Shown here: piece after piece, positions 1-64,000 of the stretch
How positions within the stretch are numbered: position 1 is the stretch's first letter
How the letters are laid out: every line of letters begins with the position of its first letter
NCBI RefSeq assembly: GCF_026914265.1
Contig: NC_069130.1
Location: 5,617,682 to 5,681,681, forward strand
Length of the DNA stretch: 64,000 nucleotides
Direction: 5' to 3'
Source: Mya arenaria
Taxonomy: Eukaryota; Mollusca; Bivalvia; Myida; Myidae
Program-made: the position numbers and the translations under genes
Notes under the pieces: model-generated
Databases searched by the model: none
Told to the model about the DNA's origin: nothing
Seen by the model: only the letters and a program-made list of their open reading frames with translations

Positions 1-2000
1 GTAAACTTGTCAGGTAGGATATTTGAAAGATTTTGTAGAGCTTTGGGTTACTGCAGGGTTCGACACTAATTTTGCCAGGGACCCTTAAGGGACACCAAAA
101 AATATAATCAAGTGTCCTTTTCTGAGGCTTGGTATCCCTGACACAGAAAACCAGAGTCCCTGCATCAATTTTCGTGATAGGTACCCCCATCTTCAACTTA
201 CAATGCCTTCCTGGGAGCCTATAAACAAGTTTGTGATGAGTATGAGACTTAACAAGAGGCATGCAAAGGTGTTCATAGTCCTCATTTAATTACTGTACAA
301 AAATAAGAAATATTGTTTGAACAGTTTTGAACAATGATCATTAGAAAATGTGACATACCAAATATCGAAGATTTACGCCTAATGGTTTTTGCCAAAGACA
401 TGTTTTAACTTTTGGTTGACATGGCAAACAGGTGACCTTGAGAGCGGGGTTAATATTGACCCAGAGGTCATTTTGTCAATGACAAACAGATACAGTCATT
501 CCACGAACAAGAAACAAACCGTTTTTACTGACCTTAACCATACATCTGAACCCTTTAATTACAAGGGCCCCAAATTTGTCCACCATGAGGGTCAAATAAC
601 TTTCAGCTATAAAAAGTCCAGAAAACCAATGTACCTTTGAAATGTGTGTCAATCTGAGGCTTACAGTGCAAGATTCATCACTATGGACCATTTTACAATT
701 TTTGTTGTACAGAAACTCACATACAGCTTATATAGGTTATTTAATATGTTAAGGGTCTAAGAATGAGCAATACATAAATTATAATTACAATACTAAATAG
801 TGCAGGAAATGCTTCAAGTTCTAAAACTATGGATGAAAAGTTTTAGAGTTTGAATCATTGAAAATGTAATCGGGTTCAGTTTGCATACTGTAATGAGTTT
901 ATTGTCATTGGTGTTTTAGATGTGAACAATCTGGTGTATGCAAATTAAGTTCCCAATTACAAATGAACAGAACGCAAATAAATTCTGCCTGCAAATTTGA
1001 AACTGGAAGTTGATTTGCCCATTTGTTTGCATGATATTCCATATTTTTTATTGTGAATATTTGAATGCTGGAACCAACATTTTAAGTTTCTATGTAACAT
1101 TTTGCCAGAAAATATGGTGTCCCGATGGGATACCTGACTTGGAGGTTCTGGTGTCCCTCCTTGAAATTGGGTGCCCTCAGGATCCCGAGACACTTTTAGT
1201 GTCGAACGCTGATTAGAATAGGCCACTTGTGGTAACTGTAGAAAAAGGCACAATGAAGACTACTATTTAATATAAATGAGTAACAAACTCAAATAATAGA
1301 TTAATGCGCGAAGTGTTACTCCGTTACATTTTGGTATATATTAAGTGAGGATCAACACTGTTTTACACCAAGAAGAATAAATACATGTGGCCAAGCCTAT
1401 TAAGATAGATCCTTAATACATTTACAGAATTATAGTTTTAGTGATCTTTGTTTTTTCCGACTCTTTTAATGATATTAGAAATTCAATTAATTCAGATTTG
1501 ATAGTGTGTCTAATCAGTTAAAGTTTAAGGTTGTTTATGGGTGTAGAAGATAATGCATAGCAGAAGCATGATGAATCAAGGTAATCTTAACAACAAAATG
1601 CATACAATTTTGTCATCTAAATGCAATACCTCTATATAACTACTTCCGTATGTACATTCAGTTATCGAGTTCTTGCACTCGGGTGACAATGTATGCTGTA
1701 AGTTGCTAAAACATGAACATAGCAAAATAAGCAACGTTGAATATTGTCCAAACTTTATACCTGCCTCTGGACATTCTACCTATCAACAGTCATCGAAATT
1801 AGACATTAGATGAACAAGCATGAATTCTTGCCTAGGTATCTCTTTTTTTTTTACAGGTCCTATATATATAAAATCAACAATTTGAATAAGCTTGAAAGGA
1901 ATTTAAACAATGCAGGGCTTGCGACTGATGCTAATTTCGACCACTGAGCCAGTAACTATAAGTAAACTAGGTAAGCAGAAAAGCGACAACATGTACTGAC
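1..2000. other. eIF4G intron, no exon seen
   Basis: No reading frame here resembles eIF4G or another protein. Short stretches containing GGGACACC/GGTGTCCC-type words at about 60-190 and 1115-1215 look like degraded dispersed repeats. A repeat of the GCAAGCCCTGCA family occupies about 1780-1950. Confidence 0.5.
1780..1952. repeat. Dispersed repeat, GCAAGCCCTGCA family, copy 1
   Basis: Contains a word for a lysine-like string, GAAATTAGACATTAGATGAA followed by CAAGCATGAATT, then later GCAGGGCTTGCGACTGATGC and TAATTTCGACCA. The same ordered words recur near 3895-4060, 26610-26770, 46655-46860 and 53636-53715, in both orientations. It codes for nothing recognisable. The word order suggests a short non-autonomous element, but its ends are not clear. 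Confidence 0.45.
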
Positions 2001-5000
2001 CTGGGCCTCACTCACCTCGCCCGTACTTGTGGGCGTACTTCGCGAGCTAGAGTCGGAAGCGCCTGCCTCAGGACGATTTGATTTTATCTCTGCTGTTATG
2101 TCGTTACCAGTGTTAGGGTCAATAATTGGGATACCTTTTCTCTGTTTTGCTGGAGGGGGTGTGGGCTGTAACTGAAATTGTAATTGTTCAATCAAGGTTT
2201 ATAACAAAATTGTTTCATGTTAGCCTACGGAAAATGTTGGTGTTTTTTTTTTTACTGCAGATAGGATTCATTTAATATGATGAACAGGGATTTGCTGTCT
2301 ATAAACCAAATATGAAATCAGAATGTTAATTGAAGTTATTGATCTGACGCCCGTCAACGCAATAAGAATTTAAGGGCCATAATTCTGGTTAAAAGGATGC
2401 AGCACAAAACACTATGGAAAAAGAACAGCTCCTACTTGAGTCTGATGCTGGATTAAATTTTTATCTATGAAAAACCAACCTGCGCTGTAGGCTGTCGAGG
2501 AGTCTGTTGTTGGGCAGGGGCATAGTATATGGGAGGGTTATTGTACTGGTTATGGTATGGGGGAGCAGTCATGGTCTGTTGTGGGGGCGTAGGGTAGAGT
2601 TGGCCCATCTGGCTAGGAGGGAACTGCGGGGTCGGCATTCTCTGGGCCTGCATCTGAAATATAGTGCATGTGGTTATTTCTTTATCTGTCATTATAAAGA
2701 ATCTTGAGCATAAAGCTTCTATCCCTACTTTACAACTGACTTCTAAAATGGAGAAAGCCTAATTCGGAAAAAAAAGTCATTTGGCATTGCGGATTTGCCC
2801 GAATTCAAATAGTCCAGAAGCTATGCATATTTTGGCAATTCAAGAGTGAACAAAATACATCAGCAAGTACACTTACAGGTTGGCTGATAAGTATGCCGCC
2901 CTGTTGGTTAAAGTTGAGCATCCCAGGATTAGGGATATACATGCTCTGATTCCCAGGGGTCTGGAATCGAGGCCGTAAAGCCGTCGGCATAGTGTTGTTC
3001 GCTCCAGCGAAAAATGGCTGAAAATATTGACCGTATTATTAATTTTTGTACATATCTTTTCCGATCTTCACAGCTCGTATGGATTTAACACTAAGGTACT
3101 TTACTTATACATCAAGTTATAAATGTTTTGCTGAACATCAAGAGTCCTACACTTATGTTTTTTATGATTACCATTCTTGGTTATAACAATCTTGGTTAAA
3201 TAAACTCAATATATTCTTAACTGATGTCTTTTAAATACACAGCAGAATGATGTTGGTTAAAGGGCGCTACAGAGCAAAAAACAACCTGTTCTTTCAAGTC
3301 AATAAGGAGTAAAACATCTGTCAAAGCAAGAATTATGGGCCTTGTTGCACATGATCACATTCTCAATGGTAATGTTCCAACTATAGGGCAAATCTTGACA
3401 ATTTTTAAAATCAGAGTGCTTGTGCGTACTGTTTCTATCAATATGTATAAAAAGTTCCATTCCATTCTGTAAGTAAAAGTCTGGAAATACAGCCAGGGTT
3501 GAAGTTATTTCACAAGGACACCGTTATTAAGAAAGAGGCTATGACCAAGTCTCACTTATTTAAAAAAAAACCACACACACAAAACCCAACAGTTCAGTCC
3601 AAAATGTACTGAATTACTCGACAATCATTCGCAGTGCCATTTTTTAAAGTTTAAATGGTATTTCCGAGAAGGTCTGACTTACCGCATTGGGCTGCGACAT
3701 TGGTTGTCTGGGCTGATACATTGTCGTGTTTGGGTATGTAGATTGTGGTCCAGTCTGCATGTAGGTGCTTGCCGGGTACTTAGTTATATCATAGTTGGAT
3801 GTCGGCAACTGGAGAATTGAAATGAAAGAAAATACTACTGAATTACGGAACAAATCTGACTGAACGATTTAGGAGGAGAAATTAACATAATCATTGGTCG
3901 AAATTAACACGAGCCTGCAAGCCCTGCACTAGTAAAATGTCTTCCGGGCTTGCTCAAATTCTGAATTTTATATAGCAGGGCTTGTTTAAAAAATTGATGC
4001 CAAGCTGTAGTATATGAATTCGGGCTTGTTCATCTAAATGTCTAATTTCAATGATTGAATAATGGTTTTTAAAAAATAAATCCATTAAGAACTCCTCAAC
4101 CTTAACTGTTCTCAAGTGATGTTTAAGCAGTTGTTTTATACCATACATGTGCAGAGCTATAGATAAGATTTTTCAATTAATCGAGTTAACACATGATTTT
4201 TTTTACAATCGAGTATTCAGGCATCAACATTGGGCATTAGTATCATTTTTTCACCAAATGATTTGGAAGCAAAATGAGTAAACAGATGAAACATACATAT
4301 TTCATAAACTACATATTGTACAGTTAAATTTTAATCCGACATGCAGTCTTTGCCTTAAAAAAAAGTTCAGTACTTGCCCTTTCGGGCAAGTAATTGAAGA
4401 AAACCACTAGCCCAAAAACAGTTTTACTTGCCCAAAATATTAAAAATAAATAAAAAATGAAATAAATTTAATCAAACAAAAACACAAACGAGAGAAGTAT
4501 TTAATTGAAAAGCGTCCTGTCGATGCTTATAAATTGAATACTACAAATGCTGAGCATCACCAAATGCAATTAATGTGTAAATATGCGAAAGCCAATATTT
4601 AGAACGTACATTTAGGATTTGTGAATTGTTGCTGAAGAAATTATGAAAAATGAGGGATTTAAATTTCGGAAAATGCACTTGCACTTTTGGGCAACCATCT
4701 GGGAATTTTGACTTGTCCAAAACAGTATTTACTTGTCCCGGGCTTCGGGCAACCCAGCTACGACGATGACTGGACGTGCATTTCACTGGAGAAGTCCTGT
4801 TTGCAACTCGTTTCTGCTTAATAGTATGAATCGATCTCATTACTTTGCAGTCTTATTTTTTTCACTGCTGTGTAAATAAACTTTCCATCATACTTGATTT
4901 TGAAAATGGTTAGTATTGCAGTTTACTTTTCAAGTGCTGAGATAACTAATATAGGCTGTCACCTAGTTTTGTTTAGGACTCGTACGACATTTTGTTTTGA

Positions 5001-6506
5001 AGCTCTTTATACCCGGTTTCCTTAACAGTTGTGTAAAACATTTGTTTTGAAGGTATTTACGGTTTAAAACTAAATTTCATATTCTGTAATTTGATTAGCG
5101 AAATTACACTGTTTCCCTGGAGCGTTTATGCATATTAACTAGTTTTTCACTTAATGTTACAATCACAGTCCATGAGATTATACCAGTGATGAGAATCAAG
5201 ATCTGGCATGAAACTTTTCAAATGGGTAAAATGCAATGTTTCCAGAGCATGTTTGATGTACTTGAATCATCCATTAAAGTTTTTATTGTATAACTTAACA
5301 ATACCTGCTGCTGCTGAGAGTACTGAGAAAAATCTTCACCTCCACCTGAAAGAGAGATAGAAAGCTATAAGCTTAAGTTATATTTAACAAAATGTCATGA
5401 AGCCTCTGTAAAATAAGTACAATATATGATACTGTATAAGTATTCCTTCATAGAGCATCGCAGTCGAGTCACATGAGCGGTTCACTTGTCTTCCAAGCAC
5501 TTATTACAACCAACTTCTATGCATCAGAAAGTTAGTCGAGAGCCTCCTACGTCTGTTCATATATCCTGCTTCAGGTAAAGATTTGAGAAAGGAGGACTAA
5601 CACAAACCTTAATGTCTACTCAACACACCCCCGACCTCTAAGTCAGCCAAGTCATACAAAAATTGTGGACAAAATCCTTTCTATCTCTCTCTGTTTAATG
5701 TCAACTCCTCTTCCGAGTGTTACTGACATGAACGGTGCGCGCAAATTTTAGTCCAAACAAAAAACATTACATTAAATATTTCAGTGTACAATGCACTACA
5801 ATTATATGCTTACTTATTTTTATACACCTAAATTCTTTGAACAAGGAACGAAATGATCATTTTCTAAAATTAGCATGATTTTTTGAAAACCACTGTTTGG
5901 CAAGCTGCCAACTAAATTATTTTCTCCTGACAGAATATAGCCGATGAGTTCAGAAATCAAACAAGCAGTTGATTTTTTTCAGTATTCACAATATGTTTTA
6001 CAAGTACCATACCATAATAGCAACTTTTAATGCAGTGTTGTTTTGATGATGAAATTAAGCAACAGGCAAGCATGACAATGACTCATGGCCACAAGCTGAC
6101 AGGTTCTACTTTCCATTTCTTATCCAGGAAGTACCCTGTTTACAATCAATTAACATAATGCAAATTATTTCAAACCATCAAATAAGAAAATTACAAGCTT
6201 ACGCGCATAAATATTGCAAACTCGGAAAATTAAAGCCACGTAAAATGCACATGTTGAAATATGCCGGCTTCTGTCCACGTCAAGAAAATCATTCAGAAAT
6301 TGGCGATATGTTTAAATACAATAATAAATGTATAGACATACCAGTTACAAGCGAGTAAACCACGTTTCCAGGGTATCTAGGACCTTGAGGTTGTAACGGT
6401 GGCGAATTTGACGGTTTGCCACGACCACTCATTGCAACGTAAATAATTTGCTGTTCTTGTTCCTCAATGAGGACCAAACTCGAAGCTTGTTTTCAAGCTC
6501 AATCTC
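2001..6506 (-). CDS. EIF4G: eIF4G translation initiation factor, N-terminal exons (partial gene)
   Basis: Scaffold of the cytoplasmic cap-binding complex eIF4F, which bridges eIF4E, eIF4A, PABP and eIF3. Coding exons on the minus strand, all phase-consistent: 6432-6342, 5345-5305, 3808-3683, 3017-2877, 2653-2480, and 2171 to 2016 or 2001. The first ATG (6432) gives MSGRGKPSNSPPLQPQ. The rest is a low-complexity Pro/Gln/Tyr-rich region, as expected of the disordered eIF4G N-terminus. The last exon encodes IPIIDPNTGNDITAEIKS, matching the conserved eIF4G motif IRIRDPNQGGKDITEEI, which is the main basis for the call. The eIF4E-binding site, MIF4G and MA3 domains would lie to the left of the window. 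The exon ending at 2480 uses a weak GTTGGT donor. The last exon has two in-phase donors (see findings). Whether this is closer to eIF4G1 or eIF4G3 cannot be decided; invertebrates usually have one gene. Confidence 0.85.
3895..4060. repeat. Dispersed repeat, GCAAGCCCTGCA family, copy 2
   Basis: Lies in the eIF4G intron. It starts with GGTCGAAATTAACACGAGCC, has GCAAGCCCTGCACTAG, TCTTCCGGGCTTGCTCAAAT and GCAGGGCTTGTT, and closes with TTCATCTAAATGTCTAATTT. This is the most complete copy of the family in the window. Confidence 0.5.
4363..4756. repeat. Dispersed inverted-repeat element with ACTTGCCC ends
   Basis: Begins with a small hairpin, ACTTGCCC-TTTC-GGGCAAGT (4372-4391). It continues with several ACTTGCCCA words and ends with ACTTGTCCCGGGCTTCGGGC before AACCCAG. 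The spacing and palindromic ends suggest a non-autonomous mobile element inside the eIF4G intron. No open frame is credible. Confidence 0.4.
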
Positions 6507-6706
6507 CTGCGAGAAAAATAATGAACAAGTAAAAACATGGATAAAGGGTTAAAAATTCATACGAACAATATATTTTTGTCCTCAAGATGATAATGCAGTG
6601 GATGTTGACAGATAATTTACGTTGTCACACTAAAATGGCTACCTTGTCTGTCCGCAAGGAGACGGCTATACTCGGATATTTCCGCCGAACATTCACTTCC
6701 GGTAAT
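6433..6706 (-). promoter_or_regulatory. eIF4G 5' UTR exons and promoter region
   Basis: On the minus strand a good acceptor (TCTCGCAG, exon start 6506) precedes the first coding ATG by 74 bases, so this exon holds 5' UTR. Upstream, GACAAG followed by GTAGCC (exon end about 6643) could be the donor of a non-coding first exon. The surrounding 6640-6715 is locally rich in CpG. It carries CCGGAAGT (plus strand ACTTCCGG at 6695-6702), the core of an ETS-family site typical of housekeeping promoters. The transcription start is inferred at about 6700. Confidence 0.45.
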
Positions 6707-7301
6707 GCGGTTAAAGGTCAACAAGTCATGTGATATTGTTTTTATACCACCCATCCAAAACAAAGATTTTCGAATGTCCTGAATCACGTTACTTTTTCAA
6801 GAGAAAAGGTTTTTAATATGTTTAAGCATATGTTTTCAATATGTTTGTTTTGTAATCAAATATTTTGCAGTGTTTTAAGTTTGTTTATTATTTTAGTTAT
6901 TGTTTAAAGAACACATACAGTTGAGCAGTTATTCGGATGTGTCCCAATTATTGGATATCAAATCATGTTCGGATTGTATGTGAAAGTTGGGACTAATAAT
7001 CATTATACTCACTTGTGAAAGACTCGCTGATGTTTGATAACAAGATGCTGGTTATCTGATGTTATCTAATGTTTCTAATCGTTCGGATAGTTTAAACTGC
7101 TCAACTTAAATGTTTGTAAACACTATTTTAAAATGATTAATGAAAAGGACATAATCATTTTATATATATCTAATTTTTATTGATCTTCTACCCTTTGGTC
7201 ATTTCATCAATCATACCCTATGGATCAAATTAGTAGATAGTATAATGAATAGTCCCAATAATTGTACGTTGAGGGATTTTTGGTATGGCAAATCCTTCAC
7301 G

Positions 7302-7466
7302 ACGTTAGGGATTAGAAGAATCCCGTTTAACACACCTATTATTCCTCGGGATTAGAAGAATCCTGTTTAACATGTCTTTTATTTTAGGGATTAGAAGAAT
7401 ACCGTTTATCACGTCTATTATTTTAGGGATTAGAAGAATCCCGTTTAACATGTCTGTTATTTTAGA
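7302..7466. repeat. 39-bp tandem repeat, about 4 copies
   Basis: The word GGGATTAGAAGAATCCCGTT recurs at about 7308, 7348, 7387 and 7426, a period of 39-40 bases, each followed by a TATTATTTTA-like spacer. The word itself is partly palindromic (GGGATT...AATCCC), so each unit can form a small hairpin. Confidence 0.8.
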
Positions 7467-7924
7467 CTAGTATAATGAAGTGCTAAATTGAGCCTGCACA
7501 AGGTGTGAAATAACTTTAATTTATTAATTTTGTAAACCGTTGGTCTGTTACTCTCTGAAGAGACAAAGTGACCCAAAACTGGAAGGTTAAATCAACCTGG
7601 GTACAAAAAATACCTTATACCAATGATTATAGCCCTGTCATCACTAGGATTATTTGATGGTCCTTGAAAATATTTTGATTAATTTTTGGATTATCTGTTT
7701 ATTTGACAATTCATTATTTTGAACACCTTGAGTTGTGAATTGAGCTACACAATAATAAAAAAGACACACAATGGTACAAACAAATACCCCAGATAACTGG
7801 CAAACTGTGAATAACAGTTCTATATAGATATATTGGTATATTGTTCCGACTGTTTTTAGCACACTCTCTTCTGACCTATGGTGTTTTGGTTTGATTTGTG
7901 ACCTGGATACATGTGAGTTTAGTA

Positions 7925-7995
7925 TGGCGGTCACTTAACCAGACCTGTGGGTTTTCCCTGGATACTCAGGTTTCCCCAGCAACAAAGGACCACAC
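7925..7995 (+). repeat. SINE core fragment
   Basis: GTGGGTTTTCCCTGGATACT followed by CAGGTTTCCCCAGCAA resembles the central domain of the fuller SINE copy at 22020-22255 (GGGTTTCCTCCGGGTACTCC). The tRNA-like head is missing, so this is a remnant. Confidence 0.5.
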
Positions 7996-8226
7996 TTTCA
8001 TGCAAAATATTGCCAGTTCTAAAATCAGTGTCAAATATCTTCATCCATATCATTTAATAATCTTCATCCATATCATCTAATAATAATACACAAATGTACT
8101 ACTTTATTGACTGTTACTCAATGGAAGTAAATTCATTATTCTGATTTCATCAAAAATTACAATTTTATATTTAGATTTCTGACGCAGTAAGCAACTTTAA
8201 ACCAAAGTTAATCAATATCCAAAAGG

Positions 8227-11200
8227 ATGCCATGGCAACCACTTCTGTTTGATGTACCTCCATCGAATATCTCGGACAACTGCAGCCAAGGGGTGCAGTG
8301 GATCTACCATGTGCTGCAGGACTGTGTGTATGATGCTCAAGGAATTGCATCTGAAATTCTGGGCCTGGCCTCAATTGTCACATGGATGATAGTCAGTATA
8401 CCGTATGTCTTTGTTTCTTTCTCAACAGTCGTAACATTGAGCCAGTATAACATGTTGTTTGTTTCTTTCTAAAGTGGTAACATGAGTGATAGTCAGTGTA
8501 AGTTACAAAGTTGTCTCTGTTTTGTTTTCCCAACAATCTTTTCATGGATGATCATCAGAATGATGAGGTCTTTGGTTTTTTCTCAGCAAATAAGCTTTGA
8601 TAATTTCAGTTAAGCCAGTTAAAGCATTAAAGGAGCATGAAACAGTTATTAAAAATCCTATCACAGAGTATCTAGGATTATGGTATTTAAATCCTTTTAT
8701 CATTTTCACTTTTATTAATCTTCATAAAATGTTTCATGTACAGTTTACGTACATGTTTACAAGCATATCATTTCCTGATGCTCATTTCTAAGACCTTTAA
8801 CAAAGAACTTTACCTGATACTTATTATCATAATTAAATATACTTAAAAATGGAATGATGTTCCAGGCAGATAAATAAAAAAAGGCTGATACATTTAAAGG
8901 GGCTAGACACCAGATGGTCCCAAAACCATCAAATACATTTTCCACAAAACAAGCCTAGTATTGTCAATACTAGCTAGTATGAAGCTGACAATACATCATA
9001 ATTTATTTTTTTTGGATGTCCCAGCTGAGTTTACCCGTTTAAAATATGGCATTAAAATGATGTTTCCCAGTTTATAATGTTTATGTTTAGCTTGTGAAAC
9101 ATGTGATTCTTACTTTTACTTACAAATACTTATTTTAAGTTATACTGACACTTTTTTTACTGACGCTTTTTTAAATTAACTGGGATTTAAGGGGTCAACA
9201 TACACAGTGAATTTTAAAATCTTTTTCCTGCAATTTTATTATCTGGTGTCTAGTCCCTTGAAGAGATCAAGGGAACTCCCAAGCTACCCAAACTCAAATC
9301 CTTTGTATGATATTTCCAGGCAGATGATTAAAAACTTTCGAGACATCAAAGGCATCCAGGGGATTTCCCTGCTGCTCATTCTCATGTGGACACTTGGGGA
9401 TACTGCAAATTTAGTTGGAGGCATTCTTACCAAGCAACTGCCACTACAGGTACAATTATACATTCCAATTGTGTTGTATAGGCTTGTATTTTATATACAG
9501 GTCCAATTTATGTGTACGCTTAAAGTGACACTCATATTTAAAATCAATACATACACAGGTATGACAAACATAAATTTTGAGTGATAAACCTTTATCTGCT
9601 TACTAAATAATGCATTTATTGAAAATATTAATTACTGATAACAAGATCGTAACCATGTATTTAATTGCAGAAAACTCACAAATATTAAATGACTTGTGGG
9701 TCTTAAAAGATTTACAGCGATCAACTCTTTCGCCTCATAAAGTAGAAATACTGTGTTTTCTGCACCTTCCTTTCAAATTTAACACAATATCCTTCATAAC
9801 AACCATTGTTTTCAATATTTATTCATCCATCATGGTAAATTAAAACAATTGTATTAATTGTGGTACATCTTATTTGGGAGTAAGAGTGCATCTTTAAGGG
9901 AAGAAAATCCTTAAGAAATTCACTTATAAATCTTACATTACAACAACCCTATGGTATGAGCTTTAATGCAATAATATTTTAACTAACTGAGGGTTGAGGG
10001 TGATTTATTTGCGTAATTTTACCCTAAAATAATCAATACTGAGAAAAATTAATGTTTTAAACTGGTACAAATGAAGATAATTGCAACCTAATGTAATCGG
10101 TCAATTTTTGTGTATTTCATGAAAGGCTACAACTTATTGGATTTCTGATATCCATGACAACACCTATGTGTTCTTGACATAGGTCAAAACAATCTCAGAA
10201 TTTTGGAGAAGGCTATAGTTTAGATATTATGGTATATGTATCAAGGAAACTTCATGCAATTCGTCTTTTTTCTCAGCCTTTTTTGCCAAACTAGAAAATT
10301 CTAACAATTTTGATTTTCCTGGTCAACCTTGCCATGTACTGAGTGTTTGCTGATCTAGAAATTCCTCATTATGTATTTGATCTTCCAGATTTACCTTGCT
10401 GTTTACTTTGTATTTGCCAAATTTCAAATTTGTCACAGTGTATTTAATTTTCCAGATCTACCTTGCTGTGCATTTTTGTGTTTGCCGTTCTAGAAATTCC
10501 TCACTATGTATTTGATTTTTCCAGATCTACCTTGCTGTGTATTTTGTGTTTGCCGATCTGGTGCTATTTGCCCAGTTCCTCTACTACAACTGCTACTGGA
10601 AGAAAAAGTATAAAGGTAATCTTCCCTGTTATGATATTTTCCAATGTTTTTTTTGGTTAAGCAAAATATGTTTGAAAAATATCTCTTGAGTAGTATACTT
10701 GTTGAATCCCTGACTTGTGTATGAAACCTTAACCTAGTGACTTAGTTGTTGTCACTGACATCCACCTTGCACCAACTCATACCTGTATGACGCAGATCAC
10801 AAATTTAACATGACTGTCTTGAAAATACTTTAAAGCTGCACTCTCACAGATATACCATTTTTACAACTTTTTTATTTTTTGTCTTGGAAAGAGCAAATTT
10901 TTGCGTAAATATCTGCAAACCAATGATATAAGATTGCTGACAAAAAATGAGATCGTAGATTTTTCTATTTCCGTTCAGAATTAATGTTTTATGGTTAAAC
11001 CGTTTACCATCGGTTTAAGAAAAATGCATAAAACATCAATTTTTGAACTTTAATATAAAAATAACTGTTTTCCATGTATTTTCACAAAATATGGCTCATT
11101 CCAAGACAAAAAAATAACCAAGTTGTCAAAACATTCAATCTGTGAGAGTGCAGCTTTAAACTTATTAAAGGAACTCATACCTGGGTGGTGATGCACAAAA

Positions 11201-14200
11201 CATAAGTATTTATCATGAAGAACATGATTGATATTTTTTCTTACATTTCACCAAAAAGCATGTGCGATGATGTTTACTGACGTCACAAAGCGCAGTAATT
11301 TTTAATCACTATTGATGTCAAATAGTTCCTCTAAAAATCATGTTTTGACAATTATTTAAAAAGTCTTGCATACTGAGGTATTTGATTGCGCTTTTTTGAA
11401 ATGGCATGATATACATTTCATAAACTATACAATTAAAGAAATAAGAAGTGGCCCGTTGTTGCGCATGAATCATCTTTCATGGGGGGAGTAAGACGGGTTT
11501 TTCCAGCACTGGTCACATTACCGGAAACACATGTTGCGGTATGCAAGAAAAAGTCATCCACACTTACCCATACAAGCATCAATTATCAGTGATCCAGCCA
11601 GGATTTGAAAAGGGCAGAGTGCAAGGTCAGAAAGAGCACTTTTGATGTGCATTGAATAAGCCTTAATGAGGCACTTAAAAGGGTCAATGTTCAATTCATA
11701 TTGTGTACCAGTATGTGTTCAACTGTTTGTAACAACTTTTAGTGCTAAAAGTTTGTTATGAATACCTTCAAATAGTTCATTATCATGAAAGAGGGCTCTG
11801 TCAAACTAAAGGGCACAACAGGGCATAGTGTTAAGACAGCAGGGAGCTGGAAAAGGGCAGCAGGGTGCACTCCGCTGCTTTTTAGGTCTACATGTAGCTG
11901 GAGCAAGGCATCATTATATATGACTACAGGCATAATAAATCCATAAGTCTGGCTTAAATGTTTTATTATCCCCCGCCTTGAAAAGGCGAGGGGATATAGT
12001 AATGGTAGGCGCGATTCCGTGCGTCTGTGCATGCGTGCGTCCGTGAGTCTGTCAGTCCCACCTTCATTTCTTTGCATCTCCTCTTACATTTCTCATGCGA
12101 TTTCTACCAAACTTTCACAGATTGATGATCATAAAGTGAAGCAGCGCATATTGTCGGGCTTTCCCGGTTCAACCATTTTTGAAAGAGTTATTGCCCTTTG
12201 CTTATTTTACATTTAAAATTGGTTTCTTCGCTACTCCTCTTACGTTTTTCATGCGATTTCTACCAAACTTTCACAGATTGATGATCATAAAGTGAAGCAG
12301 CGCATATAGTTGGCTGAGAAACTACCCATACCATTGATTGGCTTTCGGTACAAAAAATGCCCCCATGAGGCGGGGGATATAGCTGTCTGTGACCGCTCTT
12401 GTTTTATTTGAGTTATTCTCCTTGTTGGACTGAAAAAAATGACATCTGATTGTGGTACTTTTGTTTCTTCAATTCAAAATGAGTATTATGCCATTATTGA
12501 TTTTGTTGTCCCATGAACCTTTATCTATTTTTCCAGACTATGAACCAATCCCCTCTACCTCAACTAAGTCAGTCGGAGTTGGGACCAGCAATGGCAATGT
12601 ATCACAGATCGTATTGTGTATATCCGGTGCGATGACACTGTGTTTACACAAGTCCTTTCAGATATACAACAGTTCACACGAGTCTAGTCTCATACACCAG
12701 CCGGCTGGCAGATCTCTGTTATCCACTGATTTGAAGTACCATATACATATATTTCATGTAAGTGTTGATCATTTTATGTTATATAACAATTTCCTCTGTT
12801 TCTCATAAACTCTTACTCAAATATAGTATGTACACCATTAAAGTATCATACATTATGTTCCTAGAGAGGTGCCTAAATTTTTGATTTTAATTGCATCTGT
12901 TACCATTGTAAAAAGTACTCTTAACATAGACTAAGTTTTTCATTGTCAGTTCCTACAAAACATGATAGAGTCACTTTGATTACCTATGTTAGCATCAATG
13001 CCTTTTCAGTTGGAAAGTCAGTATCAACTTTTAGATGTTATCAATGTGTAGTGTTGTGTATTTGCAGAATTTAGAGGACGAGGTTGGTTATGGGATTGGT
13101 GTGGTATCTAGTGTTTTCTACACCGTTTCACGAGTTGGGCAGATGTTTAAAAATGTGAGTACCTAGTATCTATAAGTATCCCGATTAAAAAAATAGTTTA
13201 TTTAGCATTAACCAACCCACAATTTGAGGGGTGGGCAGGTAGATAGTTTGTTTTACTGCCTGAGCCCTTCACTTTGTAAGGAAAGACAAAAACGGAAAGG
13301 CTAGATAAGCTTTTTGGCTGGGTGTTATTGTAGGCGATCAGGTAACTCTAAAAAAGGTATTTTTCAAATTTTGATCTTATTAAGGTGAAAAATCATGTTA
13401 TTTTCTCTGCTCCTATATTCACTGGAATGAAGTATAAATTTCATAATATTACTAGTCCTATAGAATTTGTTCACCGATTTCTTGAACAAGCCAAAATGCC
13501 TTAATATGTTAATGTTATTGCCCCAATGTATAAACAAATAACAAAACCAAGATATCTCTACAAGCCATGATTCATATTCACTTATGTCTTCAGTCTGAGT
13601 TAGAGACTCGGACTCTAAAAGCAACATTTTATTTTTGTTTGAAAAAAACACCTATTCAATAAGCAATGATGGTAAATTGCTGTAACTGTAACACACAATC
13701 TGTTCTACAATCAAGCTTACATGTACATCTTTAGTCAACATTAGTTATATGATAGATATTTTTAAACATTTAAGAAGTCAGTTTAATTACTGAGTCTGAA
13801 TCTGAAACTGACTCAAGAAGTTAGTGAATATGGGGCCTAGGTTTGTGAGCTTGTGCTAAAGCCAGGGTAAGAGAACATATCACTCAATAGTCAGGTTTTG
13901 AAAAAATATTCTAATGGCGTCACAATTATGATGATGATGATGCCATAACTGTTTCTCAGATAGCTTTCTATAGCTTCACCGATAATAATGTTCAATTTTG
14001 ATGCCTGGTTACCTCATCAAATTTTGGTATCAGTTTAAAAAGAAATGCTGATTACTTATATGTAATGTAGGGTTTTAGCTGATGGGTTATGGAAGGGTGC
14101 TGCCCCCTGTCCTGTTTTGGGAGCATCCTTCTGCCCTCATCAAGACCAGCATGGGCACCTTTCTGCATTGATAGAATTAAATGCTAAAGCTGCCTAAGGC

Positions 14201-16933
14201 TGTCAATTTTATTTTTTTTATTAAATCTCATAATATGATAATACATAGTATTTTTACATATTTGACAGTTGAGACCTATTATCACTTCAATTCAGCATAA
14301 TCCTCAACATTTCTTGTCAAATTTATAGTGTTCAAGTTCTTCACAGCCCGGTACAATGTGCCCTTTTCTTTTTTAGCACCCTGTCTCTTTTCTGGAGCAC
14401 CAGGTCCATTTAAAAACCAGACTGAAACTATGAAATTAAATATGCATTAAACATAAAGTTATTTTTCGTTGAAGTGGATGGCACTTTGAAGGCATTTGTC
14501 ATTTACTGTGACAGCTCTTGTCTTTGTATATTCTTTATCTGTTAATCATAACCATTCAAATCATACTAAAATAAGATGGGGTGAACATGCATTTAGAATT
14601 CACATATTTGTGTATTGAAAACCATAGTTCTGATATTATATCAACATGAACATATTTGCATTCATCTATGATATAAAATATTGTAAATGAAGTCAATCTG
14701 CATGTATTTTTTTCTTAAGCCTAGGGGTATTAATGGACATTTAAATACATAATGTGCAAAACAAATCTCATTAATCATGTCATTAACAAAGAATTGTCAT
14801 CATTCATCTCCATCATCTATAAATAGGAAGCAACTCACCTTTATGTAATTATTGAAGCAAAGCTTGATGCCTCAGGCAAGTTAATTATTCAAATTGATTT
14901 CCGTAATTCAAATTTTAAGAATTATAGTTTGCATTTATATTTTTTGTACAAGTTTAAGTTACGATTTATAATGAAACTTGGTAAAAAATTCAGCAATAAT
15001 TCTGCATTCGGTATTTTGCATCTGTTTAAAAGGCATTTGAACAATAAAACACCCTATTTGAGTCGTTTAAATGTTTTTAAAGATTTACTCATGTATTAAG
15101 AAGTGTACTGAATTGAATTCGGATAAATAACTGAAAATGATTTTTTTTCATTTTCTAAACCATTTAGTCTGCAGGCCTGACACAAAAATTAATGCTAACA
15201 TTCTTAGTGTTTAGTGCGAAATGCCTCATGAACGCCTTTATAAAAGTCAGTGCACATGTGTGAGCTATTAGATTAAACTATTAGTGGTTGGCAATTATTT
15301 TGCTCCAATATGAAGGCAGTATTTTTCAAGATTTCCAAAACATTTTGTTTTTCAAAAATAAGCAGTCATTCATTTTTTATTTAACTCACGTAAAGCAAAA
15401 TATATAAAGAGTTGCTGGCCTATTAATAAGGTGGTATACACAATCAACAGCAGACTACTTATATTTTCTAAATGTTGTTAGTATTTTTGTATGCACATAC
15501 TATCAACCTTATTTCTAACAAATGGAAAATTGGCAGTTGTTGTTGTTATTAAATGAAAATTTGGAAGGTTTTGTAATATGCTGATGGCTTTTTGGTTGTC
15601 AGAGCTCTTCTAAATGATTAAATGTGAATCTGTCCAGTGATGACAGAGGCATTTCAAACCTTCACGTTAAAAATTAATAAAAACAGATGGAAAGCTTCTT
15701 GTACCAGATATACCTGTTAAAAAAAAATATGCTGGGCTCAGTAACTTTATTAAGAAATTTACTTTTAAAAATCCACAAGGTCATCATCAAGATGTTCATG
15801 TTTTCACATTTTATTTTGCTGACTGTTGTGGTAAACCAAATTTTGTTAGAGTATTTGCAGCAAGAAAGTCGCATGAGTGCAAAAGATTTTGTAATGATGG
15901 CTCTCACATTTAATTTTTGTGTAATCTGATAAGATAGGCTCTAATGTACATGACTGTGTATTTCAGTACAAACGCCAGTCCACGGACGGTCTGTCGATCA
16001 TGATGTTTATCCTGGCTGTGCTTGGTAATCTCACCTATGGTCTCTCTATCCTTGTGCGTCAGCTCGATGTCAACTACATACTTAAACACCTGCCGTGGCT
16101 CATCGGAAGTCTTGGAGTTATCTTCCTTGACCTCTCTGTATCCTTTATAGTTTTTCTTTCGGATTTGTTATCTTTTCTTCCAAGTTTAAAGTTTTTTGTA
16201 ATAAATATTTTGATCACAATATCATAAAAGTAGTTTCTTAGCTTTTTGGGAGAATATGTAAGTTAAGATATTATCATGGAATTGGTTTTTCATCATTTGA
16301 ACTAGTGTCATTATTCAGCAATTTGAATATTGTCCAGTGGCTGTATTCAATAATGACCCTAGAATTCACTTAATATTAAGAATAGAATCCAAGTGTGTTA
16401 ATTGAACTGCCAAAATAACTGGCCAATAGACAGAATGGAATCATTGAGGCGTGTCAAAGGACAAAGAAGAATGGTATTGAACCCCATAACTTGAGAACTG
16501 TTCAAGATTTTAATATAAAACTTTGTACACAGACATGGCCTTATACGCATGACTAGTCCCACAACTATGGCATTTATGGTTGTCCCTTGCTTAAGTTAGA
16601 GAGCTTTAGCATTCATTTGCAATATTTTTTTAAACAATAAGGTTGCAGTTATAGATTATTTTAAAATCACCACCACCACTATCATCAGCATTAACACCAT
16701 CATCAAACAACAACAACAACAACATTGTTATCCCTTGACTAGCCCCACAGTTATTAGTCCAGTTCAAGTACTACGAGAAGACTGATGATATGAACAGCCT
16801 CCTCAAACAGCCAATATTGAATGATACTGTACTGCCAGATGAGGTTGAGGTGTATGTTCCAGCTCATAGGGATCATTCTGCATCAGTCAACAGTATCACT
16901 ACGGCATCAGTCAACAGTTACACTATAAATTAA
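8227..16933 (+). CDS. SLC66A1: Lysosomal cationic amino acid transporter (PQ-loop, SLC66A1/PQLC2)
   Basis: Seven-helix PQ-loop protein that exports lysine and arginine from lysosomes; in mammals it also recruits the C9orf72 complex. Exons 8227-8402, 9320-9449, 10525-10615, 12537-12757, 13068-13154, 15967-16137 and 16751-16933 join in phase to 352 residues (human about 290). The first ATG in the exon was chosen as start. The first PQ motif is at residues 59-60 (SIPQMIK). At the second PQ motif the sequence reads SRVGQMFKN, so Pro is replaced by Gly (230-231). Exon 6 matches the family strongly: GNLTYGLSILV and LKHLPWLIGSLGVIFLDLS. The C-terminal tail has an acidic dileucine signal DMNSLL (305-310), the type that sorts to lysosomes. 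The exon 4 segment is a longer cytosolic loop than in human. Exon 3 has decoy partial copies upstream. Confidence 0.93.
8894..9262. mobile_element. MITE-like element, TTAAAGGGGCTAGACACC ends
   Basis: Left end TTAAAGGGGCTAGACACCAG is matched in inverted orientation by CTGGTGTCTAGTCCCTTGAA at the right end, about 370 bases apart. It lies in SLC66A1 intron 1, only about 60 bases before exon 2. There is no coding capacity. The ends resemble those of the elements at 45659-46163 and 44676-45066, so these are probably one superfamily. Confidence 0.7.
10322..10524 (+). repeat. Three partial copies of SLC66A1 exon 3 with its 3' splice site
   Basis: The start of exon 3 (CCAG then ATCTACCTTGCTGTG) is preceded by three degraded copies beginning at about 10322, 10389 and 10456, spaced 67-69 bases. 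Each pairs a CCAG-like acceptor and pyrimidine tract with the first 30-40 bases of the exon (for example ATCTACCTTGCTGTGCATTT). They then break off at a shared AATTCCTCA(T/C)TATGTATTTG sequence, which leads into the next acceptor. Only the copy at 10525 continues to a donor. Confidence 0.85.
10830..11159. mobile_element. Palindromic MITE, TTAAAGCTGCACTCTCACAG ends, copy 1
   Basis: The left end TTAAAGCTGCACTCTCACAG and the right end CTGTGAGAGTGCAGCTTTAA are perfect reverse complements 330 bases apart. The interior is also largely self-complementary (GTCTTGGAAAGAGCAAATTT against GGCTCATTCCAAGAC), so the element can fold into one long hairpin. It lies in SLC66A1 intron 3. Other copies are at 58667-59026 and, truncated, at 53472-53625. 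Confidence 0.85.
11955..12400. mobile_element. Non-autonomous element with CCCCCGCC hairpin ends
   Basis: Starts with CCCCCGCCTTGAAAAGGCGA followed by GGGGATATAG and ends with CCCCATGAGGCGGGGGATAT, so the termini are related hairpin-forming sequences. A GTGCGTCTGTGCATGCGTGC tract follows the left end. The middle contains a direct repeat of about 70 bases (around 12080 and 12237; shared TTTCTACCAAACTTTCACAG). The element at 38815-39240 has the same plan. It lies in SLC66A1 intron 3, shortly before exon 4. Confidence 0.6.
13155..15966 (+). other. SLC66A1 intron 5, mostly featureless
   Basis: A 2.8-kb AT-rich intron. Apart from a short ATGATGATGATG run near 13928, I see no exon, structured RNA or clear repeat. 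The open frames around 13364 and 15674-15929 lack homology and splice context. Confidence 0.5.
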
Positions 16934-18681
16934 TTATTGTATTATTATCTAGTTGTTAGTATCCTGAATCATTTGTCACTTTTTTGTGTTATTATTTTTG
17001 CCTGATTCTACCTTAAAATGACATCAAATGGACCAGATTATACCTGTAGATTGGATAAGTCAGCAAGAGGATTAAATGTTATTTGCTCATTTAGCAGTTT
17101 ATAATGAATTTACCATTTTGTAATGTTTTAATGCATTTATTTGTTTTAACTTACAAGTAATTTATAATTTGATTTTAATAGCTATTGTTTAAATTGTTTA
17201 TATTTAAATCAGGCATTTAAGTCTATTTCTCGAAAATTTGTGATAGTGTAGCCAGTACTTGCCTTGTTGATAGTGTAGCCAGTACTTGCCTTGTTGTTTG
17301 CTGTTTTTATTGATGTTTCAACGCTGATACAAGGCATACTTCATAATGTTGAAACTATGGTGCTTTAAACACAATAATTACTGATTGTATTATCTTACCA
17401 TGCTGTCAACACGCTATTACAATACAAGGTATTTTTGATTTTATGTTGTTTAAAGTATGGTGCTCCATACACAATAATTACATTATATATTTTATGATAT
17501 TTTAGTACATATTTTTTAATATTTTTTGTGCACTTTTTATGTTCTACCTGAACTCAAAAATCTCCACAACTTTTTATTCACAAGACCAGAAAAATATTAT
17601 TTCATATCTGACCTATGTCAATTCTTTCAGGGCCCATTTTGGGATTGTAACTCAGTGTGTACAATATTGGCAGGGGTTGTATTCACTTAAGTCAGACTCA
17701 GACTCAGCATAATGTAACTTTATTTGTGTTGTAACAATGCTATTATAGGACCAAATATTCTTAAAAAATTGGTGTACATGATACAAATAATCTGCACTAA
17801 AAGCAGGCACAATATTTCAACTAAATTAGTTATATTATAGATATTTCGGAACATTTAAGAATTCAGTTTTCTGAGCCTTATTCTAAAACTGAGACCTAGT
17901 GAATTTGACCCCGGTAGTTTATACAAAAACATAAAATCACACTTTTTTGACGATTTCTTCAGAAACATGTTTGTGCGTTAATTTAATTACATTTATAAAC
18001 AATGTAAAGTTTTGCCTACCATCTATTCACCAAATTATAACAGTTTGCTATTTTTACGCTCGCCAATTTACCAACTAGCAGTTAACTGTCAAGAAACTTA
18101 TGCCTGTCTTGCACTACGCCAAAGATGATAAGAATATTTGAAACTGCAAGGACTGAATTTTGATATAGTGTTAGATGTGTTAACAGCAACTTGACATCAC
18201 TGAAATTGTTTAATGAAGCAAATGAGGGGAAAATATGGAGACTGGTTATAAAGTTTGACATAATAAAAAATAAGATATCACAGTTTGACATTACAGGTTT
18301 CCGTAGTATATTAATTATGTTGAAATGCAAATACTTACTTTTTAGGGTTACTTTTATTTTTATCTCATTTCTTTTGCTCTTTTTGATAATAATAATTATG
18401 AGAATAAGAATAAATGTTCATGATTATAATATGAAAGTATTTCATGAATATCAATTTCATAGAAACTGCTTGCAAAATCATATGTTCATCAACACCCTTG
18501 CCGTGTCATAAAATCTCCACAAAATCTTACATTGCTTTTATCTCATGACTATATATAACTATTCACGCTATCGGGTACATATATTTTACTTTTACTTTGT
18601 CTACATTCCTTTATCTGAATATGGCTGAGTCAGGTAAAACATACAATCCCCAGGTTGAAGGAAATTATTTCCTTAGTAGAT

Positions 18682-18773
18682 GGGGGGGGGGGGTCTTTAT
18701 TTCCTAATTTGGACCCCAAAATGGTACATTTGCTTCTGTAGAATTTAAAAGTGCATCCCCCCCCCCCCCCCTG
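18682..18773. repeat. Paired poly-G and poly-C runs
   Basis: A run of about 12 G (from 18682) and a run of about 14 C (from 18759) on the same strand flank some 65 bases. The immediate flanks (GGGGGTC...GACCCC and CCTGGGGG) are also complementary in part, so the region can form a hairpin or a G-quadruplex on either strand. Confidence 0.7.
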
Positions 18774-18957
18774 GGGGTTTTTATGTTGAAATGAAATAGC
18801 CCTAAATAGTGAGTATGATTACTTATGAGAACATAGTTGTGATTGAACATGTGTGTGTGTGGAACTTTACATTGTACATTGAAATAGGCGGCGAGTTGTG
18901 TATGCAGAAGTGCGACAAAGTGCTATTTGTGAGCCCTCTTTACTCATCCTCGCCACC

Positions 18958-19003
18958 CCAGTGTATCATAACCTATGTAATATTATAGGTTATGATACAC
19001 TGG
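18958..19003. repeat. Perfect 19-bp inverted repeat
   Basis: CCAGTGTATCATAACCTAT and its exact reverse complement ATAGGTTATGATACACTGG are separated by 8 bases (GTAATATT). Outside the stem, GTGCTATTTGTGAGCC (left) and GCGCTATGTGTGAGCC (right) are direct repeats, which could mark a duplicated flank. Confidence 0.85.
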
Positions 19004-21179
19004 TGTGCCTAGCATGTCTTTACTTAGAAAGTGCCACATAGCGCTATGTGTGAGCCTTACTTCCCAATCGACAATAAAAAAAACCCAACATATATATACA
19101 CATAGGTTAAACTCTCTTCTTACGTACTTTTGTATAACAGTTTGTTGAATGTATTTCACTTTATTATTTGATATGGAACAACTTTAGTAACTTGCCCATG
19201 AATTTTGTGGAAAAAGCTCTTAATTCTGAGTAGAAATTTAATTTTAAAAATTGTTACAGAAGTTTATTTTTAAACTGTTTTATTTTAAGAGTTCTGTTCC
19301 TTTTAAAGTATTGTTGTTTACAATATAAACTATCACATATTAATTTGATGATATACTAGATTAAAAAACAGAAGGTTATGATTAATTTTATGTAATTCTC
19401 TTTAATATAATTAATATGCACATGCATATTATATTAATAATGGATGTATTTTTAAATCTTCCCAGGAAACAGACACAAGTGTGATCTAACTTTCGTTACA
19501 ATCGAGCTAAAATAAATTTATATCAACTAATTGATACATGTTTTAAGGTTTATAGAACAAAATTCCTTATCGATGTTATGATGATTCATGGAAATGTTTA
19601 AATGTTATTTTTTGTCTTGTGCAATATTGATATGTTAAATGTTTTACCAAAATGATGTTTCATATGACTTACCGTTGTAATTTTTTCAGCGATTATTATC
19701 AAAATAAGCTGTGATTGAGTGTGTTGTTTTGCTTACATGTATTTACTTGATATTTGAATCACAAATAAAAACATTTGAGCTTTCGGCTTGATGTTGTTAA
19801 TTTTAATATTTTGTTAATATGTTGTCCATATTGGAATGCAAAATCTCTAATGCTGGCTATGACTAAAATCAAAACATAATATATATATATATATGAAATT
19901 AAACCACAGTCTTGCCTTTTGTCATTATATTTATGTCGACTCATAAATTAAGAAACATATCACCAGGTGCATTAGCCACTTGGCCTTTTAAACACTTTAA
20001 GATAAATGTGTCAAATAGCGAAAAGTGACGACAAAAAATGTAATATTGTTCTGAAATATAGCAAACATTTGAGCAGCATCGAACGATTTTGGGCTTTCGC
20101 TCATAGTTATTACAAATTATGAAATTATCATTAAGGAAAAACCACAAAAAGAATATTTTTTATATGTATATTAATTTCCTCCAAACTTCTTTATTTAAAA
20201 GGATTTTGATTGGCGCATCATTTTTTTGTCGATATATGACCATAAGTTTACTCATGTTTCCATAGCTAACATAATATAAACATTTGAAGATTAACAACCT
20301 TAGTTGCAATGTTGACAAAATCCAACAATTTTAAAGTACACATTGGTTCACATCACAATGAGCATAGATCAGGCATTTTACTATAGCTTAATTATCAGGG
20401 GCGTAACTTGGCTGCAAACACTGTGTAGGCTGTCTTCTCGAGGATTCCGCCATTCTAGAGACTTACCCTCTCCGGCTTTTGATATGTCGTATAAAAAAGC
20501 GTCAGTCTTCATAATCGTTCCTGTTATCAACTTTTTGGAAATAGATGTAGGCTGCGTCTACATGGCCTAAAGATAGCTACGTCCCTGCATATAACATTAG
20601 TATTTTTCATATATTATGGCTTGCTGAAATATTGTTCTGTTGAGGTAAATGTCTGGCCATGGGTAAGTTTTAGCAAATGCATGTGGTGCTCCTTTATCGC
20701 TATATTGCAAACATATTATCTAATGACAATATTTGCGCCTATTAATGTTTTCCCCAGTGGAGAGGCAGCATGAATACTTGGGACTTTATGTAGTGGATGA
20801 TTCCCAGCAGGCAGGATTTTGACTGGCCTAATGAATCTGCCATCTGTGGAAATAGGCTTATTTGAATAACAGACTATAGTTCTGGTGAAAAGTTTGTGTT
20901 TTGCTAAAAATTTGCAATAAAACGGAAGTACCTTGAAATAGATATAAATGATTTTGGAAACATTTTTGACAAAGGTCCTTAACCCTGCTTCGGTGCTAAA
21001 TCATTCATTATTTTTAACTAAATCTTCAGAATTTGGATGTTCAGTCGGTTGTCATCTGTGATAACAATATTTGTTCGTAATTGTTAACCTTTTATCTCAA
21101 TACAAACTGAAAGAGGTATTAACCGTATTATTATAAGAGCATATATTAAATTCTACGCAAGTTATTTAACCGTTTCATG

Positions 21180-21255
21180 TGGGACGTTTTGTCTAAGTCT
21201 CATTTTAACAACGTAAGCGGCCAGAAAAAATGACAGCTACTTTCAGTTTGATTTA
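21180..21255 (+). other. Possible non-coding first exon of LZIC
   Basis: A strong donor (ATTTAG then GTAAGTAT, exon end 21255) follows a slightly CpG-enriched segment containing AACGTAAGCGG. LZIC needs an upstream 5' UTR exon, because its first coding exon begins at an acceptor (23628). This is the best donor I see upstream, but the link is only inferred. Confidence 0.25.
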
Positions 21256-21544
21256 GGTAAGTATTTTTTTTATAAAATGAACAGTTTTTATGGAAAAATA
21301 ACATGTAGAGTTACAGGAAGTTTGTATTAAAACCTTCTTGAACGATTTTGAGGAATGTCAATCAATTTCGAAATGCTAAAATGTAAAGTTGATGAAAAAG
21401 TGGGTGGGGCATTTCAATGTGATTATATCAATCAGTTGGTCATCTTGTTGAAAAGAAAGTATTTTTATAAAGGGGCAAAATTTAGCTGAATACAATCCTG
21501 TTACTTCTCACTGAATACTGTTTTGTTTGCTTTCTCTATTCAGA

Positions 21545-21985
21545 AGCTAGCCACAATAATGCACGTTTAGGGAACTTTTATAACATTTGGATATTCATAT
21601 TGCTACCTAAATGCCACAAGTCGCTGATCCATACCTATGTGAAGTATATTCTTCAACTGTAACTCCACAATACTTACATTAGATAAAAACACAAAAGTTA
21701 CACATTTTTTTTTTGGCCAATACCTTTCTCTTATTACACTTAAGTGTTTCATGAAACACTAACTCAGATCCACCTATGTCAACAAAGCATCGCCATTTTC
21801 GAACTATCTAGCAGGTGCCCATTATCATTCCACTCAATATACTTAGCGCTGGGACCTGTCATTCTTGGGTAGGAAAACAACTAGTGGTAAATGGACCCGT
21901 ACAGTCGCCAAAACAAAAATTGTTAAAGACTCTGAAGCTGCTGTTTTATAATATATGGGCTATTCAGAAGCCGATCAGATTTCAG
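21545..21985. repeat. Dispersed repeat, CTAGCCACAATAATG family, copy 1
   Basis: About 430 bases that match 33573-34010 closely: both have CTAGCCACAATAATG, TATTCTTCAACTGTAACTCC, CTTAAGTGTTTCATGAAA and GGAAAACAAC...AAAGACTCTGAAG in the same order and orientation. Open frames in both copies share a HSW-GKQ peptide. That follows from the DNA similarity and does not show that a protein is made. Confidence 0.8.
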
Positions 21986-22019
21986 TCATTGATTAGTACT
22001 GAACTGATGAAGATGTTCA

Positions 22020-22255
22020 TCGGTTGTCCAGTTAGCGCAATAGTTAGAGCACATGCTTCTCACACTGGCGACTTGGATTGGATTCCTGGCCTGAGTGCAT
22101 ATCATTGTTAGTTTGGTTTGTGGTCACCAAGCCGAACAAAATGGGTTTCCTCCGGGTACTCCAGTTTCCACCAGTCCAAATTCTCCCGTAAAATTGTGCC
22201 AACGAGAGTGATTGATATAATGTTGTTATAATTTGTTTTACAATCGTTGTAAAAT
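22020..22255 (+). mobile_element. tRNA-derived SINE
   Basis: A tRNA-like head with an A-box-like TTAGCGCAATAGTTAGAGC and a B-box-like GGATTGGATTCC about 35 bases later. It is followed by a central domain (GGGTTTCCTCCGGGTACTCC then AGTTTCCACC) of the kind shared by many aquatic invertebrate SINEs, and an AT-rich tail with TTGTAA repeats. Transcription by RNA polymerase III would run left to right. It abuts the right end of the 21545-21985 repeat. Confidence 0.75.
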
Positions 22256-22349
22256 ATAAATGTTTAAGTTTAAACTAAGATGATTCATTAATATGATAAC
22301 ATGTACATGCATGTGAACCCTGGAAAGAGCATTCATTTCCCAATCATTA

Positions 22350-22523
22350 CATGTTTAGGCCTAAAAAAAAAAATTGTTTGGTTAGGGTTACATCCTTTTC
22401 AAAAATAGGTAGGGTAGGTAGGGCCTAAAAAAAAATACATTTGGTTCGGGTTACCCGACCCTACCTACGGAATAGGCGCCGACCCTACCGTTTTTATAGT
22501 CAGTTTGAAAAAAAATTGAAAAA

Positions 22524-22557
<34 letters not shown>

Positions 22558-23045
22558 GTTTTTTTTTAATTGCTTTTTAATATTAAGTTTAAACCTTAAA
22601 TGCTTGTACAGAAGATAGCTTTAACACCATTCTTTAATGATGAAAATTATATTCTTATATAAAACCTAATAAAAAAAAAATAAAAAAAAATAAAAAGCCT
22701 ACCTACCCTACCTATTTTTTTTAAGGATGTAACCCTAACCAAACAATTTTTTTTTTTAGGCCTAGGCTTTTTATTTTTTATTATTTTTTTTTTATTATGC
22801 TTTATATAAGAATGTCATTTTCATCATTGGAGAATGGTGTTAAAGTTATCTTATATATAAGCAATTAAGGTTTTAAACTACATATTGAAAAGCAAAAAAA
22901 AAAAAAAAAAAAAATATTTTTTTTTTTATTTTTTTTAGTTTTTCATTTTTTTTTTCAAACTGACTATAAAAACGTTAGGGTCGGCGCCTATTCCGTAGGT
23001 AGGGTCGGGTAACCCGAACCAAATGTATTTTTTTTTTAGGCCTTA
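22350..23045. mobile_element. Interleaved foldback element cluster
   Basis: Two inverted-repeat pairs overlap. Pair A has GGCCTAAAAAAAAAAATTGT (about 22358) opposite ACAATTTTTTTTTTTAGGCC (about 22743), both containing TTGGTTAGGGTTACATCCTT. Pair B has ACATTTGGTTCGGGTTACCC with GAATAGGCGCCGACCCTACC (about 22437-22490) opposite its reverse complement at about 22975-23030. Internal blocks (CTTTAACACCATTCTTTAATG and its complement) are inverted as well. A frequent GGTAGGTAGGG word recurs, also seen alone near 56177. Long poly-A/T tracts flank the blocks. No coding capacity. Confidence 0.8.
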
Positions 23046-23627
23046 CTAAAAAAAATATTAAAAACACATGTAATTATGTTTAACTTTCTCACTGATATTA
23101 GATCCTGTGTTTGATACATTGACCAATGGTTGTTTTTCTCTACTGAGCAGAAATGTACACATGAAAATTATATCCATGGTTTATAGTTTGGATATTGAGC
23201 TTTAATAATGTGATGTGCTTATAGCAAATTTGCGTGGAAGTCAGTTCAGGCATTCATTAAACTAAAGAATAAGTTGCATATTCATCCAGAAATTGTTGAT
23301 GTGGTTGTTGTACAACTTCAATTTGTTAACATTGGGAATGGAATCAAGGATGTTTAAAAGAATGTACTCCTTTTTTAGGGTATTTATGGTTGATTTGGTC
23401 TTCAGTACACAAATATCATACAAAATTGCTGTTTTTACTTGGTTGTAATGAAATTGGGAAAGTCTTGTATCCTTCAGTATTGCTTGATAGACTAGCAATC
23501 TGGTCTATACCATCAGTAGCATTGTCTTAAGTTTATTTACATTTAATACATTTGAAGTATAATACTTCCACATTTACATTTTATTAAGTATGTATATGTT
23601 TATTTTAGAATATTGTTTTATTTTCAG

Positions 23628-27877
<4,250 letters not shown>

Positions 27878-30800
27878 TGCTGATGTCAAGCTTTTAAGTG
27901 ATAAAGACTTCCAGTAACAAGCTTTTAAGTGATTCAGACTTCAAAATCAGGGTTTTAATCAGTGCTTATCCAGATTAAAGAAGATTGTATGACAGTATAA
28001 AACTGAGATATATGCAAACATTATATTTACTTTATTTATGTTTATTCAACGACAATGCTCTGATGGGATGTTCATTTATGAATATACCATATTTATGCTT
28101 ATAGTTGTGCAATACATTTTTGTTTGTACCTGTTCTATTTCTGTAATTCTTACATTACATTAACACTCCAATATGTTTACAGTAGATTTTTTTTAAGCTC
28201 ATCATCTCTTTGAAGAATTAAAGTTGAGATATTGTGATAGCCTTGAATTTCGTCGTGGAAAAACATTAACCTAAGCAAAAAAAGAATCAAAATATTGTAA
28301 GGAAACTAGGTATACATGTTGCCAATATCAATACACACAAATAAAGCAAGGCTCATAACTCTGGCTTTGGTAATTGTCGAGTTATTCCCCTTGTTTGGCT
28401 GGTCGAACAGATACGGACGAGCGTTTGCTCCGCATCTTTCTCGTTAACTATGTAGATTGAAAGTCATATTTTTAAATGAACATGTAAAATGTCTCCAGGT
28501 TGTTTCTTATTTCATATGTACCCTATGTTTTGTATCACAAGATTTTAAGCCAAAGTCAGTTGTGAAGTTAAGCTATTGTTAAATCCATTCTTAGTGTAAC
28601 GGTGAATTTGATTTACCAATTCTAGCATCCAATGTCAGGCTGAAATCCTGGGCCCATCCATAAACACCAACATCTTGAATAAGAGTTTGAGACTCGGGCT
28701 CAGAAAAGCAAATCTTTAAGTGCCATAAATTATCTTGATTGTAGTTAATTTGACAAAAAATCTGTAAATAATTGTTAAAAATTGTATAAGCAACATATAT
28801 GGGTTTTTATCAGTATTACTTTTCTAATAAAATTGTACAATAAAATGAAAATTTGCAGTCCTGAGTCTCAAAACTCTTTTGTGAATACAGATCCTGTAAT
28901 GTGACATTCATTATCACATTAAACTCAAATTGTGAGTGTCAAAATGAGTGAAAATACATTAACAAAATTCTGAATATCAGACAAATTGTACTTTCAGGTT
29001 ATATCGCCGACGCAAAATGATAAAGAATTCTTATAGAATCTTTAGTGAAGAAACTGTCAGGATATGAATTTGGCAACCAGTTTAGTATTCAATACTGAAA
29101 ACTTATAGCTTTCACCTGTTTTTTTTCCAGCAAAGTGTAAATAATGGCATTATTCATGTGTTGTAAAATTTTAATGATTATAAAAAAGATAAAATTATAT
29201 TTTGTTTATTTTCAAAATCAGTTGTGAATCTTCGCAATTTGTTAAATATATAAAGAAAAAAAAGAAAATTATATAAAACACTTAAGTTATGCCCATTGAA
29301 TGTCGCCTGCTTTGAGTGCTTTAATTTTTTAATGGAAAATTATGTAATAGATGACATGAATGAAGTAAATTCTTAATGATTAAGAATAGGCAGAGTGAAC
29401 GTAGCAAACAAGCCCATTCTTATTCATAAGGATTATTACCTCAGGTCAACTAACTGAATACAACCTAAAAGGCTGATACATTGTCAATGCAAAATCTGGA
29501 GCAGGGAAGGGGTATCGGATGAGTGACAGTAGGCGCACCTTTAAACACATTCGAAAGTTGAAATTCTCCATGATAGTCTAGTTCTTAATTTATGCCTATC
29601 TGCAATTTCATTGGCTAAAAATGTAGGTTTTATTCTAAGTCGTTTATTATTGAAAAAAAACAACGCTCAAGTTTGAGAGTGGACTAAGTAAATTTGGAGG
29701 AATTATGAAAATTCAAGGGCCTTAGCCCCAGAGTGAATAGAATGTTCTGACTGCTTATCAAACTTTGTTGAGATATTATGCCTGTTTACACTTACATTTG
29801 TGGTCATCAAGCAGGACAAGTGGGTAATCTCCCTGTACAACAACAGTGACTTAGCATAAGTTAATTCTTCACAATTGTTCTTATATATTGTTTGAACTAA
29901 CATTGTCTTCAGATTTGGTGAAGATTGGATAAGAAATGTTCAAGGAAGAGAGCAGACTAGATGAATTTACATCCATGATTTTAACAAATTTTAATAAAAA
30001 ATCAAGAAGAGATGCTAAAGTTGAAACTGTGATGCAGACGCCACTTGACAACATGACCCCTATATGTTTGCCTTGCTACATTAGAGACTACAAAAAACAA
30101 GTGATCATGAAACATTTTGTGATCATCCTGGATGATTCTGGACCCTCAAAGATGACCAGACGGATATTGCAGACATGATCTGAGCAAGTGTCATACGACT
30201 ACCCATGTAAGACTAACAACTTGTGTAAAATTTAGACCTATTTGCATTGATACCATACCTGTTTCATGTGCGTATCGTTATTCTGTAATATATATATTTT
30301 CTTTACATTATCACATGTATCACAGAAACATAAAGCTGGACGTTTGTCAATGTGTTTTGGATGAAAATTAAAGAACAACACATCCTATGTGTAAACATTT
30401 ATTTTTTGTGACAACAAAGTCTTGTAAAAACAAACTCTTGGTTAAGAAGTTCTACCCATGTAAAATACAACATGTATTAATGAAAGGTGATTGAAGGATA
30501 TATGGTAAATTCAATATAATACCATCTTTGGCGTGTGGAGATGTGAGTTTTAAAGGGACTCGTTCATGTTTAACAAGATCAGATATCAAACAATTTATTT
30601 TATAAATGAAAATACATTTTGCTGGAGAGCAAAGTTTATGCTTTTGAAAAATGATACATTTATGGCTTAGAATTACCAAAAAAAAAGTGAATATCTGCCA
30701 GTTGTTTGTTTTTTTCATAAGATTTAATAAAATAACTCAGTTTTAAAAATACTGCTGCCAACAAAAAAAGGAAAGGACAGTGCATAAACAGCACAAATGG

Positions 30801-31776
30801 TGAGAAAGGTTTGAAAGGATAACTAAGGCATGATTCCACAACTGACATGACACTAAAAATGACCCTGATTTCAATATTTATAACAAACATTTAAAAATGT
30901 GCAAATGCTCTTGACAAACAAATGGACATGAAATCAGATTCAATGGAATCTTTTGATATTCAAACTTGGTCATTACCAATGTGAGGCATAATCTGTACTT
31001 TTTAATAATGTCATATCAATTGTTTTAAAAAACAAAACTGATTTGCCAAAAAATGGTTCCCTGGAATCGAAACTGAAAGAAACTTAATTGTTCCACATTA
31101 CCAAAAACAATCTTATTAAACTAAACAACACATATCAACATCTTTCAAATTACTAAATCTGTAGTAATATTGATTACAATTTATAACTTAAATGTGCACA
31201 GACTAGTATCACAGACGAAGCATTATTTAGAAGACAAATAAACTAATGAAAGACAGCCAATAGACAGAACGAACATTTGACCCATCTGCAACCGTAAAGA
31301 AACAACATTTGTATATATTTATCAGGGCTATCACTACATGTGATGCATAGTGTAATGGTTTTGTCATATTTGTTATTCCATTAAGCTTCATAAACATGTG
31401 TATGTCCCATTCATTTCCCATTAAACTTCACGAAATACTGTTAGTGTGTAATATAAAATTAAGAATATAAATGTGCAAATATATACAGAGATTTTGAGTT
31501 TTGATACAATTTACATATTATAATTATTAGGGAAATTTATATTTTAGCTATTATAATTGACTTTACAACAAAATAGAAGCAATTGAAGCACAGCAATTAA
31601 AATGCACAGCATTGCAAAAATTGCACTGTAGTCTGACAACACAAACAGTTTATTGGATAAACTGAATACATTTAGTTCTTTGAAACAAATTGCACACACA
31701 AGCTTTGAATGAACATATAACTATAAATTATGTATGTTTAAAGTGATAAGGTATTAGTGTTTCATTAAATTTAACT
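27878..31776. other. LZIC and CPTP 3' UTRs with convergent intergenic DNA
   Basis: LZIC (plus) and CPTP (minus) converge here. Just after the LZIC stop a 24-base segment (CAAGCTTTTAAGTGAT) occurs twice (27888 and 27918). AT-rich and without a recognisable exon. The open frame at 29936-30178 has no homology or splice support. A truncated AAAGGGACTCGTTCATG element end lies at 30553. The true transcript ends cannot be fixed from the sequence. Confidence 0.5.
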
Positions 31777-32910
31777 TCAAGGAAGATCATGAAGTTTATT
31801 ATCTGTGTACGCTTGCTCAACCACATCGAAGATCTTGTGTCCAAGGGCAGCTGTTGATTCCAGCAACTTCTCAGCCTGAGACATATCAGAGATCTTCAGC
31901 TTCTCTATAAAATGTTTGCGAGAAGGCAGAGTGTACACGGCAACATCGACACCCTTTCTGATGAGCCATGGATGGTGCTTGGACAAGGTACGGTAGTAGC
32001 TCTTGGAAGTGATAGCTGACATTTTGTCATGTTCACCCGATTCCTTCAATGCTTTAAACAGATCAACAATGAACTCCAAAGCACGGTGAAGTCTTAATAA
32101 AGTTCTTGCCCCTGACGCCTTTTTCTTGTTGTTTGTTGTTTTTGTTTCAACCTCATACTCGATCATCCCTTGTATAGTTTTGTACTTGTCACCTATATCA
32201 GACTTCCTGAATTCTTGAAGTATCTCAATTTTTTCATCAACATCAGACTTCACAAACCCAAATACTGTTCCCATGAGCTTTAGCAACCTGGAAGTAAAGT
32301 GTAAATGTTACGAGTGGAATTTGTCATGGGGGGTAATCATAGGTCTAGTCCATTTCCTGATCTACATTAATTATCTTCGGAAAAATGTAGACTTATTATT
32401 CACTGATGATACCAAATTCTACGCGAGAATTAACCTTGAAGACAACTCTCAAAAAACTACAAAACAGGATATTCGAAGCCTTTTTCAGTGACAGCATAGT
32501 ACAGTACTGGCATCTAAAATTAGTAAAAATATTTTAATTGAAAAAACAAAGTGTTTAAGTTTGGGACCGCAGTAATCCCTTTAAGCTCAACATTTTGAAA
32601 ATAATGTGAACAATTAACATGTTAATGGAATGCAACTAGTGCTAAATAGGCTTTAGATGAGTAAAAATAATTTAATTTGATTACTTCATTAACATTTCAT
32701 TCTTTTTTTAAATGATGACGAACACTAAAACGTGTGACGTTTCATTATTATGCTATTTACAAGAGTAATAAAGCTACGGTTGGCTTACTTAGATATTTCA
32801 TAGTATGCAGTAACATAATTTTCCAAGCATATAGTTCCATCTTCTGCATGACAGGCGTAAAACAGGTCGTAAAGACGCTGTAAACAAAAGTGGTCTGATT
32901 CTGCTGCCAT
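31777..32910 (-). CDS. CPTP: Ceramide-1-phosphate transfer protein (GLTP fold)
   Basis: Cytosolic lipid carrier of the glycolipid-transfer-protein superfamily that moves ceramide-1-phosphate between membranes. Two coding exons, 32910-32789 and 32287-31777, join within a Lys codon (EISK then LLKLMG) to give 210 residues (human 214). The ATG at 32910 is in the context CCAAGATGGCAGC. Phosphate-binding residues known for the family are present: Asp56 and Lys60 (SDVDEK), Arg102 and Arg106 (ARTLLRLHRAL) and His146 (HHPWLIRKG); the last three are offset by four from the human numbering. The C-terminus ends KLHDLP, like human LLDLP. It diverges from INTS11 across 288 bases. The exon structure is simple and no copies of its exon edges are seen in its intron. 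Confidence 0.95.
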
Positions 32911-33198
32911 CTTGGAAACAATAACTACTTTCGGTTTTGATTGGATATAATTACTGAAATAATGCTAATGTATTACCAACAAAAGCTATATTATTTTATT
33001 TCAGTCTACAATTTTGTTCTTGTTGTTTTTATCTATCAATTGAATCTTTCCTTATTTTACACGAAATAGTATTTCAGATTATTAAACCGAAAGTGAAAGT
33101 AGAATTTTATTTACTCCTTATCAGCAACATGGCAGCGCCCATTGATAATAAGAAATAAAACGTTGATTTTAGGCTGTAAAGTAGAAAAAAAACACGAT
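32911..33198. promoter_or_regulatory. Bidirectional CPTP/INTS11 promoter
   Basis: Only 288 bases separate the two start codons. The interval holds an exact inverted 11-mer: ACTTTCGGTTT at 32927-32937 and AAACCGAAAGT at 33084-33094. The right copy extends to GAAAGTGAAAGT, like an ISRE/IRF site. ATTGG at 32940-32944 is an inverted CCAAT box. A further ACATGGCAGCGCC at about 33127 resembles a YY1 site and starts a nine-codon upstream reading frame (33129-33158) that would precede INTS11 if it lies in the transcript. No TATA box is evident. Confidence 0.7.
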
Positions 33199-36100
33199 AT
33201 GTCAGAGATAACAATCACACCACTTGGTTTGTATTTTAGTTATCTACCACAATTTCTGCAATGTAGAGACTTAAAATTGAATTCAAGAAACAATTTGGGA
33301 TTTTCCATTATTTTTGCCAACATTTGTACAGACACATTGAATGTTTTGTTTACATGCATTCATATGCAAAGTAGGCAACCAGTATGCTATTGGTCAGTGA
33401 ATTCGCTTACTGGTTGGCAATGACCACATGAATTGTTTTGTTACTTGTCAACCTTTATTACCCAATTCCTCAGAATACTTTTAATGTAAATTTAGAAATA
33501 TTATCGTTATTTTCACTTTAACATGTTAAACTAACATTTATCATGATCATGTGTCATGATGTGGTGAACACGTGACTAGCCACAATAATGAGCATATGTG
33601 GAACTTTTTTAACATTTAGATATTCATTTTGTTGCCTAAACGCCACAAGTCAACTGATCCATACCAATGTAAAATATATTCTTCAACTGTAACTCCACAA
33701 ATATGTAACACTGCATTGTTAAATAAAAACACAAAAATTACACTTAAATTATTTTTAGCTAATTCTTTCTCTTATTATACTTAAGTGTTTCATGAAAGAC
33801 TAATTCAGATCAACTTCTGTCAACATACCATAGCCATTTTGGAACTCAATATGCTTAGCACTGGGATCTGTCATTCTTGGCTAGGAAAACAACAAGTGGG
33901 ATATGGACGCGTAGAGTTCCCAAAACAAAAATCGACAAAGACTCTGAAGTGGCTGTTTATATGGACTAATCATAAGCCAGTCAGGTCTTATAGGTCTGAG
34001 CCATTTAGACAGTGGGCCCTATTGTCTGTATGCTTGCCGTATAATCTGTAGTTCCAAATTAATCACCATGTCACTGCAGGGTTACATCAAGTAACTGTCA
34101 TCATTATAATTATGAGATGAGTTAATTATGTTGTATATATGAATGTGTCCTTATTATTAATTGATGCATTACATTACATATGTTTGATTTATCTTTCAGG
34201 TGCTGGGCAAGGTAAAATATTTGGAAGTTCTAGTCTTATACTGCAGTAGATAAGATCTGGGTCCATGATTTCATACTCAATACACAAAATTGCAAATCTT
34301 CATTGTATTTTAACTTTCTTCCTATCAATGCATTCATTTTTTTTTTTTTTTATAATATCATCACAATTTGAAAGTTTATCTTTTATTTACACAGATTATG
34401 TAAAAAGTAGTGATGAAAGGATTATTGAGTTGCTGACAATGTAATGGCGAATTCTTGCCTTGTCTCTATGACAGCTAGCTTTATAGTGAGACAGTATAAT
34501 ACTTCTTAACATATATATATATATGCTAAAAGTGTTGCTTTTATATTAATTTAATAAGTTCAAACAACATGACCAATATGAGTTATCAAATTACCACAGA
34601 TGTTGGCCGAAGCTGCATTCTTGCCACTATTGGCGGGAAGAATATCATGCTGGACTGTGGAATGCATATGGGCTTCAATGATGATGTAAGTGTGTGTTTT
34701 TTATTGCACAATAAATTCTTGCCAGGATGTCATTTGTTTGGTATTTTTACTCTGTTTCTCTTTTAGGTCCATTACTCTTAGTTTACTATAAAGGTACATA
34801 AACAAGATATGTAGAGATAGAAATCTTTCAGTCATGAATAATCATTTAAAAAAATGATTTTTGGATCAACCAACCCAAGTTCTTACACAATGTACTATTT
34901 TGCTTATGTTTGGTCTTGCAAACCATTAACTTTACAGTGTGTGGACTTAACTGTGTAGAATACCAAATAAATAATAACTAAACTAGTGTTTCACACAAAA
35001 TCATATGCAAACTGCTGTATTATTTATTATATAAAACAAATTACTCACTTAATGGAATTTATGGTTTCATTTTCATCAAAAGCTTTCTAAACAATTCAAT
35101 CAAAATCCGTCAAGCAGACACTTATCCAAGTTAAGGAAACTGTTCAAAGACCTACCTGATTTTCTAATGGTGCAGTGCTTGCGGTCATTTGTGAACTGGC
35201 AGTACTGTCTGTTTATAACATAAACTTGCTTCATGCATGATTATTCAAACATCTTTAATTTAAGTTCTTAGCTTATTGCAGAATAAAAGTACTGTGCATG
35301 AAAGGAATTTGTTCTTAAGTTAAATTGCAGCTTTTCGTGATAACATGTTGTTCAACTCACCATGTCTAACTTATCTATGTAAACCTTGTATGGAGGGATT
35401 CTTTCAGTAATATGTGTCAATTTAAAAAGTTAAATATTATTTTCAATGTTTCTTTTTTGTCTATCTAAGAGCCGCTAAGTTTTTGTGTGCACAGTTATTT
35501 TTTCGCTGTATATGGAAATGGATTTTCAGCGACGATTTCCGGACTTCACATACATAACCCGAGAAGGAAGATTGACAGAACACTTGGATTGTGTTATAAT
35601 CAGGTATACTGAAATTTACTGTAGTTAATAAACCATTATTCTACACAGAATATGATTAAAATTATTCAGTTTCTGCCAATTTTTTCCAAGTCCATTTCAA
35701 GCTAATTTTAGAAAGAATCTAACTTATCTTACGATATTATGTACTGTGAAATTTGGCAGTTCTTCTATTATGAAGTTTATCAATGTACAGAAACACTTGA
35801 GCGTGAAGGACCCTCTGATGGCTTACGCAGGACATTTTGATGCCACACAGCACAAAGTATAATAATCACTACAATAGATTCATACTCTTGGCGTTCTTAC
35901 ATTAAGTCTTTCTTCTGTGCATGAAAAAAGCAGTGAATATTGCATAAAATGTTACATAGAAATTTCACAGTGACTAGATGTATCAAATTGATTCATTGTT
36001 TTGGCAAACAATATATTTTGGGTGGTGATACATGATTCTGATGGCTTTTAAGCAGGATAAATTGAAAATCCACCAGTTATCTCCTCTTGTCAGATGTATT

Positions 36101-39100
36101 TTGCAAACACTGGTATACTTTTTCCATTGTAATACAGGGCATTTGTTTGGCACTGGATCGAAATGTGCTCAAGAACTCTTGGGTTTCGGTCCAACAAGGT
36201 TAGCCTCTCAAAAGAGTTCTGGTATCTACCAGGGAACACACATGATTTATACCAGCTTAAAGACAACTTTTTGTTATAGTTTGTATAAGCAAGTATAAAC
36301 TTACTTGTGCCTTGACATATGTTTCAGCCATTTCCATCTCGACCACTGCGGAGCCTTGCCTTACATGTCTGAGATGGTTGGTTTTGATGGTCCCATATAC
36401 ATGACACACCCAACCAAGGCCATCTGTCCTATACTGCTGGTAGGTCAGGATTGTGTGCTTGGCTGGAGTTTTGGAAAACTTTGAAGAGTTTCTTTTATCA
36501 TCTGTTCTGTAGCCATGTTATGATATTCATTTTCATTACACCAACATCAGATGTGCTCTAGGCTGAGATATGTTGATTTGTAGCTTAAGTTGTGCCAATG
36601 ACAGTGATGAATCTGAACTGTGACTGTAAGTAGAGTTGCAAATTCCATTGCGTGATGTGTATTAAAGGTCATGGGTATATACTTTTAAGATTACATGTAT
36701 TTACATTTCTTTTTTTTGTAAGACGTGTTTGATATGATGCAAAAGAAGACCTTTTTTACATGTTACTGTTCATATAAAGTTATTACTTGTCTCCCAGGTG
36801 AGGGAAAGTTAATATGTCTTTATTTAACAACCTTACATTGCAGGAGGATTATCGTAAGATCTCCGTTGAAAAGAAAGGGGAGACTAACTTCTTTACGTCG
36901 GAGATGATCAAAACATGCATGAAGAAAGTCAAAGCTGTTAACCTACATGAAGTTATACAGGTCAGACTATTCATCAGGAAATATTTTATGTGCTACATTT
37001 CATTTGTGGCATTTTGTAGAAACGTATAGAATGAAAGTAAACATCTGCATGAAGTTATAACAAATGAAGTTAAAAAGATTATTCTATAAGACTATTACTG
37101 CCGCTATGTTTCATGTCCGGTAATACATGTTGTTCACCATGTTACATCTAGGTTGACGAGGAGATGGAAATTAAAGCATACTACGCCGGCCACGTTCTGG
37201 GTGCGGCCATGTTTCACGTCAGAGTAGGTCAACAATCACTAGTGTACACAGTAAGTTGACAGTGTTTTCCTGATTTTCCATTTGTGTAATTTAAACTGAG
37301 TATTTTACCAGTACAGAAGGCTTTTTTATATACCAGATTCTGCCATAAGTTGTTGATATTCCGTAAGTGAGTGTCTTTAGGATGTATTATGGGTATACTA
37401 TAACATTAATTAGATTGAGATACTTAAGAATTTCAGGGACGTAGACATTTTGTCAAGAAAAAGGTTTTTTAATTTCTGTAATTTAAACCATTGAGTAAAT
37501 AACCTGTAGATGCCGCTTTTTTATACACCAGATTCCACTATAAGTTGTTGATATTTTTTAGGATGCATTATGTGTATTATATAACAGATTATGATACTGA
37601 CAAATTTCAAGTACATGGACATTTTAGCTGTATATTTATATATTTTAGTTTTTTTTACCAGGAAAAAAGCCTTTCAATCATTAACTTTGTACACTTACGC
37701 CATATATGCATACATATGCATTTGTTCAGTTATTAAATACAGAATATTAAAGAGTGAAGTATACATTCGTCTGTATTAAAACTTTCCCCTCCTTTAGGGC
37801 GACTACAACATGACTCCAGATCGTCACTTGGGGGCAGCATGGATCGACAAATGTCGACCCGATCTGCTAATCTCCGAGTCCACATATGCTACAACAATCC
37901 GTGAGTCCAAGCGATGCAGAGAAAGAGACTTTCTCAAGAAGGTTCATGACTGTGTGGGGAGAGGGGGGAAGGTGAGATTGCAACACTTGTGAAAATATGA
38001 CTTTCTATGCTCACTCATTAGAATAAATAGATATATCACTAAGATTTTAAAACTATCGATTATCATCCATTTATTCCACAAGGTTAGGAAATTTGTTTGT
38101 AAGTAAGCCTTCCGTGTATTTCATAATTAAGTTAATAAATGTTAGCCTAGCTGTTACTTGTTACCTCAGCATCTAGATGCTAACATGTGACATTAACCAT
38201 ACTCAGGTGCAGGTTTATTTGTTCAAGACCAGGCCAAGAAGTTGAGTGTCTAACTTGAGTCTTATTAACATATTGCTGGCTAGATACATGTGCCATGTTA
38301 AATCAGCGTCTCTATGCAAACCTGTTACTTCTATGGCCCCCAAGTGCTGATTCCTGTATTTGTCCTACGCCGAGCCAAGGAGCTGTGTATCTGACATGTG
38401 ACGTTAAATATTCCCAGGTGCTGATTCCCGTACTTTCCCTAGGCAGGGCTTGGGAACTGTGTATCTAACATATGATTTTTATGATTCCCAGGTGCTGATT
38501 CCCGTATTTGCGCTAGGCCGGCCCAGGAACTGTGTTTCTAACATGTGACATTTTACGATTCCCAGGTACTTATTCCCCTATTTGCGTTAGGCAGGGCCCA
38601 GGAACTGTGTTTCTAACATATGACTTATATGATTATCAGGTACTGATTCCTGTATTTGCGCTAGGCCGGGCCCAGGAGCTGTGTATTCTACTGGAGAGTT
38701 ACTGGGAGAGAATGAACCTCAACATTCCCATATACTTCAGCCTTGGACTTACAGAGAAGGTGCTCTTATGACATATCATTTATATCACTTTTAGCCTGTC
38801 TGTTTTTAGCTCTACTGGCCAAAGGCCAGAAGAGCTTATGCGATGGTAATGTGTACGTAGTATGTGCATCCGTGCGTTCGTGGGTCCGTGCGTCTGTAAA
38901 CAATTGCTTATGAACACGATAGTCTTCAGTTTTGATTGTATCTCGATGAAACTTGTACAGTATCTAGATATCCATTAGAGCTGGGTTCCTTTCGAAAACC
39001 AGCCAGATCCGCCCATGCATGCCTAGATTATGGCCATTGATAGTATAAAAACAATGCTATTGTGTAAACAATTGGTTGTGAACACGATACAGTCTTTAGT

Positions 39101-42100
39101 TTTGATTGTATCTCGATGAAACTTGTACAGTATCTAGATATCCATTAGAGCTCGGTTCGTTTCGAAAACCAGCCAGATCCGCCCATCAATGCCTAGATTA
39201 TGGGCCATGAAAGTTTTAAAGAAATGCTTTCTAGTTTTAGCCAAGTTTACATGTACATGTAAATTCAAGTCTAGAGTTAAGGGAGACAATTTGCAAGTCT
39301 AGGATTTTGAGAGACAATTTGCTTTTTGCTTCTGCAGTTGATTTTGTGAATTACTCTGCCTTGTTCTTGTTGAAAGCCCAAAGGCCATTTTTTAGCTTTA
39401 AATTCTGTAGTTTGCGCATTCATCTTAACAGAATTGGTTGTGAATGTTTAAGTTATGCACCTGGTGTCATTACTGGCCACACCCAGGGTTCACAGGTTTG
39501 GTAAACATAAATCTGGAAAGGTTTGAAAATCTTTTTGTGTGTTCGTGCATCCATCTCAGCACAATTGATTGTGAATGTTTGTTCAAATTGATCAATGTTG
39601 TCCTAGGATGCCCTTGACTTTGACCTTTTGACCAACTTTTTTAACTTTTAAAAGCTACAGAAATTTTTACTATGAGTACAGTTTTGAAAGCATTTTTTTT
39701 TTGTCAAATGACTTTTACTTGGCACATATTAAAATAGTTCATGCAACTAATCTGCTTACAATACTTTCTGGGCTCAGATGTTGAACGTGCTACGTTTTCA
39801 GGTAACCCAAACACAAAACATAAACTATATGTCTGTTGCCTTTTACCCATACATACATGCTCTGGATTGATATGACCACAAAAGCCATGCCAGTAGAGCA
39901 TAGGCCGTTTTAGGTCTCGTGTTATTTTATTATTTTATATCTACAGTCTATTGATCTTGTTTCGTTGAAATCCAACCAACTGTGGAACATAATTGTCGAA
40001 AAAGTATAAAACACCTACCTACCTACCAATATATCAAATTGTTGGTAGAGAAAAGCCAAAGAAACTGTCTATTATTTATGGCCTTATGCTGAAAGTACTT
40101 TTCACTTCAATAAAACACTGAAAACAAAGGGGCATTCCTGTAGTAAAAAATTAAAAAATAACCCCTGTTTAGAGAAGGCAAAGGCCAAATTGACAATGAA
40201 CTAATAAGACAAACATATAAATATGTACACAAATACAAACACCATGTACACATATACAAACACCATGTACACACATACAAACATCATGTACACACATACA
40301 AACATCATGTTAACACATACAAACACCATTTACACAAATACAAACACTATGTACACAAATACAAACACCATGTGCACATATACAAACACCATGTACACAA
40401 ATACAAACATCAATTACACAAATACAAACATCAATTACACAAATACAAACACCATGTACACATATACAAACACCACATGCACAAATACAAACACCATACA
40501 CACAAATACAAACACCACATACACAAATACAAACACCACCTGCACAAAAACAAACACCATATACACAAATACAAACACCACGTGCACAAAAACAAACACC
40601 ATATACACAAATACAAACACCATATACACAAAAACAAACACCATATACACAAATACAAACATCATGCACACAAATACAAACACCACATACACAAATACAA
40701 ACACCACATGCACAAATACAAACACCACATGCACAAATACAAACACAATATACACACATACAAACACCATGTACACAATTACAAACACCATATACACAAA
40801 TACAAACACCATATACACAAAAACAAACATCATGTACACAAATACAAACACCATGTACTCAAATACAAACACCACATACACAATTACAAACAACACATAC
40901 ACAAATACAAACAACACAAATACAAACAACACAAATACATATAAGATCATAGACGCCTCCATACGCAAAGTATGGAGTCATAATTCCCTCTTATATTATA
41001 TTTACATAAAACATTTTTCTGCCTGTCCATGATACATAAATGTAGACTGTGTACATGATATTTGCAGGCAAACCACTACTACAAGCTGTTTATCTCCTGG
41101 ACCAGTCAGAAAATCAAAAACACTTTCGTACAGAGAAACATGTTTGAGTTTAAACATATCAAGCCATTTGACAGGTAACTTTTCATTGTTTACATCTTGA
41201 TCACTGATAAAAGTTTATTAAAAACTTAATCTTTTATTAAAGTTTGCTATTCAAGGAAACAGGCATTAATTTAATGTATATTTTGTAAAGAGTTTAATTT
41301 CAAACATTTTCATAATTTTTCCATAATTAAATTTGCTCTTACCCATTTTATAGCTGTTCGGTTTTTCAAAGAAAACATGTTGAGGTATCATCATAGCCCA
41401 ATCACTCATCTTACTTTGAGGTCTGCATTATGTTAATGAATGCTTGTCAAAATTACGTCTTTAATCTTGTTAATTAATATTCCATGTCGTACAATTACAA
41501 GCCAGTGCCATAGCTGTGTTTGAAACACTGGGGACGTTACATGCTAGCCTCTCCATAAGTCAGATTTAATTTCACAAGATATATACATAACTATTTATGA
41601 ATGTTTCTCAACTTTCTCGTGAATATTTCAGGTCATACATTGACAACCCTGGTGCCATGGTTGTGTTTGCGACACCAGGAATGTTACATGCCAGCCTCTC
41701 CATTAGTTAATGTATGTTTCTCAACTATCTTGTGAATATTTCAGGTTTTACATTGACAACCCCGGGGCCATGGTTGTGTTTGCGACACCAGGGATGTTAC
41801 ATGCCAGCCTCTCCATTAGTTAATGTATGTTTCTCAACTATCTTGTGAATATTTCAGGTTGTACATTGACAACCCCGGGGCCATGGTTGGGTTTGCGACA
41901 CCAGGAATGTTACATGCCAGCCTCTCCATTAGTTAATGTATGTTTCTCAACTATCTTGTGAATATTTCAGGTCATACATTGACAACCCCGGGGCCATGGT
42001 TGTGTTTGCCACACCAGGGATGTTACATGCTGGGCTTTCCTTACAGGTCTTCAAGAAGTGGGCACCATGTGAAAATAATATGGTGAATATTCCTATATCA

Positions 42101-45100
42101 TTTATATATAAATCTCTATAAGTATGTAATCATGTTGTATTGATAACTTTGCTTTTTGCTTACATTCAATTTAAGTGATACTCAATATTCATTATGGTCA
42201 AAAACACCAATATTCTGTCGAATGATGACAGTTGAGAATTGTGAACAATGGTAGAGGAAGTTGGATCATAATGGGTTTTACAGGATTGTTGATAAAAGGA
42301 AGTTGTATAGAAGGAAAAGTGAGACTTTGAACACAGAGTACAAATAGACCATAATTTATAATTCCTTTTGAGACAGTTATATTTACAAAGTGCGACCTTT
42401 GGTTCTCTAAGCCTTCATTTTTACTGGAATATTTCTGCACATTCTATTGTTGCTAGCTGACTTACCCAACCCTGAAAAGTGAAGTACACATTTCCAGCGT
42501 ACCACAAGGTATGGCTTTAATGTCATGGAATCTGTGAGTGTATTGTTGTCGTTGTTACCAGGTGATCATGCCGGGCTACTGTGTGGCAGGGACGGTCGGA
42601 CACAAGGTCCTCAATGGCGTTAAACGGATAGAGTTTGAAAACAAACAACATGTATGTGTACTAATATATTGCTTATAATCATTTAAGTACAGAATTGGAC
42701 AAAATAAAAATAAAATTCTTTAGTGAAAATATCTGCTGTATTATTTATCGAGGGCAATAATCAGAGCAAAATTAAACGATTAACAAATGAATTTAATATT
42801 TATGGCTGGTTTCTTTACTGGTTTCTCCATTATGAACCATATTTCAATCCTTTCACCAGATACTCTTGTTATTTGACTGTATCCAAGACAGAGTTTTCCA
42901 CGGCACCAGGTGCCAAGACAAGCCAATACCAAAGCCTTGTGTTGCAAGCTAGGGTTGAGTAAAGAAACCATCATAAGTTAACAGTTATTTTGTACATTAT
43001 CACTGTTTACAGTATAATATACATGGATATCTGTCAAGTTGGTTTTAATACAGCCAAAATAATAATGTGCATTTCCCAAATTCAAGTTTTTATTGGCTTA
43101 TTTTCAATGTGTTTTTCGCAGGTGGATGTGAAACTGAAAGTGGAGTACATGTCATTTAGCGCTCATGCGGATGCCAAGGGAATCATGCAGCTAATCTCCT
43201 GGTGTGAGCCAAAAAATGTGCTGCTTGTTCATGGGGAGGCGGCCAAAATGGACTTCCTCAAGACAAAGATACAGGGGGAGTTTGGTATGACAAAGTTAAT
43301 TGTTAAATTGAATTTACATAGGAGCTAAAAAAACAAAGTATGCAGCTTGTGCACAAAGACAAAGATTCAGGGGGAGTTTGGTATGACTATGTTTATTGTT
43401 AAGTTGAATTTACATAGGAGCTGAAAAATGTGCTGCTTGTGCATGTTTAGGCAGCAAAAATGTACTCCTTCAAGACAAAGGAGATAGTACAGGGAGAGTT
43501 TGGTACAGGGAGAGTTTGGTACAGGGAGAGTTTGGTACAGGGAGAGTTTGGTCCAGGAAGAGTTTGGTACAGGGAGAGTTTGGTACAGGGAGAGTTTGGT
43601 ACAGGGAGAGTTTGGTACAGGGAGAGTTTGGTACAGGGAGAGTTTGGTCCAGGGAGAGTTTGGTACAGGGAGAGTTTGGTACAGGGAGAGTTTGGTACAG
43701 CAATGTTGATTGTAATTGAGTAATACTGAATGTTTTTATGTAGAAATAAGGAGCTGATTAAAGTGTTCCGTTCATGCACTGGGAAGTAGTGAAGACGGTT
43801 AACAACAATACCAAATATAGGGGTAGTTTTATACGGTGATCTTTAATGTGTAAATGTTTAATTGTATCTAGGAGCTGATAAGCATCCTACTGATTTAAAA
43901 GCTGTGTAAAAGACTTCCTCAAGACCAAAATATTGACAGGTTATTTGTGAGAAATTGATATTTTTAGCTCATGGTATTGTCAAAGTTTAGATGTCATTGT
44001 TGACGGCTTTAACCTTTCCCATGACTTAAAAAACATTAAAGATATTCAAATGAAACTTTTTACAAATGTTGCCAGAGACAATACACACATGTTTAGCAGC
44101 CCGATAAGCAAGGCATTCATATATATCAAGAAATGTCACTTGTTTGACTGTAAAACAGGAGAGCTTTGGCATTTGCCCTGCGATGTTCTCATTATATAAT
44201 AAATATGAGGCAGTAGATAAATGGCCCTTATGCAAAGGGAAGTAATGAAAATAGATTTTCGCAGGTCAAAATCATACAAAGGATTTGGTGGGTCAAATTA
44301 TTGTAATAGTAGATCTCAGTAGATACAGCTGAACACCGCTGGTTAGAACTCGCTTGGCTTCAACAAGATTTCTTCGAACCAACAAGGCAGACTGTTTCTC
44401 TATGAGAGCAATAAATGTCAACGAAAATGAACACTTGCAGAAGATACAATTTCAGGCTACTACATATGTTTGTAAATGTTTGTTTGTGTTATTTCAGGTA
44501 TTGACTGTTATAAACCAGCCAATGGGGAAACAGTTACCATAGAGACACAACATAATATTCCTGTTGATATTTCCCTAAATCTTCTCAAACGAGAAGCCTC
44601 ATTTAAAGGTAATGTGATCTTACTTTTTGTATTTTTTAAATTCACAATGCCACAAAGGACTGAGGTCATATCAACGTAAAGGGACTCGCTCATTTTTCAG
44701 ACCAAAAATCAGTTTATTAGTTTTCCTGGTTATGCGTATGAAAATACTCATTTTATCATTATTTTTCTCTATGATACTGAAATTTTGGTTTAAATGAGGG
44801 CTTAAACAAAAGATTTGCATATTTTGAAGATTTTTGGAATACATTGATAACATCATGTCAATCAACCAATCACACAACAATGAAATTGTTGAAACCCGTT
44901 ATTAACTGTTTTGAAAATAGTGGTCTTCAAAGACAATATTTGAGCTATCAATATTTGCTGAAGGGTTCCAGGGTTTGGTATTTTAGTTTTAACACTCCTT
45001 ATAATTTGCCACACTTTATTTTGTAATAAAATAGTGCATTTTATAACCCATGAGCAGGTCCCTTTAAGTTCTTAGGTTTTCTGTGACATTGACATTTTCC

Positions 45101-48100
45101 TCAACTGTATTATTTTATGTGCTGAAGAAGTTTTGCTTAATATAGACCACACATTATGAAATAGTTTTCAATCATCTTAAAAACATTTGAGATATGGTTT
45201 GTATATAAATTATGACATTTTAAAATTCTGCACTGTGATGAAAAAAACTTTTTTATGAATACACCTGCAAGGGTGGTAATTACTATGATTCTTATCCTTG
45301 TCCAGTGAATACATTCAGTCGTATTAGCTTTATTTTGCGGTCCAATCACTCAGATTCTACTCCACAGTCCAGTCAAAACACTCAGATTCTAGTCCACAAT
45401 CCAGTCAAAACACTCAGATTCTAGTCCACAATCCAGTCAAAACACTCAGATTCTAGTCCACAATCCAGTCAAAACACTCAGATTCTAGTCCACAATCCAG
45501 TCAAAACACTCAGATTCTAGTCCACAATCCAGTCAAAACACTCAGATTCTAGTCCTTAATTTAAGTTGAATCTAAGTTGCATTTTGATTACCTCCTGTGG
45601 GTCTTGTTTTGAAGAATTAAAACATGATTTCATTGACATACTTTATGCCTGCTTGTCATTTAAAGGGACTGTACACCAGATTGGCACCAAAAAAGTTTTT
45701 TTTCTGTAATGAATCTCAGGACAATTATCTAATAGAATGTATTATGCTTTGATATCATAATTGTAAAAAAAAAGTACCAAAATGTAAAAAAAATATTGTG
45801 TCGGAGACCGGGTTCAAACCCTTGTCGCCAAAATTGCAGTCCAGCATCGTATCCACTGAGCTATGAAGGCTTACTCTAATTGGGTGACATAATTAAGCTA
45901 TACACCTACCTCGGTAATATCACGTGATAACACCGACTAGCCACTCATGCATAAGGAATGAATTCTACCTGGTAGACATACCCAGTAATCTTTTTTAATG
46001 GAAAAATACATATAACTGCTAAACTTGAACAAATTGTAAACTATGTGGTACTTCAGTTAGTAAGTTTCAATGCATTGTACACATCGATGCCAAGTTTATG
46101 TCAGTTTTCGACAATTTTCTTCTTTTTTTCGCTATTTTATCATACGGAGTACAGCCCCTTTAAGCATATATAATGGACTCCAATATATGTTTATATATGC
46201 TTTCAATTTTTTTATCAATCAATCGATCTAGTTATACTAAAGGATTAACAGGAAAGGTCGATTATGCAGAACTTAGTTGAGGTTATCAACATTGTTAACG
46301 GCATCATTGTTAAATTTTAAAGGTGAACCTTTTTATTATGTGGTCATTTATTTAAATAAAGCAAGTACAGCTGAAACAGTTGTCTCAAGTCTTGTTAGAA
46401 ATACTGTCACAAGTGAATGTATGGAACTTCCAGAGTAGTAAAGTTTGAAAGTGAACAAAAATTACATTAACAATAAATGCTTCAACAAAGTTCTGACCAA
46501 TCTGCGCTTTTGTAATAATGAAGTGACAAACTGGCAAACTAACTTTATATAATTCAGATTTGACCTATCCAGACCCAAAGAAACATAGAGTTCTGCATGG
46601 TGCCCTACTAATGAGAGGAAATGTAAGTATGTGTTCATGTTAAGACCAGAATACCCAGGGTTAAGCAAGCCCTGCACTCATACACAGTTGGCAAAGCAGT
46701 CATCGAAAAATCGACTTGAATGAACAAGCCTTAATTCCTATACTTATATTTGGTATTATATTTTCATCAAGCCGTACTATATGAAATACAGATTTGGAGC
46801 AAGCTGGAAGGTATTTTATCAGTGCAGAGGTTGCAGGCTTTTGCTAATTTCAACCATTGGCAGAGGATGTTTTGATTATAAGTTTTACATGTCCATGCTT
46901 GTTACAATTATCCATGCCCAATGAATGTTTTAATCTAAAGATCAGAGGCTGCATTACAGAAGCAACTTAAGTTGAATTTTCACCTTACCCTCAAGTTTGA
47001 CAATTTAACTGTTAAAGAAAGAATGAGAATCTGAACTTTGGTGTTGAGATCTGTGATATTATGAAACATAAACCTTACATAATGCAAAATGTTTAAATCT
47101 TTTTACTCTTGCTTTCGTATCATTCATTCGCAATTTAGTATTGAAACAGGTACGGTTTGATCATTTCTGTTTCTTGTGTGTAGAAACTCCAGTTGGTCGA
47201 CGCCGACGAGGCTCTCAAGGACCTTGGAATCAAGGAACATAATCTACGTTTTACATCGACGCTTTATGTCGACGAGACAGGGCCCGCGCAGCAACTCACA
47301 GAGAAAGTATACCAGCTCTGTAAAAAGTATGTTTTTAAAATTACTATTAATTAATGACCTCAGATTTTTTTTTCAAATTTACACAATTTATCTGTTCTTA
47401 CTTCAACTATCAATGTTTACATGACTGAACTGGCCAAACAATTCACAGAATTTTTTTCACAATCTGTACTTACTTTTGACTATGAACGTACGTGACTTAG
47501 GGGCTGAGAAATTCACAATGACATTTTCACAATCTGTACTTAACTTTGATATGAACATCAACGGGACTGGGCCGGCTGAGCAATTCACAGAGAAAACATA
47601 CCTGCTATGTAAGAGGTATATTTGTCATGGAGCAATTTTGCAATAGGTTTGCGAGTACTTTTATGCCTAAGGATTATTTTTGTTTTTATATAGTATATGG
47701 GTGTTATGGATCTTTTACTGTCATGGATGTTTTGTCATTTCACAGGAAGGTGTCGGACCATCCTAGCCAGTTGTCATCGGATGGTTCAATATCGGTGTCA
47801 GACGTAATGATCACAATATCAGGAGAGGATGAAGAAACCAAATCCATCCTTGTGACTTGGTCCCACCAGGTATTGTTTGACTGTTTTTCGAAGAAAACGT
47901 GTCAAGGTAGTTTGATCATTGTCCATGTTGATGTCGAAGTGTGTTGTTTTTACCCTTTCTTAACGCAAAAACCATATCTGGTTTGGTATTCATACAACAT
48001 CTTAAGTCATTTCTTAACTAAGTCAATACTCCAAGATTTTCATAGTAAATCAAAAGAATGTATAAGTGTTTTTAACATGAAGGTATGTATTTTTAATCAA

Positions 48101-49118
48101 ATCAATGATAAAAAAGTATTTCAGATATGATAAAGTTATTACATCATATAGTAAAAGAGGTACTTAACTTAAGAAATTGACTCAAGTTAGGAAATGACTG
48201 AAGATGGTTTATGGGTACCGCTCCTGGCTTTTATTACATTTTATTTATGCTCCTTTCAACAGCAAAAACAACAAAAATTATGCACATACTGTGCTTGATT
48301 ACTTTACTTAATCCATCCATGTGACTTGTCTTACCAGGTTCCAAAGGTTGTCTGGCAATGAATAGTTTCAGTTTTGTGTCAGTGTCCTATATAGTCATTG
48401 TTGATATCTTGTGTGACTCTGTATGGTGGTTATATAATCATCTTGGTGATTCAGTTGAGGTTAATGATAGCTTTGGTGTAATGTGTGTTGGAGCAAAAAA
48501 TGTAATCATGGGGCATTGGCCAAAACTTTAAGGCATTCAAGATATTTCCAGCAGCGTATACACATGTGTAGCAAGGCTCATAAATCTGGTGTTAATAATT
48601 AGACAACAGCAACTGACAGGTGTTTGCATTTGATTGTGGTGCTCTTGTTTGTTGCTGGGCAAGACCCAATTGTTCCAAAATTCCATCCAAATTAATTTAA
48701 TGAGGAATACTTCAGATCCAAACTATATATATTTGAACACAAAAAGCAGGATTATGTCTTATAATTAAAATGGACGTGAGGAAGAAGTTTATCATTTCTA
48801 CCTGCTACTGAACACAGAATGGGGACACCCATCTTATTACCTGGTTAGAATGCTAAGGGTTCTTTCACGGTCATTTACATTTTATGTAATACATACAGGC
48901 ATGATGCAATAACTGTAACTTTGAGAAATTAACTACAAGTCCAATTCCTGCTTATTGCAGTTACCATGTTAATTCACACGAAGGTGTGCACTCAATGCAA
49001 CGATGCATGTCATTTTCTTGATGTTATAGCAAGTTCTTGTCACCATTTACAGGAGGAAGACCTTGGCAGTGCTTTGATGAATATGATGAAGAATGAGCTG
49101 TCTGTTGTCGATGAATGA
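33199..49118 (+). CDS. INTS11: Integrator complex subunit 11, RNA endonuclease
   Basis: Catalytic subunit of Integrator. It cleaves nascent snRNA and attenuated pre-mRNA in the nucleus, working with INTS9 and INTS4. Eighteen exons join in phase: 33199-33226, 34200-34211, 34600-34685, 35530-35603, 36328-36439, 36844-36960, 37152-37250, 37798-37971, 38640-38759, 41068-41174, 41971-42082, 42562-42651, 43122-43284, 44498-44608, 46558-46622, 47184-47326, 47746-47869 and 49053-49118. The product has 600 residues, as in human. Metal ligands and active-site residues fall at identical numbers to human: HFHLDH 68-73, His157 (AGHVLG), Asp178 (GDYNM), Glu203 (SESTYA), His392 (SFSAHAD) and His414 (LLVHGEA). 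It should therefore be an active metallo-beta-lactamase/beta-CASP nuclease. The N-terminus [19 protein letters not shown] needs the first two tiny exons. Exon 1 has a weak donor, GTTTGT. A poly(A) signal AATAAA lies at 49463. Confidence 0.97.
33573..34010. repeat. Dispersed repeat, CTAGCCACAATAATG family, copy 2
   Basis: In INTS11 intron 1. Nearly collinear with 21545-21985; the two copies lie in the same orientation 12 kb apart. This copy lacks the SINE that follows copy 1, which suggests the SINE is a separate unit. Confidence 0.8.
34200..34211 (+). other. INTS11 12-nt microexon (exon 2)
   Basis: Acceptor TTATCTTTCAG, exon GTGCTGGGCAAG, donor GTAAAA. It joins exon 1 (ending CTT G) to exon 3 (starting AT GTT GGC) in phase 1 on both sides, giving PLG-AGQ-DVGRSC, which matches human PLGAGQDVGRSC exactly at this point. 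Without it the reading frame is kept but four conserved residues are lost. Confidence 0.9.
38203..38639 (+). repeat. Partial copies of INTS11 exon 9 with its 3' splice site
   Basis: Exon 9 proper begins at 38640 (GTACTGATTCCTGTATTTGC). Copies of its first 45-50 bases, each preceded by its acceptor tract (GATTCCCAG), begin at 38344, 38418, 38492 and 38566, an exact 74-base period. A more decayed copy lies near 38207. Each copy runs to CAGGAACTGTGT(A/T)TCTAACAT and then re-enters intron sequence. None has a donor. Three keep a full consensus AG acceptor. Confidence 0.92.
38815..39240. mobile_element. Non-autonomous element with GGCCAAAGGCC hairpin start
   Basis: Starts TTTAGCTCTACTGGCCAAAG then GCCAGAAGAGCTTATGCGAT, a terminal hairpin, followed by a CATCCGTGCGTTCGTGGGTC tract. 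An inner segment of about 160 bases (TGTATCTCGATGAAACTTGT, then CCAGCCAGATCCGCCCAT) occurs twice in tandem, at 38900 and 39065. The same architecture as the 11955-12400 element. Similar fragments (CATCTCAGCACAATTGATTG) continue to about 39600. It lies in INTS11 intron 9. Confidence 0.6.
40217..40943. repeat. 21-bp minisatellite, about 34 copies
   Basis: Unit ACAAACACCATGTACACAAAT (21 bases by period) with point variants. The plus strand is almost devoid of G over 720 bases. Because 21 is a multiple of three, open frames run through the array on both strands (Tyr/Thr/Asn-rich in one plus frame). It lies in the middle of INTS11 intron 9, far from either exon. Confidence 0.95.
41515..41970 (+). 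repeat. Tandem partial copies of INTS11 exon 11 with its 3' splice site
   Basis: True exon 11 starts at 41971. Three near-identical copies of its first 77 bases plus 36 bases of acceptor intron begin at 41632, 41745 and 41858, an exact 113-base period. A fourth, decayed copy (TTACATGCTAGCCTCTCC) lies at about 41515-41600. Each copy encodes YIDNPGAM then [13 protein letters not shown] and hits a stop (TAA), where the true exon reads [13 protein letters not shown] and continues. The acceptor GTGAATATTTCAG is intact in all. Confidence 0.95.
43285..43945 (+). repeat. Duplicated 3' end of INTS11 exon 13 and intron start, with embedded 16-bp array
   Basis: Exon 13 ends CAGGGGGAGTTTG at 43284, followed by GTATGA. 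Downstream, the exon end plus the first intron bases recur at about 43350-43430 (AAGATTCAGGGGGAGTTTG then GTATGAC) and at about 43425-43500 (which also repeats AAAATGTGCTGCTTGTGCAT). A decayed copy (GACTTCCTCAAGACCAAAAT) lies at about 43912. The second copy leads straight into a 16-bp minisatellite. Confidence 0.88.
43483..43702 (+). repeat. 16-bp minisatellite built from the exon 13 donor
   Basis: About 14 copies of GTACAGGGAGAGTTTG. The unit is the mutated exon 13 end (ACAGGGGGAGTTTG) joined to the next GT, so every unit presents a GTTTG/GTACAG pseudo-donor. Sixteen is not a multiple of three, yet all plus frames stay open through the array. Confidence 0.95.
44676..45066. mobile_element. 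MITE-like element, TAAAGGGACTCGCTCAT ends
   Basis: Left end GTAAAGGGACTCGCTCAT and right end ATGAGCAGGTCCCTTTAAG form an imperfect inverted repeat 390 bases apart in INTS11 intron 14. The terminal TAAAGGGAC is shared with the elements at 8894-9262 and 45659-46163. No coding frame. Confidence 0.6.
45342..45556. repeat. 32-bp tandem repeat, about 6.5 copies
   Basis: Unit AGTCAAAACACTCAGATTCT then AGTCCACAATCC repeats with a 32-base period. The middle copies are nearly identical, which points to recent expansion. It lies in INTS11 intron 14 between two MITE-like elements. Confidence 0.95.
45659..46163. mobile_element. MITE-like element carrying a tRNA-like segment
   Basis: Ends TTAAAGGGACTGTACACCAG and GTACAGCCCCTTTAA are inverted repeats, 505 bases apart. 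Inside, on the minus strand at about 45800-45870, lie an A-box-like TAGCTCAGTGGATACGA and a B-box GGGTTTGAACCCGG with tRNA-like spacing. The acceptor-stem halves do not pair, so it is a tRNA relic or pol III promoter and not a working tRNA gene. Confidence 0.65.
46655..46860. repeat. Dispersed repeat, GCAAGCCCTGCA family, copy 4
   Basis: In INTS11 intron 15, starting 33 bases after exon 15. Has AGCAAGCCCTGCACTCATAC, TCATCGAAAAATCGACTTGA, TGAACAAGCCTTAATTCC and GCTAATTTCAACCA, in the same order as copies 1 and 2 but with extra internal sequence. Confidence 0.45.
47421..47620 (+). repeat. Decayed partial copies of INTS11 exon 16 with its 5' splice site
   Basis: The last ~60 bases of exon 16 and its donor recur in the following intron. 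The best copy (47541-47613) still reads [18 protein letters not shown] in frame beside [18 protein letters not shown] of the exon, followed by a GTATAT donor. Two weaker copies lie at about 47421-47452 and 47484-47520 (shared TTCACAATCTGTACTTA linkers). The retained frame suggests a fairly recent origin or past use. Confidence 0.8.
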
Positions 49119-49774
49119 ACTCCGCCAAGCTCAGTATATATTAAGGATAAACTCTGAAGTAACTGTAGCAGCATGCTTGGACTGTTGATTGTTAGAGCAG
49201 TTTTGGGTCATGGTGATCAAACTGTATCTGATAAAAGACATGAACAATGTTTGGAAGTTCATACAAGTATTCTTTTCTTCTGTATCACAGCAGATGTATG
49301 TTTGACATACATGTGTACTGTGTAGCATGTTTGAGGCCGTAACTGAATCTCCCAACCCAATGGCTATACAAGTGCTGGACACATTGTCAGAAAGGATAAA
49401 CAAGCAGCTTCTCAGTCATGTTTTATTTGACATTTTTCATGTTTGCATAAAATTACAAAAACAATAAAATATCTTATCACAGTTTCTTTAGTTTTTTTTG
49501 CCCTGGACATACCAAATATTAATTATTGTTTGGATTGAATTTTGTAACTATTAAACTACAAGTACAGGAAGACTTACAGTTGAATATGAGCTGAGTTAAT
49601 GAAAAAGGGCAGGTTTAATCAAGGTCCTCTTCAAAAAAACATCTGGTTATATAAATACTGGTAAATTCACTTTCCTCATTAAAATGTTTTTTCATTCGAG
49701 TTCAAAATATATAGAATAAATACTGCCTTGTTATTAAATAACAATATAAAATTGTGTATGTGAAGTTTGGGGAT
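49119..49774. other. Convergent 3' ends of INTS11 and LRRC23
   Basis: INTS11 stops at 49118 and has AATAAA at 49463-49468. LRRC23 (minus) stops at 49775. The two transcripts are tail to tail within about 650 bases, so their 3' UTRs may overlap. Confidence 0.6.
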
Positions 49775-52700
49775 TCACTCCAGATCACTGTCTGCATTAT
49801 CTTCATTCTCCTCCATCTCCTGAAAAAAGTAAGGGAAAAATTATCATACTTGAATATAAATACCATACTTCTGAGGAAGAGTTAAACTGCAAACAACAGA
49901 TTTTATGCAATTCTGTACCTTCATATCAACACTTTTATACTCTTCTTAAAAAAAGATTATTTTAATGCCAAAACTTTAGATTTTACTTTAGTTATGTTAT
50001 AGGAAATCAAAGGTATGTTGTTAATAATTTTGTGTGTATTTCTTGACAAGTAAGGCCCCTAGTGCATAAAGTGGCATGCCGGAATGTAAAGGCAAGTCAC
50101 AAAATACTGCATATGCAACCAACTACATTTTAAAACCATACAAAAATGGTTTTGAATTTATTACAGGTTTAAATGATCCTTGGTGGTTTTCAGAATACAT
50201 AAAATATAATTTTGGCATTTTGAAAGTTGGATTGCACATGTAAATAGAAAACTAAATCATTTACAGGAGAATCTGAGAAATGTATTGTTTATAAATGGCA
50301 ATGACAATTCTACAAAATGTATGGGTTTAAATTCCTGTTAAAAACACTCCACACGACTAAAATGTGTTATTTATCATACCACTTGCAACCACCACATTGT
50401 GACATCATTTATACAATCATAAAGATAAAATGTATATAAATGTTACTCCTTTAACTCAGCCACCTATATTCTATTAACACTACATAAGTACCGTGGGATA
50501 ATTGACTGACAAATTTTTATTTTTATATTTTTCTTAAGTGAATCAAATTGAAATAAAAGAGCGTATTAAAGTAGTATTTGTGGGATTTTGTGCCCAACCA
50601 TCAGAAGAGCTACTGAAACTGAGCTATCGAGTACTACATAACTTGAGCTTGAAAAATTTCTAAAGCTACCTCAGCAAGGATTTGCGGAGAAAATGAGAAT
50701 TTACAAGTCATTTAATTGTCCCACTGTACAAAATGAAGGGCAGGGGGAAATTGAATACCGGGCCTGGTATCTGACAATAATAGATTGATGCAAAAATTCT
50801 ATTCTGTATCAGAAACACTACAGAAGTTGAAAAAAGTCAAGATAACATAAAAATGGCCGCTGTGCTTTGCATTTGTGAATGTACTTACAAGGTGCGGGAG
50901 TTGTAACAGTACTTTCAGTCTGTATAATATACATTGTATTTCAAATATGCAGAGTTGAACTTGTAGAAACTCATTAACACCATCCTTATTAGGAATTCTC
51001 GATTAGTTTTGCACTTTCGTAACAGACAATGCTTGCTCATTATTTAAATATTTCATACATTTCATCAAATTATTGTCCCAATTCATTCCATGAAGCTTGT
51101 TTTGTAAACTGTTAACACTACCAACTTAGAAATTAAGTTCTTATAACACTAAGAGCCCTTTTCAGTTTCCAGTTGATTCATAACCTTTATCCCCATAGAG
51201 CACCCTGAGTAATTCAAATCAATAATTAATACAGCCGAAACTCTGACTCCATATCCCAGGGACCGGCTAAATTTCTCTGAGCTGTGCGAACAGGGAATGC
51301 TTCAAAAGTAAAATTGGTCCTTTACATGAAATTTGAGCCAAAGAGAAAATCCAGCCAAGCAATATGGAGCCAACAGGTTTCGACTGCAATAACTCATGAA
51401 TAATTAATGTGGTGAAATTCGAATGTTTGATTGGATGCCTCAGGCAATACCAAAATAGCTGAGTATTTATAGTTGAATATGAATATTCATGCATTATAAA
51501 GTTTAGCTACCGTAGGCTATTTGCCCACAGTACATCTTTTAGGGTAATCGGAACAATTGAATCCAACTAGGACTAGAAACATGACATCTAGGAAAATAAA
51601 AATAATCAGAAAGAAGCATGTTAAACTACCAATAAGGCATGTTACTTGCAACATTTGATGACATCTGGATCTAAAACGCATGTTAATCTACCATTGTGCT
51701 TAGTGTTACTAACATCAATTTAATGTTACTGGCATCAATTTAATGTTACTGGCATCAATGTATCAATTGTAAGTAACATCAAGGTGATGTCTCTGACATC
51801 AAATTGATGCCGACATTGTTTTGACTTCAACAAGAACTAAACTACCATAACAACATGTTCAATTGATTAAAAGGTATGTTAAAACTAGCATCAAGGAATG
51901 TTAAAATTGCTGTCATGGTATGTTAGGCTCCTGACAGCTTGTGTTAATGGCACACCGGGGTAGGGCAAATCTACAGTCTGTATAGTTCTTACATGCGGCA
52001 TGCAATAAGGGTAATATTAATCTTCATTTGTGGCACTCTCATCTTCACCCTCTTGCTGTGAAAGAAAACAATATCAATTTTTAAGGTATTTCAACCTGTT
52101 TTGACATAGTTATTTTTTGCCCCATTTGCCGTAATGTTAATTTTGTGCATGGTGACCCCATTGTTATGTTGGTCTCATTTGAAAAAAGTTTTGTTGCTGA
52201 TCAAAAATATGTTAAACAAGTTACAAAACAGTATACAGTTGAACAGCCGGCACGAGGACTTTCCTGCTTGGCTCGAACTCCCTGAGGTTCAAGGTATTTT
52301 GACCAGCCCCTGGGGGTTCGAGCCAAGCAGGAATGTCTATCTTCAGTATAAAGAAATTGGTCCTTTACAGTCAGTTCGAGCCCAAGAAGAAAATGAGCCA
52401 AAAGTGTTCAAGCCAATGGGGTTGGACTGTACTAATTTAATGATGTTTTGAAATGTTATAAGGTATTGTACTACACATTTTAACTCATGGTTACTAGCAT
52501 TGACAAACTTCTATTTATTTATCTAAGGCCCAAAATCTCATTTCACTATGTTGTAAATTTGTTCTGGTCAGACCTTAACCATGTCTTTATTCTACTCATT
52601 AAACTGCTTTCAAATGATATCAATATAATATGGGGTTACTAACAGTCAAATTTTTACCTCAATAGGGGTCGAATACCTTAATAAAGTATGTGTACTTTAC

Positions 52701-55700
52701 ACAAGCCTATGAAAAAAGTGATTTTTTGTGTGCAAAATGTTGCTGTATTCTTTGACACTAAAATTAGAACTATGCTTGAAGAATGAATGATCCATACATA
52801 CAACTGTCATTTCTTATAATGTACCGAGTACAATATACATAATTGTGATCTTGCTGTACTGTACAGAATCAAAAGAAGAACAACTGTTCATAGCTTACAT
52901 GTGAGCTGTATGTAATCTACATTTACTGTATTGCAAAATATTCAGCAAAATATAAAATAAAGAAATAAAAGAAAAGTATAGGAAATAAAGAGCACTTCTT
53001 TAGGATAAAAAAATGAGTGTGATCTTGTCATACATGGAGATGTAAAGACTAGTAGATCTACTTATTTTTAAAAGTAATGAAAAATATAGAAATATTATGC
53101 CATAAACACATTCACCATAACACAAGCAACAATTTAAAAAAAAAAGGATTTTATTAATGAACCCTCCACCACCAATTAACGAACAAATGATTTGTTCAAT
53201 GTAAATAAAAGAATGTTCTGAAAAAAGAAACTTAGGTGGTTACCGAAAGATGAAGTAAAATAACTGTTGACATGTCAGTTTTTATGACCAAAAATATGCA
53301 TTTTTTTCTCAAAATTTTAACCCAAAAATCTAAAGCCTCAAATCTTGGAACAGTTTAAATTTTAGTTACCGGTACATTTACTTGGTAATAATGGAATTAC
53401 AGTATTCACTTGATAGTAAATACCAAGAAAATAATTTTCTTTTAAAAAATGGACATGCAAGGAGGGATGTTAAAGCTGCACTCTTACAGATTGTACGTTT
53501 TGACATTTCTTAATATTTTGGAATGAGCTAAATTTTGCTAAAATGTCTGAAAATCGGTGATATAAGATTGCTGATTAAAGAGCAAACTGCAGTTATTTAA
53601 TATTTACGCTCGAAACTATGGCAAAAGTTAAAGGACTACCGGGCTTGCTCAAAATCTGAATTTAACATATTAGAGCTGTATACAATTATGCAAGCCCACT
53701 AGCATTGCAAGAATGTGGTCTTAATACAAACATTTATTTTTGATGAGAAAATGCATATTTTAGTTCATTCAATATTATAAAACATGGAAACATCGAGGAA
53801 AAAAGGGTGTTCATTTCAGGCCTGACATACTTCTTCTTGCTGTTCCGTGATCGAGGAACCAACCTTCACCTGGTAACAAGAACACACAAACACAGGTTAA
53901 CACACATGGCGGGGCCTCACACAAAACCAATGTAACTCCTACAGAGTTTTGCACTGAGCGCTTGACAGGCAGCAAAACACCACATTAGAAATTATCTCAT
54001 TTGATCATGGCATACTGTTGTTAGATTAACTAATAAAGATTATAATTCACTTTTACTTTGGTCACTGATCTCTTATGATTTATTGCAGCCGATTGTGTAA
54101 AACAGGGCCCAATCTCTCGAAACTTCTTAAGTCCTTTATAACAGGATTAAGCTAAGCTCACTATTTTTGTTTTTCAATAATTTGCGTAATATTAACTTCT
54201 TAAAGAAATTTTTATACTTCAGATAGGAATTAAATTTATGATAATCACAATAAACCATTTTCCTTTCATAAAAGTTCAATTTAAGTATGTATTTTAGCTA
54301 ACTGAAATATGCTTCTTAAGCCTGTTAAGCTCAAGATGTTTCGAGAAACTGGGGCCAGGTTAGTTCTTTGGAACGGTCAAAGTTAGCCAAAATGTTTATT
54401 CATTGGCCAAGAATAATCAAATATTTACTATCAACCAATGAAATTTGCAAACTGGCCAAAAGATAGCCTGTGGGTATCTTATCCTAGTTCTATACCAGTG
54501 GCTGCAGTCATTTATGTCAATTCAAAGCTGAATGGTGTTTTTTCGTTCTTTTACTATTAATGAGTTGCATATCATACCATTGTAAGAATGGGGTTCTCTC
54601 TATCTTATACAATTTACAATGATGGGAAAGTGAGAATAAAGAACATCATGGCACTTAAATAAATGGTAAAACCTGAGATAATTTCTTACGAATGGATATC
54701 ATAGTATACAGCCACCATATCATGTGGTTACCTTAACATACATCTACTATTTCACATGGCTATCATAGTATACAGCCACTCATACTTATTATTTATTAAT
54801 CTGCATTCAAAATAAATTACAATTAAAAAAACAATAAAGAAAAGAGATACATTGTAAGAACATATAAATAAAATGTGGATATAAAAATATGATCAAACCA
54901 TGAACATTTTGTTTTCATATACATATAACATATATTTCAAAATGGGATTTAAACAGGGCAATGTCAAAGCTAAATAGCACAATGGGTAACATGGAACAGA
55001 TATATATGTATACATATAAAATACATAATACAACACATACACATACATAGCCCATGCTTTTATCTCGGCAACAAATAAACAACATGCATTTATGCTGGCA
55101 ACACTGCTCGTCTTTCTGAGGTTTTATATTTTGACCTGTTGGGAAACCTTGAAACTGTTTTTTATAAAAGGTAGTACCGTATATGTCCTATTAAACACAC
55201 AGGGCAAATGTCTTTTTGAGAACCATGTGCGTTGAAATAGAAATCTGTGTAAAATGCTGTTGTTTTTTTTTCAGTCCAAAAAGGGGCATTACTCGATTCT
55301 TCAAGTCAGAGTTAGTGGTAAGATTACTTCCCAACAGGTCAAAACCACTTGCAGCATTCTTGTGATGAAATTCATATAATTAATATAATCATTGACAAAA
55401 TTTATACTTGGTGAAAATATATATATATCATTTTTTTATCTTAAGGCGCGGGGCAGGGTATGTCTCATTCATGAAAATATTTTCACTATAAGCAAATGAA
55501 TTTAGATACTCAACTGAGCCAATATATAATATTTGGACATTGAGTGTTTTTTTAAATGTTAGCCATACATCAAATATGTGTTGACAAAAATATAAATTCA
55601 AGGCGAAATTTTTGGTAACTGATGATTAATCTACTTTTCAATATTTTAAGTGAATAATTTACCAAAAGAAAGACCTTTTCATGAATGGATTGGCTCAAGC

Positions 55701-58700
55701 CACAACAAATGAACCCTAGGAGGTCAAATGAAGCAAAAGATACAAAATGAAGCCAAAGTACATGTACACAAATCTCCCTCCATGTAAAAGCCATGCAGTA
55801 TAATGTATCGGTATACAGGGATTTTTCACTCTCACCGTTATTGCTACCATTTTCATGACTTTCCGAATCTTCGTCGCGGAAACTTATGTGATATCTTGTC
55901 GGCCCCGCATGCACAGCAGCTAAGCCCTTAAGCTAACATGGGTACCAGGTTTGATTAAGATATTTCAAGTAAAGCAGTGAAATTGTCAGCCAGGAAAATA
56001 GTGATGAAAATATACAATAAGAAAAACAGGACGTGATTATTATTATGACAAACACCACAGGATTACAATGTTGATAATGTGTGTTCCCAAATGCAAGATG
56101 TGATTAACATATTATGTGAAATGATTAAGGCCAAGATAAAAAAACGTTTGTTCCCGATTTCACTGCCAAAAAAAGGGTCGGTAGGTAGGGCTATTTAAAT
56201 AACAAACAAAAAGAACTGAAACGATTCAAAAGTTGTGGTGACAGTTATTCATTTTCTCATTTAGAACAATCACCATTTTTGTCTTGGTCAATGTAAGCTA
56301 TAGAAAAGTATATTTATGCATCTGAACGATAACACTCTCACCCTAAATGAAAGTTTATCTGGTTGCATTTACAATTAGAGTCTGGTGCTTAAAGAAATAT
56401 GTTAGGACAGGAAAACAGAAACAAACATTTTTTGTGTGTTTCACCTTACTAATCAAAATGCACATATATAAAATGTAAATATACAGTCTTTCAACAGCAT
56501 GGGTCTGGATTGTCATGCAGGTTTCCGTCCAACCAAGATGCCACACAACAATATTTAAAACAATACTTTTGGAAGTGAACAGAGTAACTTTGAGCAGTAT
56601 AACATCTGGCAAACAATGTGTAAAACAAAAGATCATTGCAGGGGAGATGAACAATGTGAATGAATTTAAATAAGGTCAAATGCACTCAAACAAAACAACA
56701 TCAAATTACAAGTTTTAATATTGAGCATTGTTTCCTGGTGTTTGTAAAGTGATGCCCTACAATATCATACACAGGCCAATTACCTTCAACTAACTATCGA
56801 TGTGTCTATCATGCCAAAGGATTCATTTCTATTCTGCAATATTGTAAAGGCTGTATATCTTTTACATATTTCCTTCTCATTCTTTAGTTAAACTTAAGAT
56901 CTGATTTGCAGACATGCAACTACAGCCATATAAAGGGTTGTAACTCACTATCACCATTACTTTAATCAAGGGCAGACAATAAAAGACTCAACCAAAGGGT
57001 TTTAACTTGTGATATAGAAAATTTAATAAAAAGGTTTTAACTTGTGAAAATCGAAGATTTAACAAAAGGGTTTTAACTTGTGATTGCATCATTCATTGAA
57101 CAAATCAAAATACTACCATAGGGTGAAAACTTATTATATTACCATTATTTAAAGAGAAGAAAGATAACTATGAAGTCAACTCAAGGGAGAAAACTCATAA
57201 CTAAACATCCGCACAGCGGTTACTTCTGTCTGCGTTCAGGTATTCACTGATACCATTTTTTTTATACACATTTAAGAATGTGGAAGCAGAGATCATCTCA
57301 GCTCATCAAGGGAGATCACTGCGTAGGAGATAGTATATTGCTGTGTATTAAACAACTCAAAGGGGGATAATAAGAAATGAAAACCAAGTTCACCCACCTC
57401 TGCACTAGCCTCCTCCAGTTTTCGAGCCTCAGCCATCTCCTCCGCATCGTTCCGCTCATCCTCTGTGTATTCCTCCTTGTCGAGGCGTTCCAGTTTGCGG
57501 AGGGCAATGAGAACCTCCACACGATAATCATCCTCTTCAGCTGCTGGGTTTTCTGTGGTGTGGAAACGGTGGTGGGTAAGTTTGATTGAATTTGGAGCCA
57601 TATATGTAAAATAGTGATCACACTGTATATCACAGAACCATACACTCAGAGTCTCTATTATACACTTATTAAATAGCTTGTCGGTCAATAGTCAAAACTA
57701 TTAAGGTAGGCAAATGGTTTGACTTATAATTAATGGACAAGATGTTTAATTCTTGCTTTAATATATGACAGTAGATTTTTTTTAAATTATTTTTGATGAT
57801 ATGCATATGATATTTAATCTTGAAAGTTCCAAGGTTGTGTTGAAAAGTGTATTGAGAACCGGCAAATACAACTGTACATGATATTTCAGAATAACTTTCA
57901 CTGTAGGCAAATTGTAATCAAACACCTGTCTCAAAACGTAAAGCATAAAGCATGTTATTTTGAAGCACAGTAAGGTATCCAGAATCATTGCATTTAGACT
58001 ACCTTTCTTGCAGCATCTTTCAAAAAATACCTTAGTTTATAGAATCACTAAATACTAAGAGACGACTTCAAAAACATACTAACTTATATAAAAAGTCTAG
58101 TAAGGCCTGGTATAAAATAAAATTGACCTCATTTAGTCTAACTAATTTTGCAGCAATCTTTAAACCAAAAATTGAATAAAATCTTTATTTATGTTGGCAA
58201 ATATGACATGTGATGAAAATAATCATATATGAGGAACCATTGATTCAACATTTACGAAACCTGTTACTGAAATTTAATATGAAGTGCTTACACATTGTCA
58301 TTGTAAACATCTGTACAATGTTTCTGTTAATATCTGTGATTACGATGCCGCACCATAGAATAAAAACGATGCCGCTCCATGAACAAAGCTTTTAAACTAC
58401 TTCAAACTTAAACAAACATTACCTGAGAGGACCAGAGCTCTCAAAAGGGGAATAACTGCGAGTTTCTTTACCTCCTTCACATCTGTCAGGTTATTTCCCC
58501 TGAAAATAGATTTTTTTTAAACAAGCAAATAATTTCCCTCCCATAATACGAAAAATGGTCCTTTTTTTTTATGTCATTCAAATTCATTTTGATGGTGGAA
58601 CTTAGACTGTTGCAGTCGAGGCAGAATGCATAATAAGCTTGTTTAATGTATTTCATGCAAATTTACTTAAAGCTCCACTCTCACAGATTGAACGTTTTGA

Positions 58701-60768
58701 CAATGTTTTTATTTTTTGTCTTGGAACGAGCAAATTTTTGCGTAAATATCTGCAAACCAATGATAAAAGACTGCTGACAAAAGATCAGATGACCAGCTTT
58801 TCATATTTCCGTCCCAAAAATGATGTTTTATGCATTTTTATTAAACCGTTAGTAACGGTTTAAGCCATAAAGTATTAAATTTGGAATGGAAATATGAAAA
58901 TCTGCGATCTGATCTTTCGTCAGCAGTCTTTCATCACTGGTTAGCAGATATTTACGCAAAAAAATTCTAATTCCAAGACAAAAAATAAAAAAATTGTCAA
59001 AACAGTAAATCTGTGAGAGTGCAGCTAGAAGAGATATTAAAAAAAATTCAATGAAGGCAATGTCAAATGAGAATTCTAGAAAATCATTTAAATGGTCCAA
59101 ATACCAGTATTAAAAATATCAGTATGAATAAAGCAGCAGAAAATTCATATATAGTATAAATCTGAAAATAAAAATAGAACCTTCATATCACTTTAAAACA
59201 TAAAATTAGAAAATACTGTATTTGAGGGCATCTTATTAGTCAATATTTTCAAACTTTTCCTTTGTTCCTGATTGTTGGCATACATGTACATTCAGACGGG
59301 CGATCTTTTCAAAGAGAATATGACAAAAGACAGTTACAAAACAAACTTAAAGTGTAAAATCTATTTCACTTTGCCTACTCTGACCAACAGCGATGTTTGA
59401 GTTTCAAATACTGAGAAATATTAATTATAAAAAGCGATCATATGATATGGGCATACATAAAATTGCCCTAATATTTATTATCTTATCTCGAAGTGAGTAA
59501 AGCTACATCAAACCATACGAAACACAAATATACTTGGGTTATCTGCATAAGCAAACACTAAATTTTCCACATATTGGCCAAAATTGAAGTATTTGTTAAG
59601 AGCCAGGAAGTTGTAAGTACTGGCAATTTGGACAAAATCCTTATTTTTGTTCAAAAAGGAAACAAATCTCTAAAAACATACTTGATGTTTAATAACATGG
59701 GTTCAGATTAAATCAGCGTTCAATGTGTGAAATTTTGTTGATAAAGACAGAAATACAAGTTGTCTCTTTGTTGTGCGAGTTTCTAAGCCAATACTTGAAA
59801 TTATTTTGTTCAGAAATACTTAAAAGAAAAGAAATGTTAAGTGTCGACCAGGATCTTTTAATGGTTTTCATTAAGAGTTTACAAATAAAAAGATCTTCAC
59901 AGTCGTGTCATAACATTCATAGGATATCTGAAATAACAAAAATGTACTGTCTCATGAAATATGAACAGGATATTTCACGACAATTGTGTTACATAACACA
60001 AAGACAATATCATTTCTAATATAAAGGGTGTTTCATGTTTTAGGCATTTTGAGTTTAAAAAATCAGTCTATATTAACATACATGTACTAGCATCCTCAGT
60101 AAGTGTCACTTGATAGGTCAACAATTAAGGAACTCTGAGGGCCATATGACATTATAAGGACCGGCCATTCAGCCACCGAAGGTGTATATGGTACGAGGCA
60201 TAAGCCGAGGTCTATTCACCTTCAGGGGCTGACTGGCTGGTCCTTACAATGCCATATGGCCTGAAGTTGTGTGTTATATCCCTTATATTATACCTTTTCA
60301 TGTGTTTTATTGAACTAAGCAATTGATGTTTACTTACAATAATTGTTCGTCGTTATAAGCTTAAAAAGGATAAGAAATAATAGTTTAATGTAGTTTTCAG
60401 AAAAGCGCACCAAATTGTATGTAAACCTAACATAATATATCTGAAACAAGTTTGTGTCCCAACCAGTGAGCAGTGACATTAAATGCTTTGGACGTGAGAG
60501 CAGGCAGTGAAAAATATTAAATCGATATTATCACTGTTTGAAACAGTGAAATATCTTTTTTATTTCACTGATAAATCTATAAATCCATCACAAACATATA
60601 CAGCAAATCCTAAATCTACACAGTTCATTACCTCATATTGATGTACTGCAGCATTTTGTTCTCCTCAGAGAAACCATCCAGCTGGGTGAGCTGGTTTTCT
60701 CGGAGGTGACACGTCGTCATCCCGGTAAGCTGCTCCAAGCCTTCAAGCTGCTTGATCATGTTTGCTCC
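49775..60768 (-). CDS. LRRC23: LRRC23, radial-spoke leucine-rich-repeat protein (3' exons)
   Basis: Component of the radial spoke of motile cilia and sperm flagella in mammals. Minus-strand exons 60768-60632, 58499-58423, 57552-57398 and 53869-53831 join in phase, followed by one of two terminal exons (52055-52017 or 49819-49775). The exons encode the last leucine-rich repeats (GLEQLTGMTTCHLRENQ, then LQYINMRGNNLTDV, then LLRALVLSENP). A C-terminal cap follows (RKLERLDKEEYTEDER), matching human LQYLNLRGN, ALVLLDNP and LERLDKEFYEEEER. Then comes a variable acidic tail. The upstream exons with the first repeats lie beyond 64000. The intron to the right contains a decayed copy of the 60768-60632 exon and a 3-kb satellite. 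Confidence 0.9.
53472..53625. mobile_element. Truncated MITE, TTAAAGCTGCACTCT family, copy 2
   Basis: TTAAAGCTGCACTCTTACAG and GATATAAGATTGCTGATTAA match the left half of the 10830-11159 element. The right half is missing; a GCAAGCCC-family fragment follows directly. Confidence 0.65.
53636..53715. repeat. Dispersed repeat, GCAAGCCCTGCA family, fragment
   Basis: CCGGGCTTGCTCAAAATCTG and GCAAGCCCACTAGCATTGCA resemble the centre of copy 2 (3895-4060). It abuts the truncated MITE, so one may have inserted into the other. Confidence 0.4.
58667..59026. mobile_element. Palindromic MITE, TTAAAGCTGCACTCT family, copy 3
   Basis: About 360 bases that fold almost end to end. The centre is AAACCGTTAGTAACGGTTT. 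The arms pair over TTTTTGCGTAAATATCTGCA and TGCAGATATTTACGCAAAAA-like sequence, out to CACTCTCACAGATTGAAC / TAAATCTGTGAGAGTGCAGC. It lies in an LRRC23 intron. It is the most symmetrical of the three copies. Confidence 0.88.
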
Positions 60769-60782
60769 CTGGAATTATGGGT

Positions 60783-60935
60783 AATTTTCAATAAGTGTCA
60801 TGTTATATACATGTAGAGAAAAATCCAGCTGGGTGAGTTGTTTTTTCTCCAAGGGGACATGTCATCATTTCGGCAAGTTGCTCCAAGCCTTCAAGATGCT
60901 TGATCATATTTGCTCCATTGAAATATGGGTAAGTT
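60783..60935 (-). pseudogene. Decayed tandem copy of the LRRC23 exon at 60632-60768
   Basis: Immediately upstream (in gene direction) of the real exon. It keeps GGAGCAAATATGATCAAGCA, CTTGAAGGCTTGGAGCAACT and ACTCACCCAGCTGGAT with many changes and indels. The acceptor CCAG of the real exon is CAAT here. The copy includes the flanking intron (ACCCATATTTC against ACCCATAATTCC), so the duplication covered acceptor and exon. It should not be spliced in. Confidence 0.85.
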
Positions 60936-60977
60936 TCAACAATATAAAGTATTGTCAACACAACAGAAAATTGCTAT

Positions 60978-63900
60978 TTATGGGTTCTAGGTGCAGACAT
61001 GTCAGACTTCAAGCTGCTGTAATTATAATGTATGGGGTCTAGGTGCAGACATGTCAGACTTCAAGCTCTGTAATTATAATGTATGGGGTCTAGGTGCGGA
61101 CATGTCAGACTTCAAGCTGCTGTAATTATAATGTATGGGTTCTAGGTGCGGACATGTCAGACTTCAAGCTGCTGTAATTATAATGTATGGGGTCTATGTG
61201 CAGACATGTCAGACTTCAAGCTGCTGTAATTATAATGTATGGGGTCTATGTGCGGACATGTCAGACTTCAAGCTGCTGTAATTATAATGTATGGGGTCTA
61301 TGTGCAGACATGTCAGACTTCAAGCTGCTGTAATTATAATGTATGGGGTCTATGTGCAGACATGTCAGACTTCAAGCTGCTGTAATTATAATGTATGGGT
61401 TCTAGGTGCAGACATGTCAGACTTCAAGCTGCTGTAATTATAATGTATGGGGTCTATGTGCGGACATGTCAGACTTCAAGCTGCTGTAATTATAATGTAT
61501 GGGGTCTATGTGCAGACATGTCAGACTTCAAGCTGCTGTAATTATAATGTATGGGTTCTAGGTGCAGACATGTCAGACTTCAAGCTGCTGTAATTATAAT
61601 GTAAGGGTTCTAGGTGCAGACATGTCAGACTTCAAGCTGCTGTAATTATAATGTATGGGTTCTAGGTGCAGACATGTCAGACTTCAAGCTGCTGTAATTA
61701 TAATGTAAGGGTTCTAGGTGCAGACATGTCAGACTTCAAGCTGCTGTAATTATAATGTATGGGTTCTAGGTGCGGACATGTCAGACTTCAAGCTGCTGTA
61801 ATTATAATGTATGGGGTCTAGGTGCGGACATGTCAGACTTCAAGCTGCTGTAATTATAATGTATGGGGTCTATGTGCGGACATGTCAGACTTCAAGCTGC
61901 TGTAATTATAATGTATGGGGTCTATGTGCAGACATGTCAGACTTCAAGCTGCTGTAATTATAATGTATGGGGTCTATGTGCAGACATGTCAGACTTCAAG
62001 CTGCTGTAATTATAATGTATGGGTTCTAGGTGCAGACATGTCAGACTTCAAGCTGCTGTAATTATAATGTATGGGTTCTAGGTGCAGACATGTCAGACTT
62101 CAAGCTGCTGTAATTATAATGTATGGGGTCTATGTGCGGACATGTCAGACTTCAAGCTGCTGTAATTATAATGTATGGGGTCTATGTGCAGACATGTCAG
62201 ACTTCAAGCTGCTGTAATTATAATGTATGGGGTCTATGTGCAGACATGTCAGACTTCAAGCTGCTGTAATTATAATGTATGGGTTCTAGGTGCAGACATG
62301 TCAGACTTCAAGCTGCTGTAATTATAATGTAAGGGTTCTAGGTGCAGACATGTCAGACTTCAAGCTGCTGTAATTATAATGTATGGGTTCTAGGTGCAGA
62401 CATGTCAGACTTCAAGCTGCTGTAATTATAATGTAAGGGTTCTAGGTGCAGACATGTCAGACTTCAAGCTGCTGTAATTATAATGTATGGGTTCTAGGTG
62501 CGGACATGTCAGACTTCAAGCTGCTGTAATTATAATGTATGGGGTCTAGGTGCGGACATGTCAGACTTCAAGCTGCTGTAATTATAATGTATGGGGTCTA
62601 GGTGCGGACATGTCAGACTTCAAGCTGCTGTAATTATAATGTAAGGGTTCTAGGTGCAGACATGTCAGACTTCAAGCTGCTGTAATTATAATGTATGGGG
62701 TCTAGGTGCAGACATGTCAGACATCAAGCTGCTGTAATTATAATGCATGGGTTCTAGGTGCAGACATGTCAGACTTCAAGCTGCTGTAATTATAATGTAT
62801 GGGGTCTAGGTGCAGACATGTCAGACTTCAAGCTGCTGTAATTATAATGTATGGGGTCTAGGTGCAGACATGTCAGACTTCAAGCTGCTGTAATTATAAT
62901 GTAAGGGTTCTAGGTGCAGACATGTCAGACTTCAAGCTGCTGTAATTATAATGTATGGGTTCTAGGTGCGGACATGTCAGACTTCAAGCTGCTGTAATTA
63001 TAATGTATGGGTTCTAGGTGCGGACATGTCAGACTTCAAGCTGCTGTAATTATAATGTATGGGGTCTAGGTGCGGACATGTCAGACTTCAAGCTGCTGTA
63101 ATTATAATGTATGGGTTCTAGGTGCGGATGTTTGGGTTCTAGGTGCGGACATGTCAGACTTCAAGCTGCTGTAATTATAATGTATGGGTTCTAGGTGCGG
63201 ACATGTCAGACTTCAAGCTGCTGTAATTATAATGTATGGGGTCTAGGTGCAGACATGTCAGACTTCAAGCTGCTGTAATTATAATGTATGGGGTCTAGGT
63301 GCAGACATGTCAGACTTCTAGCTGATGTAATTATAATGTATGGGGTCTAGGTGTGGATATGTCAGACTTCTAGATGTTGTGATTATAATGTACGGGGTCT
63401 GGTTGCGGACATGTCAGACTTCTAGCTGCTGTAATTATAATGTATTGGGTCTAGGTGCTGACATGTCAGACATCTTTCTGTTGTAATTATAATGTATGGG
63501 ATCTAGGTGTGGACATGTCAGACTTCTAGCTGCTGTGATTATAATTATGGAGTCTAGGTGCGGACATGTCAGACTTCTAGCTGCTGTGATTATAATTATG
63601 GAGTCTAGGTGCGGACATGTCAGACTTCTAGCTGCTGTAATTATAATGTATGGGGTCAAGGTGCGGACATGTCAGACTTCTAGCTGCTATTATTATAATA
63701 TATGGGGTGTAGGTGTGGACATGTCAGACTTCTAGCTGCTGTTATTATAATGTATGGGGTCAAGGTGCGGACATGTCAGACTTCTAGCTGCTGTGATTAT
63801 AATGTATGGGGTGTAGGTGTGGACATGTCAGACCTCTAGCTGTTGTGATTATAATGTATGGGGTGTAGGCGTGGACATGTCAGACCTCTAGCTGTTGTGA

Positions 63901-64000
63901 TTATAATGTATGGGGTGTAGGTGTGGACATGTCAGACCTCTAGCTGTTGTGATTATAATGTATGGGGTGTAGGCATGGACATGTCAGACTTCTATTTTTT
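60978..64000. repeat. 52-bp satellite array, about 58 copies, running off the right edge
   Basis: Consensus unit GGTGCAGACATGTCAGACTT then CAAGCTGCTGTAATTATAAT then GTATGGGGTCTA. Left units are nearly identical with four recurring variants at three positions. From about 63300 rightwards units diverge (TTCTAGCTG, TGTGATTATAAT), and a second local homogeneous group appears at 63790-63980. It is intronic to LRRC23. One interrupted unit with a short insertion lies near 63125. Confidence 0.97.

Follow-up and report, generated by a model that had tools for sequence, protein, structure and literature searches.

Tandem duplications across exon-intron junctions in a 64-kb window of the Mya arenaria genome, and their resemblance to amphioxus mirages

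The window analyzed in the present study is a 64-kb stretch of the genome of Mya arenaria (18 contigs, 1.216 Gb) at C9:5617682-5681681, and feature positions below are those of the window. Four genes were confirmed in it, namely SLC66A1 (8227..16150, plus strand, 5 exons mapped), LZIC (23828..27877, plus strand, 5 exons mapped), INTS11 (34600..47870, plus strand, 15 exons mapped as E1-E15, the terminal exons of the gene being incompletely mapped) and LRRC23 (57398..60768, minus strand, 3 exons mapped inside the window). INTS11 was located through matches to solved Integrator structures and the other three genes by tblastn with human proteins as queries; SLC66A1 was additionally backed by PQ-loop Pfam matches. 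Three more exon matches of LRRC23 lie just outside the window and are not among the tested edges. Splice sites were assigned by hand from reading frame and consensus, which gave 50 edges, and then 52 with one extra INTS11 exon. The INTS11 exon numbers 9, 11, 13 and 16 used here are those of the initial annotation; the first exons of this gene were unmapped in our follow-up. An edge was counted as duplicated if at least 6 bases on each side of the junction fall in a tandem duplication. Duplications were detected with our own offset scan in place of a BLAST self-comparison, which was dropped because it missed short periods (a 41-bp case in a CCT-family gene was not listed).

We found that 7 of the 52 mapped edges, four acceptors and three donors, sit in local tandem duplication. 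In SLC66A1, the acceptor of exon 3 (10525-10615) lies in an array at about 10282..10559 (plus strand) with a period of 67-69 bp, consisting of three decoys and the real edge; the decoys are 79-89% identical to it and two of the three keep the AG. The donor array of LZIC exon 2 (24781..25952, plus strand) has about 40 copies of a 29-bp unit, takes in 6 exon bases before the real donor (after 24786) and keeps the GT in 30 of 39 decoys. Four of the seven arrays belong to one gene, INTS11, all on the plus strand. At its exon 9 (38640-38759), an acceptor array at 38152..38690 with a 74-bp unit contains five decoys, four of them with AG and three scoring no more than 1 bit under the real site. The acceptor array of exon 11 (41971-42082) lies at 41422..42043 and has a 113-bp unit and four decoys, of which three keep the AG, with decoy scores of 10.6-11.0 against 11.5 for the real site; a genome-wide search, in which common words are skipped, found no second locus for it. 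At the donor of exon 13 (43122-43284), the array (43205..43719) has long copies whose junctions fall near 43380 and 43502, at 96 and about 218 bp from the real one; 16-bp units follow, and GT is kept in all decoys tested. The donor of exon 16 (47184-47326) has a single old copy 289 bp on (duplication 47269..47623, junction after 47615), which is 79% identical and keeps the GT. Finally, the acceptor (60768) of the LRRC23 exon 60632-60768 is duplicated once on the minus strand (60667..60942), the copy lying 148 bp upstream with 85% identity and without the AG. The donor of SLC66A1 exon 1 (8402) is a possible but weak eighth case. The seven edges score 27-434 in the offset scan, and a 10-kb stretch that was dinucleotide-shuffled three times gave no score of 18 or more; therefore the copies are not chance matches.

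All seven exons for which the initial annotation had reported partial tandem copies of one edge were thus recovered. Its statement that every copy lies on the intron side and takes in a splice site also holds, although this follows from the definition, because the exon stays intact only if the copy is on its intron side. Among the 14 genic arrays of the window, 7 include an edge, whereas 2.6-2.9 are expected from random placement without covering an exon (P 0.004-0.008); these P values are post hoc, as the pattern was first spotted in the same window. Before the offset scan was introduced, a permutation for the window had given 7 of 13 arrays with an edge against 1.6-3.4 expected (P 0.0004-0.03); the figures above replace these. 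At the level of positions, no excess at edges was seen in the window: the coverage was 13.5% for edges (7/52), 9.2-10.6% for intron 1-60 bp away and 13.7-17.9% for intron farther away, and equal-sized random draws from window introns averaged 6.0-7.9 matches (P of 7 or more, 0.39-0.69). Point coverage over the whole window, with 5/50 edges against 11% of positions at 30/40, depends mostly on a few long arrays and was therefore discarded. If an error of 20 bp is allowed, the count of duplicated edges rises to 9/52. In window exon interiors, 317 of 2814 positions are in tandem duplication, a count to which the seven arrays contribute their exonic portions.

As an independent sample we used 180 edges from 18 gene pieces of the same genome, all from conserved housekeeping genes picked without regard to repeats. 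A profile search with the chaperonin domain PF00118 gave about 14 places, of which nine multi-exon genes with 122 edges were taken; we presume these to be eight CCT-like genes and one HSP60-like gene. Among the places passed over, C10:65.9M is a near-copy, C11:32.5M and C9:57.1M are long and single-frame, and the other two each show a pair of weak matches. Another 58 edges came from one Sec1-family gene, presumably VPS45-like, and from pieces of four aminoacyl-tRNA-synthetase loci. The Sec1 profile had 19 matches; one gene (on C3) was used, with five of its six matches as exons, the sixth being omitted for the stops it contains. The tRNA-synthetase matches fell in about 10 places, four of which were used, in eight pieces, one match being shortened by hand. 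Matches to the LRR_8 profile were mostly long single-frame and were not used. Edges in the sample were called automatically; some calls are weak, and some exons were missed.

Tandem duplication was found at 4 of the 180 sample edges (2.2%): a CCT-family donor (19 bp, 4 copies), a CCT-family acceptor (41 bp, 2 copies), an acceptor of an aminoacyl-tRNA-synthetase that we take to be valyl-type (58 bp, 10 decoys) and, as a marginal case, a CCT-family donor (CCT_C3). Allowing an error of 20 bp raises the count to 8/180. Coverage of sample introns was 2.6% at 1-15 bp from the edge, 3.5% at 16-30 bp, 3.6% at 31-60 bp, 8.6% at 121-250 bp and 40% beyond 500 bp, and exon interiors were almost without tandem duplication (113 of 12586 positions, 0.9%). 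Random draws within 100 bp of a sample edge averaged 7.2 matches (P of 4 or fewer, 0.14), those within 250 bp 11.8 (P 0.008) and those from all intron 41.3. At the level of arrays, 6 of 48 in the sample include an edge, where random placement predicts 4.2-6.5; for the CCT-family genes alone the figures are 4 of 32 and 2.8-4.3. In these array-level tests, one array covering a whole exon was excluded, and the weak array CCT_C1 was counted although it is not counted as an edge match. Our results show that arrays in the sample are scarce around exons and that the junction does not stand out from its surroundings; a general attraction of arrays to exon edges was not found at this sample size. Thus, the proposal that edge copies exceed what intronic repeats would give did not survive in the 180-edge sample, where random placement of intronic repeats would yield them about as often, and placement at edges beyond random stands only for the window, at the array level and post hoc. 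The difference between the window and the sample (7/52 against 4/180 edges, Fisher P 0.003) would be explained most simply by the earlier reader's choice of a striking window, but gene classes or regions may also differ in this respect.

The decoys are 71-97% identical to their edges. Arrays of decoy splice sites, as claimed initially, are present in that AG or GT is kept in 55 of 68 decoy rows of the window, although the LRRC23 copy is an exception. Two INTS11 rows were apparently counted twice in overlapping runs, and the corrected window figure would be 53/66. Including three arrays from other genes, the dinucleotide is kept in 67 of 82 rows and lost in 15, which is probably about what drift would leave. 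Many decoys match the real site in score, and therefore site strength does not assure exact splicing. When the exon was extended to the decoy, a stop was met at every one of 14 acceptor positions; just 7 of these coincided with an AG, the remaining ones being off by a few bases or decayed; a stop was also met at the INTS11 43284 donor and at a CCT-family donor. However, the extension at the LZIC donor is open for 215 codons, and thus early stops are not a general safeguard.

The initial annotation knew of no described system with this signature. Structures of this kind have, however, already been named mirages in amphioxus, where two reports describe tandem duplications that resemble minisatellites and span an intron-exon boundary, at acceptor or donor, with units of 10-160 bp and AG or GT in many, not all, copies (PMC3087553, PMC3902484). 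The genes concerned are Adh3 and the globins Gb6 and Gb9, to which PMC3902484 adds TnC and PGBD5, and the mirages are reported to leave splicing undisturbed (PMC3087553, PMC3902484). The repeats of Mya arenaria likewise span the exon-intron boundary (7/52 window edges), affect acceptors (four) as well as donors (three) and keep AG or GT in many but not all copies (55/68 in the window, 67/82 with outside arrays). They differ in belonging to another phylum and in including one array of about 40 copies, and were observed in one assembly. A human counterpart, reported by Turri (1995) as cited in PMC4526556, is the donor minisatellite of IFI6 (6-16), whose repeat units serve as extra splice donors. 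There, too, tandem units bring extra donors, but these are used in transcripts, whereas the decoys of Mya arenaria are putative. In a narrow literature search with amphioxus, mollusc and bivalve-intron terms, no mollusc case of mirages was found. What is new here is the bivalve host and a first rough rate; the structure itself is already published. Our results suggest that arrays of decoy splice sites are apparently not confined to amphioxus. Mirages may even be general in minisatellite-rich animal genomes and not a cephalochordate oddity, occurring at about 2% of edges here and concentrated in certain regions or genes, of which the window would be one example, although we offer this generalization tentatively and rather doubt it ourselves. 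In any case, the arrays provide natural experiments on how splicing settles on the exon-proximal site when nearly identical sites lie close by.

The explanation that we consider quite probable is that the arrays are mirages in this sense, that is, ordinary tandem duplications or minisatellites that straddle one exon-intron junction by chance and are tolerated through exon-proximal site use. Tandem duplications and minisatellites are common in the introns of this genome, and some would by chance cross one junction; the extra copies of such a segment would become intronic. Correct mRNA would still arise from the copy adjoining the remaining exon, as long as exon definition directs the spliceosome to the exon-proximal site. 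Such a duplication would then be nearly neutral and could persist, while the array may lengthen or shorten through slippage or unequal exchange, and decay. Duplications within exons would be removed, which agrees with the near absence of duplication from sample exon interiors (113/12586); this near absence also supports the earlier suggestion that selection leaves mainly edge-straddling duplications. We favor this explanation because the same structure occurs in genes chosen without regard to repeats, because the edge rate in the sample (4/180) resembles that of intron 1-60 bp away (2.6-3.6%), because acceptors and donors are both affected and because amphioxus mirages share the anatomy. The exon share of the unit, 0.21-0.89 in ten cases, points the same way in showing no departure from uniform (KS P 0.41), with the small n and array ends set by hand. 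On the other hand, the edge arrays of the window are above expectation (7/14) and above the sample, many decoys are as strong as the real site, and the LZIC extension is open; these observations count against it.

One alternative, put forward in the initial annotation with breaks or stalled forks as causes, to which R-loops may be added, is that splice sites under transcription are targeted by a mutational process that duplicates exon edges. The array-level excess in the window, and a sixfold higher rate of duplication at its edges than at those of the sample, would fit such a process, but the 18 other gene pieces show no edge excess over adjacent intron and none at the array level, and the exon share of the unit is not anchored on the splice site. 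Thus, at this sample size a splice-site-targeted process gains no support, and we consider it improbable. An apparent excess of old edge arrays could instead be a matter of visibility, if purifying selection on one copy keeps an edge duplication recognizable longer than a duplication in which both copies are free to diverge. In accordance with this, all seven window edges are covered by segments of less than 90% identity and only two by segments of at least 90%; however, window intron interiors lean likewise (0.134 against 0.089), and sample edges are not in excess in either class (3/180 against 0.224; 2/180 against 0.145), which makes this explanation rather unlikely.

The concentration of four of the seven arrays in INTS11, and the many decoys equal to the real site in score, might also suggest that the arrays are maintained because they do something useful, for instance titrate splice sites, cause intron retention or control INTS11 at the transcript level. 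The loss of AG or GT in 15/82 rows, the unit lengths that vary between genes and the stops met on extension at the acceptors and at the two donors mentioned above argue against it, and we regard such a function as very improbable. Intron gain from tandem duplication of sequence bearing splice signals has been reported (Rogers 1989 and Hellsten 2011, as cited in PMC4974935 and PMC2812944). In that model new introns arise, whereas the copies of Mya arenaria lie within existing introns and thus are not gains of this kind. Zhuo 2007 reportedly also dealt with intron gain from tandem duplication. The birth of introns through duplication of an exonic AGGT segment would be in line with the array-bearing acceptors INTS11 38640 and 41971, which read AG followed by GT across the junction, and amphioxus mirages have been proposed as an intron source in the same reports (PMC3087553, PMC3902484). 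Nevertheless, this origin seems hardly credible here: the copies carry the sequence of the existing intron beyond the junction, and they sit inside that intron.

In the independent genes, 18 gene pieces from elsewhere in the genome that were picked regardless of repeats, about 40% of the intron positions more than 500 bp from an exon edge were covered by tandem arrays, versus 3-4% of those within 60 bp. Unlike in these genes, the gradient of array cover with distance was almost missing in the window. A weak candidate for donor-side duplication was also found at SLC66A1 exon 1 (8363-8588), and this is possibly the eighth edge duplication of the window.

Other repeats lie within introns. The INTS11 introns contain a 21-bp array (40226-40939), a 32-bp array (45340-45555), and a 170-bp duplication (38895-39208), none of which is in contact with a mapped exon. 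A 52-bp satellite of about 58 copies (60979-63994) is located between LRRC23 exons and reaches the window end; beyond it, shortly past that end, the adjoining sequence has three more LRRC23 exon matches. LZIC intron 1 holds a dispersed repeat: a segment of about 160 bp (24252-24418) that recurs with 70-79% identity at no fewer than 39 other genomic places, among the 40 candidates, out of 164, that were scored.

The chaperonin- and tRNA-synthetase-profile searches gave four pairs of gene copies with corresponding exon matches, on contigs C10 (65.90M) and C13 (57.38M), C11 (34.87M) and C16 (13.97M), C8 (35.85M and 37.84M), and C17 (2.94M and 3.40M). These are either unmerged haplotypes or recent duplications, and are suited to a comparison of array lengths. 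Furthermore, one C-terminal Sec1 segment (profile positions about 518-554) was matched three times on contig C4 (12760948, 12768665, and 12776450), at a spacing of 7.7-7.8 kb, perhaps representing tandem copies of the gene end or of an exon.
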